Assembly (NCBI GenBank): GCA_037176885.1
Contig: JAWWNJ010000024.1
Location: 1,736,001-1,800,000 of the forward strand
Direction of reading: 5' to 3'
Length of the DNA stretch: 64,000 nt
Origin: Favolaschia claudopus
Taxonomy: Eukaryota > Basidiomycota > Agaricomycetes > Agaricales > Mycenaceae
Of this stretch, positions 1 through 64,000 are shown in pieces. The notes under the pieces were generated by a model. That model did not search any database and had not been told where the DNA came from. It saw only the letters and a program-made list of their open reading frames with translations. The first letter of the stretch is position 1; every line of letters begins with the position of its first letter. Position numbers and translations under genes: made by a program.

Positions 1-290
1 CATATTTCACTACAAAACAGATACGTGGCAGGAATGGCACCACTTTCTACCCCACAAAAATATGGTGGCAGAGGTGGACGCATTCAAGCCTAAATTTCAC
101 TACAAAACAGTATTGTGGCAGGAATGGCACATTTTTTGCGTCCAAAACAATATGGTGGCAGAGGTGGATGAATACAACCCTAAATGTGACTACAGTTACT
201 ATATATGGCAGGTGTGGCTACCAAAAGCACCCCAGGACACTGCCGTGGCAGCCCCTCCATGGCAGGTATGGCACCAAAATGGTGGCAGGC
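1..290. repeat. Degenerate tandem repeat, about 90-bp units
   Basis: Roughly three imperfect units begin near 1, 91 and 179. They share the blocks TTCACTACAAAACAG, TGGCAGGAATGGCA and ATGGTGGCAGAGGTGGA. Read on the plus strand from 62 the repeat gives an open frame of 120 codons with a repeated peptide pattern (VAEVD, then WQEW or WQVW). The frame probably stays open because the unit length is near a multiple of three. I see no evidence that it is a gene. The array may continue left of the window. Confidence 0.6.
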
Positions 291-759
291 ACGTCCTTGG
301 AATTGCTACCTATAAAGAGAAACGTTTATCCTTAGGACTTTCAATATTGTGGTGGGTAATACAGGTGGACCTTCATATACTGGCATGGTGTAAGTGGTTT
401 TACATTGGTCTGGACAGATATTGATTAGAGTTTCTATACCTAGGACAAAGTTCTAGTTCCACCGGGGTCCCTCTTCAAGTGTCAGAGAACATATGGATTG
501 AACTGAATTAGTGACCAGATTGAGTGAATGATACTGATTTCAATTGTGCCGGACGATGAGGGTTCTGAACCTGGGGAGAAGTAACTTGTGTTGAAAGTAA
601 GTCGTCGGAGAAGTCGAGGGATGATGACAATGAGTCTGAGGGGATTGATTGGGAGGTATGGATTGCTCTGCCGGCACGATGATAGACCCGGTATTGGGCC
701 ATGGCTGAATTTATTCATTTTCAGCTCAAGTGCTATTGTATTAAAAGAGTAATACATTA
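291..759. other. Intergenic, nothing recognised
   Basis: No convincing exon, RNA or repeat boundary is visible. Short open frames on the minus strand (482-757) overlap each other and look like chance frames. Confidence 0.4.
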
Positions 760-1980
760 AATACCACGGGAATACGCTTGTATGAGGACTGGCGTTTGCC
801 TGAGCGGCCAGTTAAACTAAGTGGGAGGTCTGGTACTGTCTACGACTGCGCTGGTATAGCGTGGAAGTTATAATACTCCAGAACAGACCTATCACGATAG
901 GTCTCTAACCATCCGGAATAGGATTGGGAGTCACCCTGTGTTCCGACCAAAGGCAGAATGAGTGGGATATAACTTGGGACTTATAAGAACCTGCCGAAAG
1001 GCCAGAAGGAGTGTTTCCTGGAGGCAAGAGGCTTTCACGAATAATTCTATAAACCAATTGCGAGGGATTTGCGGAAGTAGAATATTCCTACAAAGGAACT
1101 ACACGTCATGCCGAGTTGGCTGCCGCCGTATTACGATCAAGGAGCACGGTCCGAGGAGGGACACCCATTAATGCCAAGTTGGGCAATATTGATTGGGCCG
1201 CAGCGGGCCACTGTCATAACATAATGATCGGGATAAGGATTTGGATTGAATGCACTTTTGATCTATTTCCTGTTCTGGCCACCAAGGATAGGGCGAGGGC
1301 ATAGCAGGCCCTAGTTTCTCTCACAATATACCCGTTTGTCGATTGTTTGGTCTCTTATTATTTATTAGTGAAAGGTATAAAAAGGCATCGTATCCTGTAC
1401 TGGTACTCTAGTGGATTCCCTCCTCTCGTTGTGAGCGTCAAGCCAGTGTCGGCTTCGTGAACAACTAGAAGTTGGACTCCATTCGAGATAAACTCCAGAA
1501 GCTTATTTGTTTCTTTGGTTTGTTTCGTCAATATATACTGTCTGTTGGATCATCTCTTGAATTGTACGCGTGGAATATTGGAAATTTTGGGAACTTACGC
1601 GTGGAATTATAAGAACTTTTGACCTACGGGACGCGTGAAACGGATATCGGACATCTTTCGCGAGTGATATATTGGCTTAACAAGCAACTTAAACACCTAA
1701 ACCTCTTGAGAAGAGTTACATCTCAAACCCTTGTTGAAACCCACACTTCCTGTGTCAACATAGGACTCGTACAGACGTTCTCTGTACAAAGTCAGCAATC
1801 GCGAAAGCTTAAGTTAGTATATTTTGAGTGTTTGAATAGTTGGATTGCCACAGTCTATACTGGACTGGAACCCCGAACCTCGCACGTCGATCTCATAGTG
1901 GTTAGGATTATATTTAAGATTTGATTAGGGATTTAATTCCTTTCATTTCTTGGGTGTTTTCCAGAGTTGCCCTATAGTCA
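760..1980 (+). other. Possible LTR or promoter-like remnant
   Basis: A TATA-like box (TATAAAAAGG) lies near 1376. A perfect palindrome, GACCTATCACGATAGGTC, lies near 885-903. The 12-mer TACGCGTGGAAT occurs twice, near 1564 and 1597. Such a stretch resembles the promoter-bearing LTR of a degraded retrotransposon. No second LTR, primer-binding site or reverse-transcriptase coding sequence was found, so this is tentative. Confidence 0.2.
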
Positions 1981-2375
1981 GCGTTTCAACGAGACTCAAC
2001 AAGACGAAGCTGTTTCACAGGAGGGGTATGGCGAAATGAGGAGAGCGGGTAGGTATTTGCTGTTGTCCCCAGGCTCGAGAATGTCAGCTGAAATGCCGAC
2101 GCAAACACAGACGTGAGCAAAGCGAAGCACTTAGTGAGTGATGTGAGGTGGAGTGCCTGCAATGAGGATATTAATATCTCGTATATCAGTACAGAGGCCT
2201 GCCTCCCAGCTGAGCTGTTCATTGTCTGCTTCAAATTGACGAAATAATTCACGGTGCTCCATTTCTTGAAGAGTTTTCTTCGAGCTGCTTAAGCTGCCAA
2301 TTGGGACAAAACAAAAGCTCTTATCTTTGACTGCGTACAGTCGGAGGCCCGGAAGTGGTAGGCCTGCAAACATTT
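1980..2375 (-). other. Small coding-like fragment, unassigned
   Basis: The minus strand holds about 80 codons with natural-looking composition (for example KTLQEMEHRELFRQFEADNEQ). There is no clear start, partner exon or recognised domain. It may be the scrap of an older gene or chance. The next 700 bases (2376-3081) are AT-rich with runs of T near 2580 and 2640 and contain nothing I can assign. Confidence 0.2.
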
Positions 2376-3081
2376 ACTGTACAATTACTTTCAAATCATT
2401 AATCACGTGTCACACCCACCCTTGTCAAACCGAATTTTTGTCCTGTGTCACCCTCACATGGGCCATTGTCGAATGGGCCACCTGGTTCGCAAAATTCCTT
2501 CAAAACACTATCTTGTTCGAAAAATCATGTTCCTAGTAGCATGGGCCCTCTGGTGTGTTTCCTCGACTTCTTATGTTATTTTTTTTTTTAGATTTTTGAA
2601 TTGGAGTGATTTTCAACTGAATCCTCTGCCTGAAATGTGGTTTTTTTTTTCTCAAAGTATAAAATGTCTTCACTCAATTCCCAATCCTCACGGAAAAAAA
2701 AATTAGATGTAGAAAAAGCGATGTATGGGTTATCTGGCCCTAGCGTTCCAGGTGCCTTTCTTGTGGTGCATTCATTGGATGTTATTGCATGAAGTCATTG
2801 AATGAAAAAAAAATGACAATTTAGGAATCCCTTCCCGAACAGACTATATAAACAAAAGGTCCTCGTGCCTGCAGTTGTTGTATACTACCAGGAACTCGTG
2901 CTCCGCTACAAAGGAATAAATATAATTGAAGTACACATTGCCCAGATTCAGAGCTCAAGCAAATTAAGGATCCATTACGGCATTATGCCCACCTCCGTGC
3001 GTGGCAAAATACAGATTAATGATCTTCTCCAGTTGCTGGCTTTGAGCATGTCACTGTTTGTATTGGAAAACAATCTACTTC

Positions 3082-6000
3082 CTAAGTTTTAACCAATTTT
3101 CCAGCACTTTTTATTCTCTCTCGAATCTGATTGTGAATATTGTCCCTGGAGTTGTCAAATTCAGTTTCTGTTTGAGACATTGTAGTGATCAAGATTGTGA
3201 GAATTTCTTGACAGGCTGCCAATATTGGTGTCTTGGCCTCAGTAGGTAAAGTCTGAATTTGTTTGACAGTTCCACATAGTGTTCTCTGTAGCGGAATGAA
3301 CAATTCTTGTATCATCATCTGGGTGTGCTGGACAATTGACCAGACCTCCGTGTTCCGATGCAGAATTAGTGAGTTGCTACACTCCAGCCATGCCAAGAGA
3401 CTGTTAGAATCAAGAGGCGTGGCTGGGTCAAAAGCGGCCCAGAAGTCTGATAGTGCAACATGCACAAGGCCAACAGCCTCCTCAAAATGATGGTTTGTGG
3501 GAATACTCCGGCTGGGTGTCCAAATTGTCTTGAACACAACATTGTATTTTTCCAGATATTCCTCAATTGTGAATGAAATTGAGTATATGTGAATCCAACT
3601 GCACAGCTCCTTCTGAACATGAGGCTGCCATTCAGGGATAGTTGAAAGCAAATATGCTAAATCAATATAGCTCTTGATATAAGGTTCCCTCTCATGGTGC
3701 ACCATGATAGCAGAAAGCGATGCCCACACTGAGTAATCCCGAAGTTTGGATCCCAACTCCAGGTCCATATACCAATCATGCACATTCTCTTGTAACAACA
3801 GGAAAGCTGCTGGTAATGAGAGAGACCCTTGTAAAGACAAGAGCTGGACAATAAGCTCTAAGTTATCTCTGGATGGTGGGATTCCATTGTGATAGAGAGC
3901 ACACAAAAGATTGTTAGCAGTGTCTACAATCCTTTCTTCAGATTCTCCTTGTTTATTGATAGGATTGGGAATGCATCTCAAGGCATTATAGATCCAGTGC
4001 TCTGCATCCACATTCAAAGAAATCCAGTCTGCATCTAATGGTATGAAAGATTCCGATTTCAACAATGCAATTTTAGATGATAATAAACCAGGGGTGGATA
4101 TAACTTCAGTCCAACCATCTGTTTGCGGAAGTGCTTGGCAAAACTGGTATGCAGCAGTTTGTCTTTTGCGCCATTGCACATCCCATTCTTTGTGGTCTTC
4201 ACAGTTGCCGGCGAGTTGGAGTGTGAGTTTGAGAATATCAGCTCTAAGCTGCATGTCAGTCTGCTCTGACTCCAGTTTGGATGGTAGTGTCTTCAATATT
4301 TTCTCATACAATAAAACCTCATATGCACTTTGAGGATCTGAATCAGCATGGTCTCAGTATCATTTATAGATGACAGTACCTTTTATCTTTGACTCTCATA
4401 TCATTTGCGGTAATATTCCCATCTACCAAACAGAAGTACATAACAAAGAGGTATTCGGAGAAGGTTGAACATGTCAGGCTACTGCCTGAATTTAGTTCTG
4501 CAGCTCGGTGTTTCAAGTATGTGATTGTACCGGGGTTAAATCTGGGCCATGGTTTGACTTTCAACTTGAAGTGTAAAGCCCTCATTAGCCATGGCTGACT
4601 TGGTATTTCTGTCAAACGTGGTGACTTGTAATCACTTATGATGCTCAGAACAGTTGCCAGCTCGGATGAGACAGTATTGAAAAGATAATGAGAAATGTCT
4701 ATGTCAGGTGGAAAGGAACTATTCGCTCTGTGAAGACATTGCATAATTATATAGCCCTGTCCGAATTGAGTAGCACGAGAGCTCATACCATCCCGTAGCC
4801 TATTCAGATGGAGGAACTCTATGTTGGAAGACTTTGAATATTCAAAGCAGCTCAGAAACATTTCCTGCATGACCTGGATGTATGGCTGCAAATCCAGATC
4901 CACTGGCCACTGTAAATCAATTGACATATCTGCAGCCTGAGCAAGCAGTGTAGGGTCTGTGGAGGTCTTTAGAACCCAGGAAACTCCTGAAACCTCGGGA
5001 GATGGTATGACTGGGTCAACAAATAGAGGAGCCAGCTGATCTGAATCAAGTGCAATGGATCCAGCAGTGTGCTGTAAAGTGAACATGGGTAAAAGATCTC
5101 TTGATTGGTCAAGCAGATTTGAACAGAATCCTTTAATCTGTGTACACATCCACAAGGATTGCAATGTACACTTCTCATAAAGTGCCTGTCCTTGGCTTCT
5201 TACGGATTTGGTGAACACATAAGAACCTATTGCTCTGAAGAACGGTGCAAGAGGTGTCTGGAATGGTGAATCTTTGAAGAAGATGGCAGATGCAAGAAGT
5301 GCAAGGTAGGCCATAGTACCTGCTGCTGTTATTGCTAAGACTATGCCTGCAAGAACCTGATGTATCTTCCAAAGATACACTGATAGAGCAGCTGCAAAAA
5401 GAAACAATCCAAACTGAAGCAACAGTGGGAAGGCTTGCATAATGAGTTCAAATTTCCATTTTTCTAGACCATCTAACTTTCTTTGACGTTCAAGACCTCG
5501 AGCTTCAATGGTGCCTCGTTCACCTGCTGCAGAATAGTACATCAACCATTGCTTGCCTAGAACTGCAAGCAGTGCTGCAAGGAGTGTCGATCCTAGGCTA
5601 ATATAGAGGAGACTTTCAGCAATCACAGTAAGGAGGTGGGGTGTTGATTCAAATTCAGGTTGAATTTGTATGATAAAGGCTGAGGCGACAGCTGAGAAAA
5701 GACCAGCCTGTACAACAGTTTCAGAATGATGGAGGATCGGCAATAGGGAAACACACAAATATCAGGGATGTATCCAGATCAGTGCCATACTTTTGAAGAA
5801 ATTCTTTGTCATATTCAGTTGCAAGAACATTATAGCCATTCCAGAAAGCTGTTTTCTTGTCAGTTGCAGTAGGTGGTTTTGGCTTCAGATCTGCAAGTGC
5901 CTGGCATACTCTAGAGATTTATCATGATCCATATTTAAAAAGAATTGGAGAGCAATTTACTCCTGTTGTTGTCGGAGAAGACTTGAGAAGCCTGTTTCAA

Positions 6001-6541
6001 GAGCTTGAACCAACCTATATGGTATTTGAGCCAGCAATGAATGAATAGAGAGTTTGTGATGAGCCACCAGAAGCCACCTGACGGCTCTGACGGCATGCAC
6101 TGTAGAGCGGCTACATCATATGGTGGCTGCCAGCAGGTCACTGGCGGCTGGTTGGCAGTTTAAATTCATGTTATTTCGATATCTAGTCAACGTTCAAGGT
6201 GTAGAAAGTTTGCATGGTGGTGACATACCTGGCCTCTACCAACTCCCGTGAAGAAGAAATCTTGGGCTTTCACTTTGAAAGCAGCCAATGCGCTCCGCAT
6301 GCCATCAGGGCCGCTAGGCAGCTTCTGGCGGCTCACCGCAAAGTGTCTAATGAATGAAAAAGACCACTCACCTCTCATTATCTGAGACAGTCTGGACTAC
6401 TGCATCAGTATGGGATTCGGGAGGTTTGGGGGGGGATTCTCTGCTAGCTGTGTGAGCCTTGAGAGGTGAAAGGTGAGTAATAGTTGCATGCCTTCCATTC
6501 TCGTTCAAGGGCAGACCGGCAATGGTTTCGATGGTGTTCAT
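3082..6541 (-). CDS. DUF6535 multi-pass membrane protein, copy A
   Basis: Five exons on the minus strand: 6541-6372, 6014-5961, 5910-5757, 5707-4380 and 4327-3082. All junctions are GT-AG. The first exon is short and polar (starts MNTIETIAGLPL). Exons 3 and 4 carry the DUF6535 signature: FWNGY, LDTSLIFAGLFSAV, then GKQWLMYYSAAGERGT, followed by at least three hydrophobic helices (LLQFGLFLFAAALSVYLW and neighbours). The remaining roughly 650 residues are helical, Leu- and Trp-rich and without a named domain. DUF6535 proteins are abundant in Agaricomycetes. Their function is unknown, and a membrane location is inferred from the helices. The splice at 4379/4328 must use acceptor AAAG before TGCATATG to keep frame. 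A MITE of about 275 bp occupies the first intron. A diverged paralogue lies at 52827-55931 in the opposite orientation. Confidence 0.85.
6060..6335. mobile_element. MITE inside the first intron of DUF6535 copy A
   Basis: Inverted repeats of about 39 bp, 6060-6098 and 6297-6335, share TGAGCC-CCAGAAGC and CTGAYGGCATGC with a few mismatches. The 276-bp unit has no coding content and lies in the intron 6015-6371. The paralogous intron in copy B is only about 48 bp, which fits an insertion. I could not define a target-site duplication. Confidence 0.65.
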
Positions 6542-6968
6542 TGTGGTGGGAGGCCAAGATAGGATGAGCGTGTAAAGAGAAACTTGGACCAAGTTGCTCT
6601 TACTCGGACCCACACCTTGTGCCAGGAACACGATTGACAGGATGCATGTGCTCCTTGTACTTTTGGACAGCTGCACTACAGCCGCCTTCATTTCCGCGCC
6701 ACCCTGATGCATATCATTAGATCTCGAAATGCAACCTACCCGCCTCCTGTGATGAAAGCCGCCGCCCTAAATTGTTGGGTGAAACAAAGTCCTCGGCCTA
6801 CATATTTTCAGTCCAAATGGCGGGATTCTATGTATGGAACTACTCACAATGCCCAGCCGAAGATTGAATTCGAGGAATCAAAGGGGAAGTCAAGCATATT
6901 AGCAGCTGATGAAAAGTATTTTGCACCAGAACACTGATTGGCTGCTCCACACTTTTACGGCCGCTGTT
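6542..6968. other. Intergenic, upstream of DUF6535 copy A
   Basis: This holds the presumed promoter of the minus-strand DUF6535 gene. No TATA box or conserved motif was identified with confidence. A plus-strand open frame (6707-6937) looks like chance. Confidence 0.35.
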
Positions 6969-7649
6969 AATCTATTGGGAAACCCGGTTTCTCAAGAAAC
7001 CCTCCCATATAAGGAAATTTTCGAGAAACCCGCGGACAATCCTAATAAGAAACCCCAGTTTGCCGCCCCGGCAGCCTGGGCTTAGCTGAAGCTCATTCTG
7101 CGGATGAGGAGGCTCAAAACAGTACAGACACATACTTGAATTAAATAAAAGGGCATACAAGTTTCAAGGAGGGTCTTGTGAGGGTTAACGGGCTTGCCGT
7201 GCAATGCCGCGCGTTAGATATTGATTTGATCAATCCCGGCAATACTACAACAGTGGTGTATACTGAGCGTCAAACGGCAGCCGCGTGTTGAGAGAGTTTG
7301 TTGATCTTGCATTTTAGAACCCCTGGATAGAGTCTCTGAGAGTTTATCCCTCGTTGAACTCAAGTGAACCCCTTGAAAGACCGACTTCGGCATTGCGGCC
7401 GGCGCACACAGTGATTCCGTTGAATGTGTACATATGGTACATGCAGACATGCAAGCATTTGAGCCATCTAACGGAAAGCAGTCCTCAGGTGTTGTTTTTT
7501 GTCTATTAGACCACTGTGGGCAACCTGTGAGGGTAAAGAATTCATGCCGAAAGCTCGGCCGTCCTTGAGCATCAGTTCCGTTGGTGGGGTTTCTTCGAGA
7601 AACCCGGGTGCCTAACAACGGACCGAGAAACCGGGTTTCCCAATAGATT
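6969..7649. mobile_element. Small TIR element (about 680 bp)
   Basis: A perfect 25-bp inverted repeat at 6969-6993 and 7625-7649 begins AATCTATTGGGAAACCCGGT. The motif CGAGAAACCCG recurs inside both ends (near 7022 and 7598). If the true terminus is TTGGGAAACC, the flanking base pair on both sides is TA, as in Tc1/mariner-type MITEs. The longer 25-bp symmetry would then include older flanking sequence. There is no transposase coding sequence, so it is non-autonomous. Confidence 0.6.
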
Positions 7650-9525
7650 CATCCCCGCTGATTGGTCTACTTTTCACCAGTTGCTAATGCTCTAGTAAGT
7701 AGGTTATTTTAAACTCTCCATGGTTGTCAACCCGTTCGCGTTCGCGTTCGCTTAGACAAAGCCGACATGAACCCAACAAAATTCACCCCTACGGTATACA
7801 AACACGGCAATTGACGCCTTATATATTCGACCTGAGAGCCGAGCTGCAAGCAATTCAATCATTGAGTTAGCACTACGGTGAAAGTTTGTATACATACGTT
7901 GATTGGTGCAACAATATCAGGCCAAGCGATGCGTAAATTCAGAACCGAACCATCGACAACATGCAATTTGCACCGGGAAATGGAAGAGGATACATTCGAA
8001 GCCGTTTCTGTTTTGCGCTGGAGGTTGGAGAGATGCAGAAAACACGGCATTAACGGAAATCGTGGACGCGCGGTGCAGAGTCAGCTGATACTAATGCAAA
8101 TTTTTGTGAGCTTTAGTCGACATAGTATCAACAATTCGAGGTTGAATACCTTACCATAAGCATCCACCGTGTTTGCACCGTCATCTAATAAGCACCGTCA
8201 TCTAATGAGCACTGTCAGAGTCACTCATGGGTATGCAGCACACCACTGGAGCGATAAAGAATACACCAAAACGAATCATCGAATCGACTCTGGCGAGCTG
8301 AATCAAATATGAAAGAAATATAGGAAAGCTGTTGAATTACGACGTACGTTTATTAGTGCTGTGCAAAGAGCTCTCTCGGGATGTAAAAGTCTAGTCAGCG
8401 AACCAAAATCGCGGTGGGTTGAAGCTTTGCTTTGAATTGCAAGTTCCGGAAATCTCGTCGAGTATGGAGAAAGACAGAGATAAGTAAGGTGTCACTTTGA
8501 TTGAGTGAGATTGGAAAGATCAGGCGCAGCCTTCATCTGTGCCCTCGAGCAGTGGATGATAGCATTTCGAGCTATCAAGGAGCAAAGCCGTAGAGGATAC
8601 CGAATTCTGCGAACATCGCAATTTTGCGGGTGAGTCAAACTAAATCGTTGATGATTGAGGAACGACGTCGGTGCAGCTGACAAGAAATGATTCGGTCGCG
8701 AAATGCCTCGTCGTATAAAGTATGTCTAAGTATTAGCGAAATACTCAAGCATTTTAGGCAACACTACGCGACTCACTCGCCGATTTTAATAAACGACACC
8801 GTCAGACATATCACCCCATTCACGAATGCTGATGTCAAGCACAGGCCTTGCGGGCACAAGCCGCTAGTAAAGGCCTTTCCTTCAAAGAAGCCATTCTCGC
8901 GAACAAAACCAAAGACGAAGAAGAGGGGAAAAATTTCGAAAAGCCTGTAGGTAGCATGCGGCGGATCCCAGGAAGAATGAACAGCGTGCAATGGAATGGA
9001 ATGGAGACTCCTTCGTATGCACACGGCAGATTGGCGGAGACGAGCCGGTGACGCCGAGTGCTTGTTTCGCTGTTTGGAAGTCAGCCATGAGGCGAATGAG
9101 GAGAAACGGTCGTATAACGAGGCGATGGTCGTTTCGTTGATCGATATTGCGCGGCCGGCAAAGCGGCGAAGTAGGAGATTGTCCACGTTGTTGTGACTGC
9201 GTGAAATTTCCAGGCAAAGGAAAGCCCAAGAAAAATAAAACGCTAGCAATGCAACGGGTCCTTGAATTGAAGGAGGATAATCGGAGCGAAAGGTCGGGAG
9301 AGTGGGAGGGGAACGGTGTCTGGGATATGCAGAGCGAACAGTGGGAGACTCAGAGTGAGCTTTGAGAGATTTCAGACGGCGATTGCCACGAGCCAGACCA
9401 GTGGGAGGAGTTGTATGGTGCGATGTACAAAGATGGAGAGACGGAGCGTCATACAGTACTCGTTTCTGGCTGCGGTGGGCCATACCTCTAGGTTAGTTAT
9501 CCTGGGAAGGATGGTATTGGTTCGT
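7650..9525. other. Intergenic stretch without a firm gene
   Basis: A short GTTCGC repeat lies near 7733-7751 and an imperfect duplication (CACCGTCATCTAAT) near 8177-8205. A plus-strand stretch at 8848-9050 (with KGLSFKEAILANKTKDEEE) looks coding-like and may be a decayed host exon. A 236-codon minus frame (9483-8773) over the same DNA has biased composition and is probably its shadow. No gene model can be supported. Confidence 0.35.
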
Positions 9526-9669
9526 CATCAGGAAAAACGCAAGTTGATAATTTATCAATAATCTTCGCCGATTATCAATAATCAACTATTTTGTGACATT
9601 GCTCGAAAATTTTCGCCATTTGGCAGTAAGGGTGAAAAAATGCTACATATAATCAAGTTTTATTGAGGA

Positions 9670-12600
9670 TTAGTACACAGTAACGTAGCAATGTCTATCA
9701 GACCAAGGGTTGACATAAAACTTGTTGCAAAGTTCCAAGACATTCTGGCTGGTCCATTCGCGCGGCGCCACTGGACCGAATTGTGGGAAGAGCTGAACAG
9801 TTCGGCGGATATCCGAGACAGGAATGATACTTGCAATTCGATCAGCTGGCCGCGAGATCTTGTACATGCCGTGGTTAGAATCCGGTGTACGAGGAAACTT
9901 GGAAAACCATTCGACATATGCAAGATATCTTGGTGGCCGCTCCATGTTTTTATCAGTGAAGATAGAGTCGAGAACACGGTCTGAAAGCGTGAAAACAACT
10001 CTGACCTGGCCGACACGGTACCCTGCGAAAGAAAAAGTCAGCCGTAGCGCAGCGTATAATTTTGCGAGGTGACACACCAGTTACCCCGAAATGCTGTCCG
10101 TCACTGATATTGACAAGAACTGTATCAAATCGGCCACCTACGATCCGGTTCTGGCGATTTAAATACCCTGGTTTGACATGAACAACATCCAATGCGTCAC
10201 TAGTATCCGGACGCCCAAACGGATCCTCGTTCCAGAATTTGATTTTGTGATAAGCCGAGACCGACTGGAACGGGAGGAAAAAGTCCTCAGTAGCGGCTTC
10301 GATTTGGGCAGACGATAGCCGAGGATCTTTGAATCCGACCACAAAGCGAGCAAATGCTTCGCGGAAGAATGATGCGCCATATTTTGTGGTCAAGACATCA
10401 AGTTTCACCCCATATGCAGAAGGAAACTTCGTCATTTGCAAATGTCTATGCTGCAAAAAATTTGGGGGACTCCAGGAAATCGTCGCCGCCGGAGCCGGGG
10501 AACCTGCACAGCGCCAGCGAACGAACTTCGCATGGCGTACAATTTTCTCCTTCCGTTCAAGCCATAGCGTCATTTGGAGGTACTCGTCCTTGCGATTAGT
10601 GGCGCGGTAAGCATCCTTGGCGAGATCGATGTGCAATCGTTCTGTCGTTTCGGTATTGCAGTTATCGAATGAGCCGAAGAATTGAACAAAGAATGGATAG
10701 TGTGAGATATTGTGGAGTTTTGGTATATTGAAGTTCTCGCGTATACCGAGATCGACGAAAATGGACTTGTTATCGTGGAAGCGTTTGAGGAATTGCTTGA
10801 GTCGGGCAACCGTTTCGGAAGAGTGGATAGGATATTGTGAGTGATAGAGAAAATCCAAAATTGCCCGCACAGCTCGAATAAGACGAGCAGGGGACCCGCC
10901 ACCAGGTAGGGGAAGGTCCACTATGAGCCCAAGTAGAATTCGGCATATCTGACTATGCTCCATCCCCGAGATACGAGAGAGGGTTGATATTCCCTTGATG
11001 AACAATCGTGTATTATGGTTTGGGGGGAGTCGACGGCAGCGAGCGTCAATTTCGACTGGGCCATATGCGGTCTTGATCCACGAGATGACGTGTTTTACAA
11101 CGCCCTGATAGAGTTGGTGAAGGATGTCGGGCGTGATCGAAAGGAAAATGTTCACAAACGGGAGATCCTCCCAAAATGGTTTGTGTATCGGTTTGATACC
11201 CGCCTCCGCACAAGCGCGCGTGAATTCTGTCGCGTCTCCCTCCGCTTTAGCGAGCGCCGCCAGAACGGCGGCAAGATCACGAGGCTCATAGACACCATCG
11301 AGATAATCGCCGAGCTGGGTACGCTCAATCACGCAGGTGGGACAGTCGCCTGATTTACATGCGCAGACCAACATCTGCTCCGGGTAATCCCCAGAGAAGA
11401 TAGCAAATATGGGATGGCAGCGGTGAATTGCTCCCGCCCCTGTAGCCATCTCAATGCCGTCCAATCCCGCCTTGCGCAGCGGAGCAAAAATCTTCCGCAT
11501 GCAGGCATGGTACAAATTTGCGAGCGCACGGCGGCGCGCAGCTGCGACCTTGATATGCTCCAGGCGCGCGGTAGGTAGATATCCGATGAGTACAAACCCC
11601 TGGCGCGAGGGCTTTCGCCTAATTTCCTTCGGGATATTTCCGATCGTTAGATAGACGGGATATGCGGACTTGTTCCGAAACACTGTGACTTGAGTTTTAT
11701 CTGTTGATACGATGACAGGGACAATAGTTGCGCCTGGACGACGCCGCTCGAGGTTTTTCTGAGAATACTTGTTAAATTGGTCAACATGGATCAATATGAA
11801 GATGCGCATACCTGAGTTTCCCACCACCACTTCCCAGTATGAAGGTCATGAAACAGCCGAACCGTCTTGTCGGCATCAGCGTATTGCCTTTCCGGTGCAA
11901 ATATGAGGTCGGGAGCGAACTCGGGGTCACCAAATAATTCCCGGATACATTCTATGATAGGCCGAAAGTAAACGTCGAATGCTTCGCCGCCAATAACAAT
12001 CTCGTGGCGTTCAAAGATCGGTCGCCCCGTAGGAATGGATTGATCGATAATATCGTTGAGCTCGCGAGAGTTTGAATACGATAACCCAAGGGCTTCGGTT
12101 ACCTGCAAACAATTATTTGTATTATATATAAAAGATCAATGCGAGGACTCACGCCTTGAATACCAAGTAAATCACTGAATGCGGTAGATGTGGAGCCGCG
12201 AAGCTTTGCCCACTGCGCAATTTCCCAGTCCATTTTAGAGCTGAACGGCGCCCAAAGATTTCCATTGTCGGAAAGCATCTCTTGATATTTTTCGAATGCT
12301 GGCGACTCCATCCGTTCGAGCGGCACACCTGCGAGACCGCCAAACTTTGTGATATAAGGGCGCTGAGTGAATCGTTCTTCGGGTGCCGCTGGCGGATTTT
12401 CTCTGCGCTGCTGTTCAACTTCAGGCTCGGGGCCGGCTGCGGCGGCACCTTCCGGTTGCTGATCACCGAGCGGTGGCTCCCAACCTGGATTCTCGTCATC
12501 TTCATCTTCAGACTCGTCGTCGGAGATCGAGTGAGGTATTTCACGATCAGAATCTACATCCATCTCAGGCTGCTGATCTTCGTGCGTGTCCTCAGAGTTT

Positions 12601-12746
12601 TCACGGACAATCGGACGGCGGAGAGTGGGGATTTTGGCCAAATTATTTCGACATTTTGCGACTCGAGTCTGGCGATAGTGGTTGAGGAGACCGGTTTCGC
12701 CTTTGAAACAACGACGGCATGAAGAGCAGGTAGCAGGAGAAGACAT
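9670..12746 (-). CDS. Plavaka transposase (KDZ superfamily)
   Basis: Five exons are spliced by short GT-AG introns and appear open throughout, giving about 960 residues. The start at 12746 gives MSSPATCSSCRRCF, a Cys-rich N-terminus that continues into a C2H2-like segment (CF-GETGLLNHYRQT). An acidic linker follows. The conserved body starts at FGGLAGVPLERMESP, then FYF-type RPIIECIRELFGDPEF, then LHTGKWWWETQ. Next come VPVIVSTDKTQVT (the first catalytic Asp region), the ITPDILHQLYQGVVKH block and the IPKLHNISHYPFF and TETTERLHIDLAKDAYRATN blocks of the RNase-H fold. These are hallmarks of basidiomycete Plavaka transposases, which cut and paste their own DNA. It is divergent from the DUF6532 gene and shares a 255-bp intergenic region with it. 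No frameshift was seen, so it may be functional. Confidence 0.9.
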
Positions 12747-13001
12747 TGAAAAAATATAGGATTCACAATCGATGCGATGAAGGTACACGGTGACGATGTG
12801 GGTATAGCGGAAGAGCGTGAAGTCGGGTAGGTCGCCGGAACGGTGAAAATTGGCCGCCCCAAAGAATTGCACGAGTCAAGTGTCGGTTAAGCGGTATACG
12901 TGGCTTCCCCAAAAAAACGGTACGATCAGTCGAGCAAGGTAAGCGAGCGTGCCACGTAACTTGTCACCATTTTCTTTCTTTCCCTTCTCACTCTCCTTCC
13001 A
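12747..13001. promoter_or_regulatory. Divergent promoter between Plavaka transposase and DUF6532 gene
   Basis: The two start codons are 255 bp apart and point away from each other, so both promoters must lie here. CT-rich tracts (TTTCTTTCTTTCCCTTCTC near 12970) precede the plus-strand start, as is common in fungal promoters. No TATA box is obvious. Confidence 0.45.
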
Positions 13002-15725
13002 ATGTCGCTCCGCAACAGCATACCCCGGCCACAAGCAAGGGCCGCACCTAACAAAAAAAGTGAGTGGATGTCATGATCATCGCAAACAAGCAGATACTGA
13101 CGAACCATTTCTGCCAGACAGCACCGCCGAGCGATATGAGTCGACGCGACGTCAGTACATAATTCATAGAAGAAGCACTTCCATTAGCTCACCAGTCTGC
13201 AGCTCAACGCGATGCGAAGACCAAAGCTTACGAAAATCCAGGTGAGATTCGGTATTCTTAGAATTTTGAGGAACTAACCGTGACGTGTACTTCAGTCTGG
13301 GAAGGTGCAGCCCCTCGAGGGCCCAAGTCAAAAGTTCAAGCAGCCGCGCCTACGACCCAGGCAGAAGATACGTCCGCAGGCACCAGTAGAAAAAGAACCG
13401 CTTCGACGGTTGTGCAGTCAACAAAGCTCAAGGCTCTCAAAAAGACAGATGCAGGTGTGTCGCAGGACGTAGAGATGGAGGTCGGCTCCGAGCCCAAGTC
13501 AGGTATCATTCTGATTGAATCGTGCCGACGAATACTTAATCTCATTCTCAGGACGTGCGCGCCGTTCCGTGCGGCGTGTTGACTCGGACCCGGAGAGCGA
13601 AATTGAGTTTGAGGATACTCCACCGCCTCCTACGAAAAGATCTGTCGCGTCCAAACCGGCAGCAAAGAAAGCCCAGCAAGTTGTCGACGACGAGGCCCAG
13701 GAAGATGACGGCAACGCTGACAACTCATTCGAAGAGGAAGAAGAGGCGGGTGTTGATGGTGACGAGGATGACGACGAGGTCATCGATAACGGCGACGAGG
13801 ACCTTGAAGGTCTGGGGCCAGCAGCGCTTCATCGGCAGCTTGAGGACGAAGTGAGTCATCGCATTGAAGACCGATGTAACGCGTGACTGTCACATTCTCA
13901 CTTTTCTTCTCAGACTCCACAATGGACGACCATCGACGAGGACGATGCTTGGCGCCGTCGGGCTCATTCTCGCTCGTCAAGTCGAGCCTCTTTCGTCTCA
14001 GCTCCACTTAGTGTCCCCGAGTCCCACGTGGACTTCTCCGATGACGAGCCTCAAGCCCAGGACAACAACCTCCCACTGGCCGAGTCCGAAGATGAATCTG
14101 ACCCTAACATGAAGGCGGGTCTCGCTGGTCTTCGCACAGCCCACAGTCACGCACCACCAGCAAAGCCTCAGCCAAAGTCAAAGGCCTCTGCGCAGACTGC
14201 AGTGAGTAATCTCTTTTTGATGTATACACCCACCTGATTTGCGTCTTACAGGCTACCAGTACTCGCCCGCTGATCAGCGACGGCGATCAGGAAGCCCAGG
14301 TGCGTCGTCTACACTAAACCTACTACATACACCGATGTCTTTTGCGGCATAGCCGCCAGCAAAGGTGGCTGCTCGGAAAGCCAAAGGGAAAGCCAAGGAG
14401 AAGGGTCAGAGTGTTCGCAACCAAAAGCGAGTCGACATGGAGGTGCGTTTATTGTTTACTGCTCTATTATCTCATCGCTCACCACGGCGGGCTCAGCTGG
14501 CGTCGTGGACTGATCGCTCGCCTGCGGAGCAACCCCCCAAAGTCAAGATGAAACCAGCTCAACGCGTGAAGCAAGAAGAGGCCGCTCCGTCTCTTGTGCC
14601 GCCTTCACCCAGCATCGAATTGATCCCAAATGGCCACGGACGATACAATCTGAAGGACCAGCCTCGCGATGTGGTGCGCATCTTCCATAGTGCTTTGCTT
14701 TATTTCTTCGGCGACATCGCGCGCGAGCACGCGCTCCCGGGCATTGATAAGCGCACGGAGTTCGCAACTAATGCTCTACTTTGCGCGGCGGACGATCTTT
14801 CTCTCCCTCGGATCGCTGAGAGAGTGAATAATGATATGGACTATCGCATGGCGCTGATCACCCTCGTGAGTTTTCATTCGTGCCGATTATGATAGCTTTA
14901 TTCATCATCTTTCCAGCTTACTGCGCGCCTCAGTACTTTCCGCGGCAACGTCAAGGATGCTGCAGTAGCCTCTCTATATGGCATGTACAAGGTCCAGAAC
15001 GGCTGCGGTGATCGTGTTGCGGGGCTCCTCAAAGGCCAGACATTCATTTATCAAGTAAAACCTGATGTACGTTGCCGACACCTACTCCCGTGTCCCGTGG
15101 CTGATCTTTCGACAGCATATTGATCTGGCTACGCATGTTGTCACGGTACGGATTGTATCTGTTCACTCGTTCACTGCTAATGTCACCTCAGCCGGGGAAA
15201 CCCAATTATAGCAAGCCCTTCATGCATCCGGCGGTTGGGACTGTTCTTGCCCATTTTTTCAAGGGCCGGGGCAATGACAGCTTTGGCAGCCGCATCGAGA
15301 ACTTGCTCCCTCGTAACAAAGACACCGACGAGATTGAGCTTCCGAAGGCAATGATCGCTCTCGCTTGTACTGCGGTGTGTCATTTCCTTTGTATATGATC
15401 ATGTCTGATGTTCCTGCTTTAGATCTGGAGCGCACTGTCCGATTGGGCAACCGGTACACACATCCACTCTGATTTCGAAGGCAGCAAGGTCCTCGACAAT
15501 TATCAAACCCATATCACCGTCCTCGACATGTTAGCCGGGAAGCCAGCAAAGTATCAGGAGATGATGGACTTCCTCGTCCAAGCTGCAACGTGAGTGCTCT
15601 CAGATCAATGTGCATCAATACTCATAGCACGGTGTAGGACGAACTCGACATTCTCCGGCGCGAAAGCGGCAACTGCGTCCCAAATGCAGCAGGATGCTTT
15701 GGCGATGTTGGACATTGAAGACTAA
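13002..15725 (+). CDS. DUF6532 domain protein, probable transposon passenger
   Basis: A gene of about twelve exons starts MSLRNSIPRPQARA and ends at TAA 15723-15725. The N-terminal 350 residues are disordered, basic and acidic by turns (for example KPAAKKAQQVVDDEAQ and a long DE tract at 13680-13800). They contain nuclear-localisation-like KAKGKAKEKG. The C-terminal 300 residues match the DUF6532 pattern. It runs from DVVRIFHSALLYFFGD through FATNALLCAADD, FRGNVKDAAV, FMHPAVGTVLAHFFKG and ELPKAMIALACTAIWSAL to DNYQTHITVLDML. DUF6532 has no known biochemical role. A nuclear, DNA-associated role is only inferred from the basic tails and the transposon setting. The pairing with a Plavaka transposase inside shared termini suggests it is an element-encoded accessory protein. 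Confidence 0.8.
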
Positions 15726-16131
15726 TTGTTTATAATAATCTCTCGGACATCTACTATGCGATCCGCTCTCTCTTTTCCGCCGTTGTTTCAACTCCTCTAC
15801 CTGCTCTACTCTCCTTTAATCACTCTATCTTCTGTCTATAGTCTTACCCGCTCTCCTTGACACTCGTACATAATCTCGCCGTACCATATACTCATCTTTA
15901 ATCTGAATATAGTTCCTTTTCTTGTAAACAAAGTGTGAAATAACGCGACAATCTTCTTCAAATTGCTGCCAAATTGCACGTATTTCACGATAATAGTCGA
16001 TAATTGTCGACAAATTACTGCCAAGATTATCGGACCTTCGGAATCTGATAATCCTCCAAATATCACCAATTGGCGCCAATTGTCACCAATTACTGACAAT
16101 TGCCAATTTGGGGTTTTCCTGATGGTTGTGA

Positions 16132-16474
16132 ATGGAAGAACGCAGAAAGAACGAGCAACAAGTTGCCAACAACGGGCAACAACGAGTCCAGCAAGCTCGC
16201 GAGTCCAAAGCCTTTGAGTGCAAAGTTTGGGCTACGAGCTCTTATTCGGCGCCAATTGGTGCCAAACTCAGCAGAGAATGGACTCGAAATCTGAGCCGCG
16301 TTGAACGTTTAGGACAAGTCGAGTCGAGCCGATATTTGGGCGGCGATATCATCGTCGTTGGTGACAACGCAGCGTTAGCCGTAGAGCCGACTATCCCATT
16401 CCCACGCTCTTTGTCTTCCACAAACAACGACCTGCTCGTCAACGCCGACGTCGACGACCGTCGGATGATGTACT
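16132..16474 (+). pseudogene. 5' part of a reading frame interrupted by the giant element
   Basis: An open frame from ATG 16132 runs without stop to the insertion point at 16474. If the 26.7-kb element and one ACT copy are removed, codon TGG is rebuilt across the joint. The frame then continues 39 more codons to TAA at 43305-43307. The protein (about 154 residues) is unfamiliar. The frame begins only 8 bp after the Plavaka terminus, so its true start may be elsewhere. A 39-codon run without stop has roughly a one in seven chance of occurring by accident, so this is supporting rather than decisive evidence. Confidence 0.4.
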
Positions 16475-17036
16475 CACACCGGAAAAAACAAAATTTTAAT
16501 ATAGTCAAAAACGCCCCTCAAATGGGCTCAATTTAGTACAACATTTGTAACGAGAGTAAAGGAAAACATTTATATTGTACCAAAAGACACTCGAAATGGT
16601 AAGAATTTAGCGTACATAATAGAGCAAAGGCAATGGAGGCCATTTAAGTGACGCCAAAAGCTGCGTGAAAAGGGAAGGATTTGGAGGCAGTTTTAGGCAG
16701 CCTCAAAGGAGACCATTGAGCCATTGCCAAAAGGCGTCCCAAATTGGCGAAATTTGGGGTCGCTTTTAGGCAAAGCACAAAGGAGCCCTTTTAGCGCGTC
16801 TGAAAGCAACCCCAAATGGTTAGCATTTGGAACGCCTTTCAGACGCTCTAAAAGGCGAGCATTTAGGAAACGCCAAAAGGCGTCCCAAATGGGCACCATT
16901 TGGCGACCGTTTTAGGTAAGCCCAAAAGTGGCACAATTGATTTTTCTAAATGTTCGTCGAAATGGAGCCCTTTTAGGCATACCCCAGGGTACACCCTGAG
17001 GTGCACCTCCGGGTAGTACCCGCGGGTGCACCTCGC
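16475..17036 (+). repeat. Left 562-bp terminal inverted repeat of the giant element
   Basis: It starts CACACCGGAAAAAACAAAAT and ends GGTGCACCTCGC. Internally it is a mosaic of short motifs in both orientations (CCAAATGG, AGCATTTGG, CTAAAAGGCG, AACGCCAAAAGGCGTCCC) spaced tens of bases apart. The inner 80 bp hold back-to-back palindromes (GAGGTGCACCTC, GGGTAGTACCC). The copy at 42621-43182 has the same length in inverted orientation and differs by scattered substitutions. It has no coding potential. Confidence 0.85.
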
Positions 17037-17870
17037 TGATTCACGGCTCAACGGAAAGGGAGGCGGGAGATAGTCAGTCATATTTTCATGAAATTTACAT
17101 CAAGATCAAAGCATTGCTACTGTAGTAAGATGTCTTCGCGATGTCGACAGAGAAGGCGAGAAATTGCACTATGGGCAACTCGTCAGTGGAGGTAACGCGC
17201 TGGAAGAAGTCAGCGCGAACATCGAAAACAGAGCGGAGACGGACCTTCGCAAAGACGTTGATGTCGATGCTGAAGGGCTGATGCAGAGAAGACTGATGAC
17301 GAGAATCCATGGGGCAGCCTTGATCGAGGACGGCGTTGTGAGTAGGTCTATACTTATCTGCTTGTCCTTAGAGTGAGAAGAGATTCCTGCTGTTGGGGTG
17401 GAGGAAAACGGCACACCTGTTGACTGATAGAGTTGCTCAACCTGTACCTTACGCTGCACTCGATAAGAATGTAGATGGACGCGGCAACTACCTGCGAGAA
17501 TCCTCGTTAGAGACCATGAGAGGACTAAACAAGAAATGTACGAAAACCCAGTTTGAAAGAGCGACGACAACAAAGATGGTGTATATCGGATGTGGACGTC
17601 GACGCGAGTAGACACGAGGCTCGCCGGGGGTGTAGGGGCGCAGACGAGGAGGCGGCGGCGAGCCTGTGATCGTGGGTCGTTGGCAACGATGCGCGGAGCT
17701 CTCGGAGAGTAGTGTACGAGGCGGACGTCGATGCATCGATAGCGGCGGGTGAGACGATGCACTTGAAGCGTGCGTTGTTATGACGATGCGCCTGTCGACG
17801 GCAGCCTTCCCCGTCCTAACTACCGCTCTTCCCATCCCACCTCCTCATCTTCTCCCCCTTCACCCACCCT
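17037..17870 (-). pseudogene. Captured gene fragments in the left arm, unassigned
   Basis: The minus strand has several coding-like stretches without a consistent joined model. One (17300-17100) reads HQPFSIDINVFAKVRLRSVFDVRADFFQRV. Another (17590-17490) includes a hydrophobic run, IYTIFVVVALSNWVFVHFLF. This DNA has no counterpart at the mirror position in the right arm, so it looks like an arm-specific insertion or captured host exons. The parent gene is not recognised. Confidence 0.35.
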
Positions 17871-17873
17871 CAC

Positions 17874-18447
17874 TCAACCAACATACGTCGCCGGACAACC
17901 CTTCACCCTCCCCGCGCCCAACCCCATTCCATCATCCTCATTCGAATACATCACCGCCCCTTCCCTACTCCTCCTCCCCTCGCGGCTCGCCTCCAACCGC
18001 GCCACGTGTTCGCGAAGCACAGTCGCTTCCGTTTCGAGGGAGGTGAGACGCCAGGCGAGCTCGGTCTGCGCTGTGTGGTTTGTGGATGTCGGGTGGGGTT
18101 TGTGTGTGGGTTTGCGGTTGAATGGGTTGGATGAGGAAGAGTGAGGAGAACGGGTGCGTAGACAGAAGAGCACCCCGCCGAGGACGACGAGCGAGGCGGC
18201 GATGCTCGCGCCGACAGAGGCGGCTATCGCTATGACAGTGGTGCTGTTGTCGCTGGAGCCGGACGCGGGGACGCCGAGGACGGTAGAAGTAGCAGTAGCT
18301 ATAAACGAGGACGCGGATGCGGTGGGTAGGTCGGATGACATGACCAGATCGGACGCAGATGCAGACGAGACAGCGGAAGGGGGGAAGGAGGAGGCGTTGA
18401 TGAAGCCGGAGCGAGTGCCGTACCCTGAAGAAGGCGCCGGGCTGCTA
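17874..18447 (-). pseudogene. Fragment of a Ser/Thr-rich single-pass membrane protein
   Basis: Reading on the minus strand from about 18447, a Ser/Ala/Thr-rich segment (SSSPAPSSGYGTRSG onward) leads into a 25-residue membrane helix (VIAIAASVGASIAASLVVLGGVLF) split here only for description. A cytoplasmic tail follows, with a short coiled-coil stretch (LAWRLTSLETEATVLREHVARLE), and ends at 17874. This is the usual layout of small basidiomycete plasma-membrane proteins of the mid2-like type. An in-frame TGA lies just upstream, so the 5' exons are missing or need an intron I cannot place. It is probably a captured 3' exon. The DNA from 18450 to 19228 holds nothing firm. Confidence 0.45.
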
Positions 18448-19228
18448 GATTGTGCGCTTCAGGAGCTTGCACGCGCCGGGGAAGGTTAAGCGGTTGAATA
18501 GTTGACACGAATAGAGGATGCCGAGCACGGGTGTCCGCGAGATTTGTGCCAGTGAAGGAAGGGGTTGGAGAGTCGTCAAGCTCTGTTTGGAGGTTAGTAT
18601 GGAGAAAGATTGAAACGAAAGCGAAGACAGGAAAGGAAGAGATGCAACGTAGAAGAGATGGAGGAGAGACGGATACAAGGGGAAAGAGGGGAGAGAAAAA
18701 GAAAAAAGGGATCGAGAATCGAAACTCACAATCCCCTAACCGTACTCTTGTACACAAACGTCTCCGCGTTCAGCCAGATCACCGTGCACCCATCCCAGCA
18801 CTCACCGCGCCAGCGACACTCTCTATCTTGGCCCATCGTCGCGAAGCTTCTTGATCGCGAGAAAATACAGCGGAACGCATATAGGAATCAGTCGAACGAG
18901 GATGTTCTTGTGCGACTGGGAAGAGGGACGAGCAGGGACGGGACAGTTGATTGTGAAGAGGGATGTGGAATTCGATCGGAGCGATGTGGTAGGAGGAGAC
19001 AAGTTGTTGTCGTCGATTGTTTGTATGCAGGACCGACACCGCCGCTTCGGTATTGGACGTGCGAGTATAGTCATAGACACGCCGACCGAGCGCGCAAGCA
19101 AACTCGCGCAGTTTTCCGCGCTTCGTGCAGGACGTCCTCAACGCCACCGGCAACATCTCGCTCGTCCTCTTCTGAATCGATCGAAACTATAGACTCGAAA
19201 ACAGTGGGGCTATCTTCGTCGTGCGACT

Positions 19229-19848
19229 ATGGCCTACAATCCCAGAAAGATGCCGAAGCGTGCCCCATCGCTAGAACGCGCCTTTCGGCGAATGTATGAA
19301 TTTTTTTCACATACGTCGGCATCGGGATTCACTTTCACAGTCGGTGCCTTGGACCCAGGCAACAGCAAAGGGCGCTCGTCAAGCACAAGCACGATCTCCC
19401 GTACTTGCGCGAAGGTGAAGGTTACATTTATTGGACTGCTCAACTGCCAGCCAAAGTCGTACACGGTCAAAAACTTCAACAAATCCAAGCTGAGCTGATC
19501 ATGAAGTGGGGGGAGAGTACCCGACTGACGGGAAGACAAGAAGACTATCGTCGGTGCGAGACCGGACGAATACAAATGTGGATTGGGGCTGTTCATGTCG
19601 AGAGGCGTCTGCTGACTGGTGAGTGTGGGCCGATTGTTCCAAAAAACATCCCGATGTTTTCAGCAGAGCGCATGATTCATCTCGAATTGGCAGCGAGAGG
19701 GTACAGGCGTGTAAGATTCGTCGACCCGTGCGGGTGCGGGCGTCGGCATCGGGAATACGTATACATGGGTTCAGGCTCATTCGCTGACATGGAGAGTGTC
19801 ATGCGGCAGTGCTTGAGGGAGGTAGGTGAACCGGATGCGCAAATGTGA
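19229..19848 (+). CDS. GIY-YIG nuclease-like protein (T5orf172 type), left-arm copy
   Basis: Three exons: ATG 19229 to about 19299 (ends CGGCGAAT before GTATGAAT), about 19353-19618, and about 19665-19848. They encode about 180 residues. Key motifs in order are EGEGYIYWTAQ (the GIY-like strand), ELIMKWGESTRLTGRQEDY (the YIG-like strand with conserved Arg), ERMIHLELAARGYRR (the catalytic Glu helix) and CGCGRRHREYVY (a Cys/His cluster typical of fungal T5orf172/MUG113-type proteins). These point to a GIY-YIG fold endonuclease or DNA-binding protein. No stop or frameshift interrupts the spliced frame. An inverted paralogue at 39690-40312 shares about 70% of residues and the same two intron positions. 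The start could lie upstream, since residues before the ATG (LRRAT in this copy, VRRAN in the other) also look similar. Confidence 0.7.
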
Positions 19849-19859
19849 GTGATATCAGG

Positions 19860-20980
19860 GAGATTTCGGTGTCACAGCGAATCCAAGCGTTTCTACAGGA
19901 AAACCTTGCGTCCCCGCCGACGAGGGGCCGCATATGCTCGAAGATGATACTGCTGTCGGATAGCTGGAAATTTTGGCGCGACTTGAGTTCAGGTCGAATG
20001 TATATATAAGTGAATCGAATGTTGTGTAAGGCCCTCAAGCGTTGTTCAAATGGCGAACAAATTGTCGATATTGATTCTAATCCCACGAAACATGAGTCCT
20101 AAGCATGGATTCCCCTACGTATACCTGCATCTCAATGAGCGAGGGCGTTCTATTTGGAGATACGCAAACTCACCTATTCTCTCAATTCCCGCCAACGGCG
20201 GAGCAAAGGAGTGAGTGTTTGAACGTTGAAGCTCGCAGCTGCCGATATCAGAGTGTTAATACAAGAGAGATTTTACTGGGGAGGGTACGAAAGTCACCTG
20301 AGCTCGCAAGGTACCCGCACCACCAAAAATGGATGAGAATTCAAGGCAGCGCAGGAGGATGTTCCCACAGCACTTATTCAACTCCTCCTGGAGCGGCTAG
20401 GGATCAACTTCAAAGGAGATTGAGAACGAGCTCGAGTGTGTCGGCGGTGGCTGTGCTTACCTTGTTGGCGAGGAGGGTCAGAGAAAATGTCAAGAAGGAA
20501 AACCATAAGTTTCGAATGTTATACGGGCGAGGCATATAGATTCTGCGAACACATGAGAGTTGGTACTTGGCTCGGAGAGGCGAAAACAAACCATGCTGCG
20601 AGCGAATCTAAATCTTCTCAGTGATTGGCCGCGTTTCGAGGGGGTTGACCACCACACTGACAAGAAACAAGCGGCTGGAGAATCTAGATTTGCGTTCGTG
20701 AACATGAGAATCAAAAGAGGAGGAGAGACAGGAACAAACCTCAAAAATCAAGGCAAGGAGGTCATTGATATGAGGGTGACTTCTGTACCTGAGTCGGACC
20801 CAACTAGAGGTTCGAAAATTCACGTAGTCACTGTATTGTACGGAATGAGCGTATGCATACGCAAGACCAGGCAGGCTGAAACGAACCTTCAAAGAATGAC
20901 CGGACGACAGAGTTTCGGTGGGACCACATGTTGCTTCGTGATGAGTGAAGCGTATTGGCGAGGTGATCCAGCGGATTGAG
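19860..20980 (-). other. Conserved arm block next to GIY-YIG gene, left copy
   Basis: About 1.1 kb downstream of the nuclease gene is matched, inverted, by 37.66-38.78 kb in the right arm. The landmarks are GGTGCGGGTACCTTGCGAGC (in reverse), CACAGCCACCGCCGA, and a minus-strand reading SHPHINDLLALIFE before a GTTTGTTCCTG donor-like site. Intron-like boundaries are preserved in both arms, so a small multi-exon gene on the minus strand here is possible (exon with SCQCGGQPPRNA). I could not build an uninterrupted model in either arm. Confidence 0.45.
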
Positions 20981-21044
20981 AAACTATTTGGATTTAAATG
21001 AGGCCTCACGGAGGCGGATATGGCAAGAAATGCCAGGAAACCAG

Positions 21045-21204
21045 GCGATTTACACCAGGCGGGTCAATGAGCGGGTACCATTCTGTGACGGCGCAGAAAG
21101 GGCGGAAAAGCCGTCAGAGGCATCGAGCGATCTACACTCGAGTATATATGGTCGTCTGGTGGGCGTAGAGGATGTCCACCGGCACACTGGCGATCTACAC
21201 CAGG
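21045..21204 (+). repeat. Subterminal-type motif cluster A (3 copies)
   Basis: GCGATTTACACCAGGC (21045-21060), GCGATCTACACTCG (21127-21140) and GGCGATCTACACCAGG (21189-21204) share the core CGATYTACAC. They lie between the transposase 3' end and the GIY-YIG arm. Just outside is GTCACATGTGACTGACCCGCC (21246-21266 region). The cluster is repeated, inverted, at 37438-37600. Short repeated motifs of this kind near CACTA ends are usually transposase-binding sites. Confidence 0.6.
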
Positions 21205-21369
21205 TGGCGGAGGTCAAGGAATACCTGAACCCTGTCACGTCTTGTCACATGTGACTGACCCGCCGTTTTTGGTCACGCAAAAAACGATTCAGACAGTAAA
21301 ATTTGCATGTTCATCGAGAGAGAATACAAGGAATACGACTACGCTGATACTATACAAAATAATGTGACA

Positions 21370-24300
21370 TCAATAACGTCCACGAAGATTTCCAAACCCC
21401 ACCGCACCAGCTATCAACTCAAATGATTCGTCTACCCGCAATCCTCCTCATTGCCTCAAAACTTCGGGTTGTCAGTACGAGTAGATACATTAGAAAGAAA
21501 ATCAACATACCCTAGATAAATCTAATACAACTGCACGCTCGCCTGAGAATTTGAAGCGCGCGTAGTGCCCTATCACTTTATCAGGGTCAACCTCGACAGT
21601 CGACTCAGACATCCTCGACGAGTACGTGCGAGCCGGGAAATGAGGAAACGGTAGAAAAGGATCAGGAGAGTTTGGGGGCAACGGTTCCTGAGTTTCAATG
21701 ATAAATTGCACCTGGTCTGTCGCCGGATCCAACACCTGTATCTTCACGATGCTCCCGAAGACAGTGTTGTTCCCCTCGTCTGAGAAAGAAACGAGACTGT
21801 TCCCAAGGTGTGTGCTCGCCCGGGAAAAGTGCATCCCTGCGTGATTGTGGTGTGCCTTCTCCTTTCTGTCTGAGGGCTCCGACCCCAAATCTTTGCGAGA
21901 TTCACCCCTCTTGACAACGAACATGGTATACAGGCGGAAAAACTGTCGGACGAGCTCAGGGCAATCCTTGCGAGCAAACCACCGCCTCAGATTTGCGTTG
22001 CGCATCCATGTCTTGGCGACAGTTATTTCATGTTCACCTGTTCGATGGAAACAAGCCAAGGTCGGTCAGAGGGTGTATACGTTTCGAAGAAAAAGGTTGC
22101 GACTCACCTCCAACATGGCTGTTGCTGTTGATTTTTTGCAGAATGCCAATGAGCTGTTCGGTCGGGAAGCACCACCATCCCGGAACGGGGCCCCAAAGGT
22201 GCAGAAAATCATACATGTGGAAGGCCATATGTATGGCCGTCTTCTTATGGTGATAGGAGGTATGAGGATGACATGCGTGTAGCTTTTCGACCCATGTCTT
22301 GATGAAATTCCTAAGCGTCTCAGAGCGTTCGTCGGACGAGCCGAAGCGACTGATGATAGTTGCGGCCTGAACAAGTGCCATACCATGCTCGAGAAGTTCG
22401 GGTTTCTGAGATTTGACGGCCCATAGAATCACAAGAGCAATACCAAGGTATATTGTGGCGAGTAACCGCCATTCATCCGCCTTGAGAGAACCCGCCCCTT
22501 TTTCTCCATAATTTTTGGGAACATGATTGATCCAAGCGGGTGTCGTGGTGTCGCGAATAACTTCTTGAATAAAGCGAAAGCTGACCAAGTCAATGGCTCT
22601 TTCCGGCACGATCTTGTCTGGGTCACAAAGAGGCTTCGTGAGGCGCTAGACATTGAGATGAGACCAGGAAAATTATTTCGTTCATTGGAAACTTACCCAC
22701 TCCACGAGGAGTTCAGCTAAATGAATTCTCTGAACCAGGTCGAGATAATCTCCCCTTGTACATGTTTCTGGGTCATACTCAAAATCTTTATTGATCTTCG
22801 TGGGCATACGCTGGAGCGTCGCAGGATTCCCCTTCTTCCCCTTGGACTGTACTGGTCGTTCAGGCAGCTCCAAAGGTAGGGTTTTTGGCAACTCCAGTGT
22901 CCAACAGACGAAGCGCAGGGCGGGTTTAGACTTTCCCGCGAGCATATTCGTCAGTTTTTCTTCGGTCAAGGAGTCGTCTGTAGCAGTTTTGCCGCCCGCT
23001 TTGCGATTAGAGGTACCTTGATCCTCATCAACCCCGTCGACATCCATGGCGAAGTCCTCGCCGGCGTCCACATTTTCAGACGTGGTGTCACGAAATTGAC
23101 GAACAAGAAGCTTATAAATGTCGAGAATATCTTTTTCGTTCGTTGAGTTCAATGGTTTTTCGTTCGCGTTCACTCCAGATTTAGGGATTTCAGTGTCAAG
23201 GGTGGCAAAGTCATATTCATAGGCTGGCGCGGTTTTTGTTATGTTGGCCGCATCGGCAAGATTGATCTCAAGGACTTCACGACAATAATACTGCACCCAA
23301 CGTTCATAAATGGTATGCATAGGATCCGCGATGAGTGACCGAGTCGGATCCCAGTAGGGCAGCCTCCACATTTCTGACCAGCGAAGTCCATGTTTTTCGA
23401 AAAGCTTTGCCTGCTGCCCTGTTGTATCGGCATCACGCCAGGCTTCAGCATGGCTCCGGAGCTTGTCCTTATCTCGTTTCGTCCAGTCTTCGAAATTGGT
23501 GTTGTATACAGTACTCCGACCTTGACAATTACAGCAAGTACAGTAAATGTTGGCATTGTGAGCTGCAGCTCCAGCAAGCTGGCGTGCAGCTGGTAAATCA
23601 TTGACGGCAAGGACGATGGCAAGGTCTGCGACACGACCAGTGGTAGGTTCGCTGGCAGTTGAGGAGAAGTGTATACCCCGCTCCCATCCCTGCAGGGCCG
23701 GTTCAATTATGGTCCGTATAAATGGATTCATTCCAATGAGGTGGGGTGACGCGGGCCCTGGAATTATGCAAATATACACATTCTCGGGGGCGTGGCGAAC
23801 GGAAATGAGAGGAAGATTCAGACAGTATAGGTAGAGAAGTCCAATTGAATTCGAATTCGAACGCTTTCTGCTGCCAAACGGGGGGAAGAAATCCAAGCTT
23901 ATGGCAAAAGCCAGGCGCATACGCTTCCCTGGGCGTTTGATGAAGAGTTCAATTCCATCGCGATCCTTGAACTCGCGGAGGAACTCAGCCTGAAATACAT
24001 CACCAACGAAGTCATAGTCTTTCATCTCTTCATTGAGCGCTTTATCACAGGCGTCATCAAGCATTTTCTCAGTTTCTGGATTAGAAAGAAGACGAGCGAT
24101 GTAGTCGAGGAAGCAAGGCGAAAGGAATGGCTTGATGGGGTGCAGCGCGGTTTTGCCCTCCTTCAACAATGGTGTGCCACAAACCGACCGACCCTGTTTC
24201 CCAACGATCATATTGTTGCACTGGGCAGGCCAAGTAGGATCCGAAGATGTAGAAAGGGGGGTAGGAGCATAGAGTTCATGGCATGAGGGACACGTTGCGT

Positions 24301-25214
24301 ACAATGTAGTTTTACAGTCCAGATTCATGGTAGACATAGCGTCAAAAAGGCTGGTTGGTAGTTCCTTCAGAACATGCTCCTGCAGAGCATCAAACTGAAG
24401 CGAGCCCTTTGGATTCTTTACGGGGTTCAGCGCCATGGTGGACCTGACAAGAAGTTCAGAGGAGCCGATGATGAGATTTACATGATCCGCCGGCATGTTG
24501 AGGATGCTATGACAGACTAGTGCAAGTAGGATTACAATTTGCGCTTGCTCTGAGAGGTCGCCAATGGGATTGCGAGCAAGATAGCCTGAGAAGCGTCAAC
24601 ACAAGCGGGAAAAGCAAAAGATTGCGCATACCTGAATCGTAGAAGACCGGCCCCATGTCCGGTGGAAGCGTGGCGCGTAGCCCCTTCACCAGATCGTCCA
24701 ACTTCCTCAAAGTCGCGACGACCAAAGATTTCTCGTCAGAGTCGCTGAACGGTTTTAATGATTCGGCTGCAGTTGAGGCAGCGGCCGACGCCTCGTTGCA
24801 AATCTGCAATTGAAGTTCCACTGGTCCCCCTGTCATCGCGGCCAGAACGGAGGACATGGCTGCCTCGATATCTCGCAGGATGAACTTCAGCAAGGAATCT
24901 TTTTGACCCTGCCGCCCAGGCTGTTTGACGTCGGCGCGTCGGGAAATGAGATATGACAGAACCCGCATGGTCTCCGTCATGACTTCACCTGCGTCTACAG
25001 GAGTTTCGGGGTTGGAGGCCGCGGAAGCATCGCCAACGATGACAGCGCTGGTAGTCTCTCGAACGAGGAGATTCTCAAGCTCCCGTTCGCGTTCGAGCTT
25101 GCGTCTCAGATCCTCTCTATGCACGTCTCTGAGATCGCTCCTGATTCGATGGGTTGTTTCCTCGAACGCGCAATTGCAATCGAAGTACTTTGCTTGAGGC
25201 GCCATTGCCGTCAC
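21370..25214 (-). CDS. CACTA (EnSpm/Tnp2-type) transposase
   Basis: A multi-exon gene of about 1,080 residues. The N-terminus (from MTAMAPQAKYFDC or the inner MAPQ) is Cys/His-bearing and then coiled-coil-like, rich in Arg and Glu. Exon 2 (24610-22690) holds the core. It contains an N-terminal LALVCHSILN helix, CPSCHELYAP and RSVCG zinc-like pairs, and VNDLPAARQLAG followed by IYCTCCNCQG. The diagnostic RLPYWDPTRSLIADPMHTIY follows. Later exons give DEWRLLATIYLGIALV, HMAFHMYDFLHLWGPV, the WCFPTEQLIGILQKINSNSHV block, and EITVAKTWMRNANLRRW. These are the order and motifs of fungal CACTA transposases. The last exon ends at TCA 21370-21372, with its splice uncertain. No internal stop was found in the main exons, so it may be active. 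A decayed copy of its last third lies at 36660-37264. Confidence 0.85.
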
Positions 25215-25221
25215 GCGCTCT

Positions 25222-25618
25222 ACGATCTACACAAAGCGGCGTTGACGAGCCAGGGCACTCTAGGATTTACCTAAAGCGGTCCCAGCGAACATCAACACAA
25301 CTTGTAATAAAATACTCTGCGATTTACACAAAGCGGGGAGGTAGGGTCTTGGAGAGGGTGATAAGATGACCCGGTCTGAGATACCCTACAAACTATTGCA
25401 GGTCCCACCGAAACCAGCGAATTAGCGAATTAGCGGAAGCGACACGCTCTGCAAACACTCTGCGATCTACACAAAGTGGGAGAGGGTGGAGAGGGTGATT
25501 AGATAGCTGACCTCCGTGACACAGCCGCCATCATTCACATGTGACAGCGTGACACCTCCATCTCTCCTCCCCAAGTCCTCATCCCGTCTGGTGTAGATCG
25601 CCAGACGCATATGAGGAC
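25222..25618. repeat. Subterminal-type motif cluster B upstream of the transposase
   Basis: Five motif copies are visible. ACGATCTACACAAAGCGG starts near 25222, GGATTTACCTAAAGCGG near 25263 and GCGATTTACACAAAGCGG at 25319. TGCGATCTACACAAAGTGG starts at 25461, and an inverted GTGTAGATCGCCAGACG at 25591. The last copy forms the loop of a hairpin with stems AGTCCTCAT / ATGAGGACT and CGTCTGG / CCAGACG (25574-25618). This region also contains the transposase promoter. Confidence 0.6.
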
Positions 25619-25878
25619 TCATTCATCTGGGCGAGTCCCTGCATGGGCTCAACGTCCTCACTCCTCTGCCCTCAAGACGCGGCCAGACCGCATACTTTTT
25701 CCGTATTCCCTCTGCTGTATATCGTCGGAGGCGTACCTCGGAACCACTGAAAATTTTCGTCACCTCTCTAATGCAAGTCGTTGGACAATTATCCAAGAGT
25801 CTTAATGGGATGTTGTTCAAGCAAAAAGCATTCGGTGTAAGTACAAATTCTACCACATCACTTCGTCTATTGACGGTA

Positions 25879-27234
25879 TTATTTTCCATAGATCGCCCGC
25901 GGCAATTTAAACACGATTTTCTGTATCATCCCCGCCGATACCAGATTCTGGTAAATGAATGCAACGCACCCCAAGACTACGAGGGTCTTCAGGAAGATTT
26001 CCACTTGATACCATCCTATAAGCGATGATTGAGCTCTCTTCCATACGAATATATCCTGGTATCCTTCGTCCCTGTACGTGTGCGCCGCGAAAATTGTAGG
26101 AACCCCCCCAATTTCCGCCGTCTGTGGCATTTCTTGGTTAGCTCGGGGCGACCGTCAATAAGAGCCATACATACCGTGACGGCTTTCACCCACTTCGACT
26201 TCTTAGTGTCCAGCTTCTGAATGGTTTCTCCGGAACGAGCATCGAAAACATACACAATCCCGTGGTCGCTCCCAGCGACGATCAACCGACCCTTCTCACC
26301 AAAGCACGCATCGGTCGTGTAGGGCTCACCCTCGGTCTCCGTAGGCACCTCAAATGAACGGGCCTTGGCTTCGTCTGCCAAACGGAAGAGTCCCGGACCA
26401 AAGTAGGGGTCGTTCAGGCAGAGAACCCCCTCTTTCCAGTCAACGTCGGCAGAGCTACTGCGAACTCAGTGTCAGCAGAGTTTCGCTAGTATGGACAGTG
26501 CACCTTACATATATCCACCCGCCATCCAATCCCCCTTCCATTTACCTGTGCTCCCCGACAAAGTCGCGCTTTACCGAAATTCAGAGCAGATTCAGCATGC
26601 GACGAAGTTGTGACTCACACTGGTCCGTTGTGGCCCGAACCAAAGGCCACAATATCGCGGTCACCGCTGCTATCGAACCCGGCGAACGTGATTGCTCGGG
26701 GAGCGAGGCCAGCTATTTCGTTGCTGAAAATACTAGATGCGCTCCATTTGCCGTTAACGCTATTCTTCAAAATCTTCCACGCTTGGACGATATCCGACCG
26801 ACTGCAAATACAGAGTATGTTCTTGCTGGGGTCGAAAGACAAGCCCGTAATCTCGCCTGAGGTCGTGATTTGTTTGGAGAAGGTTTCCTCAAAGCCGTCG
26901 TCTCCTCGGCGCCAACAAGCCCATGTTCCGCTCTGAGTTCCAAAGTACAACACGTCGTGCGGCTCATCGGTCTGACGTGCCCAGTGCAGGGAGCTGGTAT
27001 GGCCGCGAGTGCCAGCGCCGGCAGGACGCTTTAGCTCCTTCATGGTTTTGGTGTCAAAGAGCCGGGTACCCTGCGAGCCTGTGACGGGTCAGGGTACATC
27101 TGACCTCTTGCTTCGAAGCGCCTACCTCCCGTCGCAAGGGTTTTGCCGTCTTCCGTCACAGCGAGCACGAGGATCAAGCCTGAGTGAAGCTGCACACCGC
27201 GGTGCTTAGTGTAGGCGAAACGGGAGAATGACAT
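25879..27234 (-). CDS. WD40-repeat protein with C-terminal membrane helix
   Basis: Four or more exons start MSFSRFAYTKHRGVQLHSG at 27234. Beta-propeller strands follow: LAVTEDGKTLATGG, TRLFDTKTMKELKRP, VLYFGTQSGTWACWRR, EITGLSFDPSKNILCICSRSDIVQAWKI, DIVAFGSGHNGPV, RLIVAGSDHGIVYVFDARSGETIQKL. The last exon (26130-25879) reads TAEIGGVPTIFAAHTYRDE and DIFVWKR, then a hydrophobic segment, LKTLVVLGCVAFIYQNLV, near the C-terminus. Length is about 440 residues. WD40 propellers are protein-interaction scaffolds, and the tail suggests anchoring to a membrane. The spliced model is open, with one uncertain exon edge near 26520. It lies head-out from the transposase module on the same strand, inside the giant element. 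Confidence 0.7.
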
Positions 27235-27478
27235 TGTAGAGTGAGGGTGAAGTCAGTCGTTCAGAGATCTGGAGCAGGTAGCGCAAGGCACAAGTCTTTT
27301 GTACAGCTTTGGAACAAAGCTCGCTTGGATTCAGACAAAGAAGCTCGACAAAGCCGACCTTCCTAATTCGGACATCCTAATTAGGGCACTCAATGGTTTT
27401 TTTCAAGCGGCTCAAAACTTCAAAAACCTCAGCGACTTGATCTTCGCCTCCTTCCTCCCATATACACCCCCAGCTTTC

Positions 27479-28338
27479 ATGGCGTCCCACTTCACCACTG
27501 TCCCGACCGCACGCCCCGTCCGCCTGGCGCAGCGTCACCCTTCAATTGTGGTTCTCTCGCTTCTCCAGACCCCATTTCCACGTCCGAGCTACCCTCCGCC
27601 ACTCGCTTTCAATCGCTTCCCTCTTCGTTCTGCCAAAAAAGCTCGTTTTGCTCGGCGCGCCGAAGCCGGGCCTTCCAGCCCTCGCTCGACACCATCCCGC
27701 ACCAAGACTCCTCCTCGGGCTCCCACTCCGCCAGCGCCACCGCGTGCGCCGAGCCCTCGCGCACGCAGCCCGCCCCGTGTTCCTTCACGTCAATGCACTC
27801 CTGTCCCAGACAGCCCGTTAACGGAGCCGGAGGAGGAGGAGATGGAGTATTCGATCAACAGACCCTCGAATGCCACGATTGCGGATGTTAGGGCCGTTTT
27901 CCGCTCTACGTATCCCGACCTCGATGCACAGGCGCAGGAGTTAGAGTATGACAAATACAGGGTATGGCTTTGCTATTCGTTCAGCAGCGACTGGTCCGGA
28001 CTGATTGAATTAACAGGCAAGGCTTGCTCAACTCCTCTCAACGTACTTGGATTCCTCCCTGGCCCTCGCATTTCAGGAATCCGATGCGCTTCAGACTGTT
28101 GAGAAAGTCGTAAGCGACACTCAGGCGTGATTTCTTTTCATCTCACCGTTTTCAGATGCTGAAGGACTACCCTTGGCTTGATCGCTGTGCCAAGATGTGG
28201 CCCGTGAGCGTGTGTTTGCAGAGCACGTTGCACAACTCATCCGCGCGCACTCTCACCAAGTCTCACAAGAAGGTGCTTGCGATCGTCCAAGGGACTGCAC
28301 CACCCAAGACCAGGGCCGCAAAAACGAATACTCGATGA
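27479..28338 (+). CDS. Unassigned protein, Pro-rich N-terminus and helical C-terminus
   Basis: Three exons start MASHFTTVPTARPV. They are separated by introns with donors GTATGGCTT (after EYDKYR, near 27962) and GTAAGCGAC (near 28110). Residues 45-115 are extremely Pro/Arg/Ser-rich (PPRAPTPPAPPRAPSPRARS). The rest is helical: NATIADVRAVFRSTYPDLDAQAQELEYDKY, then ARLAQLLSTYLDSS, then MLKDYPWLDRCAKMW and a basic tail ending KTRAAKTNTR. Length is about 220 residues. I do not recognise the family. It diverges from the WD40 gene, with 244 bp between starts, so the two may share a promoter region. Confidence 0.5.
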
Positions 28339-28539
28339 ATTCGCAAGTCTGGTGCTCCGTATACGTACTCCATGTAGTAGTCTATGTACCTTACACTACA
28401 GTCTGCTAGTAATTCACTTTTATTTCTCCTGCCTTGCTTATCGAATTGAGTGAAAAGAAAGGACTTTAAAATCCATAATTTTTGTTGATTTGATATGACG
28501 CATCATTTTTCAGTGATGCGCCATCATACATTCTCTTCT

Positions 28540-28745
28540 CCGTCCACCATCTTCTCCGACCAAGTCCCCTTGTGTAGATCGCAGGGAAGACGTCGCATGG
28601 GTCGCTCAACGCTTTCTTTCCACAGGCGACGACGCTCTTCATAAATGATCACACGGATCTCTCTAACTCGTCTCTCTTCCGTCCACCACTTTCTTCGACG
28701 ATGTCCCCCTTGCGTAGATCGCAGGGTAGATGTCTCGTCGCTTGC
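28540..28745. repeat. Tandem duplication carrying motif cluster C
   Basis: Two diverged units about 140 bp apart each contain CCGTCCACC, a CCCCTTG run and TGYGTAGATCGCAGGG (28571-28586 and 28711-28726). The core is the same CGATYTACAC motif in reverse. The cluster separates the 27.5-28.3 kb gene from the 29.1 kb gene. Confidence 0.55.
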
Positions 28746-28847
28746 TTTTCTCCATCTAGAACGCTTCAAGACATTATACCTCAGCCAGCAGCGCCGCTGA
28801 ATTTACTGCCTGTTGTTCCCGCGACCGGCGGGCGGACGAACCCCGAC

Positions 28848-28886
28848 CCGCGACCCCGACCCGCGACCTCGACCCGCGACCAGCCA
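28848..28886. repeat. GC-rich minisatellite
   Basis: The unit CCGACCCGCGAC is repeated about three times in the upstream region of the gene at 29115. It has no coding frame of its own. Confidence 0.6.
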
Positions 28887-29114
28887 TCCGGGGGTACTGC
28901 ATCGTGGCTTTTGGCACCCTTTGACTTTCGTTTTTGATTCAACGGGGGTTCAAAGGGGATCCGCAAATGGGTTCCCTTTGTCCTCACTATATAATCATTC
29001 AGCTTTTTTGGTCCTTTCAGATTCGTCTTGACCGCCGCGCCTTCCATCTCTGCCTTCACCTTCGACCTTCACCTCTGCGCTACCCCTTTTCCCTTCAACC
29101 TCCCGCCGTTCTTC

Positions 29115-29702
29115 ATGCCTTCGACACGCGTACAAGTAGACCCTGTAAGAGTTCCTTTCACTGTCGCTTTTCGTCTGTCTGACATAACGTGCAGGCCCCT
29201 ACCCACCCAGTCCTTCACTGTCGTGTCTACTCGACCACGCGCGATCCGCATTATACGACCACCCCGGTGAACTGCAAGCCAGACGACGATCACCATAATC
29301 CACTCGGATTGCGATTTCCTCTAGTAGAGTCGCTATATTTGGATGGACGGTCGCAGTCCTATATCCACGACGCGCATGTTGAGGTTACACACAACGGCAG
29401 GACGTACGCGTTCCAGGTTTTCTTCAAGCGCGGTGTTGCGCTTGTCCCGAATCACTACGCTCCTGACCTTGTGTCCGGTGTTGTCATTATGAAGTTGTCC
29501 CAAGTCGACAATTCGACCGTCGTCAATGCCCGTAGGTCGGCTGAAGAGCGCGATATGATGGACTTTGTGTTCGAGCAGTACGTCGGTCTACTCATTGACA
29601 ATATATTCATATCTCATTGACTACCGCAGAATCCGCCCCAAAATCGGGCATTTCCAAGCTAACAAGTATTTTACGAAGAAGCCGCTGAAATTCAACTACT
29701 AG
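29115..29702 (+). CDS. Small unassigned protein, about 170 residues
   Basis: Three exons: ATG 29115 (MPSTRVQVDP) to about 29144, then about 29195-29580, then about 29632-29702, all with GT-AG introns. The middle exon reads as a compact beta-rich domain (RVYSTTRDPHYTT, LGLRFPLVESLYLDG, DAHVEVTHNGRTYAFQVFFKRG, DLVSGVVIMKLSQVD). It ends with a conserved-looking tail, FQANKYFTKKPLKFNY. The spliced frame has no stop. No domain is recognised. It is the first of three plus-strand genes (29115, 30135, 33184) in tandem within the giant element. A TATATAA box at 28988-28994 could serve it. Confidence 0.55.
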
Positions 29703-30134
29703 AAACCGTTCTCATTGCCGTTTTGTTTCCTTGTAATATGTACTAGTTTTCATGTTTCGTTTTCACTACAAAATGTACCTATGACTTCTAATTAATCTGT
29801 TGTGTCTCGATTTTTTATGTGTGATGGTCCAAGCGTTCGTTACCGCCAACTAATCTTGAGAAATAACATGGGCGCTCGCAAATCGGTCAAAAATGGGAAG
29901 TGAAAGAGCTCTTTATTACACGTACACAAAGGAACAAAGGAACAAAGAAAATAAACGTATATAAGAACGCCGACCCTCGACCTCACCCCCTACCCTCCTA
30001 CCCTCAACCACCTACCCTCCTACCCTCTACCACCTACCCTCCCCTCATTCTATCTGTCTCAGGGTGTAGAGCGCCTTGCACAGAAGCACCACTACCAAAT
30101 CCTTCTCCGTCTGTTTACTGGTCGAAACGTTGAG
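29703..30134. repeat. Intergenic with CT-rich minisatellite
   Basis: A pyrimidine-rich minisatellite (unit like CTACCCTCCTACCCTCAACCAC) spans about 29981-30047, directly upstream of the start at 30135. It resembles a CT-rich promoter element expanded by slippage. The rest has no recognised content. Confidence 0.55.
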
Positions 30135-32528
30135 ATGTCTGGGTACACTACCTTGTCGGACGACGACGACGACGACGGGGCTATGAGCTCAGTTGAAGAA
30201 GATATCGCCGACGAGCTGACGAGCTTCCAATCCGAGGCAGAGATCCCAATGGTTATGGAACAGCCGAACCAGGATGATACACAGCCCGCTGAGCCTCTGC
30301 CGTCGCCAGCTGTTGCGGGCCCCTCCCAGCCCTCCGGTCGACACCGAACGACGACAGACCCTGAATATCAACCTCCATCGAAGAGGCAGATGATAGCAGC
30401 ACCCTCTAAGGAGGGACCCTCTCAGCAAGCACCACCCTCTCAGCGTATGATTGATATAGTGTGTTGTTTTTTCCTCTTTGTGATGCCGGGCCTTTCAATT
30501 CGATTCACAGGCCCAGCAAGACAAGAAATATGCCGAGGGGAAATCGAAGCAACTTGCGCGCGAGAAGAGACAGATACGAGACCAGCTCAACATGGTTCTC
30601 TCCCAGATGGAGGAGATCAGGAACCATAAAGTGAGAAGCAATTGTTTGTTGAGGAGACGCTTTGACTGAAAGCCTTCCAGCAACAGATGGATCTGGAGTG
30701 GGCGACGGTGAGACAGGAGCGGGAGCGGGAGCGGGAGCAGCATGAACAGGAGAGGCAGCGGATCGAGCAGGAGAAGCGGCAGATCGAGGCGAGCAAGGTG
30801 AATGTTGTCGAGGTTATATTCGCGTAGGGACTGACACACAATTCATAGGCTGCTATGGAAGCTGAATTGCAGAGACGGCTGGCGGCAGCAGATCAGGAAA
30901 GAGCCAAGGAGAAGGTGAATCTCCATACCTTGTCGCACGAAACAAGCCGCTCATCTCATTCCTGACCCATCCCAGGCCGCATACGAGAACAGAATGGCCG
31001 CGTTCCTGGCGCCTAAACCGCCAATCGGACTGAAGCCTTCGGAGCCTCAAGTTAACTTTCCGAACGAGCCACCGCTGACGCAAAACGTGCTCTACTCGAA
31101 GGAAGAGAGAAATGAGCGGATTATAAGGCGTACGTTGGAGAACCTGAAGGAATCGCGTCCCGTCTTGTCTTTTGCGCCTACGGAGACGACATCCGCCCCA
31201 ACCCAGGGCTCGACTTCCAATGAACCGCCTCCTGTTAACCCCTTCCTCGTGACACTGGATATGAACGACCCTAACTTCGCCAAAGCATTGGCGAAGGGTC
31301 TCGAAGACAGTGGCATCAAGCGACTCTTTTTAAGGGGAAATAATAAGAAGCTCGACATCTACGAGGAAGCTGACGAGCGTCTCAAGGAGACACACACCGA
31401 AGCCGAGCGCAAGAATTGGATGGTGGGTTATATGTCGTTTAGTGACTATCCAAAAGCCTGACGTGTCCGTTCGCCACAGAGGCTGACACTTAAAATGTTT
31501 CGGGTGTACACAAATATTGATACTGCCAAGGAGTTTAAAAACTATCTTCCGGTAGAGCTGACACAGGCAGAAATCAAGGAGATTGATTCTGGCAAATTGA
31601 AGCCCAAGGATGGAGACCGATTTTACTTTGGACCGAGATATCTCTCGAGTAATTGGAATCACCACATAATCCAGCATCTCGTTGCCCGCACGCAAACAGC
31701 GCGATTGAATGACCCCAAGCGTTGGAGTGCCCCCGAAGTCCCAACAACCTGGCTCATTGGTCGTTATCGCGACATCCTCAGCCCGCGCCAGGAGCAGTGG
31801 AAGCTCTACCAACCGCGCGGTCTCGAGACAAAAGCAGAGGCTGAACTCCGAGCTATGGGAATACTGACCCAAAGACAAAATCAAGGCGTGCAAAATTCCC
31901 GCAAATTCACTGTAAGCTGTTGCTCGTCTAGCTGGGCATCTCGACTAACATCGTCGCACAGAAACTCGGGTGGAGGGTGCGAACATGCACGCGAAAAGCT
32001 GACCTTGAGCTTCGGCTGGGGCACGATGACGCTGCGAAAGTTTGGAGGTTTTTCTTGCAGGTCCTGAAATACTTGGATATTCAAGGAATGTCTTCCGAGG
32101 ATGATGCCTCCAGGCCGGTCAAGATTGGCGGTCAGACTGTGTCGGTCACCGTGCGCATCATCCGGCGGTGCATATGGCGAGCGGACCCCGTTCTCCAGTA
32201 CATGCAGTATATCGACGAGGAAATGCTAGCGGATGAGGAGGAGAAGAAGCATCATCGTACCCCTCGCTTTCGGTTAGAAGACCAGCCTGAAAGCAGGAAA
32301 CCGGCGCATGGTCTTCCGTTGTCTCTATATGACGAGCAATGGCTGGAGGACGAAAGGGCTTTCGATCCAGACGTCGAGCAAACGCTGGAGATGAGCAAAG
32401 ACACCTTGGAGCTGCTCAAGGTTTTGTCGTCGCAATTGAACCGTGGATACAATGGAAAGGGCAAGCAAAAGGCAGCTTCTTCGGGTGATGATGCTGATGA
32501 TGAGAGCGATATGGACACGCGGGGCTAG
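30135..32528 (+). CDS. Unassigned nuclear-type protein with coiled coil and acidic ends
   Basis: Seven exons join cleanly through GT-AG introns to about 590 residues. The N-terminus (MSGYTTLSDDDDDDG) is acidic and then Pro/Ser-rich. Exons 2-4 form a charged coiled coil (KSKQLAREKRQIRDQL, ERQRIEQEKRQIEASK, AELQRRLAAADQERAKEK). The central and C-terminal exons form a globular region. It includes LTLKMFRVYTNIDTAKEF, GDRFYFGPRYLSSNWNHHII, VPTTWLIGRYRDILSPRQ, KLGWRVRTCTRKADLELRLGH, VSVTVRIIRRCIWRADPVLQ. The tail is acidic (DDADDESDMDTRG). I recognise no named domain. The layout (disorder, coiled coil, globular part, acidic tail) resembles the gene at 57661-60239. The model appears intact. Confidence 0.65.
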
Positions 32529-32644
32529 TAGTTTCGCGTCCAAGTCGTGTAAATGTACAAGTAGTATGAAATCCCTTGTTTTTGTGTTGATTCTTTCTAT
32601 CGAAAGCGTTGAGAAACAACCTCAGAATGGTTCCCAAAACCGCG

Positions 32645-32930
32645 CCTTCAACCCAGCGACTGGCACCAGGCAACAGCGGCTTGAACAGAGCAACCACCCG
32701 GCGACAAGCACCAGGCCTCACATGGATTGAGAGACATCCTGGTCGGCAGAAGTGAGGAGAAGGAGCTCTGAGGCGGACGCCACAGCTAGTATGCCCATAC
32801 GCAGACGGACCCGGCGATAAACACCAGGCGACAAGAGCGTTGAGTTCAGAGGGAGAGGGTGACCTACCGGCCCGGGTGACCTTGGGTCACGGTCACCCTC
32901 CGTGACCCTGTCACTCAATCAGAAATCTTT
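32645..32930. repeat. Intergenic repeat cluster D
   Basis: Three loose copies of GCGAYAARCACCAGGC-like sequence lie near 32658, 32701 and 32813. They read as degraded forms of the CGATYTACACCAGGC motif. They are followed by a string of inverted GGGTGACC / GGTCACCC words (32856-32900) that resembles the GTGAC-rich ends seen near 21250 and 37390. Confidence 0.45.
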
Positions 32931-32959
32931 CAAGTCCCCCTTCTCTTGTGCGCTCACTG

Positions 32960-33105
32960 TCTGAGGTCAATCCTTGGACACAACGCGTCTTGATTCACAC
33001 ACACCGTTGCTAGCAACTGCCTGAGGTCAATCCTCGGATACGCGCTTGTCCTTTGTCCTTCCTTTGCTTCGCAGTTACTTTCCGAGGTCAATCCTTCGAA
33101 ACGCG
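32960..33105 (+). promoter_or_regulatory. Three direct repeats, about 60 bp apart, upstream of the 1,060-residue gene
   Basis: TGAGGTCAATCCTTGGACAC (near 32962), TGAGGTCAATCCTCGGATAC (near 33022) and CGAGGTCAATCCTTCGAAAC (near 33083) recur at about 60-bp spacing, each followed by a CGCG. They end about 80 bp before the start at 33184. The regular spacing suggests binding sites for one regulator, or a short promoter satellite. Confidence 0.5.
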
Positions 33106-33183
33106 CTGTACATTCTACCCATTCGCTGCACGCCTCAATCGCTAACGACTATTATCTTCTACTGCTCCATTCTCGGCTGAGCT

Positions 33184-36100
33184 ATGTCCGCACCTACCCA
33201 CAAGGTATAGTTTTTTCTGCGTCTCCGGAGTTAGTACCTAATACTCAGATAGACCTCTGCTTCCAATGCTTGGTATTCTATGCCACAGGACATGTATGAT
33301 ACAGCCACGGTATGTGCTTTACCATTAAGTTGTATAGCTTCAACGCTAACTCCTGCCCTCAGAAAGAATTTCCTGCTCAAACCGGTCATTATCGCGTCGG
33401 AAAGAATTTTTATACTACGTTCTTGGGCACACGCGAAATGATTTTAGACACCCCGTCCGCCAAAGCTGCTCCTTGTCCGACTCCGTGGGATCGAAACCCC
33501 GATTTCCTCACCCCCACATACATGTCCGCCCGATATCCATTTCATGCTTTCATACCAAAGCACGACCCATGGCAGGGGCCGCTACTGGGATGTCTGAGCT
33601 ACAGTTTCCGCAGTCTGCCAATTATCCAGCGAGAAGACGGAACTTGGTCCCTACACCAAGACGCTATACACCTCTGGCAGGATCTCGAGCTTTGCCTGCG
33701 CGGAGTGGGACGCGAGATGCTCTTTCTCTCCACAAACCCGTTTCCGAAAGAGGGATTTGAGTGGCTCGTTTCACACCGATTCAATTATAGTGCACACTAT
33801 AAAACCGAGAAGGGTGCGCGTCTGGCTGCTTGGCGTTCCAAGCAAAAATTCTTGCCGCTTCTGGGTCTTGTTTCCATGGGGTTTTGGTACATGATGCACG
33901 ATGAGACGGAAGACGAGAACGAAAAGTACGAGGGCGAAGAGAGGAGCGGAGCGGGCAGCAAGCGGAAAGCATCAGATATCCCTGCGTCTAGGCCCACTAA
34001 GAGAGTCAAGACCAACAAGGGGAATGCTCCACCGCAGCTCAATGTTCCTTGGCGGCAGGCCCTGGCAGAAAAGCTCAAACTTCAGCCTTCCTGGCTGGAT
34101 TTGCTTGAGGATTCAATCGCGGCTGATTTTAGAGTTCCTCGAGTTGGTGCGCTCGTAGACCTGCAACCAGCCGACTTAGATGACGCGGATCGTCCTCTTG
34201 CTTTTTCAAAATCGGACACCGGTCTGGAGTGGCTTATTCCGAGCATTTTACGCAAGACCTCTCCGATCCCCCTCTATTTCTCGTGGGGTCCTCTTCACCG
34301 CTCTGTTAATTTTGCCGTTCCCGAATACCTGAGCCGCCTTGGGCTGGTCCCAGCCCCAGACCAGATCCAATATCTGAAAGAAGCGCAAATCGCTTTCACC
34401 CCGTTCGAGTACAACGTACCCAGCAGAGCATTCCTCCCCAAACGCAAATCATCTGCTTCACGATCAGGGGTCCTTCCCCAATCCGACCTTCCTTCCACCT
34501 CCGTTTCGCGCAAAGACACTGGTGCGAGCCAACTCGCTGCGCCCTCGCCCAAATCCTTGCCGACGCGCACCAGCGCTGGCCCCAATACGCCCTCAACGTC
34601 CAGTCACGCTGGCCCCAACATGCCCTCCACGCATAGTACAGATGCTGCTCCTCCATCGTCTCTCGACAATTTTCCTCCTGTTCATCGCAACAGCGGGCAG
34701 AGACACCAAGAACTCATGGAAGATTTCTTTCAGCGGCGGGAACGAGAGAATTCTCGTAAATCGGCGACTGAGAATCCAGCTGACAAGACTGCTCGCATGC
34801 AGCGCGAACAGAATGCCCAGCGGGGACAAGCACCCGGGAAAAAGGGTGCATGCGTGTTCGTTTGGGAAAAGGAGGATAACAGTGTTTTCTATATCCGGCG
34901 TCCTGGAGGCCGCAAGAGTTACGAAGATTTATTCGAAACATATGGCGCTTCGCAGCGCCGATACGATAGTTTTCGTGATGAATGGGATCTATGCTCTGCT
35001 TTTGGAGACGACCGTGGCGTCGACGACGACGTTGGTGGCGACCAGTATGGAGACTACGATGACGACGAAATGGACGAGTATGAACGCGGTTTCCAAACCG
35101 CTGTCGGCGCTCCTCTGAGCCAGAAAGCAGAACCCTTGCCTTTGGCAGAGGTTGGGCCAGCGTCTGAGCGAAACCTCCAGCGGATTTATCTCCATTTTGG
35201 ACCATCAAAGGCGGACGAAGAGGGTCAAGTTGACCCTCCAAGGTATCGAGCTATCGCAGAGGATTTGACTACCTCGCTACTCAAGCGATTTGGGTTCATG
35301 ATGGGCGAGAGCCTCTCGAATCCTGCTCGTACACCGGAGGCTTCAATTGTGGCGAGCTTGGTCGGGATGGAGGATATCGATGCCCAGTTCGCAGGTGTTA
35401 TGGCGACATTCTTTGGACAGTTCCTGGAGGCGAAGAGTATAGCCGGCATTGATTCGACTATCTTCGACTTTCATCAACGTCGGGGCCCTCTTTTCCAGGA
35501 CAGAGCTGTCGTGGTACGTCGCGAGACCCTCACCAATGTCGCTGAAGAGACTTCCGCCGTGTACTACACTCTCTCTGATCACGGCAGCGGATATGGTAGC
35601 CAGGTCTTACTCCTGCAGAAAGCCGCAGATGTTCTCGAAGTCCTTCGACAGGGTTGGGGTCCCCGAGTGAAGGATGTCGCTGGAGAGCTTCTGTCGCGCG
35701 GGATGCCTTTCCGGCTCGCAGTGAAAGACTCAGCCGATCTCGTGCGCCAGCGTGCCAAGGTGATCCCTGGATATTGCCGGGTCAATGTAGATTCGGGGCT
35801 AGGTTTTCGCCCCCAGCACTATGAACCTAATATCCACGATTATCATGCGTATCTTTCTCGTCTCAACTCCGAGTTACTCCATACTCGGCGGGGCCATGTA
35901 GCTCCGCTTTATGGCGGGGTCATTGGGCGAATAGCACGAGAGGAGGTCTGCGACGAACATGTCCTCCAAGGTCCAAGCGATGACGTCTACGACGACGGGG
36001 CATGCCTGTGGGACGGCCAATCAGACCATGCGTACTGGTACGAAACCTTGAGCGAGCATGAGATAGATGTTATTTGTGGTGTTTACTACGTGGCGACGGG

Positions 36101-36440
36101 TATGTGGCCTGTGCTTCTTTTCTCTCTTTCGCATTCTCACCGAGTTAATCTAGGCAAAAAGTTAGAGGCCGGCGAAGAACAGACAAAGCTCCTTTCGTGG
36201 TGGCCAAAACCCAACGCATGGCAGAAAGGTAACCTGGACCCTGGCTGGTGGTCGCCCGCATGCGAGGGCTGGTATCAAAAGAGGCGCCTTCGTCTGGGAG
36301 ACGCCAACAGATACGGTGAGAAAGGCATGCTAGCGCGCCCCAACGAGTGGAAACACAACCTTCGCTTTGTCAAGACCCTCAAGGATATCGTGCAGGCTCA
36401 CGAACGAATCTCATCTCTGGTCCTCGACGAACTATTGTAA
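33184..36440 (+). CDS. Large unassigned protein, about 1,030 residues
   Basis: The start ATG at 33184 (MSAPTHK) is joined by a short exon (DMYDTAT) to the long exon from 33362. One later intron (about 36099-36154) splits YVATG from KKLEAG. The N-terminal third is globular: GHYRVGKNFYTTFLGTREM, YPFHAFIPKHDPWQGPLLG, FEWLVSHRFNYSAH, PSWLDLLEDSIAADFRVPRVG. A long disordered Ser/Pro-rich linker and a charged helix (RHQELMEDFFQRRERENSRK) follow. The C-terminal half is globular, including GFMMGESLSNPA, GMEDIDAQFAGVMATFFGQF and WWPKPNAWQKGNLDPGWWSP. Long proteins of this layout occur widely in Agaricomycetes as hypothetical proteins. I know no function. The frame is fully open, so the gene is probably expressed. 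It is the largest cargo gene of the giant element. Confidence 0.7.
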
Positions 36441-36589
36441 TATCCAAAGAATCGCGTTCTCTGCAATATTGTCCTATAGCGTATCAAACAATGTATCCTT
36501 CGATGTAAAAACTATACATAGGGCTGTATTACTCCGCTTCTGTAGCACTTTAATGATATTTTTCTCCTCGACATTTTGCGTGACATAGT

Positions 36590-36653
36590 TGGCGGGTCAG
36601 TCACTTGTGACGACCCTCACTTACCCTTCCCCACCCTGTGTAAATCGCTCGGT
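36590..36653 (+). repeat. Motif cluster E beside the transposase remnant
   Basis: GGCGGGTCAGTCACTTGTGAC (near 36592) is followed by CTGTGTAAATCGCTCGG (36636-36652). The same pair, in the same order and orientation, occurs at 37377 onward, and inverted at 21266 downward. It sits directly at the 5' break of the transposase remnant. Confidence 0.55.
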
Positions 36654-36659
36654 GTCTCG

Positions 36660-37264
36660 AACCTTGGAAATATCCAGCTCATCCTCCAAGTACTTCCTCT
36701 CTATCACTGCCTTCTACCAATTGAGCAAAATCGCACGAGGATCGAGGGTAAAAGATCTCTCACCACGAAACTGCAATGCACAAAGAGAAAGCACACTACA
36801 ATTATGCGGGAAGGCGGCTCTCGCGAGCATCGACGCACCTCGGGAACAGCCTTGTTTCATTCCTAGACCCGAGCGGAAATGCTACGTTTGGCAGCATCGA
36901 GAGGATAGAGGTTGTCGACTCGGAAATAGACAAAGTTCAGCTCATCATCCGACCTCAAGAGCCGCTGCCCTCTGGCGTTGAAGATGTTTCCAAACTCTTC
37001 CCGCAGCTTGCTGTTTGCATGTACTCCTCGAAGATGGCTGACTTCACCCTCATCGTTGACCCAAGTCAAATAATTGGATACTACAGCCGTTTTATTCTCT
37101 CAGGCGACCGTGTGGCCATAATGGATTTATCCCGGGTATGCTGTTACTCTTCTACTATCATCCTTATACTCATTTTCTACAGGATTGAGTCCATATCCCG
37201 AGGAAGGAGCAGGCGGGTCATCAAGGAGCTGATTTCGTTCTGTCGCAACTTCAATCTCGTGTAA
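36660..37264 (+). pseudogene. Remnant of the CACTA transposase C-terminal region, right arm
   Basis: Spliced at about 37134/37182, this reads EKAHYNYAGRRLSRASTHLG, NSLVSFLDPSGNATFGSI, VQLIIRPQEPLP, YSSKMADFTLIVDPSQIIGY and ILSGDRVAIMDLSR. These match, block for block, the end of the full transposase (KEKAHHNHAGMHFSRASTHL, VQFIIETQEPLP, VEVDPDKVIGHYARFKFSG). Upstream (36660-36775) similarity continues weakly but out of frame. Everything 5' of this is missing. It lies in the mirror position and orientation to the real gene's 3' end. Confidence 0.75.
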
Positions 37265-37374
37265 TATATAGCGATTCTTTTGTGTATGCCTGGAATTTGT
37301 AAAACTTTTCAATTCTATCCCCTCCACCTTGCTGTATAATTTTTTGTGTGATTTCTTTCTCTGTGTGACCAAAA

Positions 37375-37600
37375 ACGGCGGGTCAGTCACACGTGACAGA
37401 GTGTGACAGGGTCAAGGTATTACTTGACCTCCGCCACCTGGTGTACATCGCCAGTGTGCCGATGGTCATCCTCTACGCCCACCAAACGACCATATATACT
37501 CGAGTGTAGATCGCTCGATGCCTCTGACGGCTTCTCCGCCCTTTGTGCGCCGTCACAGAAGGGTACCCGCTCATTGACCCGCCTGGTGTAAATCGCCTGG
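37375..37600 (-). repeat. Motif cluster F (mirror image of cluster A)
   Basis: CGGCGGGTCAGTCACACGTG (37377 on) is followed by GGTGTACATCGCC (37439 on), GAGTGTAGATCGCTC (37503 on) and GGTGTAAATCGCC (37584 on). The whole stretch to about 37700 is the inverted, closely similar copy of 20976-21266. Confidence 0.7.
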
Positions 37601-37659
37601 TTTCCTGGCATTTCTTGCCATATCCGCCTCCGTGAGGCCTCATTCAAATCTAAATAATG

Positions 37660-38780
37660 TCTCGATTCGCCGGACGACGACTCGCCAATACGCTTCACTC
37701 ATAATGAAGCAGTACGTCGTTCCACCAAAACTCGGGTGCCGCCGCATTCTCTGAAGGTTCGTTTCAGTCTTCCTAGCCTTGCTCCTGCATTCAATCCGCA
37801 CAATACAGTGCCTACGTGAATTTTCGGACTACTAGACGGGTCTGACTTAGCTACTGAAAGTCACCCTCATATCAATGACCTCCTTGCGCTGATTTTTGAG
37901 GTTTGTTCCTGTCTCTCGTCCTCTTTTGATTTTCATGTTCATCAATGAATAATTCAGATTCCCGAGCTGCTTGTTTCTTGTCAGTCTGGTGGTCAACTCC
38001 CTGGAAATGCGGCCACTCACCGAGAAGTTTCAAGATTCGCTCACACCGAGGTTTGTTTTCGTCTCCCTAATTTAACTGTTCATCCTTAATCAACTTATAA
38101 AGGCTATATGCATTCGCTGTACCACAGCTAGAACTAGCGCATCCCTTCTCAATGATTGGTCCAGCCGTCCTCACTGACAAGGTTAGCACAGCCACCGCCG
38201 ATATACTCGAGCTCGTTCTCAATCTCCTTTAGAGTTGATCCCTAGCCACTTCAGGAGGAGTTGAATAAGTGCTGTGGGAGCTCCCTCCAGCGCTGCATTG
38301 AATTCCCGTCCATTTTTGGTGGTGCGGGTACCTTGCGAGCTCAGGTGACCTTCGTACCCTCACCAAGCAAATCTCTCTTGGATTGACAGTCTGATATTGG
38401 CAGCGACGAGCTTCCACGTTTACATAGTCAATCCCCTGCTCCGCCTTTGGCGGTAATTGAGAGAATAGGTGAGTTTGCGTATCTTCGAATAGAACGACCT
38501 CGCTCATTGAGAAACAGGTATATGTAGGAGTATCCATGTCTAGAAATCATGTCTCGTGGCACCACAAATGTAATATCAACAGTTTATTCAGCATCTGAAT
38601 GGTGCCCGAGGGCTTGATATAGAATTCGATTCACTCATATTATATATATTCGGCCTGAAACCAGATCATGCCAAAAACTTCTGGCTATCCGACAGCAACA
38701 TCATTTTCGACACCGGGCCTCTCGTCGGCGGAGGCGTAAAGCTCTGCTATTCGAAACAGAAGTTCAGAGTAATTACTCCG
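37660..38780 (+). other. Conserved arm block, right copy
   Basis: Inverted counterpart of 19.86-20.98 kb, including TCACCCTCATATCAATGACCTCC, CACAGCCACCGCCGA and GGTGCGGGTACCTTGCGAGC. On the plus strand the pieces SHPHINDLLALIFE and SCQSGGQLPGNAATHREVSRF sit between GT- and AG-like borders, as in the left arm. No unbroken gene model results. Confidence 0.45.
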
Positions 38781-39680
38781 CATTTGCTTCACATTGATAC
38801 ATTTTGATCCCCATTTCCTTCAAGTAGCCGCGCATGATGCTCTTCATGTTGGCGAGAGATCCTGCTTTCACATATACATACTATTGGTGCCGATGCCCGT
38901 CAGAATGCGGTCACTCGTTGGGAAGTTTTTGGACTCGCTCATACCGAGGTTTGCTTTCCTTTGTGATCTACCTACCCACCCTCACTGCAATCCTTCTACA
39001 GAACTCGCATACTTAGCTCGTATGATAGCCAGAAGTAGTGCCCCCGTCTTCTCCACGATTTGTCTGACCCTCCTCCCCAATAAGGTCAGCACAGCCACCG
39101 CCGACATTCTTCCAGCTCGTTCTCAATCTCCCTTAGAGTTGATCTCAAGCCACTCCAGGAGGAGTTGAATAAGTGCTGTGGAAGTCCCCTCCCTCGCTGC
39201 CTTGAAGTTCAATCAATTTTTGGCGGTGCGGGTACCTTGCGAGCGCAGGTGACCTTTGTCCTCCCAAGCAATTTTCTTGTATTGACAATGAGATATTGGC
39301 AGCGCCATATTGGCACCGACGCACCGAAAGTACAAGATCCTACCGTTATCGGCGGGAATTGAGGATAGGTGGGTTTGAGTATTATGACTTGAAATGCGCT
39401 CGCTCATTGAGAACCCACGTCATGTAGGGGAATTTAGGTCTATACATCACGTTTTGGCACCGGAAATGCAATACCAAGAGTATATCCCTCATTGAACAAC
39501 ACCCGACGCCCATGTACAGAATTCAATTTACCTATATACATTCGACCTGAAACCAGGTCATCCCAAAGCTTCTAGCTATCCGACAACAACATCATCTTCG
39601 AGCATACGCGGCCCCTCGTCGGCGGGGGCGCAAAGTTTTGCTACAGAAATGCTTGAATTCGCTGTGACACCGGAATCTTC
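37930..39680. repeat. Tandem duplication in the right arm, about 0.9-kb period
   Basis: Several landmarks recur about 900 bp apart. AATGCGG-CACTC (near 38008 and 38909) is one, and GGAGGAGTTGAATAAGTGCTGTGG (near 38256 and 39159, shown split) is another. GGTGCGGGTACCTTGCGAGC (38320s and 39222) and CTCGTCGGCGG (38721 and 39616) repeat likewise. A second, broken copy of the GIY-YIG 3' end (38770-38905) is included. This explains why the right arm is about 1 kb longer than the left arm here. Confidence 0.65.
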
Positions 39681-39689
39681 ACGATTCAC

Positions 39690-40312
39690 TCACATTTGTG
39701 CGTCCGGTTCACCCGCCTCCCTCAGGCATCCGCGCATAATGCTCTCCATGTCTGCGAGAGATCCGCGGCCCAGGTACACGTACTCGCGATGCCGATGCCC
39801 GCATCCGCAAGGGTTCACGAATATTACCCGCCTATACCCTCTGGTCGACAACTCGAGATGAATAAGCCGTTCTGTACCAATATATCGTCACTTCACATTC
39901 GCGGCACCCTGAAGACACACTCACCAACCAGCAAACGTCTCCCAAGGTGAACGGCTTCGATCCACATCTGCACCCGTCCCGCCTCACACTTATGGTAGTC
40001 TTCCTGTCTTCCCGTCAGCCGGGAAGTCTCACCCCACTTCACTATGAGCTCAGCCTCGATCTCGTTCCGTCGTTGACCCTGTACGACGTCGCCCGGTAGT
40101 TGCGCCGTCAAATAAATGTAACCTTCACCTTCCCGCAAATACGGGAGGTTGTCTTTGTGTTCAATCAGTGCCTGTTTCTGCTCCGAAGGCGGAAGCCGAC
40201 GACTGCGCACATAAATTCGTGGTCGAAGGACATGAATTAAAATTTACATTTGTCGAAAGGCACGCTCTTGCGACGGCGTACGCTTCGAGCCGTTTTTCGA
40301 GCGACGCGCCAT
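39690..40312 (-). CDS. GIY-YIG nuclease-like protein (T5orf172 type), right-arm copy
   Basis: Three exons give about 175 residues: 40312-40251 (starts MARRSKNGSKRTPSQERAF), about 40204-39930 and about 39870-39690. Motifs are EGEGYIYLTAQ, ELIVKWGETSRLTGRQEDY, ERLIHLELSTRGYRRV and CGCGHRHREYVYLG, ending EPDAQM as in the left copy. The introns (GTAAATTTT...GCGCAG and GTGAGTGTG...GTACAG) match the left copy in position and phase. The fold is that of GIY-YIG nucleases. Whether it cuts DNA is unknown, although the YIY core, the Arg and the helix Glu are all present. Upstream coding-like sequence (40860-40474, minus) could be an extra 5' exon, since SEAALKPTLSMYWAEQVLKR reads naturally. Confidence 0.7.
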
Positions 40313-41247
40313 ATTTGCACGGCGGACGATGTGTACAACGCTAGGTGCACGGGCTTCGCAATACCGACGGTGGAGATGTCGGTGAGATCGGGATGATACC
40401 CTGTTTGTGGTTTCGGACTTGCTGTATTCCGGAGGACGTTTGTACGATGCCGCTGAATTCGGTTCGTGGAGGTCTATGCAGCGTGGGCGCCTCCGCCTCC
40501 AATGCCGTGGCGACGGTGTGCGGTGATGTGATAAAGCATCCGCCGACACCGGCTTTGTCTCCTACCACTACATCGATCGTGATCATAGTCGTTGGACCTC
40601 TTAAGCACTTGCTCGGCCCAATACATCGATAACGTGGGCTTGAGTGCGGCCTCTGAAGTGTCGGAAGAACTTGCGAGGGGTGTAGAAGGATTCGGAGCGT
40701 GCAAGGGGCATGACCGGGCGGAAGGCAAGTCCGATCCTGACTTCAGCATCCCGTTCGATATTCCATGAGGCGGATGTCGACCCATCGCCATCTTTGTCAG
40801 TGCTCGAATTAGCGACTCAGCTTTCCACGCTGCCGTCGCGGCGTTGAGATCGCACAAATATGAATCGGACCCCTTCCACGAGCATCACAACAAGAAGTCG
40901 TTCAGGCTGGACTCACCGCCAAACGATTCCTCCTCGCCTCCTGCGTTTCAGTTAGAACCGCCTGATTCTACGTGAACTTGTGCATCGACGCCTGACTCGC
41001 AAACGAGTCTATCTCTATCCTCTCCGACGACATACATCATTGCGCTCTATGCTATCAAGATCCAGCCGTAACGAAACACAGCGTCAACACCCTCGTAACG
41101 GACCTCTAAACACCAACACGATGCCGCCGCCTTCATCCACATCAGTCCTCGCGATGTTACCAAAACAGACGCCCCCGCTGCCTCGCATCGATAGTCTTTT
41201 ACTCGATACACCCACCGCATACCGCTTCGAAACCTTTCATTCCACTG
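40313..41247. other. Region upstream of the right GIY-YIG gene
   Basis: A minus-strand coding-like stretch at 40857-40474 may be a 5' exon or a scrap. The rest (to 41247) has only overlapping short frames with no clear preference. Confidence 0.35.
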
Positions 41248-41303
41248 GCGCAGTGAGCGCCACCGCCTCTCAACAGCGCAGTGAGCGCCACCGCCTCTCA
41301 ACA
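41248..41303 (+). repeat. Perfect 28-bp tandem duplication
   Basis: The unit GCGCAGTGAGCGCCACCGCC... (28 bp) occurs at 41248-41275 and again at 41276-41303 without change. It is a recent duplication inside captured DNA of the right arm. Confidence 0.85.
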
Positions 41304-42300
41304 GCTCCTCTGCTTTTCGTCTCTAAATGCTCCATCTCTCAACCCGCCGTCGAAACAGGACATTTGCGCGTACTCCGACCCCACATTTCTCTCAAAGGCT
41401 GCAAAAGTACTTCGCAGCTCTACGCGCTCCTGCCGCTACGACTCCGCCCTCTCCCACTTCCAAATCGAAGGCATCCGCAATACCGTCAGGCGATCGCACA
41501 TGGACTTCAACGCGCCCCCGACAAAACAACTTCGTCTTCGCGCTGGCCACCTTGTATGACTCCCATGTGCTGTACATTCTACGCACATCTCCTACCTCGC
41601 TTCCCGGTGCTAAGATCAGGAGTCCACCACCGATCCAGCATGTCGTTTATCAGGCGTGTGTCCTTTATTCTCATGTTCAAGCTTAATACTAACACAGCGC
41701 AGGTCAAGAAAGCACCGTCTCTCCTCTTCTGTCTCCCCGACAACCCCTTCTTCATCCCGATATAGTGCCGGGAAGCCACGATGTGCAAGAGGCGACGTAT
41801 GCCTGCGCGTCTCCTTCTCCTTCTCCTCCACCTTCCCTAACCTTACACACAGATTCGTCAACCGCTTCGGCCTCGCCCACGGCAACGTCCTCTCCGAATT
41901 CGACCCCGACATCGTTCACGCCGAGGACTTCAACGACAGCAAGCGTGACTTCCGTGAGGTCAGCATCCCCTCTCCTCTCCTTCCTTCCGTTCCTTCCCAA
42001 CTAACCAACACCCTCAACCTTGCAGCAACCCTCGCCCGTGAATCCGTCGCCAACACCATCCTCGCCTACTCCGAGCTCATCCCCTCCCTTGCGTCAACTT
42101 CGCCGTCTCGCACCATCCGTCGCCGCCTCTTTCCTTTCAAACTCGCCGACGCTGCAAACGCCGTCTTACCAGCGCTTGACCGCTGCGGCGTCGCCCGCTC
42201 TCTTCGTCCCCGCGCTGTTGCGTTGACAGGACATATCACCCTCCCGCGAGCGGGACTTCAGGTGAGTTTTTCTTCTTATCTTTTTGTCTTCTTTTAACGT
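41304..42300 (+). pseudogene. Captured gene fragments in the right arm, unassigned
   Basis: Coding-like plus-strand pieces include PSKQDICAYSDPTFLSKAAK (41345-41410), RFVNRFGLAHGNVLSEFDPD and AEDFNDSKRDFRE (41850-41960). After an intron-like gap ending CTTGCAG at 42024, the sequence reads ATLARESVANTILAYSELIP and FPFKLADAANAVLPALDRCG (to 42270). They read like adjacent exons of one host gene in the same orientation, but joins are not in a single clean frame. The left arm has no counterpart. The parent family is not recognised. Confidence 0.4.
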
Positions 42301-42620
42301 GTTTCTTACAAGTTTCGGCTGACGGCAGGCAAGTACCCGCCCCGACGTGTAGAGCAGCGGGTTCCCCGACGCTTGCGCTGTTGCTGCTGTCGCTGTCCCG
42401 CCGCGCAGCGGCGCACTCAGGTTGACACCTGGGATGCGGATCCGTTGAGGAGGGTGGCGCCGAGTAAACACGATTAGCTAGACCAGGTAAGTTCTTCCCA
42501 CTCATTTACTCGTTCTCCTTATTAATTAGATGGCAATGCTCATAGTATCAGTGTCTTCATAGCGACGTAGCTTCTCTAAGAATATAACTACCTTCCGCCT
42601 TGAAAATGAGCTGTGAGTTG
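42301..42620. other. Inner flank of the right terminal repeat
   Basis: GC-rich at first (CGCCGCGCAGCGGCGC near 42400 is nearly palindromic), then AT-rich. No gene is supported. Confidence 0.35.
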
Positions 42621-43182
42621 GCGAGGTGCACCCGCGGGTAGTACCCCGAGGTGCACCTTAGGGTGTACCCTGGGGTATGCCTAAAAGGGCTCCATTTAGA
42701 CAAACATTTAGAAAAATAAAATGGGCCACTTTTAGGCTTACCTAAAACGGGAACCAAATGGTCCCCATTTGGGACGCCTTTTGGCGTTTCCTAAATGCTG
42801 GCCTTTTAGAGCGTCTGAAAGGCGTTCCAAATGCTAAGCATTTGGGGTTGCTTTCAGACGCGCTAAAAGGCCTCCTTTGTGCTTTGCCTCAAAGCGACCC
42901 CAAATTTCGCCAATTTGGGACGCCTTTTGGGACTGGCTCAATGGCCTCCTTTGTGGCTGTCTAAAACTACCTCTAAATCCTCCCCTCTTCACGCAGCTTT
43001 TGGCGTCCCTTAAATGGCCTCCATTGCCTTTGCTCTTTTATGTATGCCAAATCCTTACCATTTCGGGTGTCTTTTGGTACAAAACAAATGTTTTCCTTTA
43101 CTGATATTACAAATGTTATACTAAATTGAGCCCATTTGAGGGGCGTTTTTGACTATATTAAAATTTTGTTTTTTCCGGTGTG
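42621..43182 (-). repeat. Right 562-bp terminal inverted repeat of the giant element
   Basis: On the minus strand it starts CACACCGGAAAAAACAAAAT at 43182 and ends GGTGCACCTCGC at 42621, exactly the length of the left copy. Differences are scattered substitutions, so the two have aged separately or were not recently homogenised. ACT follows at 43183-43185. Confidence 0.85.
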
Positions 43183-43307
43183 ACTGGGCCATCGACAGAA
43201 GGTCTTCCTCTCTCTACATAACCCTTCCTGGCGCAAAGGCGGAGCCGCAACCGCTCCACGCCAAATTTTATCGAATCTCATCGATTTCACTTGGGCAACG
43301 ATCCTAA
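43183..43307 (+). pseudogene. 3' part of the reading frame interrupted by the giant element
   Basis: The frame continues after the second ACT, in phase with the codon split at 16474: AIDRRSSSLYITLPGAKAEP and on to TAA at 43305. No domain is recognised. Confidence 0.4.
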
Positions 43308-44470
43308 GGCTCTTTTAGCGCTTCGCTTGCGTCTCGGCGCTGAACCATGCAACTGGCTACGAAGATTTGGTTCTTAGGACTCGACGCCGACCCACTTCTA
43401 CATCTGTGATTGTATTGTGGCCACACACTTTCGTATCTGTGGGGGGTTCTCGGTTTTACCAGTTCAGTTGCTCACTACGAGCTGGGGACTGCGTGTAGTC
43501 CAGTGATAGTCAGGCGGGTTTGGAACACAATAACGCTCGTGGTCCCGTCTAATGCTGGGCTTGTAGACAGTCACCATGTTCGTGCCCAAGTGTTATTTAC
43601 TGCCAGGAGTCTTCCTGGAAAACGGACACTTCCGTTACGGCGCTCCCCGTTTCTGATCGTCGGTCCAACCTCAGGCTGGCTACAACAATAAGGACCTCCA
43701 CCTCACAGCTACTGTTTAGCAAGGCCGAGATGGAATCGAGGCTGGGTGCGAAGCATCAACGTCGTGCGTTCGTCTATCTCCTTCTCCAGCTCGTGCCACT
43801 CATTCGAGCGACCTCTTTATCATATAGCCGCTCCCGCGCACCACCAACCCGTCTCCTCTTGCGCCAATAACACCGTACGCCATGGCTCCGTGTCGTGCCG
43901 TCTTGACGAGGTATATATCCCCCCTTGACCTCCATCCCCTCGTTTATCTTACCACAAGCCACCTAGCTACCCAGCGATCCAAATCAGTCGCGACATCAAC
44001 TCGCTTGGCTGCCATGCAAGATACTCTGTTTCTCGAGAAATCACCTTTCGTCCCTTACCCGCCGCCCTCGCCGCAGCGAATGTCACCACCTCTATCTCCG
44101 ACTCTCCGACTCCCCGCCTCTCCTCGCTCGTCGTCTGTGTTCAGTCTTTGCGAGTTCCGCGCCTCGTTTCCCAGCCGCTCGTCGTGTACATCCGGCACCG
44201 CCTTCGGGACACGACATTTGTGCTCTCTGCTATCGACCGCTCGACCCACACCTAGACATTCTGTCTACGATTTGCTCGCCCGCGGAAAGCGGTGGTCTTT
44301 TACTATTCGCTTCCCTGGTATCCCCTCGTTTCTCGACCTCGTTTCGGCTCGCAAAGCAGCCCAAAGCCTTCTTCGGCTCCGCACCTCACTTGACTGCGAG
44401 CGGAGCCCATGCTCGTCGATCAGCCACGCCCTTCGCTGGTGCTGGACTGACTGGTAGCGTCGTTTGCATC
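43308..44470. other. Low-confidence coding debris
   Basis: Pro/Ser/Arg-rich open frames on the plus strand (43882-44457) look like GC-driven chance frames or a degraded gene upstream of the DUF4139-like remnant. No exon structure could be fixed. Confidence 0.3.
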
Positions 44471-44479
44471 AAAGCAGCC

Positions 44480-45460
44480 CGTTTCGTTCTGCAGGCTGAC
44501 CTGCGGGATGTCAAAGAGCGGGCTGCTGGGATGCAGGGCGGGTACGAGGGGGTGTTATGTGCGGCAAGCGTGAGGCGGAACCCGCCCAGGGGTTTTCGGT
44601 GTCGGTTGGCGTATCATATGCGTGCTAGCTTCGCAAGCCGCCTCCATCACCTGGAAAGCAACTTCAGCGCGACCTTCCGTGTTCCTTGGTTTGTGTCCAT
44701 CGCCAGCGACGGCGAGGCGCACAATCTCACCATCGCGAGGTCGCCTTCGAGGCCGGAAATGTCGGCAATGTCTGTGCTAAGAGTGGACGTTAAGGCGCAT
44801 CTGAATGTATGCATACAATTCTTTGACTATGGACAAGTTTGACTGATGCCGTTGTGTTCTTAGTCTCCAAGCACGGACCTCCAGCGTCTCGGAATACACG
44901 CTGCTCGGCGGTGTGGCCAGCATCCACGTCGACGGAGATTCGACGTCCCAGCTGCAAGGCTCAACGAGAGCTTTGACCGTAGTCTCGGGTATGTTACTTT
45001 TCTCTTCTCTCTCATATTCATGAGCTAACCCTACTCGCCCCTCTCTCAGGTTGACCCAGCCATGCGAATAAGCCACTCCACCATCAAAAGCTCTCCCACT
45101 ACAACGTCTCTCAAGGCATCACCGTCTTCGACACCAGCATCTTTCTGTGGACAGCTCCAAGACAGCTCCAAGCTCGTCGACCAGATACAGAATTCCCACA
45201 TCGAGGTCAACCTCGCCAGCCACGCCCTCATGCTGACCTCGGAAAGCGGCGGCAGTTGTGGCAAGGCACGTCGTCAAAGACTGCAGTCGCGCCGCACACA
45301 ATTAACGTGGCTCGCAGGGTGGTGGTGCACTGGGATGGGGTTGACGAGTCGCGCTGCGCGGTGGAGTCGTTATGGATTGGATTTACCTGGTCGCAGCGCA
45401 GGCTAAGATTGACCTCGCGCTGGATTGGGAGGTCGCGGTTCCCTGTCCGTAAGAAATTGA
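44480..45460 (+). pseudogene. DUF4139-like gene remnant
   Basis: On the plus strand, in shifting frames, FRVPWFVSIASDGEAHNLTIA (split across a phrase) and MSVLRVDVKAHLN are followed by LLGGVASIHVDGDSTSQL and VDPAMRISH. YNVSQGITVFDTSIFLWTAP and ESLWIGFTWSQRRL come next. This is the order seen in DUF4139 (protein F37C4.5-type) domains, where a 'SDG.aHnvti' strand precedes a 'vDG.f' strand and a 'tvfNt' strand. At least three frame changes and several stops make it a pseudogene. 45470-46111 holds nothing further. Confidence 0.45.
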
Positions 45461-46117
45461 AGTCGAATTCATTCCGTTTTCATGCCCCATCCATACCTGA
45501 ATCTCCGGCCATTCTTCCCAACGCACGGACACAATGGGCATTCGTTCGGCATACGTCACATGTACCAAGACCTAACCAAGGGGGAAAAAGAGACACTGAG
45601 ATATGTAGGGGGAGTATGTCAAGAAAAGTAGGGATCAGTGATTAAGGTGGCATTCTATCGAGATGTACGACGTTGCAGGCAGCAGTCACTCGCGACTCAT
45701 ACCTTCTCATGGCGCGCACATCCACCACTTCCACCCACTCTCCGCGAGCTTCCTCGCGAGTCGCCGCTCACTCGCCAACCACCGAACGTAAACGCAAGCT
45801 TCGACTGCTCGCCTCCCCGCGCTGGGACCCGCAATGAGAGGATGCAACGACAAGAGCCTCAACGGTCGGAGAGATGGAGTTGTCGAGCCGTCTGCGTAAG
45901 GAGGTAGACGTAGAGCAAAGTGGGCGACGGCAGACACGATCGCCTTCAGTTTGAAGTGCACGACAAAGTTACTCTTCGCACCAAGAAGATCGAGCGAGAC
46001 CGGCGATTTATCTTGCGTTCCACGTCAGTATTGACAAAATCACAGACGATACAGACTATCAGACGCACCTGCAACATACTTCTTGTCGACACCAACTTCC
46101 GAAGCTCGTAGTCAAAA

Positions 46118-46415
46118 CCACCTATACTGCCCACACAACCCCAGTAATAAGTGGGGTAATACATAGCTCATCTACAACACTAATTAGTGGCGAAACCGTG
46201 GCACAGGGCTCCTGTCGATATCTTTCGGAGATCTTTTCAATAACTTTTCGCAAAGACATATATTGAGGAGAAGTCCAGCTCAGCTCAATAACTTTGCGTA
46301 TCTTTCAATAACTTTTAATAACTTTGGGACTTGTAGATGTTCCACAGGCATCTACTGCCCAAAAAGGAAATGTATTTGTAAAATACCCGTAAAATACATG
46401 AAAATTCAGCGAAAA
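46118..46415 (+). repeat. Left TIR of the 3.7-kb element
   Basis: It runs from CCACCTATACTG through GATATCTTTCGGAGATCTTT and several AATAACTTT words to the AAATACATGAAAA block. It matches the right end in reverse, with one internal length difference. Confidence 0.85.
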
Positions 46416-49140
46416 AAAGCCAAAAAACCAGGTGATTGTTTGATGGCACGAGGGCTGCTGAGGCTGTTGCGGCTTGTTGGGAGGAGTTTGAATTCTGAGT
46501 CAAGTAAACTGAATTTATTACTAAAATACAGAACATATGTGATTCGAAAGGTTAAGCACCCCAGCGCCTAACGAGGAACTCACGGAAACAGTAAGCACCC
46601 CAGCGCTTAACAACGAAAGCGCCTAAAATCATAGACACGGCACTTTGGTTGTTAAGCAGTGGTCAAAGGTGCTGGGACCATCAAATATGATGTCCCCGGG
46701 AGTTCGGCACATATATGGGGTCATCAATTCACCTATAAATTCATCGTTTTAGCATGCAGTTTATTATAGCCTCGGAAATATTCATATATTCCCTCCAATT
46801 GAACAATATTTGTCCATTGTTTATAGCTTTGATATTGATTTGGTTTGGAGGCGAGTTTGCCATCAAAACATGCCCATATGTTTCAAAACTGCCAGGATTT
46901 CGGAATTGTTTTGCATTTTGCGGGCCAACCAGGACTCGGATCAAAAAAGGTTGGGTGTAGACATGATAGCCCTCAGTGAGCTCTACCTGATGCATGTCGA
47001 CATCAGACACTTTGTTCCGACATTTCCTCTTTCGGCCACTAACACCTAGCATCTCAAAAAGGAAATTCCTGTGATTCTTGCACCCTTTGGTTCACCTGAT
47101 ATTATACACTATTCTATAGTCAATCATGATACTTTATGATTGCTCTAAGGCAGATTTCAATGGTCAACTCATAGAATACCCGGGTATAAAACAGATCAAA
47201 AAGCGAAATTAGTGGGGATTGATTGATTTGATTTCACTGGGGAATTTTATTCATTCTGAGACCACTATATGGTTTCAATCATCTCCCTGAGCAATCTGAA
47301 AGGCTCTGATATGTACAATCATCATCATATCTCATGCATAACTCTGTTTTGAGGATTGCATCAAATATTGATCTGGAGAGTTTCTGATCTTCATGGATCT
47401 GTACCCTTGATTCATCCCAAGTAAGCTCACTCTATAAACATACTCAAGCTCGTTGCATACAATAACTGCATTTATATACACTTCTTTGCCTTGCTTTTAC
47501 CCTCTGATAGCAGGTTGAAGGATTCCATGTTTTCACTCTTCCTTAACATACATACAGTAACTTGGGTAACAGAAACTTCCATCAACAGTTCATATAACCT
47601 GAAATATGAGCTCTATCACTGTGTATAAGCATACAATCAACCCAACCAGAAATCTACAATTTCCCATCAATTTGTTAATAGACTATGAAGTAGACGGAAT
47701 ATGGTCTTGTTAATTTCACATTTGAATTCAGGGCATAAAATCAGTTCATTTTAGTCATTTACTTGTCTGGTTTTGCCCTATTTTGACAAAGTTGCATCTC
47801 CGAGCATCTTGGTTCAAAACTAGTTCGCACTAACAAATGCTATCAGGAGCACTAGTATAACCATTTTAACTTGCAAATGATTGGATACTTTCATGTAGAA
47901 AATATCAAGACATGAAATGTATCCTTGTGTGGTCGATGTATATGTGGGAGAAGTGTGTTCGTTCAGTCACCAGTGAGTCGCAAGAGTGAACAACTCACAC
48001 ATATTTCATCCTCATGGTATCTCTTGCATGAAATTCTGTTCCAGTACCATTGGGCTATCTCTAACAAGCTTCAGTAAATTTGTTTAGATTTTTTTGTGGC
48101 TTGTAGAATGTCAGAACAACCACTCTCACAAAAGCGTGTTCTCGATTACAAAAAGCGTGTTCTCGATTAATGAATATAAAATGCTTTAGGCGCCCATAAG
48201 CGCCCGTTTGGATTGACTTCCTACCCAATAGGAGCAGGTGTGATGAGTCCAAATTGCCGTCCAAACACTACATCTGCTTCAAAGTCAACACAATTTGAAC
48301 AGTTTTTGGATAATATGTCATTGAATAATGTAAGGACGACACAGAGTACATGTAGATTAGAGGTAAATATGTGCAGAAACGGTGGTGAGGGTTGGACAAT
48401 AGCACAACATGAGAGGATGAGGTAGGGTAGAGGGAGTGCAGTCAGGGAGAAGGCAGAGATGGGTGATAGAGGAACGAGGATGGGAAAGTGAACCTCATAG
48501 GAAGAGGTCACAGCCAGAGGGAGAAGTTGGTAGTGAAAATCGTTGAAGGGAAGGAGAGATGGGTGGTGCATGGGTGACAGGGAGGGAAAAGACTTGAAGG
48601 CAAAGGGGTGGGGGAAGAGGGAGTACTTGAGTAGAAGTTGAAGGGCAGAAGGGGAGGGAGACGACACAACTCTGCACAAAGGTGTGATCTTGAGCCTAAA
48701 TCTCAGAGAATTAGATGAACATAATAGAGAAAACTCACTAGCAATTATCCACCCTTGATATACCAACAGTCCAGCCATGCTAAATCCCCCATCACTGCAA
48801 GAAACCTCCTCCCTTGCCACCCACCCATCCAATCTGCCCTCATCCAATGAAAAGAAAAAGAATACAGAAGAAAACTCACCCAATTGAATGCTCCTTCAAG
48901 AAGGCCTTTTCTGCACAGCTCAGCAGCTCAGGTCAAGTTCCAGGGTCGGATCTCAAGACTGAGCCACTGAGTGGCTACAGAAAATGCCCTAGTTGCCACA
49001 GAATGGCAGTAGAGAGATAGATTGAGGCCTTGAGGGGTGCATGGTGTGTAGAAGGATGAGAGACTGCATGGGTGTTGCTACAGACACCAGCAGGGAGTTG
49101 GTGGGGTGAGAGGAAGGACGAAGGAGGTGAGAGAAGGTGG
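46416..49140. other. Interior of the 3.7-kb element
   Basis: A duplicated AAGCACCCCAGCGCYTAAC word lies near 46554 and 46597. A 20-bp duplication (AAAGCGTGTTCTCGATTA) lies near 48133 and 48152. A G-rich, A-rich tract runs from 48420 to 48660. No transposase motif was found on either strand. Confidence 0.5.
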
Positions 49141-49149
49141 TGAGGTGGC

Positions 49150-49350
49150 AAAAGTCACATGACTTACAAATCACATGAATTGAAAGTCCAGTGACTTTGT
49201 TTCACATGACTGATAGATCACATGAATAATAGGTCACATGAGTTGCATGTTCAGTGACTGTTCTTTCAAATGACTGATAGATCATATGAGTTGAAAGTCT
49301 AGTGACTTTTCTTTCACATTACTCATGTATTACATGAGTTGAAACTCATT
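49150..49350. repeat. Degenerate minisatellite rich in TCACATGA
   Basis: About two and a half units of 60-75 bp contain AGTGACTT, TCACATGACTGATAGATCA and ATGAGTTGAAAGTC. It lies inside the right half of the 3.7-kb element. Confidence 0.6.
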
Positions 49351-49486
49351 GTTGTGGCTGTGGAACCACTCCCCAGGAATAATTCAATACATTCTGTGGG
49401 CACTGCCCACCTTTTAACTGGTTAATCTGACTATATGCGCTGGGACTTCCTTTTTTGGCACCCCCAATAGACACTATATTTTTCTG

Positions 49487-49789
49487 CTGATTTTTCATGT
49501 ATTTTACGACTATTTTAGGAGTATTTTAGGAATATTTTTCCTTTTTGGGCAGTAGATGCCTGTGGAACATTTACAAGTTCCAAAGTTATTGAAAGTTATT
49601 GGAAGATATGCAAAGTTATTGAGCTGAGCAGGACTTCTCCTCAATATATGTCTTTGCGAAAAGTTATTGAAAAGATCTCCGAAAGATATCGACAGGAGCC
49701 CTGTGCCACGGTTTCGCCACTAATTAGTGTTGTAGATGAGCTATGTATTACCCCACTTATTACTGGGGTTGTGTGGGCAGTATAGGTGG
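49487..49789 (-). repeat. Right TIR of the 3.7-kb element
   Basis: It ends CAGTATAGGTGG at 49789 and is followed by TCAAAA. It is the inverted counterpart of 46118-46415. Confidence 0.85.
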
Positions 49790-49810
49790 TCAAAACGTGA
49801 GGGAGGCGTT

Positions 49811-50641
49811 CACAGCGGGGTTTCCGCAACTTACGGGGCCAATAAGTTAGGTTGAGAATGCTAAGATTCTTGATAGGTTTCAGGAGGCCAGAAACGGATA
49901 ATTATCTGCATCATTTACAAGGTCTTGAAATGGATTGATAAAGGCTTCACTAAATCCCGCAAATTCTTTCTCAATTATTGTTCCATTAAATCAGAAATGG
50001 AGAGCTTTCATTGGCTCCTGCCTTGATTCCTTGGCCTTTAAGTGTATCTAGATTTCTAGGGTTTAGTGAAAGATTTATCAACAGATTTCAAGAGGGCATA
50101 AATAGGGTATATCACAGTAGCGGATTTGGCGGATTTGAGGCTCGATTTCGATTTGGATTTCAGTCAGTGTGACACTCGGCGAAGTGCCGAAAACTTGGGA
50201 AAAGTCCGCGGGATCAGCTGGGAGATGCTGTGGATCAGCCCAGGCATCACGTACATTCTTGCCGCTTGAGTGAGGACAAGTTTTGAGCGCGTCCCAGTGC
50301 GCTTTTGCCTGGTATTTGAGTCTCCAGAGGTTCAAACCTACTAGTTGTAGCAACAGAAACTGCGACAGGCCGACAGTAGGAGAGGGGAATGAAATCAAGT
50401 GAGGTTTTGTATCTCTGCCGTGTGATGCCGAGACGATGCTGCCGAATGACAGCATGTGTGACGACTGTGACTTTTGCTCAAATCCAAATCGAAATCGAGC
50501 CTCAAATCCGCCAAATCCGCTACTGTGATATACCCTAATGTTACGCAAATGAATGTGTTTCTGGCCCCGTGAAACCTGCTAAGACTCTTAACATTCTCGA
50601 CCTAACTTATTGGGCCAGTAAACCGAGAAAACGCGGCTGTG
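49811..50641. mobile_element. MITE 1 (831 bp), CACAGC termini
   Basis: Imperfect TIRs of about 95 bp start CACAGCGGGGTTTCC (left) and, in reverse, CACAGCCGCGTTTTC (right). They share ATAAGTTAGGT and GAGAATG. GTT flanks both sides (49808-49810 and 50642-50644). A second MITE is nested inside. Confidence 0.75.
50104..50536. mobile_element. MITE 2 (433 bp) nested in MITE 1
   Basis: Perfect 57-bp TIRs (50104-50160 and 50480-50536) start AGGGTATATCACAGTAGCGG. AAT flanks both sides (50101-50103 and 50537-50539). The identity of the arms implies a recent insertion. Confidence 0.85.
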
Positions 50642-50691
50642 GTTACCACTGGCAGTGCATGATTGTTGCTCCAGATGACGAGAAATTGAGA

Positions 50692-51255
50692 TTTACAGCT
50701 GTGCCGGAATACCTTGGCATGTTCACATTTTTTTGCGCACTTTGCACTTTTGATCGAGGTGATATGATGCACCATTTATGGAGATTTGAGCCGAATGCCG
50801 CTGTCACAGCGGCGTTTCCTCAATTTATCGGCCCGACAAGTTAATTGTTAAGTGCTAAGTTTCTAGTTGGAAAAGTTTCGCACAAAAACGTTGCGTAAAT
50901 AGCGAGCCTAAATTTCCATATAAGGAAATTACGCGGTCACGTGATGGACTATTTACGCAACGTTTTTCCGCGAGATTTTTCCAAGTAGAAACTTAGCACT
51001 TAACAATTAACTTGTCGGGCCGATAAATTGAGGAAACACCGCTGTGTGTTCTCGACGCGTTGTGGCATCTGCTCATTTTCCGAGGACTTCTCCGATCCCC
51101 GTTTCATAGCCGGTGCGTAGCCGCTGAGCTGCCGCTGCCAGGCGTCGTTAGCCGAGGTGATCCTTTCCTTTAAAGGTGCATCATATCAGTCCATCAAATG
51201 TGCGAGTTGCGTGCAAAAAAATGTGAACATGCCAAAGTATTCCGGAACAGCTGTA
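50692..51255. repeat. Older inverted repeat enclosing MITE 3
   Basis: Arms 50692-50775 and 51170-51255 share ACAGCTGT-CCGGAATAC, TTGGCATGTTCACATTTTTT and GATATGATGCACC. They are diverged and bracket MITE 3 plus flanking DNA. This is probably a third, older foldback element split by the later insertion. Confidence 0.65.
50805..51046. mobile_element. MITE 3 (242 bp), same family as MITE 1
   Basis: TIRs of about 95 bp start CACAGCGGYGTTTCCTCAAT. TGT flanks both sides (50802-50804 and 51047-51049). The order of conserved words (AAGTTA, TTAAGTGCTAAGTTTCT) parallels MITE 1, so the two belong to one family. Confidence 0.8.
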
Positions 51256-51259
51256 ACAT

Positions 51260-52826
51260 AGAGCATAGATTAGCTCAGGTGTGGATTGTACATGCACCAG
51301 CAGAGCGAGGAAGTCATTCCTTAGATAGCTGAGTACGTCGTCGACGGCGTTGCCAAACCGGGGTAGTCGTGGTTGGTCGAGGTCAAGGAGCGTGGGAACG
51401 AAAAGAGGCGGCTATCCGGATTTTATTTTACTATTTTACTATACTGATACCTATCTACGTCATTACAACTTTAAAAAAAAAATCCTCAATAGGCCTAATT
51501 CTTTTCCTTGTCCGCAACCAATCCGCAACAACCATAACCCTGACACAAGGCGTGTCTGCAGCGGAGTGCCTCGGATGTATGTAGATTAAGACAAGCCTTC
51601 AAACGCTATACTCGACACAATCACTCTCTGCCAACAAGATCTTTCCCTGCGTCAATTTGAAAAATCTCTTCTGCTTATCAACTTCACTAGTCTTCTGCCG
51701 CTCATACATCCGACATCGCAGTAGTAAACTCGCACCTGTCTGATTCCCAGTTTGCCCCATCAATTCTCCGCTTGCACTTAGCTTGTCTGCAAGAAATTGT
51801 AACTGGAAATATCTCCAATTTTCTTTTCAAGGCCAAACCTATCCGACTAGGAATGTTTCGCGCCTCACCATTCGAATTCTGCATCCTCGGAATCCTGCTA
51901 AGGGAATACCTTGCTTTGTCATACGAAGTTCCTCGCTTTACCTTCCAAAATATTGACTGAATGGAAATTGGACGTGCCTTGTCATCCTTTGACCTACCCC
52001 TACTTAAAAGGACTTGAACCCGAAGTTTCCTTTGTTTTCTTTTCAAGTTTTTTTTGGCATCAAGCTCTGTGGGACTCAATGGCTACCTAGAACAGTCAAG
52101 TGTGTCTCTGTGGTCTCCTTTCTTTTCTTTGTTTTTCTTTTTTTTTCTGTGAACTCGGAATGATTCCTGGTAGTCACTATGGTATGCCGCAACCTCATTC
52201 GACCATTTCTTCCATGCTCAATCAGGGGATGTATTTCCTCCCGTCTATCCATTTTTGTTTTCAGTGCTGTTCATGGATCAGTTGACACGCTGTCATAGAG
52301 CCTCCTCAACTCACTTGAGCCTCCTCAACTCACTTTAAAGCCGCATTTTTTTTTTTTTTTCAATCCAGGATGTTTGCTGTTTTGCACATGTCTTGACCAC
52401 TGCTCACACGATTAAGTAGACACAATGGTGTAAGCTCCAGCAGTTTGTCTCGATTTATCTATCCCTGCGCACAAAGCAATCATCACTGAATGCAGATATT
52501 ATCTAATCAGCGCACTTGTCGCAAATGTATAATGGTACAGATTAAATTTGTACTGGTGCCTTTAACTCTGGATGCAAACATGAACAGATTGCTTGGGACA
52601 TTTTTTCCGGTTGAGGGAGAGCCTGAGTGGAGGGTTGTGCTCAAAAATTTTGTTACATTGTCTGAGTCTCAACCCAGGGAGCAAAAAAGATCTCATGATG
52701 TTGAATCTCCAGATCAATGGGGCATCGGGAACGAAGTCCACCCGAGAACATGCGGCAACAATGAGGCCTGTCAACCATACTTGTTCCCACCATGCACACT
52801 TCTCCCCTTCTTTGCTTCCCACCACC
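51260..52826. other. Intergenic stretch before DUF6535 copy B
   Basis: It contains a 16-18-bp tandem repeat (GAGCCTCCTCAACTCACTT, near 52301-52337) and a run of about 19 T near 52347. A basic minus-strand frame (52079-51702) lacks a start context or domain and is not called. The end should hold the promoter of copy B. Confidence 0.4.
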
Positions 52827-55800
52827 ATGAGCAGCACCCTTGGAAACATTGCCAGTCCGCCTTTGAATGAGAATGAAAGGCCTGCAACTATCACTCAGCT
52901 TCCACCTACCCAACACTCACAAAGCCAACAGAGATCCTCCACCTGAAAGTCCTCCATCTCACACTAATACAGAAGCCCAGCCTTCTATAACAGACAACGA
53001 GAGGTAGGAGGTCTTCTTCACTTATTCATTCCTGGCTTGAATGTCATCTAGATTGATTCAAGAGCTTAAAGCAGGCTTTGCAAGCCTTGTCTACGAACAA
53101 CAGGAGTACATTCTTGTCCACTTGTTTTCAAGTGTAGATCTCAATAAGCTTTTAGAATGCGAAAAGCAATTATGAATTCCAAGTCAAAGCCACCTACCGC
53201 AACTGACAAGAAAACAACTTTCTGGAATGGCTACATGATTCTTGCTAATGAATACGACAAGGAATTCCTACAAAAATACGGCACTGATCTGGATACATCC
53301 CTGATATTTGTGTGTTTCTATAGCTTTGATCCTTTACCGTTCTCAAACTGTTGGATAGGCTGGTCTTTTTTCAGCTGTCGCCTCAGCCTTTATCATACAA
53401 ATTCAACCTGAATTTGAATCAACACCTCACCTGCTTACTGTGATTGCCCAAAGTCTCCTCTATATCAGCCTAGGATCGACACTCCTTGCAGCACTACTTG
53501 CAGTTCTAGGCAAGCAATGGTTGATGTACTATTCTGCAGCAGGCGAACGAGGCACTATTGGAGCTCGAGGTCTCGAACGCCAGAGAAAGTCGGAGGGTTT
53601 GCAGAAATGGAAATTTGAACTCATTATGCAAACCTTTCCGCTCTTGCTTCAGTTTGGATTGTTTCTTTTTGCAGCTGCTTTATCAGTGTATCTTTGGAAG
53701 ATACATCATATTCTTGCTGGGATAGTCTTAGGAATAACAGCTGCAGGTACTATGGCATACCTTGCACTCCTTGTATCTGCTATCTTCTTCAACGATTCAC
53801 CATTCCAGACGCCCCTTGCACCATTTCTGAGAACAATGCTTTCCTTCATATCAGCTTTGGCTTCCTCCATGATTCCAAAATACATAAAAGCGAAAGTGAA
53901 AGAAACTTTCCGGGATCAGTCTTTTGTGAAGACAGTGAAGCATTACATCAAGCAATCCTATTCATCTATTGTTTCCAAATCAAAAGACACTTTACCTACA
54001 TTTGCTTTGCAACAAACTACTGGTTCCGTCGAGCCTACTACCCTCTTTGATACTCTTTACATCATACCATCTCCTGAGGTTCCAGCAGTTCACTGGATTC
54101 TGGAGACCTCCACAGATCCTATACGACTTGCTGAGGCCGCAGATATATCCATTGATCTGCAGTGGCCATTAGATATGGACCTCCCACTGGATGTTCATCT
54201 CGCACAATTTTTGGCTTGTTTTGAGTATCATATATCTCATGACTTTTATGTGCTGGACAATCTTCGAGATGGGATGAATCATCCTGCCAGTCAATTTGGA
54301 CAGGCATATATGCTTATGCAATGGTTCCAGTCAACTCAGCGTCCCAGTCTACTTTACTTCCGTTCGGACATTGACCTGGATAAAATGTTACCAGAACTGG
54401 CACTTGTTCTCAGCTTCATATGCGAAGATAAGTCACCTCGTTTAACAAATATAATAAGTCAGCCATGGCTCTTGAGGGTTTTTTACTTCAAGTTTGCTAA
54501 AAAAAACAAACTCCGAGGCTTGAGGAACCTAGTTGCAAACCTGAATTCAAGCATTAGCCTGACATGTGCAAGCTTTTCTGATTACCTCTTTGTTGTCTAC
54601 TCCTGTTTGGTAGATGGTAATATCTCTTCACGTGATGTGAGAGTTGCAGATAAAAGGTACTGTCATCTATACATCATACTGACATCGCACTGAGTTTGCA
54701 TTCACTCAGTTCATATGGGATGTTGTTATATGAACAAATATTGAAAGCACTCTCATCCAAACTTAAGTCCAAAAAGATTGACACGCAGCTTACTGCAGAT
54801 GTTCTTGAACTCACGCTCCAACTAGCAAGTAACTGCAGAGACCATAGAGAATGGGATGATCAGTGGCATGAAAGACAACTTCTTACATATGAGTTCTGCC
54901 AAGCACTTCCTCAAACAGACAATTGGATTCAAGTCATTTGCACACCTGGTTTATTTCCTGCTGAAGAAACCTGGTGGAATACACCTTCTTCCAACCCAGC
55001 TGCAGAAAGCTGGATTTACACTGCATTGAGGAGCATTCCTAGTCATATCAACAAACAGGGTGAACATGAAGAAAAAAATGTAAACACTCTTGACGGTCTT
55101 TTATGTGCTCTCCATAACAATGGAATCCCACCATATAAAGAGAGCTTGGAACTTCTTGTACAGCTCTTGTCTGTCCCAGGTCATGTCTCGCTCACAGCAG
55201 CTTGGCTGCTGTTACAAAAGAATGTGTATGATTGGTATACAGAGCCTGAGCTTGGACCAAAACTTCGGGACCACTCTGTGTGGGCATTGCTGTCTGCTGT
55301 TGTATTGAAGGGCCCGTGGATATTCAAAGAACAATATGTTGATTTAACATATCTGCTCTCAACAATCTCTGAATGGCAACCTAGTCTTGAAAAAGGGAAG
55401 TGTTGTTGGATTCACATATTTCCATCTATGAACATATACGAGAAACATCTGGAAAAATATAATGCTGTGTTCAAGACAATCTGGCCACCCAGTGCAACCA
55501 CCTCCACACAGAGTTGCTTGGAGGAGGCTATTGGCCTAGTTTGTGGTGCACTATCTGACTTCTGGGCCGCATTTGATTTTGCTGCGCCACTGGATACTAA
55601 AAGTCTCTTTGCATGGCTGCAGTGTAGCAATTCAGTAATTTTTGATTGGAACCCAGAGCTCCAGTCAATCATCCGAGGCACCCAGCCAATCATCCGAGGC
55701 ACCCAGATCATGCAAGAATCATTTATTCCACTACATAACAATTTGCTTGGATTTGTAGACCAAATTCAGAGCTTACCCTCTGAATACAGGACACCAATAT

Positions 55801-55931
55801 TAGCAGCCTGCGGAGAAATTGTCAGGGACTTGGCTACTAAAATGCTTCACAGAGAAATTGACTCTCTTGCTGCTCGACGACAGATTAGGAACAAGATTGA
55901 TGAGGCTAGAAAATTAGTGGCCGAAACTTAG
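52827..55931 (+). CDS. DUF6535 multi-pass membrane protein, copy B
   Basis: Five exons parallel copy A: 52827-53003, 53052-53105, 53156-53309, 53359-54656 and 54710-55931. The DUF6535 core is nearly the same as copy A (LDTSLIFAGLFSAV, GKQWLMYYSAAGERGT, LLQFGLFLFAAALSVYLW). The C-terminal 400 residues have diverged more (roughly half to two thirds of residues match). Exon 1, compared with copy A, carries one extra base in the run ACCCAACACTCAC (near 52910). This makes the reading from the first ATG hit TGA before the exon ends, unless translation starts elsewhere. The long exons are fully open. Function is unknown, and membrane insertion is inferred from the helices. A 15-bp duplication (ATCCGAGGCACCCAG, near 55671 and 55689) adds a short repeat to the protein. 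Confidence 0.8.
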
Positions 55932-56570
55932 GGTTGAGACTCGGATGAGTAGATCTATGATCAGGTTTGATCTAAATACAAGCAGTGATATGGCAGAAGA
56001 TGAATAGTAGGAATTCATGACATTTGACTTCAATGGCCTTGAAGGGGTAGTCAATCAAATTAAACAAAGTCGAATTGTTCATATGAGATTGTTTTTTCAT
56101 TTGAAGGAATCATAGTAAGATAAGAGCCTGATCTTGATAATGTATGGGTAAATGCGAAAGTGTCTTCAAAAGACTCGTTCTGGATGAATTAGCTTCCAAA
56201 CTTACATCTGATCCCCTCTGAAAATCAATTTAGAAGTCAGAGACAGCGAGTGAATGTATAAATGAGAAGCAAGCAACAGGTGTCATGGCTCGTAGCCTGC
56301 AGTCAATCTAAGAGACCATACAAGGACATAATCAGTATAAGTACTTGAAACTGAGACTGTAACAGACACTATGAACGTACAGGATTCTTATTGATGCAGA
56401 ATTAAGTTCTTGAGTTGAGTTGGTTGTAGCAGCTGTTTTACAGCCTGTGTCTGTAATGATTTTTTTTTTCGATTTTCACATTGATTGTTGTAGAGTCTAA
56501 GTACAAGTACCTTTGCTTGGACCGATCTGAAATCTCATGTCGGAGAGGTTGGCTGCGGCAATGTCAATCA
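55932..56570. other. Intergenic, nothing recognised
   Basis: AT-rich sequence downstream of DUF6535 copy B, with a T-run near 56460. It has no repeats or exons that I can support. Confidence 0.4.
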
Positions 56571-56641
56571 CATGACGGAGCGCGAGAAAAACACATGTAG
56601 GCTTTTCTTGGTCTTTTCAATTCTTTGTCTCTTTTCTCTCG

Positions 56642-56745
56642 CAGTCCCTCGCCCAGACGACCTCGACGATATGGACGACATTGAGGACGAGGATGTCCGC
56701 ATCGCAGTTCGAGCGCTGGGGCAAATGAGGAATGGAACTAAGGGT
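56642..56745 (+). pseudogene. Isolated exon-like fragment, possibly Opi1-like
   Basis: Between an AG acceptor at 56642 and a GTAATTAT donor near 56743 the frame reads VPRPDDLDDMDDIEDEDVRI then AVRALGQMRNG. An acidic run followed by 'VRxAVxALGxMR' recalls the start of the Opi1 regulator domain of fungi. No further exons follow, so this would be a captured or decayed exon. The identification rests on one short motif. Confidence 0.25.
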
Positions 56746-56749
56746 AATT

Positions 56750-57575
56750 ATCTAGCGGTTTCTCTACAAAAAATCAGTGTATTGAGAAAATCCATGGACC
56801 CTCAGACTAAACACTATTGACCCAACACTGTCGGCGGGGAACATCGGAGTCGGGTGGAGGGAGTCAGCAGGTTGAGGCTGAATGCGGGAAGGAAAAGAAT
56901 CTGCGGCGTGAAGGAAAAGAAGGTCAGTATTCATCAAACTTTGAGCGGAGAAGGCGTAGCGGACGCACCTCGACGGCGGAAGAGCGAGAACGGGTGTGTG
57001 GGGGCGGCAGAAAGGATGGCTGTTGATGGCAACGCCGAAACATCTGCCGCTCCGCAAACGGTGTGTTGCAGCGTAGTCAGCCACTCGCGACGAAGAACAA
57101 CCGCAAAAACCTAAACCAAATAAAGGACCTATGTACTGCACCCACCCACCCACTCCGACTCCCCGCGAGATCTTGCTCGCCGCCAATGCGTAGTGTGTAC
57201 TTGAATGAGATTGAGATATGGTCGTCGACGATGAGACCATATAGAGAGGAGGACCTGTAGAAGCTAACACGGCGGGCAAAGCCTTGTCATGTTCCGTTTG
57301 AGGCAATCGTGTCATGCACCTGTCATGCGCCAGGTCATGTTCACAAAGCCCTTTGTTCGGCAGGTTGTGACAATTTCCTTGTCCACAATTTGCGTTGATT
57401 CTGGAGAAAAACATGCATCGTATTATTTGTCAGGAAACGGGGGAAAACAAAATTTACGGACATAACAAAAAGTACATAGAAAATGTATTAAGTAAAGAAA
57501 TGGTAAGATAACCTGAGCAACCGGAAATTGCGAGAAAGACAAGCGAAAAAGAATCGTAAGATAATGTGAGCCACT
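56750..57575. other. Intergenic, low information
   Basis: Overlapping short frames on both strands with no consistent exon. The last part is the 3' flank of the minus-strand gene ending at 57661. Confidence 0.35.
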
Positions 57576-57597
57576 GGGTAGGTAGGTAGGTAGGTAG
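57576..57597 (+). repeat. (GGTA)n microsatellite
   Basis: Five perfect copies of GGTA, followed by GA. Confidence 0.85.
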
Positions 57598-57660
57598 AAT
57601 TACAATTGCGAGAAAAATAAGTGGAGAAAACAATGACCCAAGCTACACATCGACATCATC

Positions 57661-60239
57661 TTAGTCCGAGTCTTCAAAGATTTCCTGCATGTCGGCGTCT
57701 TCTTCTGTCTCTGAATAGTCCTGGTCCTCCTCCTCGTCCTCTGCCAAACCTTCTGCACCATCGTCGTCGATGAAAGAACCTACGCTGGCAGCATCAGCTT
57801 CCATCTCTTCGTCCTCGCTGTCCTGGGAACCAATGATGTCTCCCTCCCCTTCTCCGTCAACATCTGTGATATCAGCTTCAAAGGACTCTGGGGCATCGTC
57901 TTCTTCTTTGAATTCGTATTTGCCGAAAACAGCCTTGCCGTATTTGGTAGTGAGTTGTGCAGTGGACAGGGCGTTGTCGCCACCGGGTGAAAAGAAGTCG
58001 GTGGTGTCGGGAGCAAAGGAAACGATGATCTTGGCGTCGAGTTTGGCTTGGGCTTGGGCAGATAGACTGTTGTAATAGTCAGTGCTGTAATATTGAAGTG
58101 GCATTCCCTTCGGTATCTGGGTAATCATGAGTGAGCAAAACAACGGGGACAAAAAAAACAAAGAATATTGACCTCCTCGAATTCAGACACCTTACGCTTG
58201 CCAAGCGGTACAGCGCGGCGTTGGCGGCGATCCCTGGCCGCATTTTTCTTGCCGTCGTCCACGAGATCCTGGATGATGAGCTTCTCCAAACCCTGAACGA
58301 CTCGGTCCGCAGCCTCGGACCTCTCGGGACGCGCACGCGCTCGAGGACCACTCTGCGTGTCCTCGTCATCCGAGGTGGCCTTCAGAGCGAACATGGAACG
58401 AAGTCGGAGGGGAGTCTTGAACTCTCCCAAGCGTTGCTGTCGGTATTTGAAAAGCTATAGAAGAATCAGTTTCACGATACTGACACCACCAATTATGAGA
58501 CAAAGCTTACACGGCTCCTTGCCTGGATCATTGTGTTTCATTTCGCGGCGATCTCATTGCTGCCAGGATTCCGAATTTCCTTTGTCCACTGCTCATATAG
58601 GCGGTAATGGACAAAATGGTCATACATTTGGGTGAGCAGCGGAATGTTCTGAATGTAGTCGGTGTTGATGCCGAGGAAGTCGTAGGCTGAACTTGAAGCC
58701 AAGAACCGAAATGTATCGATGGCGCACTCGCGCATGGCGTTGTTGTAGACCGAGTAGGAGCTTTGGGTGAAGTCAACGGCCCAGGTGTTGATCCCAAGGT
58801 TCGAGATATAGGCCTTGAGATGCAGAAGATCTTTCTCTTCCACTCGAGCGAAGGCGTGTAAAATCTTGCTCTTGGAGCGGATGGCTGCCCTGACATCGAG
58901 ACCGAGCTTGATACGATACGAGGTAAGCGTCATGAATCAGGTGTTTACAGGACAACTGACCTTCACTTGGCTCGGTTTGACGACTGCAGCTTCGTACACT
59001 CCTGCTCGCTTGAGATCAGTGACATTGGTTCCTTGAAAGCGGAGCTCGAAACGCCGGACAACGGCCGGGGAAGCTGTAAGAGGGGTCTGGCCCGAGACTA
59101 AGGAGCCTGAGATGAAACGAATATGCAGCTGCAGAGCGGCCTGGTTGCATGGGAATCAGCGACAAGCTTGATCAGATAAACAGGGATAAGACAGACCTTG
59201 ACCGAGTCGGCATCTCTTGGTATGTCTTTTTTCAGCATTTGATACTGAGCGAGTTTCTTCGGGGAACCCTTCTTGTCTCCCTTCTTTGCATCGGCAGCTT
59301 TCCCGGTGTTTTCTTGAGTGGGTTTGGTCACACCATCTTTACCGCTTTGCTTTCCGCCCCGACCTGCCTTGCTCTTAGGGAGGTCCGACGGCGAAGAAGA
59401 AGCATTGGGGGAGGAACGAGGTGGAGTCGCGGATGGACGAGACTTTGGGGAAGTGCGAGATGAAGAAGGATTGGGTGATGCGGATGGAGGGGGTTTCGAC
59501 GACGTGCCGGCGGATCTCTTGACACGGGGATCTTTGGGCTTCGGCGAAGGCGTCACAGGAGGTTGCGGTTAGCTCGACTGCGGCTTGGATTGCTCTTGAG
59601 GGCGGGGATCTTGGGTACGTTGCCTGCTAAATAGATGTAAGTGTATGACAAAGAAAACAACTTCATAACGCACAACTCATACTCCTGAAGCCGAGTGTTT
59701 GTCACCTCCAATACCTCAGTGAGTCTTTGACCTTCGACACGCATCGCTGAGTTTTCGTTCCGGGCCGCGTCCCTTTGTCTTTCTACGGCGTCGAAGTCGT
59801 CCTGGACGGAGGTCCTGAATGCCTCCATCCCCGCGTTGAATCGGTTGTTGAAGTCGAGTCGCATGTTTTCAAGCAAGGCGGCCAGCCCTGGATTAGCGGC
59901 CAGTAAAGCCTCAGCGGAAGGTTGGGCATTGGGATCAGTGTAGCCGCTGGGCACGGCGGTAGAGTCGGCGTAGCTGTTGGGCACGGGCACGGCGGCGGAC
60001 TCGGAATGGTCGTTGTACGCGACAGCGGGGTCGTGGTATCCAGTATGGGGATCGGAAGGGTAGATCCAACCACCCGCAGTGGCCGAATTGTCGGATGGGC
60101 CACCCGAAGTGACCGTGTTGTCGTTGTAACCACCCGAAGTGGCGCTGGGGTCGAGAGATGGATCGAGAGGGTAGTGCGGACCTTCTGCAGGTGCAGAGGG
60201 GTCGTAGTAGAGCTGGGGCTGGGGATTGTTGGAATCCAT
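57661..60239 (-). pseudogene. Unassigned acidic-tailed gene with two nonsense codons
   Basis: Six exons on the minus strand start MDSNNPQPQLYYDPSAPAEG. The N-terminus is low-complexity (Gly/Ser/Tyr/Asp) and then coiled coil (DAVERQRDAARNENSAMRVE). A Ser/Pro/Lys-rich linker follows. The globular part has QLHIRFISGSLVSGQTPLTA, RRFELRFQGTNVTDLKRAGV, HLKAYISNLGINTWAVDFTQ and FLGINTDYIQNIPLLTQMYD. After LRLRSMFALKATSDDEDTQS comes IPKGMPLQYYSTDYYNSL and a long acidic tail. Two in-frame stops interrupt it: TAA at about 59572 (between QSS and PQPP) and TGA at about 58540 (between EIAAK and NTMIQ). Both are explained by single C-to-T changes (CAA to TAA, CGA to TGA). The rest is open, so it is a young pseudogene, or the stops lie in unrecognised introns. 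Family and function are not known. Confidence 0.6.
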
Positions 60240-60482
60240 TGCGATAGCAGAAGAAACTTGGGTTGTTGAGAGTAGATAGATGGTAGAGGGCAAGAGAGAA
60301 CTGCAGATTCGAAGTCAGCAGCGAGTCTTTATACGAGTTCAAGACAAAGGCATACCGTAAAACATTCAAGTCTTTGTTCTTTGTGCAAGCTGAAAGGGTT
60401 TGGTTAACGTGGACGGCGACGTGTTTATGCCGAAATAGGCGGGTGTTGCAAGGCACGGCACAGAAGGCCACCAACGCGAAGT

Positions 60483-60600
60483 TGGCGGAGGCAACGAGCG
60501 CGAAGCTCGCTGCGCCCCACGCGAAGTGAGGCGGGGGTGGAGGAAGACATTCAGGGCGGAGCGTGATGTTACGGCGTAACGGTAACGCGTCTTTCCCGCG
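60483..60600 (-). repeat. Direct repeat, left copy (GCGAAG-rich)
   Basis: It contains GAGCGCGAAGCTCGCTGCGC and CCCACGCGAAGTGAGGCGG, then GAGCGTGATGTTAC and an inverted GTAAC. It recurs at 62415-62555 in the same orientation with the same order of words. Short AGCGCGAAGC and CACGCGAAGTG words resemble subterminal repeats of a DNA transposon. Confidence 0.7.
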
Positions 60601-61060
60601 CACAAAATATTCAAATTTTTTGCTTATTCCAAGTGAGATTCAATTGTCGTCGATTCGGCTGGTTACATACATACAGGGTAGCTACGCGAATGAGAACGTT
60701 AACAATACAGCGGTCATATGTGTAAAATGCAAGTACGAAAGCGCGGTATAGACAATATTTTGTCCGCCATCGGGAACAAGGTCAACTCTTTATTGATATA
60801 GCCCGAGTACGACATCCCCGGACTGCACCCGCCTCGGCAGCGGCAGCAGCCTTATCACACTCCTCTGCTCCTGCCCCTCCGCACCACCACAAGTTGATGG
60901 CGGTGTGCTCGAGGGTGCGCTCGCAGGCCTCGTCGGCGTTTCTGCCTGTGAGCTGGAAGTACGCGAGGAGGACAGCGATGAGGGGGGTGAGGTCGGGGTG
61001 TTCGCAGAAGGCGCGGGCGGCGAGGACGGTGAGGAAGGCGGTGAAGGCGAGGTCCAAGAA
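60601..61060 (-). other. Unassigned captured sequence
   Basis: The minus strand from 61040 reads AFTAFLTVLAARAFCEHPDL, LIAVLLAYFQLTGRNADEAC and HTAINLWWCGGAGAEECDKA. It looks coding but is not recognised. It follows directly, in frame, after the topoisomerase II scrap, so it may be a chimeric join. Confidence 0.35.
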
Positions 61061-61320
61061 GTCGATGGTGAGTCGCTTGATATGCGACCCATCGGAATCC
61101 TATTCCACCACACTCCTCGATACAATGGAACAGAAATCAGACAAGAAACCACCCACTGATAAGCCATGATCATAATCCGCCCACACCGCAAACTATCCGT
61201 ACTCGTATACACCTTCCTATGCTGCGACCCTACAATCTGCTTGACATTCTGAATCTCCTCATTCTTCATGACCTGGTCATGCCGCGCTTCTCGAGCAGTG
61301 AGCGTGCCCATTTTGGGATC
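61061..61320 (-). pseudogene. DNA topoisomerase II fragment
   Basis: The minus strand reads GTLTAREARHDQVMKNEEIQ, NVKQIVGSQHRKVYTS, DSLRCGRIMIMA. After an intron-like gap it continues GSHIKRLTIDFLDL. This is the segment of eukaryotic type II topoisomerases around the TOPRIM metal site ('VREARHxQxMkNxEIqNiKqIvGlqH', 'LRYGxlMIMtDQDHDGSHIKGL'). The DQDHDG acidic motif is broken or removed. Only about 80 residues of a protein of about 1,500 are present, so it cannot function. It is a captured host fragment lying between two direct repeats. Confidence 0.75.
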
Positions 61321-62414
61321 GTTACATCTACAATAACGCGTCAGCATGGGACGGAAAGTAGAGTGAAGGGGCATACCTTGTAGTCAGCAGCATTGACGAG
61401 GCTTTCGTCTTCGCGCAGTTGGGTCCGTGGAGCTGGTGCGGGTCGGTGAGGAGGTAGTGGTGGAGGGGAGAGCGGGTGTGTACAGGAGATTGGGATGACG
61501 AGAGAAGGAGACGGTGTGGCGCTAAAAACGACGTTAGCGGGAGGACCAAGAGAAGACAACGGCGCGCGACACACATTCGTAGTCGCGGAGCTCGATGCCG
61601 ACGCGTTTGCAGATGGAGGCGATGGCGGAGATGGGCGGGAAGCGTGTGGAGAGGGGGTGAACACGTTGACGGGGGTTGGACACGTGTTGGAGCTGACAGA
61701 GTTGGGGGGACGATAGCGACTGGTTGGTGGTGAGAAACGGAGTAAAATGCGGGGGAGAGGCCGCGGTGGGGTGGGATTGAGTGTTGGTGAAGAGCGAGCG
61801 TTACAAGTAGAGTTCAGGGAAGGGGCGCGGAGGACGTCGCGGGTGTAGGAGTGAAGTGGACGGAGACATACTCGATGAATAGGAAGTTGCGGAGGGAATC
61901 TCAATAGAAATTGAAGCCTATAGAGATGTCAATACCAGAGGCAGATAGATTCCAAGTAACGATGTCTTACCGGCTGAAGAAAATTGAAGCAGAACAGCAT
62001 GAGCCATACAGTAGTTTATACGAAGGCATATCGACGACGCTGCGATACATCCAGCCACGTCGCGCTCAGAACTATAACAAGCTTCATGGTCAGGGTGATT
62101 ATCAGTAGCAACCGCAAAAAACGCACCCGCAGTGGAGTAAAGAACCACCTGTTCTTCCCGGCAGTATAGCACTCCTCGAGTTGCTTCTGAATGTTCTTCT
62201 TTGCGTCTTCCCACTGCGAGGCTTGGAGGTGTTGGCCGCGACGCTGCTCTTAAGCCCTCCAGCCACGGAGCAGGTAAGAGCCTAGTCGGCGGCATTCAGC
62301 TAAAGTGTGACGCGAGGAGGAGTTGGAGTTGGTATCGACGGAAACGTTGAGGTGGGCGGCAGCGGGATCGGTTTGGGTCGAGGGTCTGTCGCAACGAAGC
62401 ACCAACACGAAGTT
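61321..62414. other. Captured or degraded sequence between direct repeats
   Basis: The minus strand has GC-rich coding-like pieces (for example ASICKRVGIELRDYECVSRA near 61610-61560, Pro/Ser-rich frames to 61904). None is assignable. 61905-62300 has no preferred frame. Confidence 0.3.
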
Positions 62415-62555
62415 GGTGGCAGCGAGCGCGAAGCTCGCTGCGCCCCACGCGAAGTGAGGCGGAGGGTCAAGGAGGAGAGCAGAAGGAGGACTTGGCCAGA
62501 TTTGGGAGAGCGTGATGTTACTGTCACACAGTAACACCTCTTTCCCTCCCCGTCT
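62415..62555 (-). repeat. Direct repeat, right copy (GCGAAG-rich)
   Basis: Same word order as 60483-60600: GAGCGCGAAGCTCGCTGCGC, CCCACGCGAAGTGAGGCGG, GAGCGTGATGTTAC, then CAGTAACACCTCTTTCCC. Confidence 0.7.
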
Positions 62556-62556
62556 T

Positions 62557-62640
62557 CATTGGCTTCGCGCCAGTGTTCATTGGCTTCGCGCCAGTGTTCA
62601 TTGGCTTCGCGCCAGTGCTTCTGTGTCTACGCTGGCTTCG
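62557..62640 (+). repeat. 21-bp tandem repeat in the upstream region
   Basis: CATTGGCTTCGCGCCAGTGTT occurs about three times in a row (shown as one 21-bp unit: CATTGGCTTCGCGCC + AGTGTT), with a fourth diverged copy CTGGCTTCGCGCCGGTG. The core GGCTTCGCGCC is the inverse of the GCGCGAAG word in the adjacent direct repeats. It lies just upstream of the start at 62694. Confidence 0.8.
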
Positions 62641-62693
62641 CGCCGGTGTGCCTTCGACTAATTCTACACCCCACAACCCACGATTTCAAAAAT

Positions 62694-64000
62694 ATGGACG
62701 CTACAACGGAGCCTTTGAGGATGAGATTGACGGATCGAGGTACGTTCTTCTTACCTATTATACGCTGATTCTGACCTTTAGCAGATGCTTGGGAGGTTGT
62801 AGACTCCGATTCCGTTGTCGAGGGTGTCGACCTGCTCAAGAATCGCCCTAGCTCGACTGAGCAAATCGGCGCGCTTGACGGCAGGGCCGCCGCATATTTT
62901 GTGGTTGGAAGCGCGTCGTATTTCATTACGACGAACGCGCGTTATGTTCCTCTGTTACCCCCCGTTGACTCCAAGCAGATTATGGTACGCCGCGATATGC
63001 GCTACGGACCCGACGACCCGGTGCTGTGGCCCCATCTGTATAGTCAAACCTACTGTCATCTAGCCGCCATTCCCAAGGCTCCAAAATCATTGCGGAATCT
63101 GCGGGTGATGTGGTGGAATCCGCGTCTCGAAGATTTCGTCTGTCCTGCTTCTGGACTCACTGTCACCCGCGGCTTGGGCCGACTTTGTTTCAAAAAACTC
63201 TCGCAAATCTCAACCCTCGCACACTCGCTTCTCGACGACTACGAGAAGTACTTGGTCTCTCTCAATGGCACCACTCCTCCTCCCCTTCTTCCCAAGGTCG
63301 CCCAAACCCTGCGTCTCAGTTTGGAACGGCTGCACATCCCGTCGACGTACGCGCGCATGCAACTTGGAGTTGTTTGTGTTCAGCGCGAATATCTTGAGCT
63401 TGCGGGGTTGCTGGCCTATATGACAAAATATAAGCCGCGGCTGGAGGGCGTTGAGGACGTCGACGCCAAACCTTCCGTACCTGACGATTGCATCGGGTGC
63501 TTCACCGAAGACCCTCGTCTTGCTCAGATGTTCTGGCGGGCGTGCCTCCCTTGCTGGCTCATCAGACCGCTCAGAGCGTTTGCCGACGAGATGATTTGGA
63601 AGGTAGTCAAACCCTTTGAGGCCGCTGACTTTTTGGAGATGCTCCCGGCGCCTGGTTATGCCCCAGTCCCTGCAACAGACCGATTGGAACAACGTCTTTC
63701 CCTTCTTCACACCTGCACCCACAGCACGCCGTGGTACCGCGACCCGTTTGCCGCTACTGACACCACGTCAGTCGCCAGCTCGTCCACTGCGAGCACCTCC
63801 TCCATTGCTACCGCAAGCGGGTCTCCTACTGCACACTCAAACATGACGGGGCATCTTGTTGGTGGATCTTCGCGCGGAGGGCATGCCTCAGGTAACAAAG
63901 GTCACGGATTTTCTCCTTGTACGTTTCTCATCTTTACGCCCTCACTATTGACTGACAAAGGATCCGGATTTATTAGATGCTGCTGCACGACGGGCAGCGA
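62694..64000 (+). CDS. Unassigned large protein, 5' part (runs off the window)
   Basis: Start ATG at 62694 (MDATTEPLRMRLTDR). The first intron (GTACGTTCTT...TTTAGCAG) ends near 62783. A long exon runs to about 63917, and a third exon is cut by the window edge. The exon reads EQIGALDGRAAAYFVVGSAS, QTYCHLAAIPKAPKSLRNLR, LVSLNGTTPPPLLPKVAQTL, CIGCFTEDPRLAQMFWRACL and PLRAFADEMIWKVVKPFEAA. A Ser/Thr-rich linker follows. The first part has a layout like the N-terminal third of the 33184 gene, and proteins like this are widespread hypothetical proteins in Agaricomycetes. Function is unknown. It is divergent from the 57661-60239 pseudogene. Confidence 0.65.

Follow-up and report, generated by a model that had tools for sequence, protein, structure and literature searches.

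Evidence for a giant EnSpm/CACTA DNA transposon with its own set of genes in the mushroom Favolaschia claudopus

The stretch of DNA analysed here (the window, 64,000 nt) is taken from the forward strand of Favolaschia claudopus contig JAWWNJ010000024.1 (assembly GCA_037176885.1, positions 1,736,001–1,800,000), and positions 16475–43182 of it hold what appears to be a complete DNA transposon of this member of the bonnet mushroom family. Its terminal inverted repeats (left, 16475–17050, plus strand; right, 42607–43182, minus strand) are 576 bp each and 92.5% identical to one another. The left repeat begins CACACCGG and is abundant in AAATGG-type hexamers, AAATGG itself occurring 12.1 times per kb there compared to 0.67 per kb in the core. 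A preliminary description of this DNA had located the repeats correctly, giving them a slightly shorter length of 562 bp, and had reported ACT on both flanks, which was found at 16472–16474 and 43183–43185 as a 3-bp target duplication. Another set of inverted repeats, absent from that description, lies further inside in the form of duplicated arms of ~2–3 kb (19.3–21.3 kb and 37.4–40.2 kb).

The presence of a CACTA/Tnp2 transposase inside the repeats, as had been proposed, was supported by Pfam analysis. The gene (21505–25205, minus strand) has four exons with GT..AG junctions in the inferred model, and its Tnp2 domain (PF02992; 22685–24595, minus strand) scores 37.6 bits against a cutoff of 28.6 (E 1.8e-9). 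The homolog in Mycena venus lies just under this cutoff with 27.9 bits, and the best structural match to its predicted fold is RAG1, with low TM-scores. In an alignment of 25 homologs, tested for two D residues and a C(2)C motif, D411 and D508 were invariant and C527 and C530 nearly so. A paralogous copy of the 3′ end of the transposase gene, identified by comparing translations side by side, is located in the right arm (36752–37261, plus strand), and the corresponding part of two other elements (C89 and C16) matches it weakly at DNA level.

Each arm also possesses a gene related to GIY-YIG (T5orf172) nucleases. The left one (19229–19845, plus strand; probably two exons in an inferred gene model) exceeds the Pfam cutoff of 20 with 21.8 bits, while its relative on the right (39693–40312, minus strand) is weaker and partly broken: it reads as two pieces, has a single in-frame stop that may reflect an intron or decay, and scores 18.1 bits, under the cutoff. 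The earlier claim of a nuclease gene in each arm holds for the left arm and, on the right, for this weaker relative. Four other genes were predicted, namely a WD40-like gene of approximate extent (25900–27234, minus strand, first ATG at 27234), whose Pfam matches are all under the curated cut-offs, a conserved, function-unassigned frame of 145 aa (29183–29617, plus strand) that is open in 5/5 aligned copies, gene 2 (30919–32525, plus strand; several exons) and gene 3 (33300–36437, plus strand; ~1000 aa), the last two being without family. Five relatives of gene 3 were found, all in Favolaschia and Mycena, and in a protein model of Mycena haematopus (P0030) a relative of gene 2 is fused to one of gene 3. 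In Mycena venus, the transposase and gene 3 relatives are each on a contig 2,074,661 bp long.

Between each terminal repeat and its nuclease gene is a variable zone (left, 17051–19228; right, 40313–42606) with broken pieces of host genes that vary among copies. On the left, 17283–17552 and 17719–18411 resemble sequence at several other loci with 68–77% DNA identity, and on the right a broken fragment of a glutamate dehydrogenase-like gene (64–83% identity) occupies 40959–42194. Captured pieces of an AMP-binding gene (85–86% to three loci) and of a WD40-repeat gene (86–87% and 81–85% to three loci) were also identified.

Five further copies with ends of the identical type, 19.1–37.7 kb in length, were found in the same assembly, along with a diverged seventh element (C47) that spans 67.7 kb, inserts included. 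The termini read CACACCGG in six copies and CACACCG in C47, and the core is 94–97% alike across five copies. All seven two-ended elements have matching 3-bp duplications; the six close copies are each flanked by their own perfect trinucleotide, these trinucleotides differing (6/6), and C47 is flanked by TGA/TGA. Other copies with the same ends and differing duplications, proposed earlier as a check, are present at five loci. Repeats occurring alone had been named as contrary evidence, and full-length repeats were found solely as pairs, the exception being one decayed, partnerless end-like relic (C15; 494 bp, 77%). Related uninterrupted insertion sites, which read as the joined flanks that had been predicted, occur elsewhere in the genome for six of the seven elements; these are paralogs within this genome, not element-free strains, and for C47 40 candidates out of 66 were scored with no such relative among them. 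Base-level alignment of the six showed one to be identical over 120/120 bases and three (those of C10, C170, and C24) to differ by mismatches or gaps at the trinucleotide or next to it, with the relatives of the C24 site only 73–77% alike. The flanks of each element matched a separate set of loci of their own. Chance is excluded, as five other loci carry both ends, six of six copies have their own matching trinucleotide and the seventh matches too. These ends and flanks show that the copies moved as single units bounded by 576-bp inverted repeats, leaving a 3-bp duplication.

In searches sensitive down to roughly 65% identity, which more distant relatives would escape, the transposase (7 places), the WD40 region (7), gene 3 (6) and the GIY arm (24 pieces) had strong DNA matches nowhere but in the seven elements. 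For the transposase, whose DNA is present in 7/7 elements, the count leaves out 16 weak matches (up to 179 bp) located elsewhere and two weak ones within the elements. The WD40-like gene, the 145-aa frame, genes 2 and 3 and the two GIY-YIG genes are very probably parts of the element. Since these core genes match strongly at DNA level solely inside the elements, the proposal of a cargo-carrying mobile unit is retained as to the single, mobile, CACTA-like unit and not as to the cargo, which is mostly the element's own genes with broken host fragments making up the rest. What was called cargo falls into two classes, element-owned core genes and copy-specific broken pieces of host genes.

Comparison with C47 (dN/dS) shows purifying selection on most of the pieces tested. 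Omega was 0.27 for exon 1 of the transposase and 0.09 for 223 codons of exon 2, 0.21 for the 145-aa frame, 0.21 and 0.16 for gene 3, 0.32–0.51 for gene 2 at saturated dS, and 0.18 for the left GIY-YIG gene, for which the matched C47 stretch has 2 stops. The WD40-like frame at 26618–27088 gave 0.08, compared to 0.64 and 1.5 for opposite-strand frames, which serve as internal contrast; for a second WD40 frame the value was 0.25 across 100 codons yet 1.6 across 49. A number of copies are damaged: exon 3 of the transposase is broken in C10, as are genes 2 and 3 in C16, several GIY copies contain stops, and in C47 the stretches matching gene 3 and GIY have 1–2 stops, possibly introns.

A different origin would be that a short CACTA element picked up 26.7 kb of host gene space by composite or macro-transposition, making the core genes chromosomal cargo. 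The broken host-gene pieces between the repeats and the majority of genes that are not classic transposition genes are in keeping with this, but the confinement of strong core-gene matches to the seven elements is not. There is also a second family, with repeats 65–66% alike, which has the same order of repeat, GIY, gene 3, gene 2, WD40 and transposase, and further inside the element no copy of the repeat was observed, other than a section of it that is itself inverted. We consider this origin very unlikely.

By its termini (5′-CAC..GTG-3′), its duplication (3 bp in 7/7 elements and in 2/2 palindromes read) and its Tnp2-type Pfam domain, the element is of the EnSpm/CACTA type. The AAATGG motifs repeated near its ends are consistent with this, repeated short motifs near the ends being an EnSpm/CACTA feature, and the two conserved D residues and C(2)C motif of the CMCT clade were also found. 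Plant EnSpm/CACTA elements feature a TnpA-like partner protein; Pfam scans gave no recognisable relative of it, and genes 2 and 3 are without family. The element is very probably a giant EnSpm/CACTA DNA transposon in complete form, one that is probably autonomous or recently was. Small palindromes sharing its terminal bases have AGT and ACT duplications (2/2 read), and they are probably mobilised in trans by the transposase described here or by a relative of it.

A Starship-like tyrosine-recombinase element with incidental CACTA features might be suspected from the large size and many genes, and Starships of 42–606 kb have been reported from the basidiomycete Tremella (PMC13066641). This is highly improbable given the symmetric repeats and 3-bp duplications of 7/7 elements, the conserved DDE transposase and the Pfam scan, in which a tyrosine recombinase was not found among 32 frame pieces taken from the element in the window. 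The count of only seven copies and some broken genes could point to relics that multiplied through segmental duplication, but this is hardly credible with perfect and different duplications in six close copies and related uninterrupted sites.

For the transposon interpretation, it is logical to assume that the DDE transposase (CMCT/RAG1-like) binds the AAATGG-rich repeats, excises the element and reinserts it, with the core genes most likely helping or regulating the mobility of a unit of this size. Host-gene pieces would accumulate at DNA level in the zones between repeat and GIY-YIG gene, likely through faulty break repair copying an unrelated template, and these pieces would decay afterwards. 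It may be speculated, as an unlikely reading, that gene capture is the work of the paired GIY-YIG genes, which would cut near the arms or in host genes so that host-template repair rewrites the repeat–nuclease zone, and that core modules may be exchanged between families likewise. Such exchange is suggested by dS against C47, which is 0.07 for one WD40 frame compared to 0.5–2.2 for gene 3, gene 2, the 145-aa frame, GIY and the transposase. If paired GIY-YIG capture were true, the element would combine the autonomy of a DDE transposon with its own means of capturing genes at both ends.

When large mobile units rich in genes are discussed for fungi, tyrosine-recombinase Starships are usually meant. 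The elements described here show that a mushroom DDE transposon could stay mobile at 19–38 kb with private genes, most of the tested ones under selection. Element genes can also pass for host genes, as with gene 3, recorded at NCBI as an ordinary hypothetical protein. With seven copies in one assembly and end zones that are both shared and unshared, it becomes possible to test in what order genes were captured and what the paired nucleases do.

Among known systems, CMCT-clade EnSpm (CACTA) elements of fungi likewise have 5′-CAC..GTG-3′ ends, 3-bp duplications, a C(2)C transposase motif and possible extra genes, TET/JBP (Kojima, 2025, PMC12730594). Unlike those carrying TET/JBP, of which none was seen in the element frames scanned, the present element has a WD40-like gene, genes of no family and a GIY-YIG gene per arm, its six copies being 19–38 kb. 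Plavaka was ruled out by termini, CACAC..GTGTG here as against TGT..ACA or CATCA..TGATG (PMC12730594). Giant KDZ elements of about 30 kb likewise have accessory genes (PMC12477816), but two Kyakuja families are given with 7-bp duplications and no inverted repeats (PMC12730594), and the 3-bp duplications and 576-bp repeats rule out membership. Pack-CACTA/Pack-TYPE elements of plants share host-gene pieces between inverted repeats (PMC8903248); they are non-autonomous, whereas transposase DNA is present in 7/7 elements here, which excludes membership, and the recognised host pieces lie in two end zones. Starships are similarly large, gene-rich units of fungi, but have a tyrosine-recombinase captain (PMC13066641) in place of a DDE transposase and long symmetric repeats. 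Giant EnSpm elements with accessory genes are known from a red alga (16–20 kb) and Ectocarpus (up to 15.2 kb; PMC6431247, PMC12477816). These are enlarged members of the same superfamily with several frames, and the Ectocarpus giants share the trait of nested insertions; they belong to another kingdom and differ in reported size, and GIY-YIG arms are unmentioned in the parts of their descriptions used here. Searches of one open-access library gave no report of a giant EnSpm from a mushroom, nor of one whose two arms each carry a GIY-YIG gene. As algal giant EnSpm and KDZ elements have already been reported, the suggestion of an undescribed kind is best narrowed, the element being new as a fungal variant of a kind already known.

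The left terminal repeat of the Favolaschia claudopus (Mycenaceae) element at window positions 16475–43182 was used as query for a copy search across the assembly (264.6 Mb, 460 contigs), giving paired ends at six loci. These copies, named here by contig, are C24 (the window element; 26,708 bp, duplication ACT), C89 (37,689 bp, TCA), C16 (27,942 bp, CAA), C12 (27,453 bp, GCT), C170 (19,108 bp, ACA) and C10 (28,674 bp, CGT). The preliminary description had read 562-bp inverted repeats flanked by ACT in C24; the repeats are real (576 bp, 92.5% identity), ACT is present at both flanks, and the copies it called for, with the same ends and differing 3-bp duplications, were recovered, the duplication being identical at the two ends of each of the six. 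The elements have moved as units in the past, leaving a 3-bp duplication. GC content is ~40–46% outside the window element (window 1–6000 and 46001–58000) and 49–56% inside. A diverged seventh element lies at 1057628–1125282 of contig C47 (67,655 bp), with TGA at both flanks and repeats 65–66% alike to those of C24, the right one interrupted by an insert. There is also a single decayed end on C15 (494 bp, 77%).

The ends of the giant elements are shared with small near-palindromes, and scoring 40 out of 48 candidates gave at least 75 matches to such palindromes (matched lengths ~180–390 bp). Two of the palindromes, resolved to single bases, end in CACACCG..CGGTGTG and are flanked by the duplications AGT and ACT. 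The population includes C183:333490–333880 and C211:176587–176976.

For the insertion sites, flanks were joined with one duplication removed and run against the genome. Among the 40 of 66 candidates scored, related sequence was continuous across the junction for six of the seven elements: C16 (94–96%, five loci), C12 (92–94% at four loci, 83% at a fifth), C10 (89–92%, three loci), C170 (85%, two loci), C89 (81–94%, several partial loci) and C24 (73–77%, three loci); no relative of the C47 site was found among them. In place of the strains with an empty site that the preliminary description proposed to look for, related uninterrupted sequence exists for these six, the sites being paralogous and stand-ins for true empty alleles. 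Base-level alignment of one locus for each of the six showed 120 of 120 compared bases identical for C16, one intact trinucleotide copy for C12 and C89, one mismatch within the trinucleotide for C10, a 3-base gap within it for C170, and an intact trinucleotide preceded by gaps and followed by mismatches for C24. When 800 bases of joined flank were taken for each of the seven elements, every junction was spanned by a frame of 119–266 codons (raw lengths), the longest being those of C16, C47, C89 and C12. The C89 and C12 insertions are close to the start of putative F-box-type genes.

Between the arms, the C24 core aligned with those of C89, C16, C12 and C10 over 18.8–19.7 kb, the five being 94–97% identical in pairwise comparison; much of the core is absent from C170. 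The core holds a Tnp2 transposase gene (three GT..AG junctions seen), a WD40-like gene (every Pfam match under cut-off), a 145-aa frame, gene 2 and gene 3 (~1000 aa). The transposase exons are open in four of the five aligned copies (exon 3 of C10 is interrupted by a 4-base gap), as is gene 3 (frameshifted in C16, where gene 2 also carries an indel). In C47, ~17.7 kb separates two parts of gene 2. The WD40 segment (window 26000–28500) is 89–98% identical to C47, with adjoining parts far more different. DNA searches, which ignore high-frequency words and would overlook relatives that have diverged strongly, placed the WD40 region at seven sites in the genome, gene 3 at six and the transposase at seven strong sites, with two weak ones inside elements and 16 outside; the 24 pieces matching the GIY-YIG arm all lie within the seven elements. 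Protein searches gave five hits for gene 3 (Favolaschia and Mycena) and 25 for the transposase, those named being from Mycena, Tetrapyrgos and Agrocybe.

With C47 as reference throughout, dN/dS was 0.21 and 0.16 for gene 3, 0.27 and 0.09 for transposase pieces, 0.18 for GIY-YIG, 0.21 for the 145-aa frame, 0.08, 0.25 and (over 49 codons) 1.6 for WD40 frames, and 0.32–0.51 for gene 2, where dS is saturated. A 283-aa frame gave 0.55 and is therefore probably not a gene. Against C47, dS was 0.07 for one WD40 frame, 0.49–0.94 for gene 3 and 1.6–2.2 for the transposase, and sliding identity was 93–98% at window 26.0–27.0 kb and 67% at 29.0–29.5 kb; this unevenness in both measures suggests that modules were exchanged between the two families.

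The nuclease gene previously placed in each arm was borne out, with GIY-YIG matches in both arms of all six close elements, totalling >170 aa each in five of them. The right match of C16 is a 36-aa remnant, the left of C10 is interrupted by ~2 kb, and C47 has a 171-aa match (73% identity) on the left and arm-like DNA on the right. Stops in several copies may represent introns or decay.

The zones between terminal repeat and GIY-YIG gene differ among the six copies with two exceptions, namely a left zone common to C16 and C12 (99.3% identity) and 509 bp common to the C10 left and C170 right zones (96%). The C10 left zone carries a piece of an AMP-binding gene, which we take to be acetyl-CoA synthetase, at 85–86% to three loci; more distant loci match in separate exon-like pieces, and introns appear to be retained, which argues for capture at the DNA level. 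A WD40-repeat gene piece, presumably coronin, occurs in the C16 and C12 left zones (three source-like loci at 86–87% and 81–85%). In the C24 right zone lies a broken piece of a glutamate dehydrogenase-like gene (28 bits against a Pfam cut-off of 27; 64–83% to other loci), with traces in the C16 right zone. For each of three captured genes the three strongest source-like loci show similar divergence, with weaker loci besides; this could indicate that the assembly contains several gene sets that are haplotype-like or duplicated. These loci are on C106, C7 and C8; C34, C63 and C68; and C36, C109 and C81. Other contents are two further patches (C24 left), Tc1-like frames with DDE_3 under cut-off (C170 left) and a nested Ty3/Gypsy retroelement with a chromodomain (C89 left, element positions 5295–10466; 1400 of 1724 residues scanned). 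At window 42212–42428, in the right zone, ~210 bp match neighbouring tandem-like copies at many loci. Host pieces would be captured through faulty repair; the paired GIY-YIG genes might drive this capture, but that is rather unlikely.

The transposase would bind AAATGG-rich repeats and movement would be by cut-and-paste, probably assisted by the core genes. With a predicted Mycena venus transposase structure (pLDDT 65.6), RAG1 chains took Foldseek ranks 1–43 at low TM-scores, which would be in line with the CMCT clade.

The preliminary description knew of no such kind of element in print. Giant EnSpm and KDZ elements have, however, been published for algae (PMC6431247, PMC12477816), and, the literature search having covered one open-access library, an entry in Repbase or a subscription paper may already describe such an element. 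In fungi, EnSpm carrying an extra TET/JBP gene are in print (PMC12730594), and the CACTA-like assignment agrees with that account through the CAC..GTG ends, 3-bp duplications and Tnp2 domain of the element.
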